61,945 bases of DNA from an uncultured Bacteroidota bacterium (GTDB lineage Bacteria > Bacteroidota > Rhodothermia > Rhodothermales > Salinibacteraceae), in contig CAJXLV010000017.1 of NCBI GenBank assembly GCA_913056185.1, forward strand, positions 1 to 61,945, given 5' to 3'. The notes below the pieces were generated by a model. It searched no databases, was not told the origin of the DNA, and saw only the letters and a program-made list of their open reading frames with translations. Shown in pieces: positions 1 through 61,945 of this stretch. Each line of letters begins with the position of its first letter. Position 1 is the stretch's first letter. A program made the translations under genes and the position numbers.

Positions 1-1
1 C

Positions 2-346
2 ATCAACGACGCGCCTGCGCTGGCCACAGCCGACGTGGGCATCGCCATCGGCACCGGGACGGATGTCGCCATCGAGAGCGGCGACATCGTGCTGATGTCC
101 GGCGACCTGCGCGGCGTGCCCAACGCGGTGCACCTGTCGACGCACACGCTCCGCAACATCAAGCAGAATCTGTTCTGGGCCTTCGCGTACAACATTTTGC
201 TCATTCCGGTGGCGGCGGGCGTGCTCTACCCGGCGTTTGGGCTGCTGCTGTCGCCCGCCCTTGCGGCCCTTGCCATGGTGTTCTCTGACCTCTTCGTGGT
301 GGGCAATGCCCTGCGCCTCCGGCGGCTGGAGGCGGCGACGGCGTGA
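2..346 (+). CDS. copA: Copper-type P1B ATPase, C-terminal fragment
   Basis: Only the last 114 residues are in the window. The reading frame opens inside the hinge motif of P-type ATPases (INDAPAL, then [15 protein letters not shown]) and ends with two membrane helices. The segment [10 protein letters not shown] and the final NALRLRR match CopA-type Cu+ exporters, which pump cytosolic copper across the inner membrane using ATP. The usual last-helix motif M-x-x-S-S of Cu+ ATPases reads M-V-F-S-D here (bases 275-289), a visible departure. It heads a Cu/Ag resistance locus with a TolC channel and CusB/CusA-like genes downstream on the same strand. The N-terminal metal-binding and actuator domains lie outside the window, so metal specificity is inferred from context. 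Confidence 0.88.
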
Positions 347-470
347 GCTGGAGGGGGAAGAGTTGAACGTTGGGCCGGCATGGAGACTGTGCCGTTACGA
401 CAGGGGCACCATCCCGCATCCAGGCAGACAAAAGGAACCTGCATTTGACGGTCGGGTACCGCCACTCATT

Positions 471-890
471 ATGAATCGACTCGGACGCACATATCGGGGC
501 CTCGCCACGCTGCTGAGCGCGGTGCTTCTGCTGGGCGGCGTGCTGCCGGGCCTGCAGGGACTGTGTGCGGGGATGACAGCGTCGCCGCAACAGGCCGTGG
601 CCATGCACGCGGAGGCCGGGGCCGAGAGTCACGCACCGTCATCGCCCCACGGCTGTGAGGGCGAGTGCGCAGGCGTCACCTGTTGCATGTCCGTCTCGTC
701 GTTTACCGAGACTCTTGATCTTCGGTTGCCGGATCGGGGCGGAATCGCCGATCTCGCGCGCCATCGCACCGTCGAGGACATCTCCGTCCCGGCCCCGGAA
801 CGGAGCGAGTCCGGGTGGGTCCGTGATATCGAATCTGGTCTTCTGTCCGCCGTCCGTCTTCACGTCTGGACGGCCACCTTCTTGAGCTGA
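471..890 (+). CDS. Small exported Cys-rich protein of the copper locus
   Basis: This is a protein of 139 residues that I cannot assign to a family. Residues 1-34 look like a signal peptide: Arg near the N-terminus, a leucine/glycine-rich core, and a small-residue region before LCAG. The mature part starts His/Met-rich (AVAMHAEAGAESHA) and has a Cys cluster, HGCEGECAGVTCCMS, near residues 62-76. The C-terminal half is charged without a clear motif. Its place between copA and the TolC/CusB/CusA genes, with Cys, His and Met residues, suggests a periplasmic Cu/Ag-binding or sensing accessory, as small proteins in other heavy-metal efflux operons are. That role is inference. The start at 471 was chosen because it gives a clean signal peptide; the frame is open further upstream. 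Confidence 0.6.
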   Translation: MNRLGRTYRGLATLLSAVLLLGGVLPGLQGLCAGMTASPQQAVAMHAEAGAESHAPSSPHGCEGECAGVTCCMSVSSFTETLDLRLPDRGGIADLARHRTVEDISVPAPERSESGWVRDIESGLLSAVRLHVWTATFLS

Positions 891-1004
891 GAACGGTATC
901 GGCGTCCCCTGTGCCGAGCCCAATCGGCATAATCGGGGCGCATGCACGGAGAATGTCATCTCCGTGTCGTCACGATCCGTCTTTTCCGATGCCGTACTCG
1001 ATCT

Positions 1005-2336
1005 ATGTCTCGTTGCTCGCTTTGGGCGAGCGCCGTGGGCGCGATGCTGATGCTGGCGGGGCCGTGTGCCGCCGCGCAGCCGCAGCCCGATGCGGTGCGT
1101 TCGACCCTGCTTGATTCGACCGCCGCCCCGTCGGCGGCCCCGACCCTTCGTCTGGACTCCCTGCTCGCCGCCGCGGCCCGCGGCAACCCGTCGCTGCAGG
1201 CCGCCCGCCTCAAGGCCGAGGCGCGGGCGCAGCGCGGGGCGCAGGCCGGGGCGCTCCCCGACCCCACCGTGGGGGCCACCGCCTTTCCGGTTCCCCTCGT
1301 GACGGCCCGCGGCGAGCAGCGCACGCAGTGGCGCGTGCAGCAGGCGATTCCGTTTCCTGGCACGCGGTCCCTGCGTCGTGAAGTGGCCGATCTCGGGGCG
1401 GACGTGGCGCGGGCCGACGCCCAGGCTCTCGAACAGACCCTTGCCCTCCGCATCCGCCGGGCCTACTACACCCTCGTGCGCGTGCAGGCCCACGAGCGCG
1501 CCATCCGCCGTTTCCAGGCGGACCTGGAGCAGTTCGAGCAGGCGGCGATCGCGCAGTACGAGGTCGGGGAGGAGGGGCAGTCGGCCGTTCTGAAGGCGCA
1601 GATCGAGCGGCAGCGCCTGCAAACGCGCCTCGAAGGGCTGGCGGCCGAGCGGCAGTCGGTCCTCCAGACGCTGGCGCGCCTCACGGGGCGGGCGGCCCTC
1701 GCGGAGCGCGACACACAGGTAGAGATTCCGTCCCGGTCCGATCTCCCGTCCACCGCCCCCGACGAGGCCCTCGACCGACGTCCGGAGGCCGAGAAGCTCC
1801 GCCGCCGCATCGAGCAGTCCGAGCGCGAGGTGGAACTGGCGAAGACGGAGCAGTGGCCCGACTTCACCGTCGGCGCGCAGTATGTCGACATCGCGGCCAC
1901 CGACCTGACCCCCACGATGACCGGGCGCGACGCGCTGGCGTTGAGCGTGGGCGTAACAGTGCCGCTCTGGCGCAGCAAGCAGGAGGCGAATATTCAGGAG
2001 GCCCAGATCGAGCGGCGGCGGGCGGAGACGGAGCTGGCGGACTTTCGTCTGACGGTGCGCACCCGGCTGGCCGACCTTCGGCAACAGATCGAGCGGCAGC
2101 AGCGCCAGCTTGCGCTCCTGGACGAGACGCTGCTGCCCAAGGCCGAAACGGCCCTCGAAACGGCCCTCAGCGGGTATCGGACCGGGCAGAACGACTTTTT
2201 GGACCTGCTCGACGCGGAGCGGACGCTCTTTCAACTGCGGCTGCAGCGGGCGTCGGTCTTTGCGCGGCTGCTGACGACGCAGGCGGAATGGGAGCGGACG
2301 GCGGGGCGGGTGGGACTGACCGGTGCGGTCGAGTAA
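1005..2336 (+). CDS. TolC-family outer membrane efflux channel (CusC-like)
   Basis: Outer membrane factor of a tripartite efflux pump, 443 residues, the usual length of the family. The start at 1005 gives a signal peptide ending around GPCAAAQP; an upstream in-frame ATG at 942 would add 21 arginine-rich residues before it. The mature protein has the two-fold repeat of long amphipathic helices typical of TolC: PSLQAARLKAEARAQRGAQ in the first half and EREVELAKTEQWPDFTVGAQ in the second. It also has heptad-rich Glu/Gln/Arg stretches and the family-like end GQNDFLDLLDAERTLFQL. It precedes CusB and CusA on the same strand, so it most likely forms the outer exit of that Cu/Ag pump. Confidence 0.9.
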   Translation: MSRCSLWASAVGAMLMLAGPCAAAQPQPDAVRSTLLDSTAAPSAAPTLRLDSLLAAAARGNPSLQAARLKAEARAQRGAQAGALPDPTVGATAFPVPLVTARGEQRTQWRVQQAIPFPGTRSLRREVADLGADVARADAQALEQTLALRIRRAYYTLVRVQAHERAIRRFQADLEQFEQAAIAQYEVGEEGQSAVLKAQIERQRLQTRLEGLAAERQSVLQTLARLTGRAALAERDTQVEIPSRSDLPSTAPDEALDRRPEAEKLRRRIEQSEREVELAKTEQWPDFTVGAQYVDIAATDLTPTMTGRDALALSVGVTVPLWRSKQEANIQEAQIERRRAETELADFRLTVRTRLADLRQQIERQQRQLALLDETLLPKAETALETALSGYRTGQNDFLDLLDAERTLFQLRLQRASVFARLLTTQAEWERTAGRVGLTGAVE

Positions 2337-2360
2337 TCCTCAATTGGGGAGAGCAGATTT

Positions 2361-2435
2361 GAAGATGGGAGATTGGAAGATGGAAGGTTGGAAGATGGAA
2401 GGTTGGAAAATTGAAAGTGACAAGTTGAAAAGGGG
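2361..2435 (+). repeat. 15-nt purine-rich tandem repeat
   Basis: In the gap between the TolC and CusB genes, three consecutive 15-nt units begin at 2361, 2376 and 2391. The last two are identical (GAAGATGGAAGGTTG) and the first differs at two positions. Degenerate G/A-rich units follow to about 2435, and the purine bias continues to about 2490. Similar G/A-rich units recur at 38766-38795 and 49602-49636. No gene is seen in the 222-bp gap. Confidence 0.85.
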
Positions 2436-2558
2436 GGAAGTGACAAGGTGAAAGGGGGGGAAGGGGGAAGGTGAGAAAATGGAAGGTCGGAGGTGGGCAG
2501 TGATGGGGGCTTCATTCCAGAAGGGGGTTTCGTGTTTTTCCGAATACAGAGAGTCGCT

Positions 2559-3962
2559 ATGTCGAACGTTCGATCTGTGTTTACCAGCAAGGGCGCCGTT
2601 GCCGTCTACGCGTTGCTCCTGGGGCTTGTGCTCGGGGGCGGGGCCGTGGTGTGGGTCGGCGGGCCGTACTTGGTCGAACCGCCGTCGCCCACACACTCGC
2701 CGCACGAGCAGAGCGCCGGGGCGGGCGAGAGGGACATGGAGAGTGATTCGGCCGCCGGCATGGACATAAGCAACGACGGGGGCGGGTCGGCGACCGGGCT
2801 GGCGACGTACGACACCGACGGCGACGGCTACGTCTACCAGGGGGGCATGCACCCGGACGTAGTGCGCGACGAACCGGGGCCGTGTCCGATCTGCGGGATG
2901 GATTTGACGCGGACGCCGGTGGGCGGGCAGGAGGCCGGGACCGTCGAAATCTCGCCGGTGACCATGCAGAACATCGGCGTGCGGACGACGACGGTGTGGG
3001 TCGAGCCGTTGGAGCGCACGGTGCGCACGACCGGGCGGTTTCAGGCGAGCGAGCGGCGGATGACGGCGGTGGCGCCGAAGGTGGGCGGCTGGGTGGAGAC
3101 GTTGCACGTGGACTACGAGGGAGCGCGGGTGCGGAAGGGGGATCCGCTGTTCGAGCTCTACAGCCCGCAGCTGGTGGCGACGCAGGAGGAGTACCTGGCG
3201 GCGCTCCGGACCGCCGACAAGATGGAGTCGGACGAGGGGGCACAGCGGCTGGTGGACGCGGCCCGGCGGCGCCTCGACTACTGGGACATCGACGAGGCGC
3301 AGATTGAGCGGTTGCGGGAGACGCGCACGCCGATGCGAACGATGACCGTCACCGCCCCCGCGAGCGGGACCGTCACCACGAAGCAGATCACGGAGGGGGA
3401 GAAGTTTTCGCCGGGACAGACGCTCCTCCACATCACCGGCCTAAATCCACTGTGGCTGATGGTGGACGTGTACGAGCAGGATTTGTCCTGGATCGACGTG
3501 GGGAGCCGCGCGGAGGTGGAGCTGCCCTACGATCCGGGGCGGACGGTGACGGGGCGCGTGGAGTACATCTACGACGAGGTGGACGACGACACCCGGACAG
3601 TGCGGGCGCGCATTGCGGTGCCGAACCCGGACCGGACGCTGAAGCCGGGCATGTACGCGACGGTTCGGTTAACGGGGGGCACGACGGAGGCGACGCCGCT
3701 CGTGCCGGAATCGGCCGTCGTGAGCAGTGGGACGCGGGAGATTGTGGTCACGGCGCTCGGGAACGGGCGCTTCCGGCCGGTGCCGGTGCAGACGGGCCTC
3801 TCGGCGAACGGGCGGACGCAGGTGCTCCGCGGGCTGACGGGGGACGAGCGGGTGGTCACGAGCGCGCAGTTCCTGATCGATTCGGAGGCGCGGCTGAGCG
3901 GGGCACTGGCGGCGATGGGAGACAGCACAACGTCCAGCGGGGGCGGCGGGCATCAGCACTAA
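2559..3962 (+). CDS. cusB: RND periplasmic adaptor with heavy-metal-binding domain (CusB)
   Basis: Membrane-fusion protein that links CusA to the outer membrane channel, 467 residues. The start at 2559 (MSNVRSVF) gives one N-terminal membrane helix; the upstream in-frame ATG at 2493 lies in the purine-rich spacer. A heavy-metal-binding domain follows at about residues 87-120, with YQGGMHPDV and GPCPICGMDL carrying the His, Met and paired Cys of this domain. Next come the barrel-sandwich and hairpin parts (PKVGGWVETLHVDYEG, PASGTVTTKQI) and a beta-barrel region around GLNPLWLMVDVYEQD. The His/Gly-rich tail GGGGHQH may also bind metal. The gene lies 48 bases before cusA, so the two are probably co-transcribed. 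Confidence 0.93.
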   Translation: MSNVRSVFTSKGAVAVYALLLGLVLGGGAVVWVGGPYLVEPPSPTHSPHEQSAGAGERDMESDSAAGMDISNDGGGSATGLATYDTDGDGYVYQGGMHPDVVRDEPGPCPICGMDLTRTPVGGQEAGTVEISPVTMQNIGVRTTTVWVEPLERTVRTTGRFQASERRMTAVAPKVGGWVETLHVDYEGARVRKGDPLFELYSPQLVATQEEYLAALRTADKMESDEGAQRLVDAARRRLDYWDIDEAQIERLRETRTPMRTMTVTAPASGTVTTKQITEGEKFSPGQTLLHITGLNPLWLMVDVYEQDLSWIDVGSRAEVELPYDPGRTVTGRVEYIYDEVDDDTRTVRARIAVPNPDRTLKPGMYATVRLTGGTTEATPLVPESAVVSSGTREIVVTALGNGRFRPVPVQTGLSANGRTQVLRGLTGDERVVTSAQFLIDSEARLSGALAAMGDSTTSSGGGGHQH

Positions 3963-4010
3963 GTGCCGTTTCATTGGTCATTGGCTCATTGATTCAATTG
4001 GTCCATCGTT

Positions 4011-7000
4011 GTGCTGAAATCAATCATTGAGTGGAGTGCCCGGAATCGGCTGCTGGTGGCGTTGATGACGCTCTTGCTGGCGGCGGCGGGGACGTGGGCA
4101 ACCATCAACATGCCGGTGGACGCGTTTCCGGACCTCTCGCCGACGCAGGTGATCATCAAGACGGAGTATCCGGGCCAGGGGCCGAAGGTGGTTGAGGAGC
4201 AGGTGACGTATCCGCTGACGACCTCCCTTATGTCGGTGCCGTACGCGAAGACCGTGCGCGGCTACTCCATGTTCGGGACCTCGTTCGTGTACGTGATTTT
4301 TGAGGACGGGACGGATCTGTACTGGGCGCGGAGCCGGGTCCTGGAGTCGTTGAGCACGGTGGAGGAGGAGCTGCCGGACGCGGCCTCGCCGGCGCTGGGG
4401 CCGGACGCGAGCGGGGTGGGCTGGGTCTACCAGTACACCGTGCGCGACACCACCGGGCGGCACGACCTGGCGGAACTGCGGTCCATTCAGGACTTCTTCC
4501 TGCGCTACGAGCTGCAGGGCGTGCAGGGGGTGTCCGAGATTGCGTCGGTCGGCGGCTTTGAGAAGCAGTACCAGGTGGTGGTCGATCCGCAGAAGCTGGC
4601 GGCCTACGACGTGACGATTAAAGATGTGCGGCGGGCGCTGAAGCGGTCCAATCAGGACGTGGGCGGGCGGATCGTGGAGAGGGGCGAGCGCGAGTTTGTG
4701 GTGCGGGGGCAGGGGTATCTGAAGGGCATGGGCGACATTCGGAGCGTGGGCCTGCGGGCGGAGCGGGGGACGCCGCTCACCATCGGCGACGTGGCGCGGG
4801 TGCGGACGGGGCCGGAGCTGCGGCGCGGCATCGCGGACGTGAACGGGGAGGGCGAGGTCGTGGGCGGCATCGTGGTGATGCGCTCCGGCGAGAACGCGAT
4901 GGAGGTGATCGAGCGGGTGGAGGCGCGGATCGCGGAGCTACAGCCGAGTCTGCCGGAGGGCGTCTACATCGAGCCCGAGTACAACCGGCGGCCGCTCATC
5001 GAACGGGCCATCAGCACGCTGACGACGCAGCTGGCAGAGGAGATGCTAGTGGTGGCTATTGTCGTGATGTTGTTTCTGCTGCACGTGCGGAGTGCGTTCG
5101 TGGCGCTGGTGACGGTGCCGGTGGGGATTGTGGCGTCGCTGCTGGTGATGTATCTGCTCGGGATCAACGCGAACGTGATGAGCCTGGGCGGCATTGCGAT
5201 CGCGATCGGGGTGATGGTGGATGCGTCGCTGGTGATGGTGGAGAATGCACACAAGCACATTGAGCGGTTGCGCAAAGATGGAGAGGTTGAAAGTGAGCAG
5301 ATTGACGATGGGCGGGCTGACGAGGACGGTGGGTGGCGGCGTTTTGTGGAGTGGATTCCAGGGATGGGCGGAGGCGCCGAATTCGAAACTCGCAATTCGC
5401 AACTTGACAATGCCACGCGGGTGGAGGCGGTGATCCGGGCGGCGAAGGAGGTGGGGCCGAGCCTGTTCTTCTCGCTGTTGATCGTGACGGTGAGTTTCCT
5501 GCCGGTCTTTACGCTGCAGCAGGTGGAGGGGCGGCTGTTTCGGCCGCTGGCGTTTACGAAGACGTTTGCCATGGCGGCGGCCTCGCTCCTGGCGGTGACG
5601 CTGGTGCCGGCGCTGATGGTGACGTTCGTGAAGGGCCGCATCCGGCGCGAGGACGAGAATCCCATCGCCCGGTTCTTCATTCGCGTCTACCGCCCGGTGA
5701 TTCGGCGCGTGCTGCGGTGGCCGGGGACGGTGCTGGTGGGGGCGGTCCTCATTCTGGGGATCACGTTTTTGCCGCTGCAGCGAATGACGATTGGCGAGCC
5801 GGTGGTGCCGTTTCCGCAGATCGGGTCGGAGTTTATGCCACCGCTGAACGAGGGCGACGTGCTCTACATGCCGACGACGCTCCCGGGCGTGTCGCCGCAG
5901 AAGGCGAAGGAGCTGTTGCAGCAGACCGACCGCATCATCGCGAGCTTTCCGGAGGTGACGTCGGTCTTCGGCAAGGCGGGCCGCGCGGAGACGGCCACCG
6001 ACCCGGCGCCGCTCTCGATGCTGGAGACGACCATCATCCTGGAGCCGAAGCACAAGTGGCGCGAGGGGATGACGAAGGAGAAGTTGATTAGCAGACTGGA
6101 CCAGGCCCTCCAGATTCCGGGCCTCACGAACGCGTGGACGCAGCCGATTGAGGCGCGGACCGACATGCTGGCGACGGGCATCAAGACGCCGGTGGGCATC
6201 AAGATTGCCGGGGCGGACCTGCGGACGCTGGAGCAGATCGGGGAACGGGTGGAGGGGGCGCTCTCGCCGATGGACGGCACGCAGTCGGTCTACGCCGAGC
6301 GGGTGATGGGGGGCACGTTTCTGGACATCGACGTGGACCGGGCCGCGGCGGCGCGCTACGGGCTCACGACCGGCGACGTGCAGAACATCATCCAGACGGC
6401 GGTGGGGGGCATGCCCGTCACGACGACCGTGGAGGGGCTGGAGCGCTACTCGGTGAACGTGCGCTACCCGCGCGGCCTGCGCGACAACCTGTCGGCGCTG
6501 CGCAACGTGCGCGTGCCGTTGCCGAACGGGGGCGAGGTGCCCCTCGGCCAGCTGGCGACGCTAAAGCGGGTGGAAGGACCGCCGATGATCAAAAGCGAGC
6601 AGGCCCGGCCCAACGCGTGGGTGTTCGTGGACCTGTCGGAGGGGACGGACATCGGCTCGTTTGTGCAGCGGGCCCGGCAGGTTGTGCGGGAGAACGTGGA
6701 CCTCCCGGCGGGCTATTCGCTGACGTGGAGCGGGCAGTACCAGTACATGGAGCGGGCCAACGAGCGCCTGCAGCTGCTGGTGCCGGTGACGCTCGCCATC
6801 ATTTTTCTGCTGCTTCTGCTGCACTTTCGGAGCGCCACGAAGTCGGCGCTCCTGTTGGGGCTGCTGCCGTTCTGCCTCGTGGGGGCGGCGTGGCTCATGT
6901 GGGCGCTGGCGTTCAACATGAGCATCGCCGTGGGCGTGGGGGTGATTGCCGTCGCGGGCCTGGCGGCGGAGACGGGCGTGGTGATGCTCGTCTACCTCGA

Positions 7001-7352
7001 CGAGGCGATTGCGCGGTACCGGGAGGAAGGCCGGCTCACGTCGCGCGATGCCCTGCGGTCGGCGCTGGAGGAGGGGGCGGTGATGCGCGTACGCCCGCTC
7101 CTGATGACGGTCTTCACGACGTTCTTCGGCCTCCTGCCGCTCATGTTTTCGACCGGGACGGGGGCGCAGGTGATGCAGCGGCTGGCGACGCCGATGGTGG
7201 GCGGGCTCTTCAGCGCCGCGCTCCTCACGCTGGTGGTGCTACCGGCGGCGTACGTGTTTGTGAACCGGGCGTGGTTCGGGGACGGGTGGACGAAAACGCC
7301 GGAGGAGGCCGACGACATGGCGGGGCCTGTCGGGAGCGAAACGACAGGGTAG
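4011..7352 (+). CDS. cusA: Heavy-metal RND transporter, Cu/Ag type (CusA)
   Basis: Inner-membrane proton-driven pump of the HME-RND family, 1113 residues. A GTG start gives MLKSIIEWSARNRLLV, the normal CusA beginning. Aligned by eye to E. coli CusA, the three methionines of the periplasmic Cu+/Ag+ site are all present, at 620 (DVLYMPTTLPG), 670 (APLSMLETT) and 719 (RTDMLATGIK). Their spacing of 50 and 49 is the same as in E. coli, which argues for monovalent copper/silver rather than Zn/Co. The proton-relay helix carries MVDASLVMVENAHKH. The cytoplasmic loop that follows, about residues 420-475, is some 40 residues longer than in E. coli and acidic. Its DNA resembles the intergenic repeats nearby (see findings). 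Confidence 0.95.
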   Translation: MLKSIIEWSARNRLLVALMTLLLAAAGTWATINMPVDAFPDLSPTQVIIKTEYPGQGPKVVEEQVTYPLTTSLMSVPYAKTVRGYSMFGTSFVYVIFEDGTDLYWARSRVLESLSTVEEELPDAASPALGPDASGVGWVYQYTVRDTTGRHDLAELRSIQDFFLRYELQGVQGVSEIASVGGFEKQYQVVVDPQKLAAYDVTIKDVRRALKRSNQDVGGRIVERGEREFVVRGQGYLKGMGDIRSVGLRAERGTPLTIGDVARVRTGPELRRGIADVNGEGEVVGGIVVMRSGENAMEVIERVEARIAELQPSLPEGVYIEPEYNRRPLIERAISTLTTQLAEEMLVVAIVVMLFLLHVRSAFVALVTVPVGIVASLLVMYLLGINANVMSLGGIAIAIGVMVDASLVMVENAHKHIERLRKDGEVESEQIDDGRADEDGGWRRFVEWIPGMGGGAEFETRNSQLDNATRVEAVIRAAKEVGPSLFFSLLIVTVSFLPVFTLQQVEGRLFRPLAFTKTFAMAAASLLAVTLVPALMVTFVKGRIRREDENPIARFFIRVYRPVIRRVLRWPGTVLVGAVLILGITFLPLQRMTIGEPVVPFPQIGSEFMPPLNEGDVLYMPTTLPGVSPQKAKELLQQTDRIIASFPEVTSVFGKAGRAETATDPAPLSMLETTIILEPKHKWREGMTKEKLISRLDQALQIPGLTNAWTQPIEARTDMLATGIKTPVGIKIAGADLRTLEQIGERVEGALSPMDGTQSVYAERVMGGTFLDIDVDRAAAARYGLTTGDVQNIIQTAVGGMPVTTTVEGLERYSVNVRYPRGLRDNLSALRNVRVPLPNGGEVPLGQLATLKRVEGPPMIKSEQARPNAWVFVDLSEGTDIGSFVQRARQVVRENVDLPAGYSLTWSGQYQYMERANERLQLLVPVTLAIIFLLLLLHFRSATKSALLLGLLPFCLVGAAWLMWALAFNMSIAVGVGVIAVAGLAAETGVVMLVYLDEAIARYREEGRLTSRDALRSALEEGAVMRVRPLLMTVFTTFFGLLPLMFSTGTGAQVMQRLATPMVGGLFSAALLTLVVLPAAYVFVNRAWFGDGWTKTPEEADDMAGPVGSETTG

Positions 7353-7555
7353 AATGCCCCGAATGCGCCCTGTGCGACAACGAGCCTTCGATCCATAGAA
7401 CCAATCCCGGTGGCCCTCGGCCATGGGCAATCGCACCGGCGACAATGTGCGAAATTCTTCCAAATCAAAATGGAAGCATTCCGTACGCTAAACTCTTTAA
7501 TGGGTCACGGGTACGATCAAATGACACTTTCCCACGGCCCAACTCCCGCTTTTCC

Positions 7556-8926
7556 ATGCCCATCGTCCACGAGCTGGCCCGCTTCGTCACCGACGCCACG
7601 TACGCCGATCTGTCCGACGCCGCCGCCCGCGAGCTAAAAATCCGCGTGCTCGATTCGCTGGGCTGCGCCATCGGGGCGCTCGACGGGCCGCCCCTTCGCG
7701 CCCTGCGCGCCCACGTGTCCGATTTTGGGGGCGCCGACCACGCAACTCTCATCGGGGGCGGGCAGACGGCCCCCGACCGCGCGGCCCTCTACAACAGCGC
7801 GCTCGTCCGCTACCTCGACTACAACGACAGCTATCTGGCGACGGGGGAGACGGGCCACCCGAGCGACAACCTCGGCTCGGTGATGGCGGCAACGGAATAC
7901 GCCGGCGGCTCTGGCCGCGACCTGCTCACGGCCCTGGCGGTGGCCTACCAGGTGCAGTGCCGCCTCAGCGACGAGGCGCCGGTCCGTGCCAAGGGGTTCG
8001 ACCACACCGTGCAGGGCCAATACGCCGCGGCCGCCGGAGCGGCGAAGGCGCTTGGCCTCGCCCCCGAGCCGACGGCCAACGCCATCGCCATCAGCGGCAC
8101 GGCGCACAACGCCCTTCGGGTCACCCGCACCGGCGAAATCTCCAACTGGAAGGGCCTGGCCTACCCCGAGACCGGATTCACGGGCACCCACTCGGCCTTC
8201 CTCGCCAAGCGCGGCATCACCGGCCCGCCCGAGGTCTTTGAGGGCAACAAGGGATTTATGCACTCCATCGCGGGCGACTTTCAGCTCGACTGGGGCGCCG
8301 AAGATCTGGAGCGGGTGACCGACACCATCATCAAGAAGTACAACGCTGAAATCCACTCGCAAGTCACCCTGGAGGGAGCGTTGGAACTGAAGCGTGAGCA
8401 CGGAATCGACCCCGCCACCATCGAGAAGATCGAGGTGGATACATTTGACGTGGCCTTCCACATCATCGGTGGGGGCGAGGAAGGCGACAAGACCATTGTG
8501 CGGCGCAAGGAGGAGGCCGACCACAGCCTCCACTACATGACCGCCGCGGCGCTGCTCGACGACCACGTGCTTCCTGCCCAGTACGCCCAGGACCGCATTG
8601 CGGCCGACGATGTGCAGTCGCTCCTCCAGAAGGTGCACGTACGGGAGACGCCCGAGTACAGCGACCGCTTCCCCGACCACATGGTCTGCGACGTCCGCAT
8701 TCATGCCGACGGCGAGGTGTACGAGACGCACAAGGAGGACTACGAAGGCTTTCACACGCGCCCGATGAGCTGGGACACCGTGGGCGAAAAGTTCGCGCGG
8801 CTCGCTGAGCCCTACACCGACGCCGCGCTTCGGGCCGACATCCTCGGCGCCGTTCAGGACCTCCAGACGCTCCCTGCCACCGACCTCTTCGACCTCCTGG
8901 CCCAGGTGGAGACGCCCGAAGGGTGA
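7556..8926 (+). CDS. MmgE/PrpD family protein
   Basis: Member of the MmgE/PrpD fold family, 456 residues, the usual length. The family includes 2-methylcitrate dehydratase, cis-aconitate decarboxylase and iminodisuccinate epimerase. Family features are LKIRVLDSLGCAIGAL near the N-terminus, ALVRYLDYNDSYLATGETGHPSDN at about residues 80-103 (the D-x-N-D and GHPSDN segments near the active site) and KGFDHTVQG. Also present are WKGLAYPETGFTGTHSAFLA and HSLHYMTAAAL in the C-terminal domain. The frame is open far upstream, but only the start at 7556 gives a family-like N-terminus. No prpB or prpC is nearby; the partner downstream is a ComA-family gene 150 bases away. The substrate cannot be told from sequence. 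Confidence 0.9.
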   Translation: MPIVHELARFVTDATYADLSDAAARELKIRVLDSLGCAIGALDGPPLRALRAHVSDFGGADHATLIGGGQTAPDRAALYNSALVRYLDYNDSYLATGETGHPSDNLGSVMAATEYAGGSGRDLLTALAVAYQVQCRLSDEAPVRAKGFDHTVQGQYAAAAGAAKALGLAPEPTANAIAISGTAHNALRVTRTGEISNWKGLAYPETGFTGTHSAFLAKRGITGPPEVFEGNKGFMHSIAGDFQLDWGAEDLERVTDTIIKKYNAEIHSQVTLEGALELKREHGIDPATIEKIEVDTFDVAFHIIGGGEEGDKTIVRRKEEADHSLHYMTAAALLDDHVLPAQYAQDRIAADDVQSLLQKVHVRETPEYSDRFPDHMVCDVRIHADGEVYETHKEDYEGFHTRPMSWDTVGEKFARLAEPYTDAALRADILGAVQDLQTLPATDLFDLLAQVETPEG

Positions 8927-8969
8927 GGCGTGATGAGCAAGACGGGGGGAGAAGCCGGGAAAGAGCCTT

Positions 8970-9011
8970 CACACATCACGATTCACACATCGCGATTCAC
9001 GCATCACGACT
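8970..9011 (+). repeat. 14-nt tandem repeat, three units
   Basis: Three adjacent 14-nt units at 8970, 8984 and 8998, of the form CACACATCACGATT with one to three changes. They sit between the PrpD-family and ComA-family genes. A related 12-nt array (CACGATTCCCGC type) lies at 48691-48726. Confidence 0.85.
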
Positions 9012-9076
9012 GGCGGCCGACAGCACACAAGAGTCGACCATTTTCTCGTCACTGCTCAACGATCATCGAAGACATC

Positions 9077-9952
9077 ATGCCAAACAACGTCACCGGCGAT
9101 CCCCGACGCGCCTTTCAGTTTCTCGACCTCAACGACCGCGGCGAAAAGCCCCGCGAGGTCGGCGTCACCGAGATTCGTGGGCCGTACTACAGCCCAATGG
9201 GGCCCAACTACCTCGACGACGTGCTCTCCACGATGGGGCACTACGTCGATAGCCTCAAATTCGCGGGGGGCTCGTTCAGCCTCATGCCCGAGGCGGAGGT
9301 CCAGACGCTCCTCGATCTCGCCCACGACCACGACGTGATGGTCTCCACAGGCGGCTTCATGGAGCACGTCCTCTCGCAGGGGACCGATGCGGTGTACCAG
9401 TACATCGACGAGTGCGCCCGCCTGGGCTTCGACATCATCGAGATTTCTGCGGGCTTCATTACGCTGCCCACCGACGATTGGCTGCGCCTCATCGACGCGG
9501 TGCAGGACGCAGGGCTGAAGGCAAAGCCGGAGGTCGGCATCCAGCACGGGGCCGGCGGCGGGGCCACCACGACCGAAGAGCTGGAGCAGATCGGTCAGCA
9601 GGACCCGTCGCAGGCCATCGCGCAGGCAAAGCGGTTTTTAGACGCCGGAGCCTCCCAGATTATGATGGAGAGCGAAGGCATTACGGAGAACGTGCCGGAG
9701 ATGCGCACGGACATCCCCGCCCGCTTCATCGACGAGCTGGGGCTGGAGAACCTTATGTTTGAGGCGGCCGACCCGCACGTTTTCCCCTGGTACGTCCAGA
9801 ACTACGGCCCAGAGGTGAACCTTTTCGTGGACCACAGCCAGATTGTGCAGCTGGAGTGCTTGCGCAGCGGCATCTGGGGACCGCACGACCTGTTCGGCCG
9901 CGTGCACACGTTCAAGGGCGCGCCGGGCGCGGACCCCGCGGAATCTGTGTGA
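9077..9952 (+). CDS. ComA/HSA32-family protein, phosphosulfolactate synthase-like
   Basis: TIM-barrel protein of the phosphosulfolactate synthase family, 291 residues. The founding enzyme, archaeal ComA, adds sulfite to phosphoenolpyruvate. Family segments visible are GHYVDSLKFAGGSF, MVSTGGFMEHVLSQG, LGFDIIEISAGF, LKAKPEVGIQ, MMESEGIT and the C-terminal LFVDHSQIVQLECLRSGIWG. Many bacterial and plant (HSA32) members have not been shown to make phosphosulfolactate, so the name is a family label. No comB, comC, comD or comE gene is in the window. In a Salinibacter relative, a sulfolactate-to-cysteate route could feed sulfonolipids, but the adjacent PrpD-family gene points to an undefined two-gene pathway instead. 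Both readings are inference. Confidence 0.82.
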   Translation: MPNNVTGDPRRAFQFLDLNDRGEKPREVGVTEIRGPYYSPMGPNYLDDVLSTMGHYVDSLKFAGGSFSLMPEAEVQTLLDLAHDHDVMVSTGGFMEHVLSQGTDAVYQYIDECARLGFDIIEISAGFITLPTDDWLRLIDAVQDAGLKAKPEVGIQHGAGGGATTTEELEQIGQQDPSQAIAQAKRFLDAGASQIMMESEGITENVPEMRTDIPARFIDELGLENLMFEAADPHVFPWYVQNYGPEVNLFVDHSQIVQLECLRSGIWGPHDLFGRVHTFKGAPGADPAESV

Positions 9953-10056
9953 GGTCCTGCGCCGGGCCCGTGAGGCGGCGAACTGGGGGCCGGGGCAGCC
10001 GTAGGCGGTTCCTGCATCCCCTGAAGACCTGCCTTTCTGACCTTGCCTTCTTACGT

Positions 10057-10623
10057 ATGACGCGTCGACACTTCTTGGATCGGGTGGGGCGCCTGGGCCT
10101 GGCGGGCCTGGGCGGTGCGGCCGTGCTTGCGGGGTGTGGGGGCGAGGCGGCGAGCGATGCTCCCCGCACCGTCCGCGTAACGCCCACGACCGACGGTGCA
10201 CCGCCGGTTGCGCGCCTCCACCCCAAGGGCAACCGCATGCGATTTCAGGAAACGACCCTGGTGGCCCCGCCCGCCACCGCGGTGACGCTGGTGTTCGAGA
10301 ACACCGCCTCCCGCCCCTCCATGCAGCACAACGTGGTGCTCCTCCGCGAGCCGCCCACCCAGGCGCTGTTTCAGCGGGTGGGAGAGGCGGCGGCCCGCGC
10401 CCCCGATCACGTCCCCGATCTGCCGGTGGTGCTGGCGGCCACTCCGCTCTCGCGCCCCGGCGAAACGGTGTCGGTCACCTTCACCACACCCTCCGCCCCG
10501 GGCGACTACGGCTACGTGTGCACCTACCCGGGGCACTGGGTTACGATGCAGGGCACGCTGCGGGTGGAAGCGGCAGGTCAGCGCAAAGAATCGGCGAGCG
10601 GGCGCACCACAATGTCGCCGTAG
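10057..10623 (+). CDS. Azurin-like blue copper lipoprotein
   Basis: Cupredoxin of 188 residues that should carry electrons outside the cytoplasm. The N-terminus MTRRHFLDRVGRLG has a twin-arginine pair, and LAGC is a lipobox, so it is probably a Tat-exported lipoprotein. All four type-1 copper ligands of azurin are present: His91 in MQHNVVL, and Cys155, His160 and Met164 in YVCTYPGHWVTMQGTL, with azurin-like spacing. The N-terminal region between the lipobox and the cupredoxin domain is a short linker. The gene is 104 bases after the ComA-family gene and its 3' end overlaps the convergent DUF3047-type gene by 46 bases. It is only a few kilobases from the Cu/Ag efflux locus. The redox partner is unknown. 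Confidence 0.9.
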   Translation: MTRRHFLDRVGRLGLAGLGGAAVLAGCGGEAASDAPRTVRVTPTTDGAPPVARLHPKGNRMRFQETTLVAPPATAVTLVFENTASRPSMQHNVVLLREPPTQALFQRVGEAAARAPDHVPDLPVVLAATPLSRPGETVSVTFTTPSAPGDYGYVCTYPGHWVTMQGTLRVEAAGQRKESASGRTTMSP

Positions 10624-11348
10624 AGCGCCGTGGCCGCCTCGCCGGTGTTGTCCGTGTCCGTCATAACAGCGATGCCGTTGATCGGCGGCGGCGCCTCGCC
10701 AAAGGCACGCCGGTAGTCGGCCCGCAGGTTGCGCCGTTCCGTTACCCACTGCCCCACGCGGGTGGAGCCGCTTTCCACCGCCACCATCTGCACCCAGTCG
10801 GTAAACGGGTTGGGAAGAACGGTGCCCTTTTCTACCCGGTTGGCCCAGATGTAATTGAGGGCGCGGGTGGGAATTTGGTCGTAGCCGAGCGCCTGTAGCG
10901 CGTTGTACTTGACCCGGTCCAAAAAGCCGAGGTTGCTGGGATCGTAGTCGAACGTTACGTAGAGACGCGCGGGGTAGTCGTCGCCGTCCTTGGTCCGGGC
11001 ATTGCCGCGGTCGAGAACGCGGCTTACCCGCCACCGCCACGTGAGCAGGGGGCGCTGCTGCGGCCGCACGCGCACCTCGCGCGCCAGTCCCGCCGCACTG
11101 GCGTCGCTAACAGCCCGCAGGACCGTGACGCTGTCGCCCTGCACGCGTTGCTGCACCAACCGGTATTGCGTCCGGCGCTCCACATCGCCGAAGCGGATGG
11201 GCGCCCACGCCTCGGGATGCCCGTTCGAATCGGCCGGCGTGGCGGAGAAGTGGCCCACGTAGCGAGCATCCGGACGGCCCGTGAAGGCCATCGTGAGGAC
11301 AAGTCCGAGAAGAAGGACCCCGACTTCGGCGTGGCGGCGCGCAGGCAT
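10578..11348 (-). CDS. DUF3047-type exported protein
   Basis: Protein of 256 residues that resembles the DUF3047 family, whose function is unknown. The start at 11348 gives one N-terminal hydrophobic segment (VGVLLLGLVLTMAF), so it is likely periplasmic or anchored; an in-frame start further upstream would add a non-hydrophobic leader. Features that match the family by eye are PLLTWRWRVSRVLD, the acidic DDYPARLYVTFDYD, LNYIWANR, and the end GIAVMTDTDNTGEAATALYG. The gene is convergent with the azurin-like gene and overlaps it by 46 bases, so the two transcripts would be antisense at their ends. Confidence 0.72.
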   Translation of the reverse strand: MPARRHAEVGVLLLGLVLTMAFTGRPDARYVGHFSATPADSNGHPEAWAPIRFGDVERRTQYRLVQQRVQGDSVTVLRAVSDASAAGLAREVRVRPQQRPLLTWRWRVSRVLDRGNARTKDGDDYPARLYVTFDYDPSNLGFLDRVKYNALQALGYDQIPTRALNYIWANRVEKGTVLPNPFTDWVQMVAVESGSTRVGQWVTERRNLRADYRRAFGEAPPPINGIAVMTDTDNTGEAATALYGDIVVRPLADSLR

Positions 11349-11844
11349 CGGCACGTTGGGAGGTGCATTCGCGGATAAGCTTCCGTGGGCTTCCCGAATG
11401 ACCGAGTGAGCCCCGTTTCGGTCCTGAAGCGCCAGTATCGGCGGGTCGTTCCCGGGCGCGACCGCTTGTCGCCCCGGGCAAGACGTCCTCCGGCAACATT
11501 TTCCCATTCAGGCACCGCTTCACGAGTTGACACCCCCTCGGCCAAGCGGCTGCCCCGACTGCCGCCGGGGCCGGGAGGCTCTTGACCTCCGCACTGCCGC
11601 TTGCCTCGTCAGACAGCACAGGCGGCAATCGGCACCGAAACTGTTTCGCTTCGTCCCGAAAGCGTTCGGGAGCGCCCCCGAACCGACAGGTGTATGTCCC
11701 GGCAAATGAGCGGAGCGAATTCACGCGAGTAAACGCACGGGCCCTTTGCTGCTCTGCCCGACGGGGGGGCGGCACTCCGTCGGGGGCTCCACTCCATACT
11801 GCAAAATCCCGAAGCATCCTCGGCGCACATGGCCGCGGGAGGCG
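11349..11844. other. 496-bp gap with no convincing gene
   Basis: The gap lies between the start of the DUF3047-type gene and the stop of the exchanger gene, both on the minus strand. Bases 11349-11525 hold nothing I recognise beyond possible upstream signals of the DUF3047-type gene. Bases 11526-11755 are one copy of a long dispersed repeat. A second hairpin element ends at the exchanger stop codon (11811-11847). Short open frames here show no protein-like conservation apart from the repeat itself. Confidence 0.7.
11526..11755 (-). repeat. Long dispersed repeat, copy 1
   Basis: About 220 bp that match the inverse of 26735-26963. An identical block of about 35 nt starts at 11586 (containing CCTCGTCAGACAGCAC), and a second conserved block spans about 11688-11740 (ACAGGTGTATGTCCC, GCGAATTCACGC, AGTAAACG). 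The left edge reads TGACACCCCCTCGGCC, like the hairpin-element edge that forms stop codons elsewhere, but no recognisable gene ends here. It could be a decayed mobile element or a structured RNA. Confidence 0.8.
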
Positions 11845-11847
11845 TCA
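11811..11847 (+). repeat. Hairpin-element edge at the exchanger stop codon
   Basis: Read in the sense of the exchanger gene, the edge is TGACGCCTCCCGCGGCC, where TGA is the stop codon. GAGGATGC then lies about 27 nt from the stop codon. The first part matches the edge of the elements at 17878-17940 and 37709-37771, but the hairpin interior is shorter and degenerate. Confidence 0.6.
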
Positions 11848-12876
11848 CGTGCCCGGCGGAAGGCTGGGCACAAAATCGACCTTCCCGAATGTTTCCACCC
11901 CAATCCACACCACAAAGAGCGTGTAGAGTCCCAAAAGCGTCCACGCCTCGCGGCGCGAGACCAACAGGTGCGTCCGCATCATCAAAAAGACGACCAACGT
12001 GGCCAGCGTAAGGACGGCCATCATAGGGGCTGCGATGGAGTAATTGATGGCAACCGTGCCCGCCACCAGTACCCCAGCGGGGATGCACACGAGGAGGTCG
12101 AAGATATTGCTGCCCAGCACATTGGCGACGCTGGTAATCGCATTTCCGTTGCGGGCAGCCCGGATGCTCACGAAGGCGTCGGGGACGGAGGTGCCAGCGG
12201 CAACGACGGTGATGCCCCACAGAAATGAGGGAGTGCCAAAGAAGTCCCCAAATCGGAGGGCCGTTTGCACAAGCCCCTCCACCCCCACCAAAATGGTGCC
12301 GAGCGCTCCCATCAACACCGCCCACTCCCGTCCCACTCGAATATCTTCGGGAGCCACCTCTGCCTCGTAGTCCATTGTGTCCTGGTACTGCACGAAGACG
12401 TACAGCCCGTACATGCCCAGGGGGAGGAGCACAAGCGGACGCGTGACGTCTCCGGCCAGCGATCCTGCCACGCCCTCTACCGGGTTGTAAATGACAGCGA
12501 ACGAAAACACAAGCAGGAGCACCGCGACCGAAATGAGGTAGAATTGCGCCTCCTTGTAAACCAGGTCGCGATTGGAGCGCAGCACATTTTTGGCGAACAG
12601 GCCGGCCAGGGCGGGAATCACAAGCACATTGAAGAGCGCCGACCCCACAATGGCCGCCACGCCCAACTCAAACTCCCCGTGCAGCAGCGTTGAAAACACG
12701 GCCGTCGTCAACTCGGGAAAGCTGGAGCCTACGGCCACCACCACGGCTCCCTGAATGATGGGGGGAAGCTCGTAGTAGACCGACAGGCGCTCGCTGGAGG
12801 ACTCGAGCCAGCCGCTGCCCACCCAGATGATGGCGGTGGAGACCAGCGCGATCAGAAGGTACAGGAGGAGGAGCAT
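11845..12876 (-). CDS. Ca2+/Na+ exchanger family membrane protein (YrbG-like)
   Basis: Cation/Ca2+ exchanger (CaCA superfamily) of 343 residues with about ten predicted membrane helices. Both alpha-repeats that form the ion path are present. The first is near VAVGSSFPELTTAVFSTL and GSALFNVLVIPAL; the second is near VAAGTSVPDAFVSIRAA and GSNIFDLLVCIPAG. The second repeat has Asp where many members have Glu (PD instead of PE), which is allowed in the family. The start at 12876 (MLLLLYLLIALV) was chosen over longer frames because it begins directly with the first helix. The stop codon is formed by the edge of a repeat element. The gene is divergent from panC. Whether it moves Ca2+ with Na+ or H+ cannot be seen. 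Confidence 0.9.
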   Translation of the reverse strand: MLLLLYLLIALVSTAIIWVGSGWLESSSERLSVYYELPPIIQGAVVVAVGSSFPELTTAVFSTLLHGEFELGVAAIVGSALFNVLVIPALAGLFAKNVLRSNRDLVYKEAQFYLISVAVLLLVFSFAVIYNPVEGVAGSLAGDVTRPLVLLPLGMYGLYVFVQYQDTMDYEAEVAPEDIRVGREWAVLMGALGTILVGVEGLVQTALRFGDFFGTPSFLWGITVVAAGTSVPDAFVSIRAARNGNAITSVANVLGSNIFDLLVCIPAGVLVAGTVAINYSIAAPMMAVLTLATLVVFLMMRTHLLVSRREAWTLLGLYTLFVVWIGVETFGKVDFVPSLPPGT

Positions 12877-12958
12877 GGTGGGAGAAGGGGATGGGAGAAG
12901 AGGGGCCGTGCAAAGAGGCTCCTCCGGAACCGGTTTGGGCCCCGAGAGAGACGCACCG

Positions 12959-12988
12959 GGGCGTGCCGCATGTGGGCGTGCCGCATGT
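12959..12988 (+). repeat. 15-nt perfect tandem duplication
   Basis: Two identical 15-nt units (GGGCGTGCCGCATGT) at 12959 and 12974. They lie in the 251-bp divergent spacer between the exchanger gene and panC, where the promoters of both genes should lie. Confidence 0.9.
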
Positions 12989-13127
12989 GGATGAGGGATC
13001 GTATTCCCAGAACTCGGCAGGGTTCGCCCGTCGGGCAGCGGAGCAAGCCCGCCGTGCGTGTCGAACCAGACGCCCGTGCCTTCGTAGCTGAGACGCAGTC
13101 TTGTCTTCGCCAACCGCTTCCTTGCTT

Positions 13128-14006
13128 ATGGAGCTCCTACGCACGGTCGAGGCCATGCAGGCCCATGCCGACGCAGCCGAGTCCGCGGGCCGGACGCGGG
13201 CCCTCGTGCCCACCCTCGGCGCGCTGCACGACGGGCATCTCGCCCTCGTCCGTACGGCCCTGGAAAAAGCCGACCACGTCACCGTTTCGGTCTTTGTGAA
13301 TCCTACACAGTTTGGGCCGGGGGAGGATTACGACGCTTATCCCCGCGACCTGGAGGGCGACCGTGCGGCGCTGGAGGCCTTGGGGGTGGACGCCCTCTTC
13401 GCGCCCACCGTGGACGAGATGTACCCCTTTCTCCAGGAGGAGGGGATGCCAAGCCCGCTGGCCTGGGTCTCCGTCGAGCAGCTCGACGAGCACCTCTGCG
13501 GCGCCTACCGCGAGGGCCACTTCCGAGGCGTTGCTACGGTGGTTACCAAGCTGTTTCATGCCTGTACACCGGACGTCGGCGTGTTTGGCAAGAAGGACGC
13601 CCAGCAGTACGTCCTTCTCCGGCGGCTGACAGAAGCGCTCCTGCTGGACATCGAAATTGTGGGGGTGCCCACGGTCCGTGAGCCCGATGGGCTTGCCAAG
13701 TCCTCTCGCAACGCGTACCTCGATCCCGACGAGCGGGCGCAGGCTCCAGTTCTGTACGAGGCCGTGACCGCGGCAAAGTCCGCCATCGAAGGGGGGGAAC
13801 AGGAGGCCCAAGCGGTTGTTGGAGCGATGCAAAATTCGCTATCAGCAGCGCCCCTGGCGCGTGTTCAATACGCCGATGTGGTCGACGCGCACACCCTTCA
13901 GCCCGTGCAGCGTCTTGCGCCCGGGCAAGAGGTCCTGGCCGCCGTTGCCGTCTTCTTCGGCGACACGCGCCTCATCGACAACGCCTTTGTCTCCGTGCCA
14001 CGCTGA
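13128..14006 (+). CDS. panC: Pantothenate synthetase
   Basis: Joins pantoate and beta-alanine with ATP to make pantothenate, the coenzyme A precursor; cytosolic, 292 residues, a normal length. Visible motifs are VPTLGALHDGHLALV (the HxGH nucleotide-binding motif at residues 34-37), VSVFVNPTQFGP, FGKKDAQQYVLLRR (the KMSKS-like region comes later) and LAKSSRNAYLDP. ATG at 13128 is preferred to the TTG at 13101 because it gives the usual N-terminus. The next gene, panD, makes the beta-alanine substrate and starts 46 bases downstream, so panC-panD form an operon for the two last steps. panB is not in the window. Confidence 0.97.
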   Translation: MELLRTVEAMQAHADAAESAGRTRALVPTLGALHDGHLALVRTALEKADHVTVSVFVNPTQFGPGEDYDAYPRDLEGDRAALEALGVDALFAPTVDEMYPFLQEEGMPSPLAWVSVEQLDEHLCGAYREGHFRGVATVVTKLFHACTPDVGVFGKKDAQQYVLLRRLTEALLLDIEIVGVPTVREPDGLAKSSRNAYLDPDERAQAPVLYEAVTAAKSAIEGGEQEAQAVVGAMQNSLSAAPLARVQYADVVDAHTLQPVQRLAPGQEVLAAVAVFFGDTRLIDNAFVSVPR

Positions 14007-14052
14007 TGGCGGGTCCACTCGTCCTGTGTCCCCAACTGCTGTGCGCCCGTTC

Positions 14053-14490
14053 ATGACCATCACGATGCTCAGAGCGAAGCTCCATCGCCTTCGCGTCACG
14101 GATGCCAATCTGTACTACCAGGGCTCCATCACGATCGACGAAGAGCTGCTCGACGCGGCGGGCCTCCTACCGTACGAAAAGGTGCAGGTGGTGAATGTAA
14201 ACAACGGCTCTCGGCTGGAGACTTACACCATCCCCGGCGAGGCAGGAGAGCGGACCGTGTGCCTGAATGGGGCGGCGGCCCGATTGGCCGAGGTCGGCGA
14301 TGAGGTGATCGTGATTGCCTACGCAGAGATGACTGCCCAAGAGGCCCAACAGCATCATCCACGAGTGGTGCACGTCGATGCGGATAACGATGTGACTCGC
14401 ACCCGCACCTTGGACGTAGCGGGCGAAGAGCCGGACCTGGCGCCGGACGGCATGGAGGATGTGCTGATTGCGGAGTCGGAGCCCAAGTGA
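14053..14490 (+). CDS. panD: Aspartate 1-decarboxylase precursor
   Basis: Pyruvoyl enzyme that turns L-aspartate into beta-alanine for pantothenate; 145 residues. The self-cleavage site is visible as YYQGSITID with Gly24-Ser25, the same numbering as in E. coli, so Ser25 would become the pyruvoyl group. Other conserved parts are MLRAKLHRLRVTDANL, VNVNNGSRLETY and LNGAAARLAEVGDEVIVIAYA. The C-terminal tail after about residue 118 is acidic and longer than in E. coli. ATG at 14053 was chosen to match the usual spacing; a second ATG lies four codons later. The stop codon TGA is the first three bases of a hairpin repeat element. Confidence 0.97.
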   Translation: MTITMLRAKLHRLRVTDANLYYQGSITIDEELLDAAGLLPYEKVQVVNVNNGSRLETYTIPGEAGERTVCLNGAAARLAEVGDEVIVIAYAEMTAQEAQQHHPRVVHVDADNDVTRTRTLDVAGEEPDLAPDGMEDVLIAESEPK

Positions 14491-14548
14491 CGTCCCCCTG
14501 GCTGAAGCCGGAGGGGGACTGCTCTTTCGTGCATCCTCGATGCTCTAA
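14488..14548 (-). repeat. Hairpin repeat element at the panD stop (element A)
   Basis: Read in the panD sense it begins with the stop codon (TGACGTCCCCCTGGC). The stem CCCCCTGGC/GCCGGAGGGGG with loop TGAA follows, then GCTCTTTCG, and it ends in GCATCCTCGATGCTCTAA. Related copies in the opposite orientation lie at 17878-17940 and 37709-37771. It may act as a transcription terminator or 3' mRNA stabiliser, although no U-tract follows the stem. Confidence 0.85.
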
Positions 14549-14841
14549 GGGGACTGCAGGAGCCCTGCGCCAGTGCGGCAGCCTCATGTTCCTGTCCGTC
14601 AGTTGTTTCTGTTATTGGAAAAGCCCTTTTGCAATCCGGGCCCGCTCAAAAACCGCAGCGGTTCCCTGGTGGGGGCGTGCGGCGGCAGGGGCCGACGCAA
14701 TTCCCATCCGCAAGCAATTCCCATCCGAAATTCGAGGATTATCGCTCGATACCCCGCCGGCGTTTCGCTATACTGGTCGGGCAGTTCCAGTCGATCCGAC
14801 GCGTCTTGCATTCCGTCAACGTCTACATACCACCTTCTGCC
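14491..14841. other. 351-bp gap between panD and the dehydrogenase gene
   Basis: The first 58 bases are the hairpin element at the panD end. A direct repeat of 14 nt (GCAATTCCCATCCG) occurs at 14697-14710 and 14714-14727, period 17. A weak -10-like TATACT lies at 14769-14774, 67 bases before the next start codon, without a good -35. Otherwise I see nothing in it. Confidence 0.6.
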
Positions 14842-15696
14842 ATGACCGTACAAACTGTCGCTATTGTGGGGGCGGGCACGATGGGGAACGGCATCGCACA
14901 TGTGTTTGCGCTGCATGGGTATGAGACCACCCTCATTGATCTCGACGAGCCGCTGCTTGATGAGGCCCGAGGCACCATCGAACAGAATCTCACCCGACAG
15001 GTCGAAAAAGACGCAATTGCCCCTGCCGACCGGGCCGATGCGCTCGATCGCCTTTCCTTCACGCCCGACACGGCGTCCGGGGTGGCCGTCGCCGATTTGG
15101 TTGTGGAGGCAGTTCCCGAGGAGCGGTCCCTAAAGGCGGAGGTCTTCGGGACGCTCGACGAGCACGCTCCCGACGAGGCCATCCTGGCGTCCAATACGTC
15201 CTCAATCTCCATCACCTGGATTGGGAGCCAGACCGACCGCCCCGATCGTGTAGTTGGGATGCACTTTTTCAATCCCGTACCCGTCATGACGCTTGTAGAG
15301 GCGGTGCGGGGGCAGCGGACGAGCGATGCGACGTACGACGTGGTGGCCGACGTGGCCGACGACCTCGGCAAACATCCCGTGGAGGTGGACGACTATCCCG
15401 GTTTTGTGTCCAACCGGGTGCTGATGCCGATGATCAACGAGGCCATCTTCTGCGTGATGGAGGGCGTCGCCGAGCCCGACGACATTGACACGGTGATGAC
15501 GCTCGGGATGAACCACCCGATGGGGCCCCTCACGCTGGCCGACTTCATTGGGCTGGATGTGTGCCTGCACATCCTGGAGGTGCTCCACGACGAATTGGGC
15601 GACGACAAGTACCGTCCGTGTCCACTCCTGCGCCGCAAGGTGACTGCTGGACAACTCGGCCGAAAGACAGGGGAGGGGTTTTTTGAATACGAGTGA
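14842..15696 (+). CDS. 3-hydroxyacyl-CoA (3-hydroxybutyryl-CoA) dehydrogenase
   Basis: NAD(P)-dependent enzyme that interconverts 3-hydroxyacyl-CoA and 3-oxoacyl-CoA, 284 residues, the size of stand-alone Hbd/PaaH enzymes. The Rossmann motif is IVGAGTMGNGIA at residues 7-18. Catalytic-region motifs are SNTSSISI, the catalytic-His segment GMHFFNPVPVMTLVEAV and PGFVSNRVLMPMINEA. NHPMGPLTLADFIGLD lies in the C-terminal dimer domain. It stands alone, so it could serve beta-oxidation, butyrate-type or polyhydroxyalkanoate metabolism. The stop codon lies inside the first unit of a 14-nt tandem repeat, so the second unit duplicates the last codons. Confidence 0.93.
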   Translation: MTVQTVAIVGAGTMGNGIAHVFALHGYETTLIDLDEPLLDEARGTIEQNLTRQVEKDAIAPADRADALDRLSFTPDTASGVAVADLVVEAVPEERSLKAEVFGTLDEHAPDEAILASNTSSISITWIGSQTDRPDRVVGMHFFNPVPVMTLVEAVRGQRTSDATYDVVADVADDLGKHPVEVDDYPGFVSNRVLMPMINEAIFCVMEGVAEPDDIDTVMTLGMNHPMGPLTLADFIGLDVCLHILEVLHDELGDDKYRPCPLLRRKVTAGQLGRKTGEGFFEYE

Positions 15697-15712
15697 GTGA
15701 ATACGAGTGAGT
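15685..15712 (+). repeat. 14-nt tandem duplication across a stop codon
   Basis: Two identical units GAATACGAGTGAGT at 15685 and 15699. The TGA in the first unit is the stop codon of the dehydrogenase gene, so the last three codons and stop are duplicated just after it. Confidence 0.9.
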
Positions 15713-15790
15713 CGCGCTCCGGCGTGAGCGTTCCGCGCAAAGCGTGCGAGGATGCGGAGACACACCCAGTCATGAGTCACGCTTCACGTA

Positions 15791-16762
15791 TCACTCGTCG
15801 TGCTCCTCGTAGGCGGCGATGATGTCCTGCACGAGGCGGTGGCGGGCCACGTCCTCGCGTTCCAGATAGATAAACTCGATGCCGTCGATGCCCTTCAGGA
15901 TGTGCTGCACCTGAATGAGCCCACTTGTGCTCCGGTCCTGAAGGTCGGTCTGGGTTACGTCCCCGGTAACGATGGCGCGGCTGTGCGGCCCGAGGCGGGT
16001 CAGAAACATCTTCATCTGGCTTGTGGTGGCGTTCTGGGCCTCGTCGAGGATGACAAATGAGGACTTGAGGGTGCGGCCACGCATGTAGGCAAGCGGCACC
16101 ACCTCCACGCGGTCCTGTTCCAGAGACTCGGCCAGTTCGTCGCGCGGCATCATTTCGCCGAGTGCGTCGTAGAGCGGCCGCAGGTACGGGGCGACCTTCT
16201 CGTAGAAGTCGCCGGGCAGGAATCCGAGCTCCTCGCCGGCCTCCACGGCAGGGCGGGACAGCACAATTTTATTGACCTCGTGGTTGTTGAGGGCCGCCAC
16301 GGCCAGCGCGACCGCGATGTATGTTTTCCCGGTGCCGGCCGGGCCGATGGTGAACAACACGTCGTTGGCCGCGGCGGACTGCACGAGCCGCGCTTGGTTT
16401 TCGGAGCGCGGCTTGATGATCTCCCCGTCGGGGGTGGAGAGGATGGGCGTCCGCTGATCCTGAAAGTCCTCCGGGCGGGTGTGGGGCGGGGAGGCCTCGC
16501 GGCCCGTGTCGAACAGTGCAAGAACTGTGTCTACGTCGTCTTCAGTGAGATGATTGTTGCGGTCGAGCAGGGTCATCATCTCGTCGAACACGCGCTCTAC
16601 GGTTTGGAGGGTGTCCGGGTCGCCTTTGAGATGCACCTCGCTGCCGCGCGCCGTGACGCGGGCATCGGGGAACGCGTTTTCGATCTTCCGGAGGTATACA
16701 TCGTTGAAGCCGAACAGCAGGAGGGGATCGGCACCGTCAATGCTCAGTGTTTTCTCGGGCAA
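15791..16762 (-). CDS. PhoH-family ATPase
   Basis: Cytosolic P-loop NTPase of the PhoH family (323 residues), linked in other bacteria to phosphate stress and RNA metabolism; its biochemical role is poorly defined. An N-terminal nucleic-acid-binding-like segment (residues 1-65, ARVTARGSEVHLKGDP) precedes the ATPase core. Walker A is GPAGTGKT at 140-147 and Walker B is FVILDEAQN at about 236-244. The conserved SRPAVEAGEELGFLPGD, GRTLKSS and GDVTQTDL are also present. This is the PhoH core type rather than PhoH2, since no PIN domain is present. It is convergent with the dehydrogenase gene and divergent from dapF. Confidence 0.94.
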   Translation of the reverse strand: MPEKTLSIDGADPLLLFGFNDVYLRKIENAFPDARVTARGSEVHLKGDPDTLQTVERVFDEMMTLLDRNNHLTEDDVDTVLALFDTGREASPPHTRPEDFQDQRTPILSTPDGEIIKPRSENQARLVQSAAANDVLFTIGPAGTGKTYIAVALAVAALNNHEVNKIVLSRPAVEAGEELGFLPGDFYEKVAPYLRPLYDALGEMMPRDELAESLEQDRVEVVPLAYMRGRTLKSSFVILDEAQNATTSQMKMFLTRLGPHSRAIVTGDVTQTDLQDRSTSGLIQVQHILKGIDGIEFIYLEREDVARHRLVQDIIAAYEEHDE

Positions 16763-16978
16763 AGGGCTGCGGGGGTCGGTGATGAGCGTGGATGATGGAA
16801 GATGCTCCGAAGGGGACGATCGGCGCTTCCGAACGTGCTCCGGGCCTCAGGGAAGAAGGTATACGGCGGGGCAGAGGGATCGTGCCGACGAGAGCGAAGG
16901 CATTTGGGGCGGGGCTGCACTCGGGGCCTCCTCTGCGGGCTCTTTTTTCGTGTTTTTTTCCTTGTGATGTGCGGCACC

Positions 16979-17881
16979 ATGGCTTCCGATACGGTCGCGT
17001 TTGTGAAGATGCAGGGCGCAGGCAATGATTTTGTCGTCGTGGATAACCGGGACTACGGCTTTTCGGAGGCAGAGCTTTCCGCCGCCGCGGAGGCCTGGTG
17101 CTCACGCCGCTACGGCGTGGGGGCCGACGGCCTCTTGGCGCTGGTGTCGCCTCGCTCGTCCGCCGCGGACTGCCGCATGTGCTACTGGAATGCGGATGGC
17201 TCGCGCGCAACCATGTGTGGGAACGGCGCCCGGTGCTTCTTCCGCTTCGCCCGTCGCCGCGGGGTTGGAGGAAGCGCCCTTACGTTCGAGACGGACGCGG
17301 GCCTGTACCGCGCCGTGCAGCCGGGAAGCGCCCCGGACACGGTGCGCTTGTTTGTCCCGGATGTGACGGACGTGCGCCCCCAGTTCCAGCTGGAGGGCCC
17401 TGTGCCCGCTGCCATCCGGGCGCTCACGTTTGTCCACTCGGGCACGGAGCACCTCGTGGCGACGGTGGACGACCTCGCGGCGGCGAAGGTAGCGAAGTGG
17501 GGGCGGCAGCTGCGCCACGATGCCGGGGTGCAACCGACGGGTGCCAATGTTAATTTTCTGGAGCTGGGACCCGGACGCGAGCTACGGGTGCGCACCTACG
17601 AGAAGGGGGTGGAGGCGGAAACCCCGGCGTGTGGCACGGGGGTTCTCGCGGCGGCGGTGGCCGTGGAACGTACGCGCCCCGAACTGGCCGCACGCGCTGT
17701 GCCGGTGCGTACGCGCGGCGGCGACCTGCGGGTGGGGCGTGCGCCCACAGACCAAGGAAAGAAGCGCTACCTGGAAGGCCCAGCCGCCGTGGTGTTTCGA
17801 GGGCAGGTGCAGCTCCCCGCAGCGTCTTCGTCCACCGCCGCTTCGCAGCGCGCCGATGCATCTCGACGGGGCTGCGATTAG
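16979..17881 (+). CDS. dapF: Diaminopimelate epimerase
   Basis: Converts LL- to meso-diaminopimelate, the last epimerisation for lysine and peptidoglycan. The protein has 300 residues. Both catalytic cysteines are present: Cys80 in TMCGNGARC and Cys218 in ETPACGTG. Other signatures are KMQGAGNDFVVVDNRD near the start, RRYGVGADGLL and CRMCYWNADGS. ATG at 16979 gives the usual short lead before MQGAGNDF; an in-frame ATG four codons upstream is possible. The last roughly 25 residues, rich in Ser/Ala/Arg, extend past the family end. The TAG stop belongs to the left edge of a repeat element, which suggests that the tail arose when the element arrived. Confidence 0.96.
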   Translation: MASDTVAFVKMQGAGNDFVVVDNRDYGFSEAELSAAAEAWCSRRYGVGADGLLALVSPRSSAADCRMCYWNADGSRATMCGNGARCFFRFARRRGVGGSALTFETDAGLYRAVQPGSAPDTVRLFVPDVTDVRPQFQLEGPVPAAIRALTFVHSGTEHLVATVDDLAAAKVAKWGRQLRHDAGVQPTGANVNFLELGPGRELRVRTYEKGVEAETPACGTGVLAAAVAVERTRPELAARAVPVRTRGGDLRVGRAPTDQGKKRYLEGPAAVVFRGQVQLPAASSSTAASQRADASRRGCD

Positions 17882-17940
17882 AGCATTGAGGATGCGCGAA
17901 GGAGCTGTAAGCCCTCTGGCTTCGGCCGAGGGAGGCGTCA
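17878..17940 (+). repeat. Hairpin repeat element between convergent genes (element B)
   Basis: It begins TTAGAGCATTGAGGATGC, whose TAG is the dapF stop, and ends GGGAGGCGTCA, whose TCA is the reverse of the PpiD-gene TGA stop. Between them lies GCGAAGGAGC and a stem of GCCCTCTGGC with GCCGAGGGAGGC closed by a TTCG tetraloop. One element therefore seems to supply both stop codons and a hairpin that could act as a bidirectional terminator. Confidence 0.88.
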
Positions 17941-20013
17941 ACGGAGCTGCGACCGGGTGTCTTCGATCGTCGCTTCTTCCTTCAGGGCTGCGAGCCACTC
18001 GGACGCCACTTGCTTGCGCCGCTGCTGCAGGAGCTCCTGGCGTAGCGTCTGCCGCTTCGCGTCGGTGAGGGCGGGCGGTGCGCTCTTCTGGGTCACTCGC
18101 ACGACGAATGCGGCATTCTCGCCCTCAATGACCTGCGAGGTCGCCCCTTCCGCAAGCCCAAACACCACGCCGGCGAAGGCAGGCTCCCGCCCGAGCCCCG
18201 GAACGCTGTTGGTCTCGAACGTGACGTCTTCCTGGGTGCGCAGGTCTGTGCCCAGCACCTCCGGCAGCGCCTCAAAGCTGTTCTGGGCCAGGGCGCGCTC
18301 CATGCGGCGGCTCTGCACCGCGCGCTTTTTCTGAAGGGCCACCTGCGGCCGGATCTGGGATTGTACCTCGCTGAACGAGCGGTAGCCTTCCGGCGTCACG
18401 TCGGTCACGTGGGCCACCACAAACTTATCGGGCAGCTCCGCCACGTCGCTGATGGCCCCGGGGGCGGCCGATTTCAGAAACTGCGACAGGGCCGGGCTTT
18501 GCCCGATGCCGGGGATGGCCGTTTGTCCCGTTTCCACCTGCACGGTCTGCACCGACAGGTCGAGGCGCTCGGCCTCATCGGCAAACGCTCCGCTCTCCTC
18601 GGCAAAGTATGCCAGGTCGCCCAGGCGGCTCTCCTTGTCGGAAAGCGTCGCCTGGCTGGGGCGTAGCGTGTAGGCCAGGTCGGCCACCTGGACGGCCTGG
18701 GAGGCACGCGCCTCTACCCGGATCAGGTGGTAGCCGAACTCTGAGCGGATGGGGCCGACGACGCGGCCCGCCCCCGTCGAGAAGACCGCCTCGCTGAAGG
18801 CGTCCACCATGCTGCCCTCAGAAAACCACCCGAGGTCGCCGCCCTGAGACGCTGACTGGTCATCGGAGTACTGGCGTGCGAGGGCAGCAAACGACGCCTG
18901 GCCAGACTCCAGGGTGTCGCGCAGCGCCTCCAGGCGCCCCCGCAGTGCGGGGTCGGGCTGGTCCGTCTTGAGGAGGATGTGGCGGGCGTGTGCGTAGTTT
19001 GTTTCGGCGGGGCGCGTGTCACGGATCTTCAAAAGGTGGGCCTTCCCGTCGCCAAAGACGGGCCCGACGACGCGACCGGGAGACGGATCGGCGTACACGG
19101 AGTCCGCCACGCGCTCATTCAGTTGGTCCGCGGTGCGGTACTCGCTCGAGAACTCTGTGTCCGAGGCGTTATTGACCAGGAAGAGAGAGTCGCTCTCCGT
19201 GGTCTGAAATCCGTCGCGCAGGTCGCTCAGATCGCTCGCAATGGCCGCCGAGTCTTCCTCGGTCGCCTGCTTGGAGGTGGTCGCGTACTCGATCGTGACA
19301 GTTTTCGCGCGCTTGAAGTCGTCTTTGTTCGCGTCGTAGTACGTACGAAGATCCGCGTCAGACACCGAAATTGAATCGTCCGGCACGCGGGCGTATCGAA
19401 GCGAGACGTACTGCGCCGTGGCGGTGGCGGTTTGGCGCTGGTGGTAGTTCTTGATGTCCTGCTCGGAGACCTGGATGGTGGCCTGCACGAGGGAGTTCAT
19501 CTTTTGCTGCCGCCGCTGCTGGCGGAGAAATTGCTCCAGTTGTAACCACTGCTGCTTGCGCTGCGGATCCTGCGCGAGATTTTGAATCAACTGGTAGTTG
19601 ATTTGGCCGGTCGAGTCGGCAAACTGCTGACGGATGAGCGGGTGGGGGTTCTCGCCAAAGACCATGTCCTCCACCTCTGCGTCGGTGACGGAGATGCCGA
19701 GGTCATCCATTTCCTGCTCACGCAGCTTTTGGTTGACGACCCGAGTGTAGGCCTGTTCGCGCAGGCGCTGCTGCAACTGTGGGGTCAGGTCCCCGCCCAG
19801 TTGCTGCTGAAAGCGCTGGCGCAGCTGCTCTAAGGTCTGCTGGTACTCCTGTCGCTCGATCGCGTCGCCATTCACCGTCGCCACATTTCGGCTTTGCTGG
19901 TTCATGGCTGAAAAGACGTCGGAATCTTGGAGGGTCCAGATGATTCCGAACGAGAGTACGAGAATCCAGAGAATCACTCCGGTGTTTTGCCGAAGTGTGT
20001 TCATCGCGCCCAT
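17938..20013 (-). CDS. ppiD: Membrane-anchored peptidyl-prolyl isomerase (PpiD/SurA type)
   Basis: Periplasmic foldase, 691 residues. One N-terminal membrane helix (VILWILVLSFGIIWTLQD, residues 13-30) anchors it. A SurA/PpiD-like N-terminal chaperone domain follows, rich in Gln, and then a parvulin rotamase domain at about residues 335-430. Parvulin motifs are ARHILLKTDQPD, FAALARQYSDD, GGDLGWFSEGSMV and EFGYHLIRVE. A second, more degenerate parvulin-like half follows (about 480-640), giving the PpiD layout. Its role would be to help outer-membrane and periplasmic proteins fold as they leave the Sec channel. ATG at 20013 or 20004 are both possible. The stop is formed by a repeat element. Confidence 0.92.
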   Translation of the reverse strand: MGAMNTLRQNTGVILWILVLSFGIIWTLQDSDVFSAMNQQSRNVATVNGDAIERQEYQQTLEQLRQRFQQQLGGDLTPQLQQRLREQAYTRVVNQKLREQEMDDLGISVTDAEVEDMVFGENPHPLIRQQFADSTGQINYQLIQNLAQDPQRKQQWLQLEQFLRQQRRQQKMNSLVQATIQVSEQDIKNYHQRQTATATAQYVSLRYARVPDDSISVSDADLRTYYDANKDDFKRAKTVTIEYATTSKQATEEDSAAIASDLSDLRDGFQTTESDSLFLVNNASDTEFSSEYRTADQLNERVADSVYADPSPGRVVGPVFGDGKAHLLKIRDTRPAETNYAHARHILLKTDQPDPALRGRLEALRDTLESGQASFAALARQYSDDQSASQGGDLGWFSEGSMVDAFSEAVFSTGAGRVVGPIRSEFGYHLIRVEARASQAVQVADLAYTLRPSQATLSDKESRLGDLAYFAEESGAFADEAERLDLSVQTVQVETGQTAIPGIGQSPALSQFLKSAAPGAISDVAELPDKFVVAHVTDVTPEGYRSFSEVQSQIRPQVALQKKRAVQSRRMERALAQNSFEALPEVLGTDLRTQEDVTFETNSVPGLGREPAFAGVVFGLAEGATSQVIEGENAAFVVRVTQKSAPPALTDAKRQTLRQELLQQRRKQVASEWLAALKEEATIEDTRSQLR

Positions 20014-20332
20014 GGGGCCGAAAAAGTTGATGAAGGAGGTGGTGGGAAGAAGGCACGGCCAGCGGCCGAGGCGAGCATTCGGGAAACAGGCTGCGGCTCA
20101 GGGCCCAGAAAGCGCCCGGCGGGCAGACTGCTCCGTAAAAGAAGGACAAATCAGTTTCTCTTTACCTTTTGGTCCAGTGAATTGTTCGCGGGCTGCTGGG
20201 GGCACGGTGCTGCTTCTTCCGTGAAGAATCGGGCGGGCCGATGGGCACATGCCTCTTCGTGGGCTGTTTGATAAACTGTAGCAGGACCATTCACCTCTTA
20301 AATCGTCTGCTCTCCCGGGCCCACACTCTCCC
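20014..20332. other. 319-bp divergent gap, no gene seen
   Basis: Lies between the divergent PpiD and MtfA-like genes and should hold both promoters. A TACCTTTTG (20163-20171) resembles the -7 box TAnnTTTG of Bacteroidota promoters on the plus strand, but no -33 TTTG is at the right distance. A run of A+T-rich sequence near 20262-20305 precedes the MtfA-like gene. No repeats or RNA gene recognised. Confidence 0.5.
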
Positions 20333-21277
20333 ATGCGCATTGTTCGTCCGCTTTCGCTTGTGCCTACGGTGCTGCTCGCGGTTCTGTTGGGCGGCGGGAC
20401 GTGGATTGTGGGGGCGGAGCTGGGGGCATTCGGGGTGGGGGCCGGGCTGGGGGCAGTGTCGGCCCTGGTGGTGCTGGGCATGGGCGCCCGGCGGCCCTTC
20501 CGGCGGTGGCGGTTGGCGCAGCGCAACTTGCCGGCGTCGCACCGTCGCTGGCTGCGGGTGCACGTGCCGCTCTACCGGCGGTTGGACGCAGAGGGCCGCG
20601 CTGCGTTTGAGCGCGACGTGCGCTTTGCACGAGCGGAGTACTCGTTTGAAGGGGTGCGTGGGGTGACGGTGACGGAGACGCTCCGCCTGAGCGTGGCGGC
20701 GGGCATCGCGATGCTGCTCCACGGGCGCCCCGAGTGGGAGCTGCCGGGCAGCCGCTCGGTCCTGTTCTACCCGGAGCGCTTCGACGACACGTATCACGAC
20801 ACCCGTACGGCCAGCTACGATGGGATGGCGCATCCGCAGGGCCCCATCCTGCTTACGGTCTCGTCCGTAGAGGCGGCCTGGGCCCGGCCCGATGCGGGCA
20901 GCAATGTGGTGCTCCATGAGCTGGCACACCTGTTTGACTTTGATAACGAGGGGCCGGACGGGGTGCCCTCCCTCGTAGATCCGGGGTCGGCTCCGGATTG
21001 GCAAGCCCTGGTGCGGGCCGAAATGCGCCGGGTTCGGGCAGGACGGTCGTTGCTGCGGCCGTACGCCGCGGAGGCGCCGTCGGAGTTTTTTGCGGTGGCG
21101 GTGGAGCACTTTTTTGAACAGCCCGACGCGATGGCGCGGCGGCATAGGGACCTGTTTCGCGCACTGGCGGCGTTCTTTCGGCTCGATCCCCGGACGGGCA
21201 CCGTCTTGGGGGAGGGCCCTGTGGCGCTGGACGAGCGGGGCGAGGACGCGTCTGTGCCGCGGCCCGCTGTGGACTGA
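20333..21277 (+). CDS. MtfA-like zinc peptidase
   Basis: Zinc-dependent peptidase of the MtfA (DgsA anti-repressor) family, 314 residues, longer than E. coli MtfA. Residues 10-50 form two hydrophobic segments that E. coli MtfA lacks, so the protein may be membrane-anchored. The metal site is HELAH at residues 195-199, followed by LFDFDNEGPDGVP. The downstream glutamate motif is EFFAVAVEHFFEQP. Other family segments are SVLFYPERF, PILLTVSSVEAAW and LFRALAAFFRLDP. In E. coli MtfA binds the glucose repressor Mlc; no Mlc gene is in view, so only the peptidase assignment is supported here. Confidence 0.9.
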   Translation: MRIVRPLSLVPTVLLAVLLGGGTWIVGAELGAFGVGAGLGAVSALVVLGMGARRPFRRWRLAQRNLPASHRRWLRVHVPLYRRLDAEGRAAFERDVRFARAEYSFEGVRGVTVTETLRLSVAAGIAMLLHGRPEWELPGSRSVLFYPERFDDTYHDTRTASYDGMAHPQGPILLTVSSVEAAWARPDAGSNVVLHELAHLFDFDNEGPDGVPSLVDPGSAPDWQALVRAEMRRVRAGRSLLRPYAAEAPSEFFAVAVEHFFEQPDAMARRHRDLFRALAAFFRLDPRTGTVLGEGPVALDERGEDASVPRPAVD

Positions 21278-21298
21278 GCCTGCACGAGGGGCGCGTTC

Positions 21299-22540
21299 TC
21301 ACGTGACCGGCCCGTGCGTGTCGACGTGCACGTCGCGGTACGCCCCCGTAGAGATCCCTTCGTCGATGCGCTCGAACGTCCGGTCGATGTCGGCGGCGGT
21401 GTTCCACACAAACGGCGCCATGCGCACCACGCGATTCCGTCGGCTGTCGGTGTAGATGTTGTGCTGCTTCAGGTAGGCCACCATCTGTTCTGCGTGGGGC
21501 ACGTCCAGCAGGACCATGGCACTGCGGGCGTCGGGGCTGCGAGGCGAGCGGAGGGGAAGGTCGAGGGCGTCGGCGTGGTCGAGGGCGCGCTCGGTGAGGG
21601 CCAGCGAATGGGCGCGGACTGCTTCAAGGCCCACATCGAGAAGGAGCCGGACGCCCTCCACAGCATGGTACATCGACGCCACGGCGGTCGTCCCTCCAAG
21701 AAAGCGCCGGCGCACGTCGGGGTGGGGCTCCGGATCGGGCCGGAACTCGAAGGGCGCGGCGTCCCCGAACCAGCCGGTGAGGCGCGGCGTGAGCGTGAGG
21801 CCGTCGCGGAGATACACGAAGGCATTGCCGGAGGAGCCGGATGCTTCTTTCAGCAGGCCGCCCACGTAAAGGTCGCAGCCCAGTGCGTCTACGTCAACGG
21901 GCTGAGTGGCGGCGGCGTGATAGCCGTCGAGCAGAAACAGGCCGCCGTGGGCGTGCACGCGGTCGGCCACCGTGCGCAAGAACGATGGGGGCAGGCGGGC
22001 GCCAGTGGTGAAGCCGACGTGGCTGAGGGCGACGAGCGCCGTGTCGGGGCCGATGGCCTCGAGCAGGGCCGTGCGGTCGACGCGGTGGGCCTTCGTGGAG
22101 GGCACCACGTGGGGCGAGAGGTCGCGCAGGTGACTCCACTGTTTTGCGCTGTGCAGGACCGACGGAAATGCGGTATCCGGCACGAGCACGTCGTGTCCGC
22201 GTGCGGCCAGCTCGGGGCTGGAGAGCAGGCACTGGACAGTCCAGTGCACGCTGGGCTGCAGGATGCAGGTGCCAGGAGCGGCCCCCAGAAGGGGAGCGAT
22301 AAATTCGTCGCCGAGGTATGTGGGCAGCGTCCACCACCCCACAGCGTCGCCGCTTTCCGGCCGCCAGTGGTTGGGCACTTCGTTCCAGGCGTCCACCCCA
22401 AAGCGGCGCCAGTCTTCGGTAAAGTGTGCCATCATGTCGGGCACGCGCGTCGGCTGCAGGCCGTGCGTGAAGGCGCGCAGCTCGATACTGGTGGGCGGCT
22501 TCGGGGACCGGTAGGCGGAGGAGAGGGGAAGAGGGGGCAT
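21299..22540 (-). CDS. Class V PLP aminotransferase, kynureninase-like
   Basis: PLP enzyme of fold type I, class V, 413 residues. The cofactor-ring aspartate is Asp205 in GLFLLDGYHAA and the likely Schiff-base lysine is Lys231 in LYVGGLLKEASGSSG. The surrounding layout resembles kynureninase, including LSHVGFTTGARLP and a start rich in aromatic residues. No tryptophan-degradation genes are nearby, so kynureninase, a cysteine desulfurase-like activity or another beta-cleavage remain open. The start at 22540 is the first ATG in frame; a slightly later start would also fit. The gene lies downstream of rplU-rpmA but is separated from it by a strong terminator hairpin, so it is probably transcribed separately. 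Confidence 0.85.
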   Translation of the reverse strand: MPPLPLSSAYRSPKPPTSIELRAFTHGLQPTRVPDMMAHFTEDWRRFGVDAWNEVPNHWRPESGDAVGWWTLPTYLGDEFIAPLLGAAPGTCILQPSVHWTVQCLLSSPELAARGHDVLVPDTAFPSVLHSAKQWSHLRDLSPHVVPSTKAHRVDRTALLEAIGPDTALVALSHVGFTTGARLPPSFLRTVADRVHAHGGLFLLDGYHAAATQPVDVDALGCDLYVGGLLKEASGSSGNAFVYLRDGLTLTPRLTGWFGDAAPFEFRPDPEPHPDVRRRFLGGTTAVASMYHAVEGVRLLLDVGLEAVRAHSLALTERALDHADALDLPLRSPRSPDARSAMVLLDVPHAEQMVAYLKQHNIYTDSRRNRVVRMAPFVWNTAADIDRTFERIDEGISTGAYRDVHVDTHGPVT

Positions 22541-22633
22541 CGGTACGTTGAACTAAAAGCAAGTAGCGCCGCGGGAGCGAGTGTGAACTGCCCGGGGCTG
22601 CGTCCGTGCGGGCGGCACAGCGAGGTCCCAAAC

Positions 22634-22675
22634 GCAAAAGGCCCCTTTCGCCCTACGGCGAGAGGGGCCCTTTGC
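22634..22675 (-). terminator. Strong hairpin terminator after rplU-rpmA
   Basis: Arms at 22634-22652 and 22657-22675 (GCAAAAGGCCCCTTTCGCC and GGCGAGAGGGGCCCTTTGC) around a 4-nt loop, with one mismatch per about ten pairs. Read in the rpmA direction the 3' arm ends in CCTTTTGC, a short U-run. It is placed 38 bases past the rpmA stop. Confidence 0.88.
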
Positions 22676-22712
22676 AGGCAAAATGCGTCGGCGGCCGAGA
22701 GAGGCACAAGGC

Positions 22713-22973
22713 CTACGCCTCTTCCGGCACCACGTGCACGTACTGCCGATCGCCACCGCTCCGGGCAAACTTCACGACGCCGTGGTCTTTGGCAAAGAGG
22801 GTATCGTCGCTGCCGCGTCCCACGTTGTGGCCGGGGTGGAACTTGGTGCCGCGCTGGCGCACGATGATGCTGCCTGCGTGCACGTGTTCGCCTCCGTAGG
22901 CCTTCACGCCAAGGTAACTGGGGTTAGAGTCGCGGGTGTTTTCCGTCGACCCCATTGCTTTTTTGTGAGCCAT
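22713..22973 (-). CDS. rpmA: 50S ribosomal protein L27
   Basis: Ribosomal protein L27 of the large subunit, near the peptidyl-transferase centre; 86 residues. The N-terminus [16 protein letters not shown] is the conserved L27 start without the cleaved extension seen in Firmicutes. Further signatures are [28 protein letters not shown] and [15 protein letters not shown]. It follows rplU by 48 bases and ends before a strong terminator, so rplU-rpmA form the usual two-gene operon. Confidence 0.98.
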
Positions 22974-23021
22974 AACAGCCTCGCTGGGATTCGTTCACAG
23001 GTTGATGCAGTCGAAAACAAA

Positions 23022-23426
23022 TCACGCCTCGGCCGGCGCGTCCTCGGACGCCTCGGTGGCAGAGGGAGCCGCTTCGGCCTCGTCCGAGCCCCAAAGCGAT
23101 GGGGCGCCATTCACCTCCAGCGTCTCAATCTGAATCTTCGTATACTGCTGGCGATGCCCCTTCTTAACGCGGTATCGCTTCCGCCGTTTCTTCTTGAACA
23201 CAATCACCTTATCCCCCTTTACGTGCTCCAACACGCGGGCAGTGACCGAGGCCGCGTCCACCGAGGGGGTGCCGAGTAGGGTGTTGCCGTCCTCGTCGGA
23301 TACAAGAAGCACGCGATCCAGCACCAATTCTTGGTCGGCGTCCGCGCCTGCATGATACGGCACGTAGAGCGTATCGCCCTCGCGGACCTTGAATTGTTTG
23401 TCTTTTACGTCAACAATTGCGTACAT
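23022..23426 (-). CDS. rplU: 50S ribosomal protein L21
   Basis: Ribosomal protein L21, 134 residues. The N-terminal MYAIVDVKDKQFKVREGD and the basic FKKKRRKRYRVKKGHRQQYT are family signatures. The C-terminal extension of about 30 residues (Glu/Ala-rich, GSDEAEAAPSATEASEDAP) is acidic and longer than the E. coli protein, in line with a halophile's proteome. ATG at 23426 is the family start, although the frame is open for 160 more codons upstream. Divergent from the FAH-family gene across 131 bases. Confidence 0.98.
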   Translation of the reverse strand: MYAIVDVKDKQFKVREGDTLYVPYHAGADADQELVLDRVLLVSDEDGNTLLGTPSVDAASVTARVLEHVKGDKVIVFKKKRRKRYRVKKGHRQQYTKIQIETLEVNGAPSLWGSDEAEAAPSATEASEDAPAEA

Positions 23427-23557
23427 AAGGCGTCTCTGCTTTGGGGCGCCGGGTTGGATACCGACGCGAGAGTGACCAGTTTTGTGAGCGTCGACCCCTC
23501 TGCACGCAGGCGCTTTCCATCCGTTCCCCACCGCTACAGCCACCCCTTCCGTTTCGC

Positions 23558-24220
23558 ATGAAGATCGAACTTCCCGGGACGTCGTCCCCCGTTTCTGTCG
23601 GCAAACTTCTCTGCATTGGGCGCAACTACGCCGATCATGCCGCTGAGATGCAGCGTGCAGTGCCGGAGGAGCCGATGGTGTTTTTGAAGCCCGCATCCGC
23701 CCTCGTCCGCACGGATGAGGCGGTCCGGCTGCCGCCGCAGTCCACGAACGTCCACCACGAGATTGAGCTCGTCGCCGTCGTGGGCACGGAGGGCAAAAAC
23801 ATTCCCGAAGACGAAGCGCTCGACCACGTGGCGGCCTACGCGGTGGGGCTCGACATGACGGCCCGGGACCTGCAGCAGGAGGCCAAGGAGCAGCGGCATC
23901 CCTGGTCGGTGGCAAAAGGATTCGACACGTTTGCGCCGCTCGGTCCTCTGACGTCGGCCGCGGCGGTGGACGACCCGCAGGCGCTCACGCTCCGCCTTAC
24001 GGTCAATGGTGAGGTGCGGCAGGAGGCGAGCACCGAGCGCCTGTTTTTTCCGGTCCGCGAGCTGGTGCACTATTGCTCGCAGATTTTCACCCTCTCGCCC
24101 GGCGATCTGCTCTACACCGGCACGCCAGCGGGGGTAGGGCCGGTGCACTCGGGCGATGAACTGCGGGCCACCGCCACCGGCCTCGAGCCGCTGCACGTGT
24201 CCGTGGATCGCCCCGAGTAG
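23558..24220 (+). CDS. Fumarylacetoacetate hydrolase family protein
   Basis: Compact FAH-fold enzyme of 220 residues, the size of YcgM/FAHD1-type acylpyruvases and oxaloacetate decarboxylases. Metal-binding and active-site segments visible are LLCIGRNYADHAAEM, MVFLKPASAL, HHEIELVAVVG (the paired glutamates), GLDMTARDLQQ, KGFDTFAPLGP and the end GDLLYTGTPAGVGP. The Asp in the DMTARDLQ segment matches the third metal ligand. It likely cleaves or decarboxylates a small 2,4-dioxo acid; the physiological substrate cannot be read. ATG at 23558 gives the normal length. The next gene, an FMN-binding protein, follows 59 bases later on the same strand. Confidence 0.9.
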   Translation: MKIELPGTSSPVSVGKLLCIGRNYADHAAEMQRAVPEEPMVFLKPASALVRTDEAVRLPPQSTNVHHEIELVAVVGTEGKNIPEDEALDHVAAYAVGLDMTARDLQQEAKEQRHPWSVAKGFDTFAPLGPLTSAAAVDDPQALTLRLTVNGEVRQEASTERLFFPVRELVHYCSQIFTLSPGDLLYTGTPAGVGPVHSGDELRATATGLEPLHVSVDRPE

Positions 24221-24279
24221 GCCGCTGGTTTTCGAGAGTCCCCCCTTGTCGCTGTCGGTTCACACATCGCTTCGTTGCA

Positions 24280-24891
24280 ATGGCACTGCCTCGCTACGAG
24301 ACTCTCGACACGGTTCGGGAGTTGGTCTGGGAACGGCTGGAGATGGCCGCTCAAGACCCCGGTCACGCCTTTCGCACCCTCACGTTCGGGACCGTGGAGG
24401 CCAATGCCCCGGCGCTGCGGACGGTGGTGCTGCGCGCAGCGTCGGCCGAAGACCGGCAGCTCCAATTTCACACGGACCGTCGCTCGGGCAAGGTCGAGGC
24501 GTTGCGGGACAACCCGCAGGTGGCCTGGCACGGCTGGGACCCCGAGTCGGCGCAGCAGATTCGTCTCTCCGGCACCGCCACCGTCCACCTCCACGACGAG
24601 GTCGCCACTGCGCTCTGGGAGCACGAGTCCCCCGCGTCGCTGGACCTGTACGTGTGCCCGCCGAGTCCCGGCACGCCCATCGACGAGCCGGACGATCGGC
24701 TCCCTCCCGCCGTACAGTCCGATCCCATCACCGACGAGGACGTGGCCGACGGGTGGCCGTACTTTGCCGCAATCCGGACGGTCGTCGACGAAATCGAGTG
24801 GCTCCACCTGCACCCAGACGGGCATTACCGGGCCCAGTTTGCCTACCAGCCGAACCAGGAGGCGTTCGAGGGCAGCTGGGTCGTTCCGTAA
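24280..24891 (+). CDS. Pyridoxamine 5'-phosphate oxidase-like FMN protein
   Basis: Split-barrel FMN-binding protein, 203 residues, of the pyridoxamine-phosphate-oxidase-like group. Visible family parts are AFRTLTFGTVEANAPALRTV, the FMN-phosphate region LQFHTDRRSGKVEALRDNP and VAWHGWDPESAQQIRLSG. The C-terminal HLHPDGHYRAQFAY is near the usual substrate-binding end. It lacks the complete PdxH C-terminal signature R-x-R, so a genuine PdxH role in vitamin B6 synthesis is less likely than a flavin or related cofactor-binding role. The gene is convergent with the threonine aldolase gene. Confidence 0.82.
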   Translation: MALPRYETLDTVRELVWERLEMAAQDPGHAFRTLTFGTVEANAPALRTVVLRAASAEDRQLQFHTDRRSGKVEALRDNPQVAWHGWDPESAQQIRLSGTATVHLHDEVATALWEHESPASLDLYVCPPSPGTPIDEPDDRLPPAVQSDPITDEDVADGWPYFAAIRTVVDEIEWLHLHPDGHYRAQFAYQPNQEAFEGSWVVP

Positions 24892-24960
24892 GCGAGAGTG
24901 CCGAGCGCAGGGACGTCCGTGTACCGCCGCCGTCCCTGCCGCCGTCCCGCGCAGTGCGCA

Positions 24961-26010
24961 CTACGACTGCACCGAAGCCGGGGAGCGGTCCACGTAGGCC
25001 TCAATGATTTGAAGCGCCTCCTCGACGGCCGCCATCGACACGTCGCGGTGCGTGGTGGCCCGGATGGTGGAGGGGCCGAACGGAGACAGAAGCACGCCGT
25101 GGGCCCGCAGGTCCTCGACGATGGAGGCGGCCTGGTCCGGGGGCGTGTCGAAGATGACAATGTTGGTATCGACCGTGTCCGGGTCGAGGTGAAAGGGCGG
25201 ACAGGCCGCGAGGCCCTCGGCGAGCCGCCGGGCCTTTGCGTGGTCGTGGGACAGATCGTCGCGGTGGTGATCGAGGGCGTAGAGGCCTGCGGCGGCCAGG
25301 ATGCCGGCCTGTCGCATCCCGCCGCCAAACTGCTTTCGCGCGCGGCGGGCGGCCTCGATGAGGGACGCAGGCCCAGCGACGACGGACCCGACCGGAGCGC
25401 CCAGTCCCTTCGAAAGGGCCACCCACACGAGGTGTGCCGGGGCCGCCAGCGTGGCGATGTCTACGTCCAAGGCAGCTGCTGCATTCCAGAGGCGCGCCCC
25501 ATCCAGGTGCAGCGACAGGTCATGCTGCTGCGCCACGTCGGCGAGGGCCTGCACGCGCTCTACGGTATATACCACCCCGCCCGCCTTGTTGGCAGTATTC
25601 TCGATAGAGAGAACCCGCGAGCGGGGCGCCACCACCGCGTCGGGGCGCACGGCTGCCGCCACCGGAGCCGGGGAGAGGCGGCCCCGGTCACCGTCGAGCG
25701 GGTGCAGCTGCACGCCCGACAGCAGCCCCGACGCGCCCGACTCGTAGTTGAAGACGTGGCTGCTGCGCGCCAGGATCACCTCGTCGCCCGGGTCGGTGAG
25801 CACGTGCAGGCAGAGCTGGTTGGCCATGGTGCCGGACGGGACAAACAGCCCGGCGTCCGTGCCCAGAAGATCCGCCACCCGCGCCTCCAGCCGATTGACA
25901 GTGGGGTCCTCGCCGTACACATCGTCCCCAACCTCGGCCTCCGCCATGGCGCGCCGCATGCCCTTTGTAGGACGCGTGAGGGTATCGCTTCGGAGGTCAA
26001 TGTCGCTCAT
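24961..26010 (-). CDS. ltaE: Low-specificity L-threonine aldolase
   Basis: PLP enzyme that splits L-threonine and L-allo-threonine into glycine and acetaldehyde, 349 residues. Fold-type I signatures are the start [33 protein letters not shown] and [12 protein letters not shown]. The cofactor segment [11 protein letters not shown] contains Asp170. The Schiff-base lysine is Lys201 in [16 protein letters not shown] at 26010 was chosen because it begins directly at the conserved N-terminus; longer frames add unrelated sequence. It lies 49 bases downstream of greA on the same strand and could be co-transcribed with it. Confidence 0.95.
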
Positions 26011-26059
26011 GCGGGGCAGGGCGTAGAGCGAGGCGGGCAAGAGGCGAGGCGGGCAGGTG

Positions 26060-26539
26060 CTACCGGGAGATGTCTTTGATTTTAAAGCGGACCGTTCCGG
26101 CGGGCACATCAATGGAAATCTCATCGCCCTCTTCCTGGGCCAGGAGGCCCTCGCCGATGGGGCTTTCTACAGAGATCTTGTTTTCCGAGATGTCCGCCTC
26201 CTCTTCCGAGACCAGCGTAAAGGTTTGCTCACTACCGTTATCGAGATTCTCCACGGTGACATCCGACAGAATGTACGCCTTGCTGTCATCGACCGTCGAC
26301 TCGTCGACGATGCGAGCGCGAGCAATGGTGTCCTCGATTTGTGCGATACGTGTTTCCAGCTTTCCTTGCTCTTCCTTGGCCGCGTCGTACTCCGCGTTTT
26401 CGGACAAGTCGCCTTTCGCCCGGGCTTCCGCAATCTCGTCCGCGATGCGGGAGCGTTCTTCGGTGCGCAGGCGGTGCAGTTCGTCCTTCAGGTCTTCAAG
26501 GCCCTCTTCGGTCATGTAAACGGTCTCGTCGTCAGCCAT
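26060..26539 (-). CDS. greA: Transcription elongation factor GreA
   Basis: Rescues backtracked RNA polymerase by stimulating cleavage of the nascent RNA; 159 residues. The N-terminal coiled coil contains [40 protein letters not shown] and the conserved acidic tip. The C-terminal FKBP-like domain has [32 protein letters not shown] and [14 protein letters not shown] at 26539 aligns with the family start; a purine-rich AAGGAG lies immediately upstream, so close that the true start may be the ATG eight codons later. The gene lies in front of ltaE. Confidence 0.97.
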
Positions 26540-26960
26540 ACTCCTTGGGGATCCATTGTTGCAGAGTCGTGAGCGTGAGAGGTGCCGCACCTTCCAAAAA
26601 AGGAACGCCACGGCCGAGACCGGCGGCGGCGTCGAGAGGGTACTTTCTCAAATGCGGAAAGGGTTATTCGGGGGACGAGGCGTGAAAGTTCCGTCCGTGC
26701 GAAAGAACGAGGAACTCGTGTAACGGATTGAGGATGGGCGAAGGAGCAGGAAAGGTCCCGCACGTTTACTTGCGTGAATTCGCTTCGCTCATTTGTCGGG
26801 ACATACACCTGTTGGTTTGGGGACTTTTTTCGTTGAGCGAGGCGTGACACAGTCGGTGCCAATGGCTGTTTGTGCTGTCTGACGAGGCAAGCGGCAGTGC
26901 GGAGGCCAAAAACCTCCCGACTCCGGCGGCAGTCGGGACAAGCCGTTAGCCGGGGGAGCG
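26540..26960. other. 421-bp gap holding a long repeat
   Basis: Between the greA start and the LD-carboxypeptidase stop, both on the minus strand. Bases 26540-26720 should hold the greA promoter, but I see no convincing boxes. The rest is the second long repeat copy. Short open frames in it share the peptide QVYVPxNERSEFT with copy 1, but the differences between copies are not concentrated at silent positions, so they are unlikely to be genes. Confidence 0.65.
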
Positions 26961-26963
26961 TCA
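26721..26963 (+). repeat. Long dispersed repeat, copy 2, with hairpin-element edges
   Basis: It opens with GGATTGAGGATGGGCGAAGG, as in the short elements. The middle (about 26748-26905) is the inverse of copy 1, including the 35-nt block with GTGCTGTCTGACGAGGCAAG. It ends CGGGGGAGCGTCA, where TCA is the reverse of the LD-carboxypeptidase TGA stop. It looks like a short hairpin element whose stem region has been replaced or expanded by a module of about 200 bp. Confidence 0.85.
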
Positions 26964-27884
26964 GTCGGTCGCTACCACCGACGCGGCCGAGAGCGAGGCA
27001 CTGGAGGAGGAGGCGTGGAGACGGCCCGTCACGCCGATGGGCACGGAGCAGCGGGGCAGGCAGTGGCCGTACGGCAGGTTGTGCACGACCGGGTAGTCCC
27101 GGTGGCCAAAGTAGTCCTCAACGACTGCGGAGAGCGGTCGGGCGGGCGCGTCCGAAGGGGGAAGAGAGAAGCTGCCGAGCACCACCCCGGCGACGCGATC
27201 CAGGACGCCCGCGTGCTCGAGGTGGGCGAGCATGCGATCAATGCGGTAGGGGGCCTCGGCCACGTCCTCCAGCACCAGGAGGGCGCCGTCGAAGGAGGGG
27301 GCGAAGGGCGTCCCGATGAGGCGGGTGAGCACCGACAGGTTGCCGCCCAGGAGCGGGCCTGTGGCCGTGCCGGGAACCAGGGTATGCAGCGGTGCTTCGA
27401 ACGGCTCGGTCAGGGCGTGGGCGGTGCCCATGCTCCAGTTGCGAAACGACTCGAGCGTCGCAGCGTCCGCTGTTGTCCATTCGGTAACCACCGGGCCGGA
27501 CAGGCCGGACCACCCGGCCCGGGCATAGAGGGCTAGGTGGAGGGCCGTGATGTCGCTGTACCCGACCAGCAGCGTGGGATGGGCACGGGCCTGTGCCCAG
27601 TCGATGTGGGGCAAGAGGCGGAGGCAGCCGTAGCCCCCACGTACGCAGAAGACAGCGCGGATCTCGGGATTGAGGATGGCGCGCTGCAGCGCTGCTGCGC
27701 GGTCGGCATCGGGCGCGGCCAGGTATCCGCACGTCATGCCGGGTTGCCAGGCGCTGCGCACATCGTAGCGGGTGCGCAAGCGGGCCACCCCCTCTTCATA
27801 CACGTCGAGATCGCGGGGCGGGCTGGCCGGGGCGACGACAGCTACGGGAGCACCGGGCGAGAGGGGTGGGGGACGAGCGACCAC
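26961..27884 (-). CDS. ldcA: LD-carboxypeptidase (S66 family)
   Basis: Serine peptidase of the LD-carboxypeptidase/MccF family, 307 residues; LdcA removes the terminal D-alanine from muropeptide tetrapeptides during wall recycling. The catalytic triad is visible: Ser110 in VGYSDITALH, a Glu in LEDVAEAPYRIDRM, and a His in LPYGHCLPR. Other family parts are VAVVAPASPP, CVRGGYGCLRLLPHIDW and GTATGPLLGGNLSVL. No signal peptide is seen, so it acts in the cytosol. It lies downstream of the LapA-like gene, with a short tandem repeat in between. MccF-like immunity is the other option but is less likely without a microcin locus. Confidence 0.93.
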   Translation of the reverse strand: MVARPPPLSPGAPVAVVAPASPPRDLDVYEEGVARLRTRYDVRSAWQPGMTCGYLAAPDADRAAALQRAILNPEIRAVFCVRGGYGCLRLLPHIDWAQARAHPTLLVGYSDITALHLALYARAGWSGLSGPVVTEWTTADAATLESFRNWSMGTAHALTEPFEAPLHTLVPGTATGPLLGGNLSVLTRLIGTPFAPSFDGALLVLEDVAEAPYRIDRMLAHLEHAGVLDRVAGVVLGSFSLPPSDAPARPLSAVVEDYFGHRDYPVVHNLPYGHCLPRCSVPIGVTGRLHASSSSASLSAASVVATD

Positions 27885-27937
27885 AAGGAGACCAACCTGG
27901 AGGAAAAGAGGAAACGAGCGCGGAGAGGCACATTCTC

Positions 27938-27971
27938 CATTCGCCTTTGTGCAGCATTCGCCTTCGTGCAG
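27938..27971 (+). repeat. 17-nt tandem duplication
   Basis: Two 17-nt units (CATTCGCCTTTGTGCAG, then the same with one change) at 27938 and 27955. They lie in the gap between the LapA-like gene and ldcA. Confidence 0.88.
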
Positions 27972-28001
27972 TCCGTCGGTTCGCAGACCCCTCCCGATGT
28001 G

Positions 28002-28295
28002 TCAGGCATTGGATGCATCCGCGTCGTCGGGGTCGGGCGTCGGCGCAGTGGCCGAGGCCTCGGACGGCTGCCGGCGCCGCAGGGCCCGCAGCTCACGACG
28101 CAGGCGGAACTGGGTAGGGAGTGTGCTCAACAGCCCTACGAGGATGCCGAAGCCAAAGGTGAGGATCAAGATAAGCGCCGTAGATCCGCTGGTTTCCACA
28201 AACAGCAGATTTACCTGCATGGGCTGCGGGTTTTGGAGCGCAAAGATGACCGCAATGATGGCGAGCGCCAGCGAGAAGAGGAGTCCGAGGCGCAT
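28002..28295 (-). CDS. LapA-like small membrane protein
   Basis: 97 residues with the LapA/DUF1049 layout. Residues 1-20 are one membrane helix ending FALQNPQPMQVNLL, which is the family signature. A second helix follows (TALILILTFGFGILVGLLST), and then a basic stretch RRELRALRRRQ and an acidic tail. In E. coli LapA works with LapB in the control of lipopolysaccharide synthesis; no lapB-like gene is adjacent, so the role here is uncertain. It sits downstream of the glycosyltransferase gene, and ldcA follows it. Confidence 0.85.
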   Translation of the reverse strand: MRLGLLFSLALAIIAVIFALQNPQPMQVNLLFVETSGSTALILILTFGFGILVGLLSTLPTQFRLRRELRALRRRQPSEASATAPTPDPDDADASNA

Positions 28296-28381
28296 GGCGG
28301 AAGAGGGGAATTGTGAAGAAGGGAGGGGAAGACCGATACCTGTTCCAGTGGAGACACATTAAGGAACAGACCCGCCGGTAT

Positions 28382-29527
28382 CTACCCGTCCGTCTCAGGG
28401 GGATGGGGCTGGGTGCCGGGGGCACGCCCAGCGGGCGGCGGAGCAGAGCTGGGAACGCTACGGCCCTTCCAGGTCACGCGATCGGTCCAGTGGTGGAGGG
28501 CGGAGTCGAGCTGCAGAGCGAGGCCCAGCACGAAGGAGACCGGGGCGAGTACAGTGATGCGCAGCGGCATGCCGCTGGCACGGTCGGTGACGAACTTGAG
28601 GCCGTAGAGCGAGGCGATGAACCACGCCGACACCAGCGGGGCCCCAAGCCAGACCATCACGAAGCCGGTGTACATGGCCGCAAAGCTGAGGGCCGTTCCA
28701 CCGAGGAGCAGGTAGGCGTTTTTGCGAAACCCCCGCCAGGCGGCCCCGAAGCTGTCGTACATGTGGACCGACACCAGGTCTTGCACGTCCAGCAGCGTGG
28801 GGGGGTGGCCATGCGCCTTGAGGTAGCGACCGATGGCAACGTCCTCCAGCACCGCATTCTGCACGGCCGCGTGGGGCTCGTGGGTGTGGTACGTGTCGCC
28901 ATCGATGAGCCAGCACTGCCCGTTGAGCGCACTGAGGGCGGGCAGGGAGGTACGTGGGACCAGGGGCCAGGGGAGACTTTGCAGAAGAGCGTGCGGCACG
29001 AGGCTGACCAGGAGGAGTGCGCCGCCGGTGAGGGTAGGCATGCCGGAGGAGACGGCGGTCTCGGAGCCGGTGTGCCGGGCCACAAGGTGGCGCAGGGCGT
29101 CGGGGTCGTGCAGCTCAGTATCGGCGTCCAGGAATACGTAGCAGTCGCCGGAGGCGCGGCGGGTGCACTGGTAGAGGGCGTGCACCTTGCCAATCCAGGA
29201 GGCCGGTGGGTCGTTGCCCCGGAGGCGGGTCAACTCGGGAAAGTGGTGTGTGGAGAGGACGTCCCAGGTGCCATCGTCGGAGCCGTCGTCCCACACCAGC
29301 ACCTCAAAGTCGGGATAGTCTTGGGCCGCGAGGGTGGGGAGGAGTCGGCGCAGGTTTTGGGCCTCGTTGCGGGCAGGGATGCAGACGGAGAGGCGGGGCC
29401 AGGAGCGTGGGGCGGTGGGCTGCTGGCGGCGCAGGTAGAGAAGGTTGCTGAGCACAATGCCCCAAAAGGCCCCGTGTGCCAGGGCAAGCGGAGGAATAAG
29501 CAGGTGGCGGACGAGTTCGATCGACAT
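28382..29527 (-). CDS. Family 2 glycosyltransferase, probable carotenoid glycosyltransferase
   Basis: Membrane-associated GT-A glycosyltransferase of 381 residues. Catalytic features are LSVCIPARNEAQNLRRLLP, VWDDGSDDGTWDVL, the D-x-D in CYVFLDADTELHDP, and the acid region QNAVLEDVAIGRYLKAHG. Three or four membrane helices near the N- and C-termini (LLLGGTALSFAAMYTGFV onward) fit a lipid-like acceptor. It lies at the end of a minus-strand run with cruF, crtB and an acyltransferase. It is therefore likely to add a sugar to a hydroxylated carotenoid, as CruC/CruG-type enzymes do; the acceptor is inferred from context. Confidence 0.85.
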   Translation of the reverse strand: MSIELVRHLLIPPLALAHGAFWGIVLSNLLYLRRQQPTAPRSWPRLSVCIPARNEAQNLRRLLPTLAAQDYPDFEVLVWDDGSDDGTWDVLSTHHFPELTRLRGNDPPASWIGKVHALYQCTRRASGDCYVFLDADTELHDPDALRHLVARHTGSETAVSSGMPTLTGGALLLVSLVPHALLQSLPWPLVPRTSLPALSALNGQCWLIDGDTYHTHEPHAAVQNAVLEDVAIGRYLKAHGHPPTLLDVQDLVSVHMYDSFGAAWRGFRKNAYLLLGGTALSFAAMYTGFVMVWLGAPLVSAWFIASLYGLKFVTDRASGMPLRITVLAPVSFVLGLALQLDSALHHWTDRVTWKGRSVPSSAPPPAGRAPGTQPHPPETDG

Positions 29528-29652
29528 TCAGGAGTGAGGGCAAGGACGGCAGGCAAGGGGGCAGGACCGGCACAGGCGCAAGTCTCGACCGTCTTCGAGA
29601 CTCAGGGACATGCGCCTGTGCCGGCCCACCGTTGTGGGAGGATGCAGAGAGG

Positions 29653-30333
29653 CTACACGTCGGGGGGGTCTTCGAGAAATTGCCGGTAGAGCGGGGGCAG
29701 AGCGCGAGCTCGGAGCTGCGCGTTCAACTCCTGCGCCTCCCCCGCCTGGCCGGCTTCCGAGAGGGCGAGGCAGCGCCATACCTGCGCCTCCGTCCGCGAG
29801 ATCCCCGTGCTTCCCTGTTGATCCACGCGGTCGGCCAGTCGCGCGAAGCGTCCCGCGGCGGCCGCCGGGTCTTTGCCCGCAATGGAGGGACGAAAGAGGA
29901 GCGACTGCCCCTCCACAAGCAGCACAAACGGGGCGTGGGGCGCCCGTGCCTTCGCCTTGTCCAGCAAATCCGTGGAGCGCCGCCCGTACCGAATGGCGGA
30001 GAAGAACGAGGCCTCTCCCGCCCGATACGCCCACAGCCCCGAAAGAAGCGCATACTCGCGGGCCGACCCATCCGGCAGCGACGACGGAAGACCGTCCAGC
30101 ACGGCCGCCTCTTCCGTCAGCGGGTACAGGCGGTACCGCACCAGCAGGCTGTCGGCTCGCGTCGGGGCGGACTGCAGCAGCGCTCGCAACTCGTTGGCAT
30201 CCTGCTGTGCGTAGGCGCGGTGGGTGGCTTCGGCGAAGGGAGAAGAGGACATCGTGCCAAGCAGGGCCGCAGCGAGGAGCGCGTGAGGGAGAAGCGTGTG
30301 GGCGAAGAACGTGTGGGCGAAGAACGCATGCAT
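29653..30333 (-). CDS. Exported protein of unknown function in the carotenoid cluster
   Basis: 226 residues; I do not recognise the family. The N-terminus MHAFFAHTFFAHTLLPHALL is an odd signal sequence in which FFAHT is repeated, because the DNA is a 15-nt tandem duplication (30296-30325). A later ATG (codon 28, MSSSPFAEATH) is a possible start. The rest is alpha-helical with TPR-like spacing: TRADSLLVRYRLYPLTEE, LLSGLWAYRAGEASFFSAIRYG, and AQVWRCLALSEAGQAGEAQEL near the end. It lies nine bases from the acyltransferase gene and before the glycosyltransferase gene, so it is almost certainly in the same operon. A role in envelope placement of the pigment is only a guess. Confidence 0.65.
   Translation of the reverse strand: MHAFFAHTFFAHTLLPHALLAAALLGTMSSSPFAEATHRAYAQQDANELRALLQSAPTRADSLLVRYRLYPLTEEAAVLDGLPSSLPDGSAREYALLSGLWAYRAGEASFFSAIRYGRRSTDLLDKAKARAPHAPFVLLVEGQSLLFRPSIAGKDPAAAAGRFARLADRVDQQGSTGISRTEAQVWRCLALSEAGQAGEAQELNAQLRARALPPLYRQFLEDPPDV
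30296..30325 (-). repeat. 15-nt tandem duplication within a signal-peptide coding region
   Basis: Two identical 15-nt units (GTGTGGGCGAAGAAC on the plus strand) at 30296 and 30311. On the minus strand they encode the repeated FFAHT of the exported protein. A 15-nt period keeps frame, so unit gain or loss would only change signal-peptide length. Confidence 0.9.
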
Positions 30334-30341
30334 GGACGGCC

Positions 30342-31019
30342 TCAGAGGTATCGCTCAAAGAACGAGGACGCGAAGGTGAAGTCCCACCACTCCTCCAGGC
30401 TGCCGGTGCCGTCGAGGAGAAGATGGGTTGGGGCCGGGTGTGGGGTGTGGAGGCGGTCCCAGAGGGATTGCAGGCGCGCCCGCTCGCGCCCGTCGGCCGT
30501 GTGGGGCACGCCGCCGGTTAGGAGGACGGTAGGGGTGGGGGCTTCTTGCCAGGTCACGTGGACGGCGTAGGGCCACCAAAGCGCATTGGGGTAGAGGCGC
30601 GCCAATCGCCGAATTGCGGCCTGGTCGAAGGCCCCGAGGCCTTCGTCGGGGGGGTGGAGCCTGCCCTCGGGAAAGTAGACCAGCACCGTCTGCGGGCACG
30701 CCTGGAAGCGACGAGCAGTCCGGCGCAGCGTAGCGGCACGGCGGGTGGGCTCGTCGGGGGGGAACGGCTGTGCGCCAACGGCGGCGAAAAAGGGAAAGCG
30801 GTCCCACTCTGCCATCCAGAGGGTGGGCGGGCGCCCGAGGCGGGCCCGAAATAGCAGCCAGGCAAGGTGCCCGTCGTAAAAGTGGTGGTGATTGGCGTAG
30901 GCGATGACAGGGCCGTCCGGCAGGTCCGGCGGCCAGGGCCCGACCCAGGTCACCCGGCGAAAAGCCCGGTAGAGGTCGAACCAAAGGAGCGCCTCCACGA
31001 GCCGACGCATAAGAGCCAT
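30342..31019 (-). CDS. Lysophospholipid-type acyltransferase, probable carotenoid-glycoside acyltransferase
   Basis: PlsC-family acyltransferase of 225 residues. The catalytic HX4D is His44 to Asp49 in ANHHHFYDGHLAW, and motif III is VYFPEGRLHPP with Glu118. WMAEWDRFPFFAAVGAQPF fits motif II. No strong membrane helix is seen, so it is peripheral. In this cluster the likely acceptor is the sugar of a glycosylated carotenoid, giving an acyl-glycoside like salinixanthin (as CruD does in green sulfur bacteria); ordinary phospholipid acylation is the alternative. It lies 42 bases downstream of crtB. Confidence 0.85.
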   Translation of the reverse strand: MALMRRLVEALLWFDLYRAFRRVTWVGPWPPDLPDGPVIAYANHHHFYDGHLAWLLFRARLGRPPTLWMAEWDRFPFFAAVGAQPFPPDEPTRRAATLRRTARRFQACPQTVLVYFPEGRLHPPDEGLGAFDQAAIRRLARLYPNALWWPYAVHVTWQEAPTPTVLLTGGVPHTADGRERARLQSLWDRLHTPHPAPTHLLLDGTGSLEEWWDFTFASSFFERYL

Positions 31020-31061
31020 GAGGAGGAACGAATGAGCACAACAGACGGCGGGGGGCGAGGC

Positions 31062-31973
31062 TCAGGCCGCGGCAGAGAGGCGGTTCTTGCGACGCTGGTA
31101 CCCATCGTAGACCAGCAGCCAGAGCTTTCGGCGCAGGGGCACGTATGCACGACGCTGGAGATTGTCGTATTCGTTGGCCCGCACTTCATTGAGAATTTCT
31201 CGGTACATGCGAGCGGCGGCCCGGATCCCGTAGCGGGAGCGGAGCGGCAGGGCCGAAATGCCGTCGAAGCTTTGTTGGTAGTACCGCTCAGCAGCCTCCA
31301 TCGCACGCTCCAGAAGGGCAGGGTACTCGGGCGCCACGTGAGCGTTGCGGAGGGCCTCGGGAGAGACCGTGTGGGCGTCGAGCCACTCCTGCGGGAGGTA
31401 GACGCGATCGAGCTCCTCGATGTCTTCCCCGACATCGCGCACAATATTTGTAATTTGCATGGCGATGCCAAGGCGGCGGGCCGCAGGCTCAAGGGCCTCG
31501 TGGCGGTCGTCCGGGGCGAGGAAGGGCAGCATCATGGCGCCCACACTTCCGCCCACGAGGTTGGAGTAGTCGATGAGGTCTTGCGCCGTAGTGATGGGCC
31601 GCGCTTCGAGGTCCCAGGTTGCCCCTTCGATCAGTTCATAAAGGGGACCAGGCGGGAGGGAGGCGTGCGCGTGGACCTCCGCGAGACGGCGCCACAGCAC
31701 CGACTCGTCGGGCGGATGCCCGTTGAGGGTAGCATCCAGGCGGGTGCGGACGGCGTGCACCTCGTCCAGAGCGTTTTGGCGGCCCACCTCCAGCACGCGC
31801 TGATCAGCGATGGAGTCGACGCGGCGGCAGAAGAGGTAGAGGGTGGCGACCGACATTTGCACCGACCGCGGCAGCAGATAAGCCGCGAGGGAAAACGTGC
31901 GGGAATGATACCGGAACGACTCCCAGATCCACTGATCTTCGTCGGCGTAGCCGTCGAGCGAGAGGGTGGGCAT
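31062..31973 (-). CDS. crtB: Phytoene/squalene synthase family, phytoene synthase
   Basis: Condenses two geranylgeranyl diphosphates to phytoene, the first committed step to carotenoids; 303 residues. The two Asp-rich substrate motifs are VDSIAD (Asp53 and Asp57) and RDVGEDIEE (Asp180 and Asp184). Other signatures are YHSRTFSLAAYLLP near the start, YSNLVGGSVGAMMLP, RVYLPQEWL and YYQQSFDGISALP. Within the trans-isoprenyl synthase family it resembles CrtB more than HpnC/HpnD, and its neighbours (cruF upstream, glycosyltransferase and acyltransferase downstream) settle it. Confidence 0.95.
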   Translation of the reverse strand: MPTLSLDGYADEDQWIWESFRYHSRTFSLAAYLLPRSVQMSVATLYLFCRRVDSIADQRVLEVGRQNALDEVHAVRTRLDATLNGHPPDESVLWRRLAEVHAHASLPPGPLYELIEGATWDLEARPITTAQDLIDYSNLVGGSVGAMMLPFLAPDDRHEALEPAARRLGIAMQITNIVRDVGEDIEELDRVYLPQEWLDAHTVSPEALRNAHVAPEYPALLERAMEAAERYYQQSFDGISALPLRSRYGIRAAARMYREILNEVRANEYDNLQRRAYVPLRRKLWLLVYDGYQRRKNRLSAAA

Positions 31974-32013
31974 GGGGCGAGGCGGCGTCCGGGACAGCGA
32001 TGCGGGGAGGCGG

Positions 32014-32883
32014 TTACGTACGGAGCAGCGCGATGGAGCGCTTGAGGGCGTCGGGGTTGGCCCACCAGAGAAGCAGGAACGGGACGAGGGTGGTTACGCT
32101 CCCAATGAGGGCGGCCAGGTACACGTCCCGAAGAAGGCAGATGGAGAGCGGGAAGATGCAATTGAGGGCGTATACCCAGGGCGCCCACTCGTTCTGGATG
32201 GGCCGGTCGCCCGCAATATACTCGTAGCCTACCAGAATCACGAACGTGACCACAGCCCAGCCGCCCCAGTTGCTAAGCGGCATGCCGAAGAAAAAGCCCT
32301 CCACGTCGTACGTCCAGAAGGGGAACGCCTCGTTCATCGCCGGGTCCAGGGACACGTCCCACAGCACCATAAAGAGCGTGCCCAGGAAGAGCGCCGGCCA
32401 GCGGCGGGCTGTGACGCGCCGCGCCAGGTCGAGCGAGATGATCGCCATTGCGAACCAGGAGGGCGGGATGAAGTAGGGCACGTGCCCGGCGAGTTTCGGC
32501 CCGAGCCACTGCGTGTACTCGTAGCCTCCAAACGGCAGCGCAACGCCTCCCAGGGTGAGCCAGCCCGTAGTGCCGATCAGTTCACTGGCGCCGCCGATGA
32601 GGCAGCCCCATCCCGCAATGAGAATCATCCGCGTCCGGCCCAGGATGGGGCCGTACATCAAAAGGGGAAGCAGCGCCAGCATGGTCATAAAGGTCCACGT
32701 GGGCGTCTTCACGAGCTTCGTGTACATCGGCCCGAAGAAGGACATCGTGGATGGCACCAGCCGGAGCAGCAGCATGCCGGCGATGCTAAATGAGATGGCC
32801 CCGACGAACAGCCAGAGGGCGTATTGAAAAAGCAGGGCCTGGTTGCCCTCGACAGTGGGCCGCGGGGGATCTGGACTCGACAT
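32014..32883 (-). CDS. cruF: Carotenoid 1,2-hydratase (CruF family)
   Basis: Integral membrane protein of the CruF/bisanhydrobacterioruberin-hydratase family, 289 residues with about seven to eight membrane helices. CruF adds water to the psi end of a carotenoid, giving the tertiary hydroxyl group next to which a sugar can be placed. Family segments seen are GGASELIGTTGWLTLGGVALPFGGYEY, WDVSLDPAMNEAFPFWTYD and FFFGMPLSNWGGWAV. ATG at 32883 starts before the first helix; the frame is open 22 codons upstream. It is the first gene of the minus-strand carotenoid run; a 9-bp inverted repeat lies in the divergent spacer upstream. Lycopene cyclase and phytoene desaturase are not in the window. Confidence 0.92.
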   Translation of the reverse strand: MSSPDPPRPTVEGNQALLFQYALWLFVGAISFSIAGMLLLRLVPSTMSFFGPMYTKLVKTPTWTFMTMLALLPLLMYGPILGRTRMILIAGWGCLIGGASELIGTTGWLTLGGVALPFGGYEYTQWLGPKLAGHVPYFIPPSWFAMAIISLDLARRVTARRWPALFLGTLFMVLWDVSLDPAMNEAFPFWTYDVEGFFFGMPLSNWGGWAVVTFVILVGYEYIAGDRPIQNEWAPWVYALNCIFPLSICLLRDVYLAALIGSVTTLVPFLLLWWANPDALKRSIALLRT

Positions 32884-33031
32884 GTAAAGCGGGAGGAAGC
32901 TCGGGGGGTGGAAAAAGCGGGCCGGGCGGCTGCGGATCTGAAGACGCACTCGGGAGTGGGGGCGGCCGGTGGAGGACGTTCACAAGATCCGAACGGCATG
33001 CCGCAAACCGAACCGGGGACAGAAGGTTTGA

Positions 33032-33059
33032 GAACTGTCGTAAAAGTTCGCGACAGTTC
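33032..33059. promoter_or_regulatory. Perfect 9-bp inverted repeat upstream of the carotenoid operon
   Basis: GAACTGTCG at 33032-33040 and its exact reverse complement CGACAGTTC at 33051-33059 are separated by ten A/T-richer bases. The site lies in the 211-bp spacer between the divergent cruF and WbqC-family genes, 149 bases before cruF and 36 before the WbqC-family gene. A TTTG lies just before it (33027-33030). It could be an operator for a dimeric repressor or a hairpin in the WbqC leader. Confidence 0.55.
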
Positions 33060-33094
33060 CAGGCCTCCCCACACCACCAACCACACGTAGGGGC

Positions 33095-33835
33095 ATGACT
33101 CCTGCTCGCATTGCCGTTGCGCCCCCGGCGTATTTTCCGCGGCTGGTGTACGTAGCGCTCATTCAGCACGTGGACCACTTTATTCTTGCCGACACGTTCC
33201 CGTTTCGCCAGCGATCGTTCCAGGACCGTAGCAAGGTCCGCAGTCCGCAGGGGTGGCACTGGATTTCCATTCCGGTCGTGGGCCATCGGGAGGGGGCGCC
33301 GCTGCCGGAGGTCGAGATCCGGACGGCGGGCCGCTGGCGCGAGAAGCACTGGCGCTCGTTTCTCTACAACTACCGCACGACTCCGTACTTCGAGTTTTTT
33401 GAAGACTCGTTCCGTCCTTTCTTCGAGCGGGCGTGGGGGCGGCTCGCGCCCTGCCTCTGCCGCTCGGTCCAGCTGACCGCGGATTTGTTCGGGGTCCGGA
33501 CCCGGATCACCCGTGCTTCAGCGCTGAGCGGAACGCCCTGCACCTACGCGGACATTGTGACCGCGGTGTCGCCGGATGCCCTTGTGGTGCTCGATGCGTC
33601 TGAGCCCGTAGACCTTCCCGGCAATGTCTCCGTTTACGAATGTACGTACGAGCAGGAGCCCTATCGACAAAATTTTGAGGGATTTGTGCCGGGCATGTCG
33701 GCCCTCGATCTTATGTTCAATTACGGACCCGAAGCCCGCCGCGTTCTCACCGATGGGCGCACCGTTGCGTCGCATTCCCGGGAGGCCCCGGGGTCGCACC
33801 CGGGGTCGCAGCCCACGGGCTCCTCGCAGGCGTAA
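33095..33835 (+). CDS. WbqC-family protein
   Basis: 246 residues with the WbqC-like layout. Family segments are [19 protein letters not shown] at the start, [53 protein letters not shown] and the late [14 protein letters not shown]. WbqC-like proteins are often found in polysaccharide and modified-sugar loci but their reaction is not established. The C-terminal tail ([19 protein letters not shown]) is low complexity. It is divergent from the carotenoid operon and 61 bases before dcd. Confidence 0.85.
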
Positions 33836-33896
33836 TTCTTCCCTGCGTGTGTCGGCAGTGACGACTGTACCGTTTCCTTCCTTGACGCCTCTCCCC

Positions 33897-34451
33897 ATGA
33901 TTCTTCCCGACCGTCAGATTCGCACCCTCGCCCAGGACCACGGCATGATTGCCCCCTTTGTGGACGGCCAAGTTCGTGACGAGGTGGTCAGCTACGGCCT
34001 CAGTTCGTTTGGGTACGATATGCGGATCGCGGGTGAGTTCCGGGTCTTTACGCCCAACATTTACAACAGCGTGGTCGACCCCAAGCGCATCGACGAGCGC
34101 GCGCTGGTGGAGTACGAGGTGGATGACCACATTCTGATTCCCCCCAATTCCTATGTGCTGGGGCGGTCCATCGAGTACTTTCGCATGCCCGACGATGTGT
34201 TGGGCTTGGTGCTCGGAAAGTCGACCTATGCCCGCTCCGGCATCATCGTCAATGTGACACCTCTGGAGCCGGGGTGGGAGGGGCATGTTACGATTGAGGT
34301 GGGGAACGGCACATCCTTGCCCGCCAAGGTGTACGCCGAAGAGGGAATCGCGCAGGTTGTCTTCCTGCACGGGGACCCGCCGGAGGTGTCGTACGCGGAG
34401 AAGGAAGGGAAATATCAGCATCAGCAAGGCATCACACTGCCCCGCCTGTAG
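33897..34451 (+). CDS. dcd: dCTP deaminase
   Basis: Deaminates dCTP to dUTP for thymidylate synthesis; cytosolic, 184 residues. The conserved core [36 protein letters not shown] and [12 protein letters not shown] carries the catalytic Glu and the nucleotide-binding Ser-Arg pair. The C-terminal [12 protein letters not shown] is the segment that closes over the nucleotide triphosphate. ATG at 33897 gives [11 protein letters not shown], the usual start. Whether it is mono- or bifunctional (dCTP deaminase plus dUTPase) cannot be told by eye. A small membrane-protein gene follows 41 bases later. Confidence 0.96.
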
Positions 34452-34492
34452 CTCGTTGTGTTCATTTGTCTCTTCCAACCAGACGGCCTGCC

Positions 34493-34777
34493 ATGACTGC
34501 CGCCTCCCCCGACCGGTCGCCTCATTCCTGGCGCCGATGGACCCTGGCGATTGCGCTTCTGGCATTCTTCGGGATTGTGCTGTGGACGGTGATCAATCCG
34601 TACCGCGGCCAGCGTTTCGAGAAGGTGCCCCACGGCAGCCACGTCCACTACGTTCCCCGCGACCGCAACCCGGATGCGCCCATCAGTCGGTTTCCGACGC
34701 AAAAGCCGGCCGCCGACGAACGCATCACGCCGGAGGGACGAGTGGTGCCCATGCGCACCTCGGAAGCAGCGCCCTGA
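34493..34777 (+). CDS. Small single-pass membrane protein, unknown
   Basis: 94 residues, family not recognised. Residues 15-35 form one helix (TLAIALLAFFGIVLWTVI) after a basic Arg/Trp stretch, so the N-terminus is probably cytosolic. The outer part contains YRGQRFEKVPHGSHVHYVPRD, a basic segment. ATG at 34493 is preferred to the TTG at 34466. It follows dcd closely (41 bases), and its 3' end is convergent with the ZIP transporter gene. Confidence 0.65.
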   Translation: MTAASPDRSPHSWRRWTLAIALLAFFGIVLWTVINPYRGQRFEKVPHGSHVHYVPRDRNPDAPISRFPTQKPAADERITPEGRVVPMRTSEAAP

Positions 34778-34798
34778 CCCCCGCACTGTGCGCGGCGG

Positions 34799-35632
34799 CT
34801 ACCCGAGCGCCACGTCCATGATCATCATCACGGTAAAGCCGCCCATCACGCCCAGCGTGGCGAGGTCCGTGTTGCCGTGGCGCTGCGACTCGGGAATGAG
34901 CTCTTCCACCACGACGTAGACCATGGCGCCGGCCGCAAACGCGAGGGCGTACGGCAGCAGCGGCTGCACGCTCAGCACCGTCACCGCCCCAATGGCCGCC
35001 GAGACGGGCTCTACCGCTCCGGAGAGCTGTCCGTACCAGAAGCTTTTGGGCGCCGATACGCCTTCGCCCCGCAGCGGAAGCGAGACGGCCACGCCCTCGG
35101 GGAAATTTTGCAGCCCGATGCCCAGTGCCAGCGTCAGGGCGCCGGCCAAGGTGGCCTCGGCCGCCATGTCGAGTGGGATGGCGGCGGCGCCGAACGACAC
35201 GCCCACGGCCAGCCCTTCGGGCACGTTGTGCAGCGTGATGGCCAGTACCAGCAACGTGGCGCGGCGCCAGGAGGTGGCCAGCCCTTCTGCCTCCGCCCGG
35301 CGCGCCCCGGGGTGCAGGTGGGGGAGCACGGCGTCGGCGCCTCGCAAAAACAGCCCGCCGAGCACGAACCCGACCGCGGGGGGCACCCACACCGTCACGC
35401 CCTGGGCCGCGGCCATCTCAATCGACGGAGCAAGCAGCGACCAAAAGCTGGCCGCTGTCATTACTCCTGCCGCAAATCCCATCATGGCGTCCAGCAGCCG
35501 CTGATTGACTTGGCGCGTGAGAAACACCACCGCGGCCCCGAGGGCCGTGACCGACCAGGTGAAGCCGCCTGCCAGTATCGATTGGGCAAGGGGAGAGAGA
35601 TCGCGAAACCAGGGTGCAAGATCGAGGGACAT
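34799..35632 (-). CDS. ZIP-family metal transporter (GufA/ZupT type)
   Basis: Divalent metal importer of 277 residues with eight predicted helices. The two metal-path motifs are [14 protein letters not shown] in helix IV and [14 protein letters not shown] in helix [17 protein letters not shown] lies near the end. The layout is that of the GufA branch, whose substrates include Zn2+. The cytoplasmic loop contains [11 protein letters not shown] and is short in histidines. ATG at 35632 is preferred to the one two codons earlier, but both fit. Confidence 0.93.
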
Positions 35633-35909
35633 GTGCACGGGGGCGAAAAAAAGATCAACCCATCAAGCCATGGTGCGGTGCCCGTAAGCAGCCCGAGTGT
35701 GGGGAATGCGCCGGGGCACGGGGGGCTACTGGACGCAGGCTTCAGGTCGGTGACGTATTGGGACGACACCGGAGAAACGATAGGTCGCCCGCGCGGCTCC
35801 GCGGCCTTCTCGTCGGCGGCCTTCTGGATGGAGAAGGCGCAACTTCCGGCCTGCCCCCTCGTACGAACCGCTGTTCTGTACTGGCCAAGCGCATCTCTTT
35901 TTTGCTCCC

Positions 35910-36257
35910 ATGAGTCTCTCTCTTCCCGACGGCGAGTATCTTTTGACGGACGTGCAGTGGCGGCGGCTCGACCGCGACAAGTCCGCGCGCCCGCTCCACG
36001 GATTCACCACGGGCCACCTGGAGGTGAGTGGGGGGCGCGCCTCCATAGAGGCGCGGTTCAACGACCAGTTTCTGTCCAACCGGCTGAGCGATCTGGACGA
36101 GCAGGGCATCCCGATTGCGCTTTCCGTGCAGGTACTGGAAGCGGAGCAGCCCGTCGCGCTTTCGTGCGAGGCGCCCACGCTGGTTCGGGCCGGCGCCTCC
36201 TACCGGCTGGAAGGGGAGGGGACGTTCGTTGCGTCGGTGCACCCAGAGTCTGGGTGA
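35910..36257 (+). CDS. Hypothetical protein, 115 residues
   Basis: I do not recognise it. It starts MSLSLPDGEYLLTDVQWRR and has mixed beta-strand character with no cysteines in motifs, signal peptide or membrane segment. A central SGGRASIEARFNDQF and a late CEAPTLVRAGASYRLEGEG suggest a small beta-sandwich or DUF-type domain. Codon use matches the neighbours. It is convergent with msrA, 35 bases away. Confidence 0.6.
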   Translation: MSLSLPDGEYLLTDVQWRRLDRDKSARPLHGFTTGHLEVSGGRASIEARFNDQFLSNRLSDLDEQGIPIALSVQVLEAEQPVALSCEAPTLVRAGASYRLEGEGTFVASVHPESG

Positions 36258-36292
36258 GACGCGGTCTTCCTGCGGGCTTCCTACGGGGGCGC

Positions 36293-36985
36293 TCACTGTG
36301 GCGACGGGAGCGGGGCGTCGGTCCCGGCGGCCGCGCCCCAGATGTCTTGCAAGCGGGCATCCCGGCCACATCCCTCCCGGTAATTTTTGTACCGGCGAGG
36401 GTTCTTCGTGTAGTAGTTCTGGTGATATTGCTCCGCCGCATAAAACGCATCAAACGGCACCACGTCCACCGCAATTTCCTGGTCGAACTGCCCCGCCACC
36501 TGCGCCCGTGACTGCAGGGCCAGTCGGTGCTGGCGGGCGTTGTGGGAGAAAATTGCCGGTCGGTACTGCGAGCCCCGGTCGCAAAACTGCCCGCTGCCGT
36601 CGAAGGGGTCGACGTTGTGCCAGTAGATGCGCAGCAGGCGCTCGTACGACACCTGGGTGGAGTCGTAGAGGACCTGAACAACCTCAGTGTGCGAGGTGTT
36701 GCCGCGGGCCACCTCGCGGTAAGAGGGATCCACTTCTGTCCCACCGGAAAAGCCGGAGACGGTCGCTGCGACGCCCTCGACCGCATCGTACGGAGGCTCC
36801 ATGCACCAAAAGCACCCGCCCGCAAACGTGGCGGTATCGCTCACGGCTGCCGGCAGGGCGGGGGGCGATGCCGAGCGAGCGTCGGCAGAGTCGGGGGCGC
36901 CTGGGGCGTAGAAGAACAGCCCCCCGATCACGAGACTGAGGAGCATGAGTCCCACGATCCAAGAGGAGCGAAGAGATATGTGCAT
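36293..36985 (-). CDS. msrA: Exported peptide-methionine (S)-sulfoxide reductase
   Basis: Reduces methionine-S-sulfoxide in oxidised proteins; 230 residues. ATG at 36985 gives a membrane/signal segment (WIVGLMLLSLVIGGLFFY) and a Pro/Ala linker before the catalytic domain, so it acts outside the cytosol. The nucleophile is Cys58 in FAGGCFWCMEPPYD, with Cys61 as a possible resolving cysteine. Other family marks are GFSGGTEVDPSYREVARG, HTEVVQVLYD, and YHQNYYTKNPRRYKNYREGCG near the end, with a C-terminal cysteine. Exported MsrA repairs envelope proteins. The surrounding genes are unrelated. Confidence 0.95.
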   Translation of the reverse strand: MHISLRSSWIVGLMLLSLVIGGLFFYAPGAPDSADARSASPPALPAAVSDTATFAGGCFWCMEPPYDAVEGVAATVSGFSGGTEVDPSYREVARGNTSHTEVVQVLYDSTQVSYERLLRIYWHNVDPFDGSGQFCDRGSQYRPAIFSHNARQHRLALQSRAQVAGQFDQEIAVDVVPFDAFYAAEQYHQNYYTKNPRRYKNYREGCGRDARLQDIWGAAAGTDAPLPSPQ

Positions 36986-37184
36986 GTGGGGCGGGGAGGG
37001 AGAAGGTTTGGAAGGGCTTGGTACGAACAAACACAGGTGCCTGTACGCCGTAGCGACTCGAACATTCCCTTGTCTGCGTTTGGCTCCGGGATGTCACACG
37101 CCCGTTTCCATGCAGGATTCCGGGGCGTGGGCCTGGGGAGGGCTCCGATGCGTACCGAAAGAAGAGAGAAAACGACGAAATGGG

Positions 37185-37691
37185 CTACAGGGCCCCTCGT
37201 TCTGCCTCCAACAGTAGCGTTTCGTCTGCGAAGGCGGCGGCCCGGAAGTAGCTGCATGCCCCTCGCGGCGGGTCGTCGTACTGAGCAGTGTGCAGTACAG
37301 CAACGCCACTCAGGGAGGCGCTCGCCTCTTCAATCGCATCGTCGATGTAGAGGGGGATCAGGATCTCGTCCATGGCCGACTGCAAGTCGCCCAGCACGTC
37401 GCCGAACTGGGTGCGCGCCCCAGGCGGGCGGCGGTCCTCCACCGTGAGGTCGTTCCCACTTGCCCGGAGGGCACACAGTGCCGTGGCGTCGTCCAGGGTA
37501 GGCGGGAGAAGCGTCACCGTGTGGACTGTTTCGGCGTCGCTGCGGGCGGGCGCGGCAGGCATCTCGTGGGCCGTGTCGGGACCTACGAGGCGAAGGGCGG
37601 GGCGCTCAGTCGCGACTTCAATGTAGGGGGGCTGTGCGGGAGCAGTGGACGTCTCCGTCCAGGTGTCGTCCTGCGGAGTGTAGTATCCCAT
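37185..37691 (-). CDS. Hypothetical protein, 168 residues
   Basis: Family not recognised. ATG at 37691 starts MGYYTPQDDTWTETS; the frame runs further upstream through a repeat element, which is not credible coding. The sequence is acidic with no signal peptide, membrane helix or clear motif. The middle part (DDATALCALRASGNDLTVE) and the end (SYFRAAAFADETLLLEAERG) look like folded alpha/beta protein. The gene lies downstream of the aldo/keto reductase gene, from which it is separated by hairpin element D. Confidence 0.6.
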   Translation of the reverse strand: MGYYTPQDDTWTETSTAPAQPPYIEVATERPALRLVGPDTAHEMPAAPARSDAETVHTVTLLPPTLDDATALCALRASGNDLTVEDRRPPGARTQFGDVLGDLQSAMDEILIPLYIDDAIEEASASLSGVAVLHTAQYDDPPRGACSYFRAAAFADETLLLEAERGAL

Positions 37692-37708
37692 TGGAGAAGG
37701 GCGGTCCG

Positions 37709-37768
37709 TTAGGGCATTGAGGATGCGCGAAGGAGCAGTCCCCCCTCCGGCGTTCGCCGGGGGAGAAG

Positions 37769-37771
<3 letters not shown>
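37709..37771 (+). repeat. Hairpin repeat element at the aldo/keto reductase stop (element D)
   Basis: Begins TTAGGGCATTGAGGATGCGC and ends GGGGGAGAAGTCA, whose TCA is the reverse of the reductase TGA stop. The stem CCCCCTCCGGCG/CGCCGGGGGAG around a short loop is the strongest of the family. Within the reductase transcript it lies just after the stop codon, as in panD. Confidence 0.9.
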
Positions 37772-38764
<993 letters not shown>

Positions 38765-38765
38765 A

Positions 38766-38795
38766 AGGTTGGAAGGTGGGAGGTTAAAGGTTGGG
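38766..38795 (-). repeat. 15-nt purine-rich tandem repeat at a gene end
   Basis: Two related 15-nt units (AGGTTGGAAGGTGGG, then three changes) at 38766 and 38781. They overlap the last four codons and stop of the epimerase-hydrolase gene (APSPNL end). Similar to the array at 2361-2435. Confidence 0.75.
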
Positions 38796-39971
38796 AGAGG
38801 GGGCCTCGGACTCTACGGAGAAGTGGTCGCGAAGGAGGGGCGTGAGGGCGGCGAGGGGGGCTGCGGCGAGGCGGTGGTGGGTGCCGGGGAGGACGGCGAG
38901 GTGGGCGTTGGCGAGCCGGGCGTGGACGTCCAGCATGTCGTCGAGCGAAAAGAGGGGGTCCTCGTCCAGCGCCACGACGAGGGTTGGGTGGTCGACGGCC
39001 GCGAGCGTGCGGTGCATCTCGTCGGTTTTGTCGGGGAGGGTGTCCACGAAGGCCCGAAGGGCGGCGAAGAGGCGGTCGGGGTGCTGGTGCTGTGCCTCGA
39101 AGGGGGCGGTGCGCTCCGGGTCGCGGCGGCGGAGGGTATCGAGGTCGAGGCGGGCCTGCATGGCGCGGGCCAGGGGGGCGGTCCAGGCGGCGCTGGCGCC
39201 CAGCAGGGCCAGCCGACGGACGCGATCGGGGTGGGTGTGGGCGAGGCGGAGCGCGACGGACGCACCCATGGAAAAGCCGAAGAGGTGGGCTGTGGAGGCG
39301 TCCACGGCGTCGAGGGCGGCCCGCGCGTCGTTGGCCAGGCGGTCGATGGTGAACGCATCGTCGGGCGGGAGGGAGGAGCCCCCGTGCCCGCTCAGGTCCA
39401 CGCCAATGAGGTGAAAATGCGGCTCGAGGCGGCGCATGAGCGGGGCACTTTCGAGGAGGGTGCTGCCCGCGGCGCCGTGGAGGACCAGGAGGGAGGGGCG
39501 GTCAGAATCGCCGCGCTCGTAGACGGCCAGCTGGCCGTTCCGGTGCGAAACCGTCGTGGGCGTCCAGTTCGGCGGCGCGGGCTCGCAGAACTCAACGAGG
39601 ACGCCGTGGGTCTCTTTCGGGTGGACGAAGAAGATGCGCTTGTCGTCGGCTCCCGTCTGGGGGGCGTCGCTGAGCAGCGTAAAGCCGGCGTCGCGCAGGC
39701 GGGCCATGGCGGCCTCGGCGTCGTTCACCTCGAAGGCGAGGTGGTGGAGGCCTTCTCCCCGGCGGTCGAGGAAGTTTTGCACCGGAGAGTCGTCGGCCAG
39801 AGGCTCCAGAAGCTCGAGTTTGGCGGTGCCGGCATCGATAAAGTGCGTGCGCACCTGCTGCTCGGGGACGGTTTCGGCCTTGTAGGGCACGCTGCCCAGC
39901 AGCGTCCGGACGTCGTCGATCACCGTCGCGACATCGTCGACGGCAATGCCGATGTGTTCGAGGGAAGGCAT
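38784..39971 (-). CDS. Fusion of methylmalonyl-CoA epimerase-like domain and alpha/beta hydrolase
   Basis: One 395-residue protein with two enzyme parts. Residues 3-130 are a vicinal-oxygen-chelate domain like methylmalonyl-CoA epimerase: LEHIGIAVDDV (His6), GLHHLAFEVND (His76/77) and GVLVEFCEP (Glu127) are the metal-ligand positions. Residues 145-385 are an alpha/beta hydrolase: LLVLHGAAGST, LIGVDLSGHGGSS, the nucleophile Ser234 in FGFSMGAS, acid candidates near DEDPLFSL, and the His pair LPGTHHRL. The frame is continuous with no stop or shift between the domains. If both work, the protein could epimerise an acyl-CoA and hydrolyse an ester or thioester. No methylmalonyl-CoA mutase gene is nearby. 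Confidence 0.88.
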   Translation of the reverse strand: MPSLEHIGIAVDDVATVIDDVRTLLGSVPYKAETVPEQQVRTHFIDAGTAKLELLEPLADDSPVQNFLDRRGEGLHHLAFEVNDAEAAMARLRDAGFTLLSDAPQTGADDKRIFFVHPKETHGVLVEFCEPAPPNWTPTTVSHRNGQLAVYERGDSDRPSLLVLHGAAGSTLLESAPLMRRLEPHFHLIGVDLSGHGGSSLPPDDAFTIDRLANDARAALDAVDASTAHLFGFSMGASVALRLAHTHPDRVRRLALLGASAAWTAPLARAMQARLDLDTLRRRDPERTAPFEAQHQHPDRLFAALRAFVDTLPDKTDEMHRTLAAVDHPTLVVALDEDPLFSLDDMLDVHARLANAHLAVLPGTHHRLAAAPLAALTPLLRDHFSVESEAPSPNL

Positions 39972-39991
39972 CGTGGGGCAGAGAAGAGGGG

Positions 39992-40019
39992 GCGTCAAAT
40001 TGTGATCATATTTGGACGC
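39992..40019. promoter_or_regulatory. Imperfect palindrome in front of the CDF transporter
   Basis: 28-bp imperfect inverted repeat centred on TGATCA: outer arms GCGTC (39992) and GACGC (40015), with AAAT and ATTT inside. About 22 of 28 positions are symmetrical. It lies in the 99-bp divergent spacer between the fusion gene and the cation transporter gene and could be a metal-sensor operator. Confidence 0.4.
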
Positions 40020-40070
40020 GAAGGGACCAGGAGCGGACCTGAGGCGGAAGCTTTCTGTACGCAGGGTACA

Positions 40071-41048
40071 ATGGACACTTCAGACTCCCAAACCGACACG
40101 CGTCGTGCAGACGCGGAAACGGCCCAGCGGCGGGCGATGGCCCTCAGCCTGGGCGTGTCGTTCTTAATGCTGGCAGGAAAACTGGGAGCGGCGTATCTGA
40201 CGGGCAGCACGGCGATCTTCTCCGACGCCGCCGAGTCGGTGATTCATCTCTTCGCGACTGGCTTTGCGGGGTTCAGCCTCTGGTACGCCGCGACCCCGCC
40301 CGACCCCGATCACCCGTACGGGCACGGCAAGATCGCGTACTTCGCGTCGGCGGTCGAGGGCACCCTAATTTTGCTCGCAGCCGGCACCATTGGCTGGATG
40401 GCGGTGCGCGACCTCCTGGTAGGGCCGGACCTGCGGCAGTTGAACCTGGGGCTGTATCTCCTTGGCGCCCTTACGCTCATCAACCTCGCGCTCGGAGGGT
40501 ACCTGATCCGCACGGGCCGCCGCACCAACAGCCTCGTGCTTGTCTCCAACGGGCAGCACGTGATGACGGACATGTGGACGAGCCTGGGCGTGATCGTGGG
40601 CGTGGGGCTCGTGTGGCTCACCGGCCTCCGCTGGCTCGACCCCGCGGTGGGCCTGTTGGTGGCGGCCAATATTCTGTGGACGGCCCTGGGGCTGCTGCGC
40701 CGCTCCGCCTACGGCCTGATGGACGAGGCCGACCCGGAGGCCACGCAGGCCCTCCTCGACAAGCTGGCCGCGGCCAAGGAGGCAGGGACCATCGCAGAGT
40801 TTCATCAAGTGCGGCACCGCCGCTCCGGCGACCAGGTGTGGGTGGAGTACCATCTGATGTTTCCGGGCGACATGACCATCGAGGACGCCCATGCCCGCTC
40901 TCACGACGTTGAGGACCGGGTGGACGCGCTTTTCCCCGACGATGAAGTGCACGTGACCGCCCACCTCGAGCCCCGCCGCCACGACGACAACCACCCGGAG
41001 GGCCACCGCGAACCGGCCGATCCGCTCCGCGAGGTCTTTTCTAAGTAA
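40071..41048 (+). CDS. Cation diffusion facilitator (CDF) metal transporter
   Basis: Proton-coupled exporter of Zn2+, Fe2+ or similar ions, 325 residues with six helices and a cytosolic C-terminal domain. Metal-site residues are visible in STAIFSDAAESVIHL (helix II, Asp near 49) and SNGQHVMTDMWTSLG (helix V: HxxxD with upstream Asn). The loop DPDHPYGHGKIAYFAS is the CDF signature. The C-terminal domain has HQVRHRRSGDQVWVEYHLMFPG and a His-rich tail RRHDDNHPEGH. ATG at 40071 was chosen because the much longer frame upstream runs antisense through the fusion gene. It is convergent with mdh. Confidence 0.94.
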   Translation: MDTSDSQTDTRRADAETAQRRAMALSLGVSFLMLAGKLGAAYLTGSTAIFSDAAESVIHLFATGFAGFSLWYAATPPDPDHPYGHGKIAYFASAVEGTLILLAAGTIGWMAVRDLLVGPDLRQLNLGLYLLGALTLINLALGGYLIRTGRRTNSLVLVSNGQHVMTDMWTSLGVIVGVGLVWLTGLRWLDPAVGLLVAANILWTALGLLRRSAYGLMDEADPEATQALLDKLAAAKEAGTIAEFHQVRHRRSGDQVWVEYHLMFPGDMTIEDAHARSHDVEDRVDALFPDDEVHVTAHLEPRRHDDNHPEGHREPADPLREVFSK

Positions 41049-41117
41049 GTATGGAAGGAGGGAGGCGTGGAGGTGTGGACGCACGAGCGCCCATACCTCC
41101 CATCCACGCCTCCATAC
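41049..41117. terminator. Inverted repeat between convergent genes
   Basis: Stem GGAGGCGTGGA (41061-41071) with TCCACGCCTCC (41103-41113), extended outside by GTAT/ATAC with an eight-base bulge on the left side. It begins at the CDF stop codon and ends ten bases before the mdh stop, so it probably ends both transcripts. No clear U-tract. Confidence 0.6.
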
Positions 41118-41127
41118 TCCAGACAAG

Positions 41128-42072
41128 TTAGCCGATCTCGCCGGCGTCGCGCAGGCGCTGCAGGTCGCCGAGGTTGCCGTGGACGTGCTCGGCGGAGGTT
41201 TCGAACTGGGCCTGCTCCTCGTCCGTCAGCGCCACCTCGATGATCTCCTCGACGCCATTGGCCCCGAGCTTTACCGGCACGCCAATGAAGAGGTCTTCAA
41301 CGCCGTACTCGCCGTCGCAGTAGGCCGCCGCGGGCAGGATGCGCTTGTTGTCCTTGAGGATGGCCTCCGTCATCTCGGCCGCCGCCGCGCCGGGGGCGTA
41401 CCAGGCGGAGGTGCCCATCAGATCGACGATTTCGCCGCCGCCGCCCTTCGTGCGCTCTACAATTTCGTGAATCGTGTCGTCGTCGAGCCACTGTGGGAGC
41501 GGGACGCCGCCGATGGTGGTGTAGCGCGGGAGGGGCACCATCGTGTCGCCGTGGCCGCCCATGAGGAGGGCCTGAATGTCGCGGACGGACACGTCCAGTT
41601 CTTCGGCGATGAACGAGCGGTAGCGGGCCGTGTCGAGGACGCCGGCCATGCCCATCACGCGGTTGGAGGGGAAGCCGCTGGCCTCGTAGGCGACGTAGGT
41701 CATCACGTCGAGCGGGTTGGCCACCACGATAATCGTGCTATCGGGGCTGCCCTCTACGAACTGCTCGGTGACGCCGCCCACAATTTCGGTGTTTTTGGCC
41801 AGCAGGTCGTCGCGGCTCATGCCGGGGCTGCGCGGCAGGCCGGCGGTAATGATGCAGACGTCGGAGTCTTCGGTGGGGCCGTAGTCGTTTGTGCCGGTCA
41901 CGGTGGTGTCGAAGCCGTGGACCGGGCTCGACTCCATCATGTCGAGGCCCTTGCCCTGCGGCATGCCATCTTTGATGTCCACCATCACGACCTCGTGAGC
42001 CATGTCTTTCTGCGCCACGCAATCCGCGACGGTCGCGCCGACATTGCCGGCACCGATCACTGTTACTTTCAT
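41128..42072 (-). CDS. mdh: Malate dehydrogenase
   Basis: NAD-dependent TCA-cycle enzyme of the LDH-like MDH group, 314 residues. It has the Rossmann start KVTVIGAGNVGATVAD, the substrate-binding loop GLPRSPGMSRDDLL (the Arg pair after the Pro marks malate rather than lactate), VVANPLDVMTYVAY and the catalytic His in LLMGGHGDTMVPLPRYTT. ATG at 42072 is the family start; the frame is open 40 codons upstream. The proteins around it are unrelated. Upstream of the gene is an A/T-richer stretch that should hold its promoter. Confidence 0.97.
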   Translation of the reverse strand: MKVTVIGAGNVGATVADCVAQKDMAHEVVMVDIKDGMPQGKGLDMMESSPVHGFDTTVTGTNDYGPTEDSDVCIITAGLPRSPGMSRDDLLAKNTEIVGGVTEQFVEGSPDSTIIVVANPLDVMTYVAYEASGFPSNRVMGMAGVLDTARYRSFIAEELDVSVRDIQALLMGGHGDTMVPLPRYTTIGGVPLPQWLDDDTIHEIVERTKGGGGEIVDLMGTSAWYAPGAAAAEMTEAILKDNKRILPAAAYCDGEYGVEDLFIGVPVKLGANGVEEIIEVALTDEEQAQFETSAEHVHGNLGDLQRLRDAGEIG

Positions 42073-42188
42073 GAGAGTCTGGGGGGATGTCGGGAAAAGA
42101 AAGTGAGGAAATGCGCCTCTTCTAAAGAAAGAAAGCCCAGCCCGTACTGCCAGCAATATTATGCGAAAAAAAGGACGGCGCGTATGGG

Positions 42189-43343
42189 TCAATCACGTGG
42201 CCTTGTCGGCTCGGCGTCGGGCGGGGGCAAATTCGGCGGGGCCGTGGCGGACGGCGGCGGGTCGGCGGTCGCAGAAGGGGAGGAGCGGTTCCAGAAGGCA
42301 AGGAGGGGCCGCAGCCCGGCGCCCTGGTACAGGACGGTCGCGCCGCCGGCCAGCGTATAAAAAACGAGCTGGGCCCCGTGGGTCAGCACGGCGTAGGTGA
42401 GCGCCTCGGCGGCGGGGACGCCGTAGAGGTGCACCAGGGCCTGCTCGGTGATGTAGTGGTAGGACCCGATGCCGCCCGGCGACGGCACGAGGATGCCCAG
42501 GGCCCCGATGGCCATGAGCGCCCACGCATCCAGAATCCCGATGCCGTACGGAGTGGCAAGGTGGAGCATCCGGAACGGGAGATAAGCCATGAGCAGGTAG
42601 CCGCCCCACATCCCCACCGTAGACACCAGGATGGCCCCCCGGCGCGGGGAGTGCAGCAGCGTGCCCATGCCTTCCGTGAACGACAAGAGGGCCGGCTTGA
42701 GACGTTCCCGCCACACCTGTGCCCCCCACGAATCCTCTTTCTGCAGGAGCTGCCGGGTGCCCCACGCGAGTGCCGCGCCCAGGAGCAACATTCCCGCGGC
42801 GACGCCTACGATCCACCCTGCAGGAAGGCCCTGCAGACGCGCCCAGGCCGGCTCCAAAAACTGCTCCCGCAGCACAGCGAGGCGCGGAAAGAGCAGGGCC
42901 ACAGCGCTGAGCAGGGCAGCGCCGAGAACCGCGGTGTCGAAGATCCGCTCCGAGACCACTGTTCCGAAGAGGCTGCTAAAGCGGTAGTCGGTGCGGGCCG
43001 ATAGGTTGGCCGTGCGCGCCACTTCGCCCATGCGAGGGGCAGCATAATTGACCATGTAGCCGATCATGACGGACGAGAACGAGGCCTCCAGCATGCGCCC
43101 CGACGAGGCGGGGGGGGGCTTCTGCCCTTCCGGGGCCGGAAGGGCCTCCACCAGGATTTGCCAGCGCCAGGCCCGCAGGAGGTTGCTGGCCAGAATGAGG
43201 GCGAGAAGTGGAACAAGGTAGCGGTAATCCGCCTCCAGAAAGGCCGTCCAGATGCTGCCGAGGTCGACGCCGTACAGGGCCAGAGCAAGCAGGGCTCCGG
43301 CCAGCACGAAGCTTCCGATTTGAAAGAGGCGGCGGCGTGTCAA
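42189..43343 (-). CDS. Lysylphosphatidylglycerol synthase-like membrane protein (UPF0104)
   Basis: Integral membrane protein of 384 residues with about eight helices, of the LPG-synthase transmembrane family without the cytosolic aminoacyl-transfer domain. Family marks are LLRAWRWQILVEAL, MIGYMVNYAAPRMGEVARTANLS, and the late GILVPSPGGIGSYHYITEQALV. Proteins of this form have been linked to lipid flipping or glycolipid synthesis; no specific role is visible. The proline-rich tail (residues 350-384) is low complexity. It follows lolA by 64 bases on the same strand. Confidence 0.86.
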   Translation of the reverse strand: MTRRRLFQIGSFVLAGALLALALYGVDLGSIWTAFLEADYRYLVPLLALILASNLLRAWRWQILVEALPAPEGQKPPPASSGRMLEASFSSVMIGYMVNYAAPRMGEVARTANLSARTDYRFSSLFGTVVSERIFDTAVLGAALLSAVALLFPRLAVLREQFLEPAWARLQGLPAGWIVGVAAGMLLLGAALAWGTRQLLQKEDSWGAQVWRERLKPALLSFTEGMGTLLHSPRRGAILVSTVGMWGGYLLMAYLPFRMLHLATPYGIGILDAWALMAIGALGILVPSPGGIGSYHYITEQALVHLYGVPAAEALTYAVLTHGAQLVFYTLAGGATVLYQGAGLRPLLAFWNRSSPSATADPPPSATAPPNLPPPDAEPTRPRD

Positions 43344-43407
43344 CAGTCTGTGGTGGTGAGGACAGAGGCAGGCGAAGGGGCAGGGGGCGGGCAGTCCGAG
43401 GCCGGCG

Positions 43408-44058
43408 TTACGGCGCAGTGCGAGGCCGCAGGTCCACGCGCCGAATTCCCTCCGGGGCGCGAAAGGTAAACGCGGCGTCTTCGAGGGGGGGATTCAAGAC
43501 GATGTTGCGGAGGCGCAGGTCGAGGGTTGTGCCGTTGCGGTCGGTGGCCCGGAGGCGTGTGACCACCTGATCTGCGGTGCGGACCCATACCGTGGCATCG
43601 CGGAAGCGGGAAGACGACGCAGTGGCACGAAGGGAGAAGCGGCGATGCGGCTCGCCCTGCCACCGAGAGGAGCGGACGGCATCGACGGCGTATCGCTCCG
43701 TTGCGGTTGCCAGGAATGACTGGGGCGTAAGAGGGACGGCTGCCGTATCAGCGGCACGAATCACCACCTGGCTGTCGGCGGGGGCGTAGATCCAGGTGGT
43801 GGACTCGTTGGCGACAATTGTTTGTGTGGGGGTTTCCACGCGGTACCGGTCGCCGGCCAGCAGCACCTCTCCGCGCAGACGCGTGGAGTCGGTGGCGAGG
43901 TCAGACCCCGCGACCTGCGTAAACGTCGCGCGCAGGCTCGTCAGCTGGGCGTAGCGGGCCTGGAGGGCCTCCAGCGGCGATCCGTCTTGCCCCCAGGCAG
44001 GTCTTCCGAGGCCCAGGGTGAGAAGGACACAGAGCAGCACGACGCGTCGACGCATCAT
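43408..44058 (-). CDS. lolA: Outer-membrane lipoprotein carrier protein LolA
   Basis: Periplasmic chaperone that carries lipoproteins from LolCDE to the outer membrane, 216 residues. The start MMRRRVVLLCVLLTLGLG gives a signal peptide cut near PAWGQDG. Features of the family are ALQARYAQLTSLRATFTQV, RLRGEVLLAGDRYRVETPTQ, STTWIYAPADSQVVI and FRDATVWVRT, in line with the half-open beta-barrel of LolA. Either of two adjacent ATG codons (44058 or 44055) could start it. It lies upstream of the membrane protein gene on the same strand; no lolB is expected outside Proteobacteria. Confidence 0.9.
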   Translation of the reverse strand: MMRRRVVLLCVLLTLGLGRPAWGQDGSPLEALQARYAQLTSLRATFTQVAGSDLATDSTRLRGEVLLAGDRYRVETPTQTIVANESTTWIYAPADSQVVIRAADTAAVPLTPQSFLATATERYAVDAVRSSRWQGEPHRRFSLRATASSSRFRDATVWVRTADQVVTRLRATDRNGTTLDLRLRNIVLNPPLEDAAFTFRAPEGIRRVDLRPRTAP

Positions 44059-44199
44059 GGGCAGGAGCGAACAAAAGCGGGTCAGTGTAAGAACGTCAGC
44101 ACATGAACGTAACGCCCGACCGGGCGAATTATCGCGGCGCTCCGCACGGGTCATCAAAATTTGACGATCGTCCGACGGAGGGCGCCCCGGTGACAGGGC

Positions 44200-44757
44200 C
44201 TATTCGAGCGTATCTACCAGCGGGTACGCCGCCTGCGGGGTGTACAGGGCTCCGTCGGGCGTCGTCGTACTTTTGTAGAGCACCATGCGCTCGCTCCGGA
44301 CGGCGGGAAGCGAGCGCTGTTGGTGATTGCGGAGGTAGGCGTGCACGGCCTCCGGGGAGGGCGTCTCCAGACGCCCGAGGGTAATGTGGGGGTGGTAGGC
44401 CCGCCTGTCGGGGGACAGCCCTTCCGCCTCCAGGGCACTGCTCACGGCCTCGTAGAGAGCCACGAGTGAGGGCGTCCGCTCCAGCCCCACGACCAGCACC
44501 CTGAACGCCTGCGGGGTGGGGCCCGACGGCAGCGCATCGAGGCCGTACGGCACGCACCGCGGCACCGGCCCCTCCACGTGGCGCAGGGCCGCGCCGAAGC
44601 GGTGGGCCTGTGCAACATCGACCGCTCCAATGAACCGAAGGGTCACGTGAAACTGCGCCGGGGCGGTCCAACGCACCGACAATGCGTCGGCAGACTGCAA
44701 GGGGACAAGCGCGTCGCGAAGGGTGTCGGGGGGATCGAGGGCGGTGAACAGGCGCAT
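44200..44757 (-). CDS. thpR: RNA 2',3'-cyclic phosphodiesterase (ThpR, 2H family)
   Basis: 2H phosphoesterase that opens 2',3'-cyclic phosphates on RNA ends, 185 residues. The paired catalytic motifs are HVTL at residues 37-40 (FHVTLRFIGAV) and HITL at 124-127 (YHPHITLGRL), with the expected near-90-residue spacing. The start MRLFTALDPPDTLRDAL is the family N-terminus, so ATG at 44757 was chosen over the longer frame. It is divergent from the molybdenum-carrier-like gene across 124 bases. Confidence 0.94.
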   Translation of the reverse strand: MRLFTALDPPDTLRDALVPLQSADALSVRWTAPAQFHVTLRFIGAVDVAQAHRFGAALRHVEGPVPRCVPYGLDALPSGPTPQAFRVLVVGLERTPSLVALYEAVSSALEAEGLSPDRRAYHPHITLGRLETPSPEAVHAYLRNHQQRSLPAVRSERMVLYKSTTTPDGALYTPQAAYPLVDTLE

Positions 44758-44881
44758 GGGGGCGCGTCCGGGAACGAAGAGTAGATTTTTGAAAACCGAA
44801 GGGGACCGTGGAAAGTTCAATCTCCTGTTGCATATCCATGCACACGGCTCCGCTGCCTCGTGCACACACGACCCCGACCCC

Positions 44882-45373
44882 ATGACGCTCCACAAAATCG
44901 TATCCGGCGGACAGACCGGGGGGGACCGGGCTGCGCTGGATGCCGCACAGGCCCACGGCGTGCCGGTCGGCGGCTGGTGCCCGAGGGGGCGGCGGGCCGA
45001 AGACGGACGCATCCCAGCCCGGTATCCGCTCGAAGAGACGCCCACGAACGACTACGCCCAGCGCACTGCGTGGAACGTGCGCGACAGCGACGGCACGCTC
45101 CTCATTGCTCCGGCCCCGCTCCGTGGTGGCACGGCGCTAACGCTGGAGGAAGCGGAGACGCGAGGGAGACCGGTGCACCACGTTCGCCCCACCGATCTCG
45201 CCTCCGTGCGCACAATTCGAGCGTGGGCGGCCGAGAACGAGGTCCGGGTTCTGAATGTGGCGGGGCCGCGGGCCAGCGAGGCCGACGGCATATACGACCA
45301 GGCGCGGGCCATCCTCGACGCCTTCCTTTTGGCGCTCCCCCGGGCGGACGCCCCCCGCGAGAACCCCGAGTGA
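44882..45373 (+). CDS. Putative molybdenum-carrier / SLOG-fold protein
   Basis: 163 residues of the putative molybdenum-carrier family (MoCo carrier, Rossmann-like SLOG fold). The hallmark start is KIVSGGQTGGDRAALDAA, followed by VPVGGWCPRGRRAEDG, YPLEETPTNDYAQRT, NVRDSDGTLLIAP and GGTALTLEEA. Related proteins have been proposed to bind molybdenum cofactor or nucleotides, but the biological role is not settled. No molybdenum-enzyme gene is in the window. ATG at 44882 was preferred to longer frames because it begins at the conserved strand. It is convergent with the small membrane-protein gene. Confidence 0.85.
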   Translation: MTLHKIVSGGQTGGDRAALDAAQAHGVPVGGWCPRGRRAEDGRIPARYPLEETPTNDYAQRTAWNVRDSDGTLLIAPAPLRGGTALTLEEAETRGRPVHHVRPTDLASVRTIRAWAAENEVRVLNVAGPRASEADGIYDQARAILDAFLLALPRADAPRENPE

Positions 45374-45395
45374 GGGACCGGAGTTGTGGGCGAAT

Positions 45396-45716
45396 CTACG
45401 AGCGGTCCGCTTCGTCCGGTGCCTCCGAGGGATGGCGACGGTGACGCTGCGCGAAGAGGTCCTCCCCCGCCTCCACCCGCCCGGCGGCCGACCACAGCAG
45501 CCCCACACCCACGACCGTGGCCACCACCACAAACAGGGTGAAGGCCGGCCAGAGGGGCGCTTCAAAGCCAAACTGGCTCGCACGGGCCTGGGGCTGGTGC
45601 ACCCATTTGTCGAGCCCCCAGGCGGCCATCGATCCCCCGATGGCGGCAAACACCACCGCGCCGCTCTTCAGAAGGCGAGCCGGGGCGCTGGATGATTGAT
45701 CATTCGGCGACGGCAT
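45396..45716 (-). CDS. Small two-helix membrane protein overlapping hisF
   Basis: 106 residues, family not recognised. Two hydrophobic helices lie at about residues 16-35 ([19 protein letters not shown]) and 52-72 ([18 protein letters not shown]). A short Lys/Gln-rich loop separates them, and an acidic/basic tail follows. ATG at 45716 lies inside the hisF 3' end (17-base overlap), so translation is probably coupled to hisF. The two-helix layout recalls AtpZ/AtpI-like proteins, but no ATP-synthase genes are near, so I leave it unnamed. Confidence 0.62.
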
Positions 45717-46506
45717 AGCGATCGGTCCATTCGTCGGAAGGAGGGCGAACGGGCAGGCCGGCGTCGCGAAGGTACGCCTTTGCCTCGCCCACAGTATGCT
45801 CGCGGAAGTGAAAGATGGACGCGGCGAGCACGGCACTGGCGCGCCCCTCCACGAGGCCCTCGCGCAGGTGCTCCAGCGTGCCGGCACCGCCGGACGCAAT
45901 GACCGGAATCTGCACCGCGTCGGTGACGGCCCGGAGCAGGTCTAGGTCGTAGCCCTCCTTCGTCCCGTCCCGGTCCATAGACGTGAGCAGAATCTCACCC
46001 GCCCCGCGGGCCTCCGCCTCCGCGGCCCACTCCACCGCGTCGCGGCCCGTGGGTTTGCGGCCGCCGTGGACGACCACCTCCCACGTGAGGTCGCGGTCGT
46101 CGCGCCGTTTTGCGTCAATGGCCACCACCATGCACTGATTTCCAAACGCGTCGGCCCCGCGGGCGATCAGGCGTGGGTCCTTCACCGCGGCGGAATTGAT
46201 GGCCACCTTGTCGGCGCCCGCGTGCAGCATGGCCCGCATGTCTTCGACCGTGCGCAGGCCCCCGCCCACGGTGAGGGGAATAAACACCTGATCCGCCGTA
46301 CGGCGCACCACGTCGTGCATGATGTCGCGGTCCTCGTGCGTGGCGGTAATGTCCAGAAACACCAGCTCGTCGGCCCCGGCCGCGTCGTAGGTCTGGGCCT
46401 GCTCCACTGGGTCGCCCGCGTCGCGGATGTCCACGAAGTTGATGCCTTTCACCACGCGCCCTTCGTCGACGTCGAGACAGGGAATGATGCGTTTGGCAAG
46501 CGGCAT
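45700..46506 (-). CDS. hisF: Imidazole glycerol phosphate synthase cyclase subunit
   Basis: Uses ammonia delivered by HisH to form imidazole glycerol phosphate and AICAR; (beta/alpha)8 barrel, 268 residues. Catalytic aspartates are visible as Asp11 in [15 protein letters not shown] and an Asp in [13 protein letters not shown]. The phosphate-binding loops are [13 protein letters not shown] and [13 protein letters not shown]. It lies 35 bases after hisA and overlaps the next gene by 17 bases. hisH, its partner subunit, is on the same strand 1.4 kb away with a cold-shock gene in between. Confidence 0.98.
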
Positions 46507-46541
46507 GGCAAGATGTATGGCGGAAGGGAAGAAAGGAGGGG

Positions 46542-47351
46542 TTAATCGGCCTCAGGACTGTGCGGAGGCGAGGAGTCTTCGCGGAGCGCCGCGGTGGAGA
46601 AGGCGTCCAGGTCCACCTGCTCCGGGTCCTGCCACGCCCAAAACTGCTGGCAGGGAAAGCGGTTCTCGTACAGCGCCGTCCCCACGATGACCGAGTCGAC
46701 GCCGTACGGCTCGAGGGTCTGGACGTCGAGAAGGTCGCTGTGCTCGCCCACGCCCCCCGAGGCCGTAATCTTGGCGGACGACAACTGCCGTCCAAGCGTG
46801 CGGTAGGCCGCGATGTTGGGCCCGTCGAGCGTGCCGTCGCGACTGATGTCGGTATAGATGAACCGGCGCACCCCCTGCTGCTCCATGTCTTTCGCGAACG
46901 CCACCGCATCGAGCCCCGAGCCTTCCGTCCAGCCCTGCACCCGCACCTCGCCGTCGCGGGCATCGAGGCCCACCACCACGCGCTGGGGGCCGAAGGCGTC
47001 GACGGCGTCGGCCACGAGGGAGGGCGTCCGCACGGCCGCAGTGCCCAGGATCACGCGGTAGACCCCCATGTCGAGTGCGGCCTCGATCTGCTCCATGGAT
47101 CGGATGCCGCCGCCGAGCTGCACGGGAATGTCGAGGGCCTCGCACACGCTGCCAATCACGGCCCGGTTGTGTGCCCCCTCGCCGCGGGCCGCATCCAGGT
47201 CCACCACATGCAGCGTCTGAGCATTCTGCACGCGCCACAGCTTCGCCATTTTCACCGGGTTGTCGAAGTACACCGTCTCCTCATCGTAAGAGCCTTGGTG
47301 GAGGCGCACACAGCGGCCGTCGCGAATGTCGATGGCGGGGATGACGAGCAT
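46542..47351 (-). CDS. hisA: HisA, ProFAR isomerase
   Basis: Isomerises the ribose moiety of ProFAR in histidine synthesis; (beta/alpha)8 barrel, 269 residues. Seen are Asp8 in [50 protein letters not shown] and [15 protein letters not shown], the last with the second catalytic Asp. The C-terminal 20 residues are acidic ([18 protein letters not shown]) and extend past the family end. It starts directly upstream of hisF; its own promoter should be in the 274-bp gap toward the cold-shock gene. Confidence 0.97.
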
Positions 47352-47625
47352 CGGAGGGCGGAGCGGAGAAAAAGAGCACCGACGGCTTTCATATTGCCGA
47401 AGGAGGCGGAGGTTCAGGGCGCGCCGGAGACGAGGGAGACGCGGTCTCCGTGAAATTGAAGGGCGAGGCGACCGGTGAAGGAACCGCCCAGGAAGCAGAA
47501 CGGTCTAACTTCTCACTTCACAACGCTTTGCGTCTCTGTCGTTGCGTCGTTGCGCCGACGATCATCCCTGTCGTGTGCGCTGCATCGGGGGAGCGCACCA
47601 ATTCAACGAACAGGTAGAACACATT

Positions 47626-47838
47626 ATGCAACGCGGAACGCTTAAGTGGTTTGACAGCGAGAAGGGATTTGGATTCATCGAGCCGGCCGACGGCGGCGAA
47701 GACGTGTTCCTTCACGTGAGCAACCTGACCGGAGCCACCCGAGGGGATGACCTGCGGGATGGCCAAGAGATGGCTTTTGAAACTGAGCGAACGGAAAAGG
47801 GCCTAAGTGCCCTGAACGCCTCGCCCGTGGGCCAATGA
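47626..47838 (+). CDS. Cold-shock domain protein
   Basis: Single CSD protein of 70 residues that binds single-stranded RNA or DNA. RNP1 is KGFGFIEP and RNP2 is EDVFLHVSN; the start MQRGTLKWFDSEKG is typical. It lies alone on the plus strand between hisH and hisA, which are both on the minus strand. A 274-bp upstream region, with a tandem GTCGTTGC at 47538-47555, may include a long 5' leader like those of other cold-shock genes. A hairpin terminator follows. Confidence 0.95.
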   Translation: MQRGTLKWFDSEKGFGFIEPADGGEDVFLHVSNLTGATRGDDLRDGQEMAFETERTEKGLSALNASPVGQ

Positions 47839-47875
47839 ATCCTCGGTCCCGCCGTTTGATCGATCGAGAGTCAAG

Positions 47876-47902
47876 GCGCCTGTCCCGTCCTGGGGCGGGC
47901 GC
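47876..47902. terminator. Bidirectional hairpin terminator
   Basis: Twelve-pair stem GCGCCTGTCCCG (47876-47887) with TGGGGCGGGCGC (47891-47902, three G-U pairs) and a three-base loop, followed by TTTG. It is between the cold-shock gene and hisH, which converge here, so it may end both transcripts. Confidence 0.75.
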
Positions 47903-47915
47903 TTTGCGTTGTGGG

Positions 47916-48554
47916 CTACGGAGCTGCGGGGGCGGAGAGGGCGGCGAAGTTCTCCAGCAGCCCCAGCCCGGCGGCTTGCGACTTTTCGGGGTGGAATTGC
48001 ACGCCGCATACGTTCTTGCGCTGCACGACGGCGGGGAAGGGGTGCCCGTACGTGGCGGTGGCGAGCACGTCGCTTGGCGCTTCGGCGACCGGGTGGTAGG
48101 AGTGTACGAAGTACACGTGCGGCGCCGCCCCGAGGCCGTCCACCAGCGGATGAGAGCGGGTGGGGTGGATGGCGTTCCAGCCCATGTGGGGCACCGATAG
48201 GCCCTCCGGCATCGCGGCGTCCACCTCTCGGAAGTGGGCCACTGCTCCGGGCAGTACGCCGAGGCCCTCGTGCTCCCCTTTCTCGTACCCGGTTTCGAAC
48301 AGCAGCTGCATGCCCACGCAGACGCCGAGGAAGGGCGTGCCCTGCTCAATCGCATCGTGGATGGGGGCCTCCAGGTCCCGCGCCCGAATCTCGTCGATAC
48401 AGGCGCGAAAGGCCCCCACGCCAGGCAGCACCAGCCGCTCGGCGTCGGCAATGTCCGGGGGCGCGTCCGTCCGGTGCACCTCAGCACCGACTGCCCCAAA
48501 CGCCTTTTCGATGGAGCGTAGGTTGCCGATGCCGTAGTCGATAATTGTGACCAT
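47916..48554 (-). CDS. hisH: Imidazole glycerol phosphate synthase glutaminase subunit
   Basis: Class I glutamine amidotransferase that feeds ammonia to HisF; 212 residues. The catalytic Cys79 is in FLGVCVGMQLLFE, and the His/Glu pair is in VQFHPEKSQ. The oxyanion strand LVLPGVGAFRACI and YFVHSYHPVAE are also family marks. ATG at 48554 gives MVTIIDYGIGNLRSIEKAF, the usual start. Downstream comes the terminator shared with the cold-shock gene, so hisH is probably not on the same mRNA as hisA-hisF. proC lies upstream, separated by 219 bases that hold a tandem repeat. Confidence 0.98.
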   Translation of the reverse strand: MVTIIDYGIGNLRSIEKAFGAVGAEVHRTDAPPDIADAERLVLPGVGAFRACIDEIRARDLEAPIHDAIEQGTPFLGVCVGMQLLFETGYEKGEHEGLGVLPGAVAHFREVDAAMPEGLSVPHMGWNAIHPTRSHPLVDGLGAAPHVYFVHSYHPVAEAPSDVLATATYGHPFPAVVQRKNVCGVQFHPEKSQAAGLGLLENFAALSAPAAP

Positions 48555-48690
48555 TGAGGGAAGGCAAGACCGTAGGAGAGAAAGAGAGAGGGTGCGACTG
48601 CGGGGGCCCGAAGCGACTCCGGGCGGGCAGGAGGGAAGCGCGATGCATGAGGAGGGATACGGGATAAAGGGAAAAGTCTCCTTCACGCAC

Positions 48691-48726
48691 CACGATTCCC
48701 GTCACGATTCCCGCCACGATTTCCGC
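48691..48726 (+). repeat. 12-nt tandem repeat, three units
   Basis: Units CACGATTCCCGT, CACGATTCCCGC and CACGATTTCCGC at 48691, 48703 and 48715, between hisH and proC. Related in sequence to the 14-nt array at 8970-9011 (shared CACGATT). Confidence 0.9.
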
Positions 48727-48773
48727 AAAAGCCGAAAGGACGGAGGCACCCTGCTTGTGAGGGGCAACTGGAG

Positions 48774-49592
48774 TTACTCCTCGTTTAATTCTTTTGAGCG
48801 CTGGGTGGCCGTGCCCACGGCGTTGATGAGCATCGTGCGCAGGCCGTGCTCTTCCAGTGCCGAGACGGCCGCGATGGCCGTCCCGCCGGGCGTGGTCACC
48901 TCGTCGCGCAGGAGGGCCGGGTGCTTGCCGGTGTCGATGGCGAGCTTAGCCGCGCCGTACACCGTCTGGGCCGCCAGGTCCGCCGCGTCGGCCCGAGAGA
49001 GGCCCTGCTTCACGCCCGCGTCCGTGAGCGCCTCGATGAACATGTACACGTATGCCGGGCCGCTGCCGGACAGGCCCGTCACCGCGTCCATGTACTCTTC
49101 GGAGACGACGACCGCGTCGCCCACCGCCGCGAAGATCGACTGTGCCTTGTCCACGTGCGCCTCCGTGGCGTAGGTGCCGGCCGAGAGCGCCGTGGCCCCA
49201 GCATCCACCAGCGCCGGGGTGTTGGGCATGGCCCGGATCACCGGCTGGTCCTGCCCAAAGTCCAGCTGCAGCCGCTCGCTGGTGATGCCGGCCAGCACGC
49301 TGATTACGAGCACGTCGCGCTCCACGTGGTCACGAAGATTGGTGATGACCTCCGCCCGGCTCTGCGGCTTGATGGTGAGCAGAATGATGGAGGCGTCCTG
49401 CACGGCCTCGATGTTGTCGGTGGTGGTGCGGAGGCCGGGAAACTCGTCCGCCATTGCGTCGAGGGCCGAGGCAGTGCGCCGGGTGGCAATCACGTGCTCG
49501 GGAGCAATGAGGTCGCTGCCAATCATGCCGCCAATGAGGGCGCGCCCAATGTTGCCGGCGCCGATCACGGCCACGGTTTCGTCTGAGAGCAT
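48774..49592 (-). CDS. proC: Pyrroline-5-carboxylate reductase
   Basis: Last step of proline synthesis, 272 residues. The NADP-binding start is VAVIGAGNIGRALIGGMI; further marks are ILLTIKPQSRAEVI, ISVLAGITSERL and VIRAMPNTPALV. The C-terminal signature GLSGSGPAYVYMFIEALTDAGV and VTTPGGTAIAAVSALEE complete it. proC lies in a histidine cluster between hisB (110 bases upstream) and hisH, an unusual place but on the same strand. Proline is a common osmolyte, so coupling to the his genes may be chance. Confidence 0.97.
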   Translation of the reverse strand: MLSDETVAVIGAGNIGRALIGGMIGSDLIAPEHVIATRRTASALDAMADEFPGLRTTTDNIEAVQDASIILLTIKPQSRAEVITNLRDHVERDVLVISVLAGITSERLQLDFGQDQPVIRAMPNTPALVDAGATALSAGTYATEAHVDKAQSIFAAVGDAVVVSEEYMDAVTGLSGSGPAYVYMFIEALTDAGVKQGLSRADAADLAAQTVYGAAKLAIDTGKHPALLRDEVTTPGGTAIAAVSALEEHGLRTMLINAVGTATQRSKELNEE

Positions 49593-49601
49593 TCGCTTTT
49601 G

Positions 49602-49636
49602 CGTTGGACGGTTGGAACGGTAAAACGTTGGACGGT
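49602..49636 (-). repeat. Short direct repeat of CGTTGGACGGT
   Basis: Two identical 11-nt units at 49602 and 49626 with a similar GGTTGGAACGGT between them, in the 110-bp gap between hisB and proC. Belongs by sequence style to the GGTTGGA-type arrays at 2361 and 38766. Confidence 0.75.
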
Positions 49637-49702
49637 GGGAAAGGGGGGCGCAACGGACTGCATGTACACCTCAATCCAAAATCCACACCCCAAAATCTAC
49701 GC

Positions 49703-50311
49703 TCAGGAGAGGGTGCCCTTTGTGGAGGCGACCTCGGCGTGATCGCGGCGGCGGCGGACGGCGGTGCGCAGGGCGCGGGCGGCGGCCTTGAAGAGCGCTT
49801 CGATCTTGTGGTGGGCGTTGTGGCCGTGCAGCACAGTCAGGTGCAGGTTGCACCGGGCGTGCTCCGCCACCGAGCGCCAGACGTGGCGTACCATCTCCGT
49901 CGACAGGTCGCCCACCCGGTCGCGCTCGAAGGAGGCGTCCAGCCGGGCGTAGCTGCGCCCGGACAGGTCCACGACGGCGCGGGCCAGGGCATCGTCCATC
50001 GGCACGTAGGCGTGGCCGTAGCGGGCAATGTGCGCCTTGTCGCCCAGGGCCTGCCGGAGGGCCTGCCCCAGCGCAATCGCGACGTCCTCGACCGTGTGGT
50101 GCTCGTCCACCTCCAGGTCGCCGTCGCACCGCAGGTGCAGGTCCAGCCCGCCGTGCTTGGCAAAGAGGTCCAGCATGTGGTCGAAAAACCCAACGCCGGT
50201 GTCTACGTCGTACGTACCGTTGCCGTCGAGCGAGAGCTCAACCGCCACGTCCGTCTCGGCGGTGGTGCGCTGGACGGTGGCCGCGCGGGGAGGGAAGGAC
50301 GAATCGGGCAT
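49703..50311 (-). CDS. hisB: Imidazoleglycerol-phosphate dehydratase
   Basis: Mn2+-dependent dehydratase of histidine synthesis, 202 residues, monofunctional (no HisN-type phosphatase domain). Metal-binding His/Glu motifs are GFFDHMLDLFAKHGG, VDEHHTVEDVAIALG, EMVRHVWRSVAEHA and LHGHNAHHKIEALFKAAARAL. The start MPDSSFPPRAATVQRTTAETDV was chosen at ATG 50311; the frame continues upstream. It would be the first gene of the minus-strand hisB-proC-hisH run. hisG, hisD, hisC and hisI are not in the window. Confidence 0.98.
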   Translation of the reverse strand: MPDSSFPPRAATVQRTTAETDVAVELSLDGNGTYDVDTGVGFFDHMLDLFAKHGGLDLHLRCDGDLEVDEHHTVEDVAIALGQALRQALGDKAHIARYGHAYVPMDDALARAVVDLSGRSYARLDASFERDRVGDLSTEMVRHVWRSVAEHARCNLHLTVLHGHNAHHKIEALFKAAARALRTAVRRRRDHAEVASTKGTLS

Positions 50312-50488
50312 GGGCGGTGGAGGAAAGCGACTGGAAACACTGCGGCGAACCGGCAGCACGACCGTTTTCACGTGCGGCTCACGACGCCCGAACACGCAGA
50401 TGTGCTGTGTGGTTTTTATACTCTACCGTACACAAAGTGCCGCAACACTCCGTCTGCACCTGTTCTTGACGAAGGACCCCACCGACCC

Positions 50489-50815
50489 GTGGCAACGTAC
50501 AGCGAGGCCGATTTTGAAGACAGCCGCTTTGACTACGGCGAGCGCGTCCGCATCCTTCTGCGCCACCCCAAGCTGGGCGGCGTGTACGACGAGGCCGAGG
50601 GCACCTGCGCGGCCCGCGAGGAAAACGTCGAGTTTGAAGCGAAAGACGGCACCATGCGCACCAAAACCCTCGTGTGGCTCAAGGACATTGACGGGTACGA
50701 AAAGCCCCACGAGGACCTCCCTGACACCACGCAGGAGGTCGATGAGGCGTGGTTCGCCGAGGAGGCGCTCCGCAAAAAAGAGGGCGACCCCCTCGATGGC
50801 GTCAGCTTCAACTAA
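50489..50815 (+). CDS. Hypothetical protein with likely GTG start, 108 residues
   Basis: Family not recognised. The best start is GTG at 50489 (VATYSEADFEDSRFDYGERVRI); no ATG lies close by in frame, although the frame is open much further upstream, antisense to hisB. The protein is acidic, without signal or membrane segments, and is beta-rich at first (GERVRILLRHPKLGGVYDEAE, KTLVWLKDIDGYEK). A TATACT-containing stretch (50419-50424) about 65 bases before the start may be its promoter. metG follows 99 bases later. Confidence 0.6.
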   Translation: MATYSEADFEDSRFDYGERVRILLRHPKLGGVYDEAEGTCAAREENVEFEAKDGTMRTKTLVWLKDIDGYEKPHEDLPDTTQEVDEAWFAEEALRKKEGDPLDGVSFN

Positions 50816-50914
50816 CGGCCCCTTCCCCCGAGGCGGCACGTCCCCACCAGAAAGCACGGGGGGGACCGGCCCGCCCCGCTCCGTCGACTATTTTGCCAAG
50901 CACTGTGTTCTCCA

Positions 50915-53062
<2,148 letters not shown>

Positions 53063-53163
53063 ACGGGGCGAAAGGGAGAGGCGCCCGCGGCGTCTCGCCA
53101 CCCCCCGGCGCGCCTTCTCGTCGCGTCTTCTCGTCGCATCCCCCGCCCAACCAGAGTCGGCGC

Positions 53164-53880
53164 ATGTGTCTGGCAATCATCTCCGCGATGGAGGTTGAGA
53201 TGGAGCTGTATCTCGAGCGGTGCACGGTGCACCGGTCCGTCGAGCGGGCCGGGCTCACGGTGCACGAGGCCACGTGGGGCGCCCACGACCTGGTGCTGGT
53301 GCAGGCGGGGGTGGGAAAGGTGAACGCGGCCCTCTGCACGCAGCTTCTCCTTGGGGCCTACGACGTCGCGGCGGTGCTCTGCACCGGGTCCGCGGGCGCG
53401 CTGGCTCCGTCGCTCGACATTGGGGACATTGTGGTGGCCACCGATTGTGTGCAGCACGACCTGGTGGTGGAGTTCATGGACCTGCCGCGCGGACAGATTC
53501 CCTTTACCGAGCATCGCTTTTTCGAAACCGACCCCGCGCTGCGCCGTCGCGCCCTGGACGTGTCGCTGCCCGGCCACACGCTCACGGAGGGGCGCGTCCT
53601 GACGGGCGATCGCTTCGTGGAGGACGAGGCGCATCGCGACCGGCTCCGCGACGCCCTGCAGGGGCACTGCGTGGAGATGGAGGGGGCGGCGGTGGGGCAG
53701 GTTTGTACCCTCAACGCGGTGCCCTTTCTGGTGGTGCGGGCCATCTCGGACCGCGCCGACGGCACGTCGGACATCGACTTCTCGGCGTTCCTGCGAGAGG
53801 CCGCGCAGTCGTCCGCCCGCATCGTGCTGCACCTGCTCGACGCCCTTCCGGCATCGTTTGCGGCCCCCGCGGCGGGCTGA
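53164..53880 (+). CDS. 5'-methylthioadenosine/S-adenosylhomocysteine nucleosidase family
   Basis: Nucleoside hydrolase of 238 residues. The active-site Met-Glu pair is in VEMEGAAVGQV (Glu173), and the catalytic Asp is in VRAISDRADG (Asp196). The nucleoside loop LVQAGVGKVNAALCTQ and GSAGALAPSLDIGDIVVATD are family marks. It would remove adenine from MTA or SAH, in keeping with metG just upstream. A menaquinone-pathway role (futalosine hydrolase, MqnB) is the alternative, but no mqn gene is in view. The start MCLAIISAMEVEME is the usual one. Confidence 0.85.
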   Translation: MCLAIISAMEVEMELYLERCTVHRSVERAGLTVHEATWGAHDLVLVQAGVGKVNAALCTQLLLGAYDVAAVLCTGSAGALAPSLDIGDIVVATDCVQHDLVVEFMDLPRGQIPFTEHRFFETDPALRRRALDVSLPGHTLTEGRVLTGDRFVEDEAHRDRLRDALQGHCVEMEGAAVGQVCTLNAVPFLVVRAISDRADGTSDIDFSAFLREAAQSSARIVLHLLDALPASFAAPAAG

Positions 53881-54005
53881 GTTCCTTGGTCCCCTCCGCC
53901 CGCGTCCCCTCCGTTGACGCCTAATTCACCCCCCTGGGGGCGAACAGAACCCTGGGGGCATTGTATCATGTCCGAATTGCATACTCGCGGATTCTCATTG
54001 CCTCT

Positions 54006-55442
54006 ATGCGGTTCTTTGCCGTCGGTCTTAATCACGAATGCACCTCGCTGGAGCGCACCGAGAAGTTCGCGCTCAGCCCCGACGACCAAGAGGCGCTGTA
54101 TGCCAATCTCAGCCTGAGTGCCGACGCGGAGGCGGTGGTCCTCTCGACGTGCAATCGCACGGAGGCCTATCTCTACGGCACAGGGGCGGACGTGCGCCAG
54201 ATGCAGGCGCTCCTGGGGCAGTCGGCCGGGCAGCAGTGGCCCGCGGAGGCGGCGTTTCAGATCCGCGACGAGGCCGCGGTGCGCCACCTGCTGCAGGTGA
54301 CCAGCGGCCTGCGCTCGGTGGTGCTGGGGGAGCAGCAGATCTTCGCGCAGGTGAAGGCGGCGTACGAGCGCGCAGTCGACGCGGACGCGCTCCATTCGGT
54401 GATGCATCGCCTCTTCCACACGGCCTTCCGGGCGGCGAAGCGCGTATCGTCGGAAACGGGGCTCGACCGCGGCGCTGCCTCCGTCTCCACGGCGGCGGTG
54501 GAGATGGCCCGCCAGGACCTGGGGGCCTACACCGACGCGGCCTCGCTTTCTGAAACGGACGTGGTGCTGGTGGGCGCGGGCAAGATGGGACGCCTCGCGC
54601 TGGAAGCCCTGGCGGACGACACGCCCCGGTCCGTCACTATCGTCAACCGCTCGGCCACGCGGGCAATCGACCTCGCGGAGGCGCACGACGGCACGTCCTG
54701 CGCCTGGGACCAGCGCCACGAGGCGGTGGCCGCGGCTGATCTGGTCCTGGTGGCCACCGGCGCCCCGGATCCCGTCCTCACGTCGGCCTCCCTGCCCGTG
54801 CCCGACGCCGGCACCACCCTGGTGGTGGATGTGGCCATGCCCCGCAACGTAGACCCCACGGTGGCCGATCGCCCCGGCTACCGCCTGTACGACCTCGACG
54901 ACCTGCAGGCGTGGACCCAGGAGGTGCGCGACCGCCGGGCCGCCTCGGTGCCCCGGGCCGAGTCCATCTGCGAAGAGCTCCTGGAGGACTTTGTCACGTG
55001 GTTCTTCCACCAGCAGGCCCTGCAGCCTGCCATTCAGGCCATCCGAAATACGTTCGACACCATCCGCGAGCAGGAGGTGGAGCGGCACGCACACCGCACC
55101 GACATGGACCGGGCGGAGGTGGACCGCCTCACCGAGTCCATCATGCAAAAGCTGTTGGCGGTGCCCATCGTCCGCCTGAAAAATGTGGACCCGGAGAGCA
55201 TCGACTTTGTGCAGGGCATTGAGCTGCTGCACGCCCTCTTCGCGCCGTCGGACGCGGAGGATGCGGGCCGCTCCCTGCCCCGTGCCCCGGATGCAGACCG
55301 CCCCGACCTCGGCGACGCGCCCTCCCCCTGCCCCTACCTCACCCACGATGCAGGGCCGGACGACGAGGAAACCCGAAACGTGCAGCACGCGCTTCGGATG
55401 TCGACCACCGAGCGCACTGGGCCCTCTGCGGACAATGAGTAG
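54006..55442 (+). CDS. hemA: Glutamyl-tRNA reductase
   Basis: First step of the C5 route to 5-aminolevulinate; 478 residues. The catalytic cysteine is Cys49 in AVVLSTCNRTEAY. Also seen are HLLQVTSGLRSVVLGEQQIFAQVK, the NADPH fold VVLVGAGKMGRLALEAL, VDVAMPRNVDP and the dimerisation helix RAESICEELLEDFVTWF. The start is ATG 54006 (MRFFAVGLNHECTSLER); a TTG 15 codons earlier was rejected. The last roughly 50 residues are acidic and Asp/Pro-rich (SDAEDAGRSLPRAPDADRPD), extending past the family end. hemC and hemD follow, so this is a tetrapyrrole operon. Confidence 0.97.
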   Translation: MRFFAVGLNHECTSLERTEKFALSPDDQEALYANLSLSADAEAVVLSTCNRTEAYLYGTGADVRQMQALLGQSAGQQWPAEAAFQIRDEAAVRHLLQVTSGLRSVVLGEQQIFAQVKAAYERAVDADALHSVMHRLFHTAFRAAKRVSSETGLDRGAASVSTAAVEMARQDLGAYTDAASLSETDVVLVGAGKMGRLALEALADDTPRSVTIVNRSATRAIDLAEAHDGTSCAWDQRHEAVAAADLVLVATGAPDPVLTSASLPVPDAGTTLVVDVAMPRNVDPTVADRPGYRLYDLDDLQAWTQEVRDRRAASVPRAESICEELLEDFVTWFFHQQALQPAIQAIRNTFDTIREQEVERHAHRTDMDRAEVDRLTESIMQKLLAVPIVRLKNVDPESIDFVQGIELLHALFAPSDAEDAGRSLPRAPDADRPDLGDAPSPCPYLTHDAGPDDEETRNVQHALRMSTTERTGPSADNE

Positions 55443-55549
55443 CCGCGGAGGCACAGCACGCAGCGTCCCGGAGCCCCTCCTGGGTTCCCCCGCGCGGCCG
55501 CTTCGCCCTTGACTGTTCCGGCCTCTTCCTCGAACAATTCCTGCCCTCG

Positions 55550-56524
55550 ATGTCCGCCGTTTCTGAACCGCTCGTCCTCGGCACGCGTGGCAGCGACCTG
55601 GCCCTCCGCCAGGCCAATAGCGTGCGCTCCCGGCTGGAAGCGGCCGGCTACCGCGCCACGCTGACCACCATCTCCACCCGCGGCGACGAGTCGACCGACA
55701 CGCCCATCTCGGAGATTGGGGACGAGGCGGTCTTTACGAAGGAGCTGGACCGGGCCCTCCTGCAGGGAGATGTGGACCTGGCTGTCCATTCGCTGAAAGA
55801 CATTCCCTCCCGCGTGCCGTCGGGCATTGCCCTCGCCGCCATCGGGGAGCGCGAAGACCCGCGGGACGCGTTTGTCGCTCATCCCTCGTTCGAGGGCCAC
55901 CTGCACGACCTACCGCAGGGCGCTCCCGTCGCTACGGCGTCGCTCCGCCGCACCGCGCAGCTGCAAGCCTGGCGGCCCGACCTGGAGGTGGTGCCGGTGC
56001 GCGGCAACGTCGACTCGCGCCTCGAAAAGCTTCGCCGCAGCGACTGGGCGGGCATGGTGCTCGCGGTGGCGGGCCTCGTGCGGCTCGGCCTCTCCATGCA
56101 CATCCGAGACCGCATTGACCCGGCCCGCATGATTCCGGCGGTGGGGCAGGGCGCGCTCGGCATCGCGTGCCGCGAGGACAACGACGCCCTGAGACGCCTC
56201 CTCGCTGAGACGCTTCATCACGATGCCACCGGCCGTGCGGTAACGGCCGAACGGGCCTTCCTGCGCGAGGTCGGCGGCGGGTGTCAGGTGCCCCTGGGCG
56301 CCTGGGCGCACCTGGAGGAGGATGCGCTCGTGCTCGACGCCTGCATCGCTGCCCTCGACGGCGAGGAGTACTACCGCGACCAGCGCCGCTGTGCCCCGGA
56401 CGACGGCGCCGACACGGGCCGCGATCTGGCGCGCGATCTGCTGGAGCGCGGCGGCGATCACATCCTGGACGAGGTGCTCGGCGACCGGCGCCACGAACCG
56501 TCCGGGTCGCCGTTCAACGCGTAG
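55550..56524 (+). CDS. hemC: Porphobilinogen deaminase (hydroxymethylbilane synthase)
   Basis: Joins four porphobilinogens into hydroxymethylbilane; 324 residues. Asp84 in AVHSLKDIPSRVP is the catalytic residue, and the dipyrromethane cofactor is held by Cys245 in REVGGGCQVPLGAWA. The start LVLGTRGSDLALRQAN and the RR pair in TASLRRTAQLQA are also family marks. The C-terminus is acidic. It lies between hemA (107 bases) and hemD (150 bases). Confidence 0.98.
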   Translation: MSAVSEPLVLGTRGSDLALRQANSVRSRLEAAGYRATLTTISTRGDESTDTPISEIGDEAVFTKELDRALLQGDVDLAVHSLKDIPSRVPSGIALAAIGEREDPRDAFVAHPSFEGHLHDLPQGAPVATASLRRTAQLQAWRPDLEVVPVRGNVDSRLEKLRRSDWAGMVLAVAGLVRLGLSMHIRDRIDPARMIPAVGQGALGIACREDNDALRRLLAETLHHDATGRAVTAERAFLREVGGGCQVPLGAWAHLEEDALVLDACIAALDGEEYYRDQRRCAPDDGADTGRDLARDLLERGGDHILDEVLGDRRHEPSGSPFNA

Positions 56525-56674
56525 CCCCGGCGCCCGCGCCCGCTGCAAAAAGGCCTTCTCTTCCTCAGCCATCGCGGGGGGCACTCGAACGGAAGGGCGT
56601 GCGGCGCATGGACAACGAGGCGCTCACCTCTGACACCGTCGTCGCTCCTGCAACGCCCTCTCTCCCGTGTGCCG

Positions 56675-57406
56675 ATGACCAACGCCCCCGATGTCATTCT
56701 CTTGCGTTCGGCGGACCCGCCGCCCGATCGCTACCTCGAGGCGTTTGATCACGCCGGCCTGCGTGCCCGGTGCGAGCCGGTGCTCTCCTTCTCGTTTCCC
56801 CGCCAAGAGGCCCTCGCGGCGCAACTGCGGTCCCGCGACGCGTACGCGGCCCTGATTGCCACCAGTCCGCGGGCGGGAACGGCCCTAAAGCGCGTGTTTG
56901 AGGACCGGCCCGCGCTGGCGAGGGCGTGGCGGAAGGCCCCGGCCTACGCCGTCGGTCCCAAAACGGCGGCGCGGTTGCGAGACGCAGGGCTGGCCGCGCG
57001 CGGGGCAGACGCGGGTTCCGCGGATGCCCTGGCCGAGCACATCATTGAGGCGGATCCCGCGGCTCCGTTGCTGTTTCTTTGCGGCAATCGGCGTCGCGAC
57101 GTGCTGCCGCAGCGCCTTCGGGCCGCCGCTGTGTCGTTCGACGAGCAGGTGGTGTACCACACCCATACGCGGACGGATTTGGCGCTTCCGGCTCCGGAGG
57201 ACGCCCCCTGGCTGGTCTTCTTTAGCCCGTCGGGGCTGGAGGCGGTGACGCAGTCGGGCATCGACCCGGGGGCCTACCGCTGCGCCGCGATTGGGCCCAC
57301 GACCGGAGGTGCCCTGAAAGAAGCGGGGCACCCGCCCGCAGCGGTGGCCGACGCTCCCACGCCCAAGGCGCTCGTGAAAACCCTTCGCGAAGCACACGCC
57401 GCCTGA
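56675..57406 (+). CDS. hemD: Uroporphyrinogen-III synthase
   Basis: Closes hydroxymethylbilane to uroporphyrinogen III; 243 residues in two alpha/beta lobes. HemD is a poorly conserved family, but the layout is right: VILLRSADPP at the start, YAALIATSPRAGTALKRVF, AYAVGPKTAARLRDAGLAARG, LFLCGNRRRDVLPQRL, WLVFFSPSGLEAVTQ and CAAIGPTTGGALKEAG. Its position right after hemC makes the call secure. ATG at 56675 is chosen; an in-frame GTG two codons earlier is possible. It is convergent with thiE, 28 bases away. Confidence 0.93.
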   Translation: MTNAPDVILLRSADPPPDRYLEAFDHAGLRARCEPVLSFSFPRQEALAAQLRSRDAYAALIATSPRAGTALKRVFEDRPALARAWRKAPAYAVGPKTAARLRDAGLAARGADAGSADALAEHIIEADPAAPLLFLCGNRRRDVLPQRLRAAAVSFDEQVVYHTHTRTDLALPAPEDAPWLVFFSPSGLEAVTQSGIDPGAYRCAAIGPTTGGALKEAGHPPAAVADAPTPKALVKTLREAHAA

Positions 57407-57434
57407 TGCGTGCAGAAGGCCGTTTCGAGGCGTC

Positions 57435-58118
57435 TCATCCGTCGGACTCGCGAAGCACACCGTCGATTGCGGCGCGGAACCGGGCCGTCGCACGCTCCGG
57501 ATCGGTCGCCGTTGCCACGGCGGAAAGCACCGCCACACCGTGCGCCCCGGCCTCCAGGGCCGCCCGCACGCGGTCGTGGGTGATGCCGCCAATGGCGATG
57601 ACGGGAATCGGCACGGCCTCACACGCCTGGGCCAGCCCGTCTGGCCCCTTCACGGACTTTGGGTTGCGCTTGGAGGTGGTGGGAAACACCGGGCCAAACC
57701 CGATGTAGTCGGCCCCCAATTCATAGGCCTCGGCCGCCTGGCCGGGCTTCGTGGCGGTGGCCCCGATGAGGAACTCGGTGCCCAGAACCGACCGCCCAGC
57801 ATCCACCGGGAAGTCCTTCTGCCCGAGATGCACGCCATCGGCGCCGATGGCCTGGGCAATGTCGAGACGATCGTCCACGATGAGAGGCGTCGACGCGTCC
57901 CTGCATACAGCCGCCACCCGACGGGCCTCCACGAGCTGGTTCTGGACGCCCCCGTGCTTCTGACGAAACTGAATCGTGTCGGCCCCGCCCCGGATGGCCA
58001 GCCGGGCGAGGTCGGCGTGGGGGTGGTCCTGCTGAAGGTGAAAGTCGGTGAGCACGTGCAAACGACCGATCGAGAGCTCTTCGGCCGTGGGCTCTCCGTT
58101 CGAGGAGGGGGCCTCCAT
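57435..58118 (-). CDS. thiE: Thiamine-phosphate synthase
   Basis: Couples the pyrimidine and thiazole parts of thiamine; (beta/alpha)8 barrel of 227 residues. Marks of the family are LHVLTDFHL, IRGGADTIQFRQKHG, LIVDDRLDIAQAIGADGVHLGQKDFP, IGATATKPGQAAEAYELGADYIGFGPVFPT and VPVIAIGGITHDR. ATG at 58118 gives MEAPSSNGEPTAEELSIG; the frame continues upstream into unlikely coding. I looked for a TPP riboswitch in the 177-bp upstream gap and did not find the expected core. It is divergent from the glycerate kinase gene. No thiD, thiC or thiG is nearby. Confidence 0.95.
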   Translation of the reverse strand: MEAPSSNGEPTAEELSIGRLHVLTDFHLQQDHPHADLARLAIRGGADTIQFRQKHGGVQNQLVEARRVAAVCRDASTPLIVDDRLDIAQAIGADGVHLGQKDFPVDAGRSVLGTEFLIGATATKPGQAAEAYELGADYIGFGPVFPTTSKRNPKSVKGPDGLAQACEAVPIPVIAIGGITHDRVRAALEAGAHGVAVLSAVATATDPERATARFRAAIDGVLRESDG

Positions 58119-58295
58119 GATGAGGGATGGGCGGGTGGAAAAGAGCTGCGAGAGCTGCACACCTGAGCCGCCTTGCAGTTCCCCCGCGACGTAGCCTGCA
58201 GACAATTTCCACGTCCTGCGAACGAACGGGCAAGGCAGCCGGTTCGGGCTTGCGCCGAGGGGGCACAAAGACACCAACCGTTTCTTCTCCGTCCA

Positions 58296-59666
58296 ATGAG
58301 TGCATCTGCCGTTCAGTCGGCCCTTGTGGACGATGCTCAGGCACTGTTTCGGGCCGCCGTGGAGCGCGTTCAGGCCCCGCACTTGCTGTCGCAGCGCGAC
58401 CCGTCCACGTGGGCGCCGGCCCCGCTGTCGGCCTACGCGTCCCTTCGCGTGGTGGGGATGGGGAAGGCAGCCCTCGCCATGGCCGGAGCGATGGACCGGT
58501 TCCTGGGGGCACGCCGCCGCGCAGACGAGGCGCTGGCGGGCTGCGTGGTGGTGCCCGAGGGATACGCCACGACGGGCCCCGACGGCCTCGCCCCGCCGTC
58601 TTCCCTGGATGTGATGGAGGGCGGGCATCCGCTGCCGACGCGAAAGAGCACGCGGGCCGCGCGTCGCATGCTCGACCATGCCGAGGCCGCCGGCCCCAAC
58701 GATCTGCTGCTCGTGTTGATCTCGGGCGGCGGCACGGCCCTAAGCACGCTCCCGGCCGCCGACCTGGACGTGACTGATCTGAGAACCACGTACCACCGAT
58801 TGCTCACCGCGGGCGTCCCGGTGCAATCGATGAATGCGGTGCGCAAGCACCTGACGCGGGTGGGCGGCGGGCAGTTGGCCCGGGCCGCGGCGCCGGCGAC
58901 CGTGGCGGCGGGGGTCGTGTCGGACGTGGTGGGGGATGATATGTCTGTTATTGCAAGCGGGCCTACCGTTCCCGATCCCACTACGTACGAGGACGCCGTT
59001 CGGGTGCTCTACCGCTACAACCTGTGGCGCGATGTGCCGCGCCCCGTCCGTACGCACCTGGCGGAGGGCGCCCGCGGCAAACGCCCCGACACCCCAGGCC
59101 CGGGCGACGCGTGCTTCGAACGTGCTCACACGCATCTGATCGGGACGAACCGGATGGCGCTCGACGCGGCGGCAGACGCAGCGGAGGCGCGCGGGTACGA
59201 AGTCCGGCGGGTGACGGTGGGGGTCGAAGGCGAAGCCCGGGCCGTGGGAAGAGACCACGTCGACACCCTGCTCGATGCGGAGCCCTCAACGCCGACCTGT
59301 TGGCTCTGGGGCGGCGAACCAACCGTCACTGTGACTGGCGAGGGGAACGGCGGGCGCAATCAGGAGGTGGCACTGGGCGGGGCGCTCGCGCTGGAGGAGA
59401 CGTCGGCCCCGGCCGTGCTGTTAAGCGGCGGGACGGATGGGATCGACGGCCCGACGGAGGCCGCCGGGGCCTGGGCAACGCCGGACACCGCGGAACGGGC
59501 CCGCGCCGCGGGGTGCGACCCGGAGGCGCATCTTGACGACAACAACGCGCATCCGCTCTTTGACGCGACGGGGCAGCTTCTCCAAACGGGCCCAACCCAC
59601 ACGAACGTGATGGACGTGCATGTGGGACTCGTGCATCCCGACGCGCCGACGGACGACAGCCTCTGA
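58296..59666 (+). CDS. Glycerate 2-kinase (MOFRL / TtuD family)
   Basis: Phosphorylates D-glycerate to 2-phosphoglycerate, or is a hydroxypyruvate-reductase-annotated relative (TtuD); 456 residues. The N-terminal DUF4147 part has LRVVGMGKAALAMAGAM, MEGGHPLPTRKSTRAA, LLLVLISGGGTALSTLPA, VRKHLTRVGGGQLAR and VVSDVVGDDMSVIASGPTV. The C-terminal MOFRL domain has CWLWGGEPTVTVTGEGNGGRNQE, VLLSGGTDGIDGPTEAAGAW and GPTHTNVMDVHVGL. ATG at 58296 gives MSASAVQSALV; the frame is open further upstream. It is followed 112 bases later by pbpC. Confidence 0.93.
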   Translation: MSASAVQSALVDDAQALFRAAVERVQAPHLLSQRDPSTWAPAPLSAYASLRVVGMGKAALAMAGAMDRFLGARRRADEALAGCVVVPEGYATTGPDGLAPPSSLDVMEGGHPLPTRKSTRAARRMLDHAEAAGPNDLLLVLISGGGTALSTLPAADLDVTDLRTTYHRLLTAGVPVQSMNAVRKHLTRVGGGQLARAAAPATVAAGVVSDVVGDDMSVIASGPTVPDPTTYEDAVRVLYRYNLWRDVPRPVRTHLAEGARGKRPDTPGPGDACFERAHTHLIGTNRMALDAAADAAEARGYEVRRVTVGVEGEARAVGRDHVDTLLDAEPSTPTCWLWGGEPTVTVTGEGNGGRNQEVALGGALALEETSAPAVLLSGGTDGIDGPTEAAGAWATPDTAERARAAGCDPEAHLDDNNAHPLFDATGQLLQTGPTHTNVMDVHVGLVHPDAPTDDSL

Positions 59667-59778
59667 ATCCGTTCAGGGGGAGGCAGCTCCCCGCGAACGG
59701 ATCGCTTTTCCAATCCCGCGTGCTGTTTCGTACTTTAACCGTCTCGACACATCGCCTGGCACCCGGAGCCAGCCCATC

Positions 59779-61945
59779 GTGCCTGTCCTTCGCCGACACC
59801 CGATCTGGGGAGCTGCGGTCCTGCTCCTGCTCGCCGGACTTCTGTCTCTGCTCTGGCCACTTCCGAAGACGGCCGCGCCCGGGGCCGGACACACCAGCCT
59901 GGACGTCACGGCCCAGAACCAGACCGTGCTTCGGTCGGTGCACCCCGAAGGGGGGCAGCCCATCTCGGTGCGCGAGCTCCCCCAGAGCGTCGTCGAGGCC
60001 CTCCTCGCCATTGAAGACCGGCGCTTCTATTCGCACCCCGGCATCGATCCCCTGGCGCTGGGACGGGCGCTCTGGAGCAACCTGCGACAGGGCCGCATCG
60101 TGAGCGGCGGCTCGACCGTCACGATGCAGGTCGCGGAGCAGTTGCGCGGCACGCCCCCGCCGACGATTGGGAACAAGCTCGTGGAGATGCACCTCGCGCT
60201 GCGGCTGGAATTGCGGCGCTCGAAGCCGGAGATTCTGTCGCTCTGGTTCAACCGGGTCTCCTTCGGCAACCGCCTCCACGGCATCGAGGCCGCCGCGCAG
60301 GGCTACTTTGGCAAGTCGGCCCGCGACCTCACGCCCGCCCAGGCCGCGTACCTTGTGGGGCTGCCCCGCGCCCCGAGCCGCTACAACCCGTTTCGTCACC
60401 CCGAGCGCGCCGAGCAGCGCCAGCACCGCGTCCTCCGTGCCCTGCAGGACGCAGGCGTTTTGACCCCGGATGAGCGCAAGCAACTCGCCGCGGTGCCAAT
60501 CGACGTGCGGAGGCCCGATCCCGTCTTCCGCGCCCCGCACCTGACGCGCTGGGTGCTCCGCCACCGCCGCCCCGACTCGCGGTCGCTGACCGAGATCCGG
60601 ACGACGATCGATCCGGACCTCCAAAGGACGGTCGCCAACCTTGTAGAGGCGCACGTGCAGACGTTCCGACAGGAGACGCTGACCAACGCCGCGGCGGTCG
60701 TGCTCGACAACCGCACCGGGGCGATCCGTGCCTACGTGGGCAGCGCCGACTTCTGGAACGAGCGGCACGGGGGGCAGAACGACGGGGTGCGCATGCTGCG
60801 GCAGCCGGGGAGCGCGCTGAAGCCGTTCACCTACGCCCACGCCCTCGCCTCCCGCCGCTACACGCCCGCCACGGTGCTCGCCGACATTGAGCTGAATGTG
60901 CCGGAGGCGAGCGGGGCCTTCACGCCCGAAAACTACGACGAGACCTACCACGGCCCCACGCCCCTTCGGCAGGCGCTGGCGTCGAGCTTCAACGTGCCCG
61001 CCGTGCGGCTGGCGCGGGAGTTTGGGCCCGCGGCGATTCTGGAGACGCTCCACGACGTTGGCTTTTCGTCCCTCGACCGCGCCCCGTCGCACTACGGCGT
61101 CGGCCTCACGCTGGGGAACGGGGAGGTGCAGCCCCTCGAACTGGCGCGCGCCTACGCCGGACTGGCGCGCGGCGGCACGCTGCCCCCGGTCCACGCCGTG
61201 CGCTGGGCCCGTACCGTCGACGGCGACACCTTGCACACCGACCTCCCAGCGCGGCAGCAAACCGGTCTTTCTCCGGGTGTCGCGCACCTGATCACGGACA
61301 TTCTCGACGATCCCGCCGCGCGGGCGCCGGGCTTTGGGCGGGGTGGGCCGCTGGAGCTGCCGTTTCCGGTGGCGGTGAAGACGGGGACCTCCAAGGACTA
61401 CCGCGACAGCTGGACGGTGGGCTACACGCCGCGGCACACGGTGGCCGTGTGGGCGGGCAACTTCGACGGGACGCCGATGGACCGGATGAGCGGGGTGGCG
61501 GGCGCCGCGCCCCTCTTCCACAGCATCATGCGAGAACTCGGGAGCGGGGGCAATTTCGAGCGTCCGCCGGGCCTCAAATCCGCACGGGTGTGCCCCGCCA
61601 GCGGCAAGCGCCCGGGCACGCACTGTCCTGCACCCCACCGCGAGCTGTTTCTATCTGGGACGGTCCCCACGGACACCTGCACCGTTCACCGCGTCGTTGC
61701 CATTGACCAGCGCACGGGGCGCCGCGCCGCTCCCGACACCCCGTCGCGCCACGTACAGGAAACCCGCTACGCGGTCTACCCCGAGCGCTACCACGGCTGG
61801 ATGCGCGAGCACGACCTCCCACTGCCGCCGAAAACGCCGCGCACCGCGCCTCAGACGCCGACTGCGGCGGCGGGGAGCCTCCGGGTCACGGATCGGCTCC
61901 GCATCCGCTACCCCGCGGACGAGGCGCTCTTCTACGTCGACCCGG
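59779..61945 (+). CDS. pbpC: Penicillin-binding protein 1C, 3' end cut by the window
   Basis: Bifunctional peptidoglycan synthase; 722 residues visible. No ATG lies near in frame, so GTG at 59779 (VPVLRRHPIWG) is the best start and gives one membrane helix (AAVLLLLAGLLSLLW). The GT51 transglycosylase part (about 45-215) has Glu79 in AIEDRRFYSHPGIDPLALGR and GGSTVTMQVAEQLRG. The transpeptidase part has Ser345-Lys348 in QPGSALKPFTYAHAL, SSFN (402-405) and KTGTS from Lys534. A penicillin-binding C-terminal domain begins after about residue 700 and is truncated. The usual partner, an alpha-2-macroglobulin gene, is not seen upstream. Confidence 0.95.
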   Translation, partial: MPVLRRHPIWGAAVLLLLAGLLSLLWPLPKTAAPGAGHTSLDVTAQNQTVLRSVHPEGGQPISVRELPQSVVEALLAIEDRRFYSHPGIDPLALGRALWSNLRQGRIVSGGSTVTMQVAEQLRGTPPPTIGNKLVEMHLALRLELRRSKPEILSLWFNRVSFGNRLHGIEAAAQGYFGKSARDLTPAQAAYLVGLPRAPSRYNPFRHPERAEQRQHRVLRALQDAGVLTPDERKQLAAVPIDVRRPDPVFRAPHLTRWVLRHRRPDSRSLTEIRTTIDPDLQRTVANLVEAHVQTFRQETLTNAAAVVLDNRTGAIRAYVGSADFWNERHGGQNDGVRMLRQPGSALKPFTYAHALASRRYTPATVLADIELNVPEASGAFTPENYDETYHGPTPLRQALASSFNVPAVRLAREFGPAAILETLHDVGFSSLDRAPSHYGVGLTLGNGEVQPLELARAYAGLARGGTLPPVHAVRWARTVDGDTLHTDLPARQQTGLSPGVAHLITDILDDPAARAPGFGRGGPLELPFPVAVKTGTSKDYRDSWTVGYTPRHTVAVWAGNFDGTPMDRMSGVAGAAPLFHSIMRELGSGGNFERPPGLKSARVCPASGKRPGTHCPAPHRELFLSGTVPTDTCTVHRVVAIDQRTGRRAAPDTPSRHVQETRYAVYPERYHGWMREHDLPLPPKTPRTAPQTPTAAAGSLRVTDRLRIRYPADEALFYVDP

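Follow-up and report, generated by a model that had tools for sequence, protein, structure and literature searches.

IS608 (ISHp608) of Helicobacter pylori inserts 3' of a tetranucleotide that is read by a guide in its left end (PMC5934647). It shares with the family described here the pairs TTAC-AAAG and TCAA-GAAT, subterminal hairpins and a homologous TnpA. In Haloquadratum walsbyi, terminal-only PATEs (HqIRS46, ISHwa23 52-bp forms) are ends-only remnants of IS605-type elements of about 50-60 bp, whose palindromes were joined when the core was deleted; they show no target duplication and are suspected of being mobile, so this kind of element is already known (PMC3119063). Lone IS605B end hairpins lie behind (lipoprotein) genes on Borrelia plasmids, and one such end extends over the final 8 nt of a coding sequence (PMC2775950). 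Finally, the REP/RAYT repeats are hairpins scattered outside genes and associated with Y1 transposases, and their tag has been likened to a guide (PMC8266576, PMC3733652).

Here, we analysed a stretch of 61,945 nucleotides, referred to as the window, in which a first-pass annotation had described three copies of a hairpin at 14488-14548, 17878-17940 and 37709-37771. All three are present, and the tail GCATCCTCRATGCYCTAA, allowing up to three mismatches, matches three times in the window, where 0.13 matches are expected. In gene sense the element edge reads TTGA, once GTGA (panD), and coincides with the stop of the adjacent gene. We are highly confident that this 60-nt hairpin is a non-autonomous, terminal-only PATE of an IS200/IS605 insertion sequence with IS608-type chemistry, which can swap one stop codon for another on insertion. 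The features are as follows, with the basis of each in brackets:

11832..11848, minus strand: putative remnant of a right end, at the Na/Ca exchanger stop (right-end motif, Pfam; unproven)
14487..14544, minus strand (IS orientation): short element, left end and right end fused (sequence, covariance model, Pfam)
14488..14490, plus strand: panD stop codon TGA, either native or element-derived (frames, Pfam, orthologues)
14545..14548, plus strand: target tetranucleotide CTAA (TTAG on the minus strand), kept in the left flank (rule from empty sites)
17878..17881, plus strand: target TTAG, whose TAG (17879-17881) is the dapF stop (frames, Pfam, orthologues)
17882..17941, plus strand (IS orientation): short element, ends GTCAA (sequence, covariance model, orthologues)
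17938..17940, minus strand: TGA stop of ppiD from the right-end tip (CGC TAA in genome G005, CGT TGA here)
26724..26964, plus strand: longer degenerate copy, about 240 bp (covariance model, 23.7 bits; left boundary approximate)
37709..37712, plus strand: target TTAG, read as CTAA in the sense of the gene (sequence, orthologues)
37713..37772, plus strand (IS orientation): short element, ends GTCAA (sequence, covariance model, orthologues)
37769..37771, minus strand: TGA stop of the aldo/keto reductase gene from the tip (frames, Pfam, orthologues)

The identity of the element follows from its parent. The short form consists of an IS left end (AGTATTGAGGATGCGCGAAGGAGCAG and the left hairpin arm) fused to a right end (the right arm and GAAGTCAA), and both halves match the ends of a full-length relative in the genus (G003). 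In this relative the left end is followed by tnpA, then tnpB and finally the right end, between the boundaries TTAG/AGTATTG on the left and GTCAA on the right, with a subterminal hairpin at each end. Its TnpA is a Y1 HUH transposase (Y1_Tnp, PF01797, 130.1 bits) that matches the solved ISHp608 transposase 2a6m with an E value of 2.8e-26. The right tip TCAA occurs with the guide GAAT in this right end and in those of L077, L283 and L313, which are individual cases and not a systematic count. The outer stem of the left end is paired in 24/33 long copies and in 0/6 short ones (control 18/836), which leaves the short form with an orphaned half of this stem. As in terminal-only PATEs, there is no transposase gene, an IS605-type palindrome and no target duplication. 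Counting against this assignment, the assembly has only one Y1 transposase gene, next to a left end that is degenerate and a tnpB that is short. Integron attC sites and group II intron ends were considered and dropped once the IS ends were seen.

A covariance model placed the family at 22 sites above 50 bits in the assembly, 21 of which are the sequences that built the model, found beforehand by pattern searches. Matches occur in 16 of 60 genomes, this one included, all belonging to one family, and in none of the 33 genomes from other families; Rfam at its gathering scores gave no match within the window. Left-end-only copies and longer copies also exist in the family. The second small hairpin, GCAT..ATGC, that the first-pass annotation had read as part of the element is not conserved: the aligned copies carry ATGC in 7/21, ATAC in 10/21 and other letters in 4/21, and with 14/21 devoid of ATGC we rejected it as a conserved part.

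The target code is that of IS608. Short elements sit directly 3' of TTAG, and the family more widely inserts 3' of TTAN with a guide AAAN. Among 84 left-end rows gathered regardless of guide, not all of them independent, 52 carry the motif and 47 of these obey the IS608 code; permutations gave a mean of 18.6 and a maximum of 33, and 0 of 100,000 permutations reached 47. Against our explanation stand the 32/84 rows devoid of that motif, together with L276, a TTAT row whose altered guide, GTAACGG, is the one seen in TTAC rows. The family shows three natural guide-target pairs, for the targets TTAG, TTAT and TTAC, a finding that looks worth reporting; such changes were earlier engineered in IS608 and are here supplied by nature. 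By analogy with IS608, TnpA would grip the hairpins of the single-stranded ends, with the guide AAAC on the left reading TTAG and the guide GAAT reading the right tip TCAA; the element would then insert 3' of TTAG and duplicate no target letters.

Seen from the opposite strand, the element would enter just before CTAA. A gene ending in NNC TAA would then end in NNT TGA, the TGA of the tip replacing TAA, and its last amino acid would stay the same because NNC and NNT are always synonymous. For a gene on the other side ending in NNT TAG, the stop would lie in the retained target, so that convergent genes such as ppiD and dapF can both be closed by a single insertion; the reading frames and Pfam indeed agree with the earlier proposal that the dapF TAG comes from the opposite edge of the second copy. 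Since landing site and tip happen to exchange stops, the element can settle at a gene end and leave the protein unaltered.

Empty sites, found by genome searches with joined flanks, are consistent with this mechanism. At five sites (L040, L056, L055, L044, L050) the element is absent from all 32 orthologous places that this search listed, and every one of these orthologues ends precisely at the codon position where TGA is now provided by the tip. CTAA itself is present in five of them (L225, L228, L238, L239, L241); the other 27 lack it at that place, and 9/32 end there in TGA with no element, so we infer, rather than read, the exact letters that preceded insertion. Between two tRNA genes (L053), CTAA is found in 6/6 relatives, and on the left side of L051 the stop of the neighbouring gene falls at the same place in 11/11, with the letters CTAAA in four. 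The empty sites of short copies thus show insertion 3' of a fixed tetranucleotide with no target duplication. For the aldo/keto reductase, the stop falls at this codon in 8/8 orthologues, and two of these read CGC TAA there. A dapF protein search gave no record titled Salinibacter among the 80 loci listed, the best identity being 51%.

The proposal that the TGA edge is the real stop of the adjacent gene holds by Pfam and reading frames for panD, ppiD and the aldo/keto reductase, but the origin of the panD stop is doubtful. The right-end tip of this copy (14487..14544) is TCAC instead of TCAA, so that its edge reads GTGAC and not the TTGAC expected, and six orthologous panD genes end at varying places with no conserved stop; the panD stop may therefore be the gene's own. 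The two further edges listed by the first-pass annotation fared differently. At ldcA (26961-26963) the element tip TCAG does give the TGA, but it belongs to the longer degenerate copy that begins near 26724, whose left end resembles the TTAC type, with a guide-like GGAAAGG, and is comparable to L277. The edge at the Ca2+ exchanger (11832-11847) has one mismatch to the right-end motif, but the rest of the element is missing and it is absent from the covariance-model matches in the assembly. The right-end pattern with at most one mismatch matches three times, two being true copies, against 0.02 in shuffles, and we regard this edge as, at most, a putative remnant of a right end.

Placement of the short TTAG-type copies of this genome is not random relative to genes, random placement being the outcome that the first-pass annotation had named as contrary to its proposal. 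Eleven of the 18 supply a stop and seven lie at no stop; none is inside a gene, as against 111 of 163 CTAA sites. This bias would arise mostly from the loss of intragenic copies and from the target letters. Selection would remove copies within genes, leaving those at stops and in spacers, and the adjoining TTAG has letters able to form part of a stop codon. The idea of a small mobile element targeting gene ends comes close to correct, given the IS200/IS605 origin, but nothing suggests recognition of gene ends as such. Stops of the TAG type on the left side (6/18 vs 1/52) are in an excess that lacks explanation and counts against our reading.

How the short form arose concerns its history and not the identity of the family. 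The AAAC guide is kept in 0/18 short TTAG copies of this genome, each with a single hairpin, and the classical two-hairpin reaction therefore fails to explain their spread as short forms. There is close to an even chance that these copies are immobile relics, each derived from a full IS at a gene end that lost its core by recombination between similar end hairpins. The uniform loss of the guide fits this account, as do the left-end-only and longer copies and the core deletions down to 52 bp documented for such elements in Haloquadratum (PMC3119063). GCATTG, which we rejected as a mark of a short-form lineage, also occurs in the long left ends L065 and L095 and agrees with it as well. On the other hand, a changed foot, GTCCCCCC, is common to six unlinked short copies (L040, L041, L042, L051, L052, L066, of which L040 and L041 are nearly identical) and to no other of the 57 copies examined, which points to one short ancestor that probably spread. 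C-rich feet of other spelling in the long ends L095 and L054 make convergence possible, and full copies may be missing from the assembly.

Another explanation, which we find unlikely, holds that the hairpins persist because they serve at mRNA 3' ends, as stabilisers or terminators, and that mobility accounts only for their origin. Many copies lie directly after stops, and positions opposite the former guide pair in 14/17, 16/18 (13 of them G-U) and 11/19 short copies. Two of three gene-sense folds beat most shuffles (z -2.3 and -1.8), but the third does not (z -0.3), and 7/18 copies are at no stop. Neither a U-tract nor a terminator-like site turned up at the three short copies, to which the scan was confined, and we rejected the intrinsic terminator suggested earlier. 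It had also been claimed that the stems differ yet stay paired, from which selection on the RNA fold was deduced; four both-side changes do appear among the 228 cells, half of them contributed by the two long copies of the alignment, but so few changes, with a covariation score reached by 9 of 500 shuffles, are weak proof of such selection. The stem foot has gained pairs relative to the parent end, a gain that could be due to selection or to template-switch correction of an imperfect palindrome.

Slightly less probable still is an adaptive version of our own reading, by which the pairing of TTAG target and TCAA tip would have been kept because insertion at TAA-ended genes is silent. In that case the family would represent an IS608 group retargeted by nature, with a built-in safe harbour at stops, and its guide-less 60-nt single-hairpin forms would be mobile in trans. 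Finally, a REP/RAYT system of single hairpins spread by a domesticated transposase is very improbable: the hairpins are single, dispersed and outside genes, and a Y1 transposase relative exists in the genus, but the consensus foot bears neither the GTAG nor the CGTC tag, and those tnpA genes that were inspected (L073, L086/L097) are internal to IS elements terminated by the two halves of the repeat.

As a terminal-only PATE with a stop swap, the element illustrates a simple and exact rule for harmless settling at gene ends, in which a CTAA target and a TTGA tip exchange stops in frame. The same letters imply that a stop at TAA ends should be restored by every IS608-like element that combines a TTAN target with a TCAA tip, and annotators may take such edges for conserved gene-end signals. 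The rule NNC TAA to NNT TGA was not found in the portions consulted of the open-licence literature on IS605-type ends (PMC2775950, PMC3119063, PMC7290912, PMC3733652), and the silent swap looks worth reporting. For the Borrelia IS605B ends, the corresponding parts of PMC2775950 describe neither a stop-swap rule nor a guide code, and the stop-codon passages seen in PMC3119063 concern elements other than the Haloquadratum terminal-only PATEs. Compared with REP/RAYT, with its GTAG or CGTC tag and domesticated transposase, the window element is a fused pair of IS ends. Unlike IS608, the family has three natural guide-target pairs, its elements in the window are gene-less and its short form has one hairpin. 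Relative to the Haloquadratum PATEs, it is found in a bacterium, measures about 60 nt, uses the targets TTAG, TTAT and TTAC, and can supply the stop codons of adjacent genes.

The three copies reported by the first-pass annotation, at panD (L057), between ppiD and dapF (L056) and at an aldo/keto reductase gene (L040), are present as described and lie far above chance. The window is one contig (C17) of a 3.27-Mb assembly of 79 contigs (G000), in which a pattern search found 21 copies; their aligned consensus is TTGACTTCTCCCCCGGCnAACGCCGGAGGGGGGACTGCTCCTTCGCGCATCCTCAATACTCTAA. A covariance model built from these 21 copies, with a manually supplied structure, detected 84 places in the genome at E values up to 10, 22 of them above 50 bits, of which 21 were the model's own input sequences. 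At E values up to 0.01, matches were found in 16 of 60 genomes (its own included), all from one family; in the order's other families, 33 genomes were searched with the model and none matched.

The repeat is an ends-only derivative of IS200/IS605, a kind of element that is already known, and the observation behind the first-pass annotation was right. The left-end matches of two relatives (L073, L086) each lie directly upstream of a gene for a 133-aa IS200-type transposase, followed by tnpB, and tnpB-like frames stand beside left-end matches in other relatives; several left-end matches have no such frame within the 1.5 kb inspected. A complete IS in the relative G003 starts with TTAG followed by AGTATTGAGGATGCGTGAAGGAGCAGTAAACCCTCCGG and ends in GAAGAATCTCCCGGCTTCAGCCGGGGGAGAAGTCAA. 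In the orientation of the IS, the window element consists of TTAG, [AG]G[TC]ATTGAGGATGCGCGAAGGAGCAG, one hairpin and GGGGGAGAAGTCAA. It is an IS left end joined to the right end at the hairpin, its core lost. The outer left-end stem of the long copies (GCGAAGGAG...CTCCTTCGC, plus co-varying versions) pairs in 24 of 33 long-copy rows under a strict 7-letter rule, as against matches in 18 of 836 controls with differing arms from other rows, and its partner is missing from the short copies (0/6). The conserved GCTCCTTCG singled out earlier is one half of this stem, orphaned in the short copies.

Six of the 13 genus genomes have a Y1 transposase match, and TTAG-type left ends precede both Y1 transposases of G003 and the better one of another relative, G007. 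The sole Y1 transposase gene found in the window's own assembly (C21:3948-4298, L110) is open and encodes 133 aa; its left end is degenerate and its tnpB frame has just 97 aa. Left ends of the IS family are crowded in a stretch of ~110 kb in G003 (C1:205-317 kb; L097-L101, L283, L284), where 17 of 19 CAATANTNTAA matches of that genome fall between 205 and 318 kb, a cluster that suggests a mobile-element island. In G000, 8 of 36 CAATANTNTAA matches lie <600 bases from a contig end (e.g., L264, L267, L273, L275, L276, L278, L279, L280), so full-length copies are probably where contigs break, and are probably undercounted as a result.

An account of IS608 (PMC5934647) places its insertion 3' of TTAC, read by the guide AAAG, and gives TCAA as its right cleavage site, with the guide GAAT. 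We gathered 84 left-end rows by the motif TTANANTATTG alone, which misses 9 of the 18 short TTAG copies and takes in some rows by chance. A guide motif is present in 52 rows, and 47 of these obey the code (TTAC-AAAG 21, TTAT-AAAA 19, TTAG-AAAC 7), although orthologues and repeat copies among the rows mean that there are fewer independent events. Permuted guide-target pairs gave a mean of 18.6 and a maximum of 33, and never reached 47 (0/100,000). The misfits are L091, L291, L272, L047, and L294, of which all except L091 may have the motif somewhere other than at the guide position. The 32 rows without a guide motif include nine short TTAG copies: seven belong to G000, and the others are L070 and L088, of which L088 has AAAC but in a different setting. 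GTAACGG is carried by the motif-less TTAC rows L273, L275, and L280, and also by the TTAT row L276, which breaks the code. In the TTAC-type left ends L099, L100, L283, L289, and L296, an extra block, CACTC..AAAAGCACTCGCT..GCAGCG, precedes the guide, which is still AAAG. None of the 18 short TTAG copies that G000 has among L040-L060 keeps the AAAC guide, which is replaced, mostly by C-rich letters, although the left end is otherwise mostly retained.

The stop-codon edge follows from the letters of target and tip. Insertion between NN and CTAA would turn NNC TAA into NNT TGA, that is, a synonymous change of the last codon plus a new stop. Of 24 sites prepared, eight were compared with the 13 genus genomes through their joined flanks; at five of them the right-side gene is clear, and for these all 32 places listed in relatives were retrieved and aligned. 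The element is absent from all 32, and the stop falls at the exact codon of the tip TGA for the aldo/keto reductase (L040, 8/8), ppiD (L056, 5/5), L055 (8/8), L044 (10/10), and L050 (1/1); insertion therefore leaves protein length unchanged. CTAA itself stands in 5 of the 32 empty places, for example after CG in G002 and G010 (L040) and G005 (L056), and the remaining ones have other stops, TGA in nine. These five orthologues, with the CTAA that the copies retain on their far side, point to CTAA as the probable pre-insertion sequence. CTAA is also present in 6/6 relatives at L053, in a tRNA spacer, and the left-side gene of L051 stops at the same place in 11/11, with CTAAA in four. The panD stop may be native, because six relatives end at differing places, three with ATGA or GTGACG. 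In G010 (L326) and G003 (L327), at places orthologous to L044, the gene ends in CAT TGA followed by CGCTCCGG, which resembles the right-end tip, yet no element follows; the letters may be a decayed copy or chance. No description of the silent stop swap or of a natural guide-target series was found in the parts of the literature searched.

For placement, 18 short TTAG-type copies were kept from 30 covariance-model loci and 12 dropped: four were long forms with a left end only, another four had a degenerate left edge, and the last four were of TTAT type. Genes were called by a custom codon score (threshold 25). The copy's TGA is the stop of the right-side gene in seven (L040, L041, L044, L050, L055, L056, L057) and the target TAG that of the left-side gene in six (L047, L049, L051, L055, L056, L060). 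Among the dropped copies, TGA likewise closes a gene at L062, L063, and L066, and a TAG stands on the left side of L054. The reference, 311 kb of genome, holds 163 CTAA sites outside elements: 111 in genes, 17 NNC TAA stops, one NNT TAG, and 34 non-coding. The suspected gene-end bias is real, with 11/18 short TTAG copies of this genome at a stop and 0/18 within genes, but right-side stops are as expected from the 52 non-genic sites (7/18 vs. 17/52, p = 0.77); left-side TAG stops are in excess (6/18 vs. 1/52, p = 0.0008, post hoc). Loss of in-gene copies and the target letters explain most of the bias, the left-side TAG excess apart. Beside L051, the left flank (query 808-925) holds a different repeat of ~115 bp, with six further matches in G000 and two in G003.

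That the stems differ and stay paired was weakly supported: pairing in the alignment is slightly above shuffles (86.0 vs. 84.1%, 10/500 as high), as is the covariation score (0.107 vs. 0.078, 9/500 as high), but both-side changes number four, two of them from the alignment's two long copies. Of the three gene-sense folds, two outperform most shuffles and one does not. Former guide positions are now paired with the opposite arm in 14/17, 16/18 (mostly G-U), and 11/19 short copies, chiefly through changes to G; such gains would be expected either from selection for a longer stem or from repair of an imperfect palindrome by template switching. The terminator role also proposed is not supported at the window's short copies, with terminator-like sites at none of the three.

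Six unlinked short copies share the changed foot GTCCCCCC, which occurs in none of the others among 57 copies; this argues for spread of the short form as such. Against this, C-rich feet of other spelling occur in long ends too, and GCATTG was ruled out as a second mark of short copies, being also present in the long ends L065 and L095. All 18 short TTAG copies have a single hairpin and no AAAC guide, and the classical scheme is therefore insufficient for them; perhaps they were helped in trans by complete elements. For the 52-bp forms of Haloquadratum, an account in PMC3119063 likewise suggests spread as short forms.
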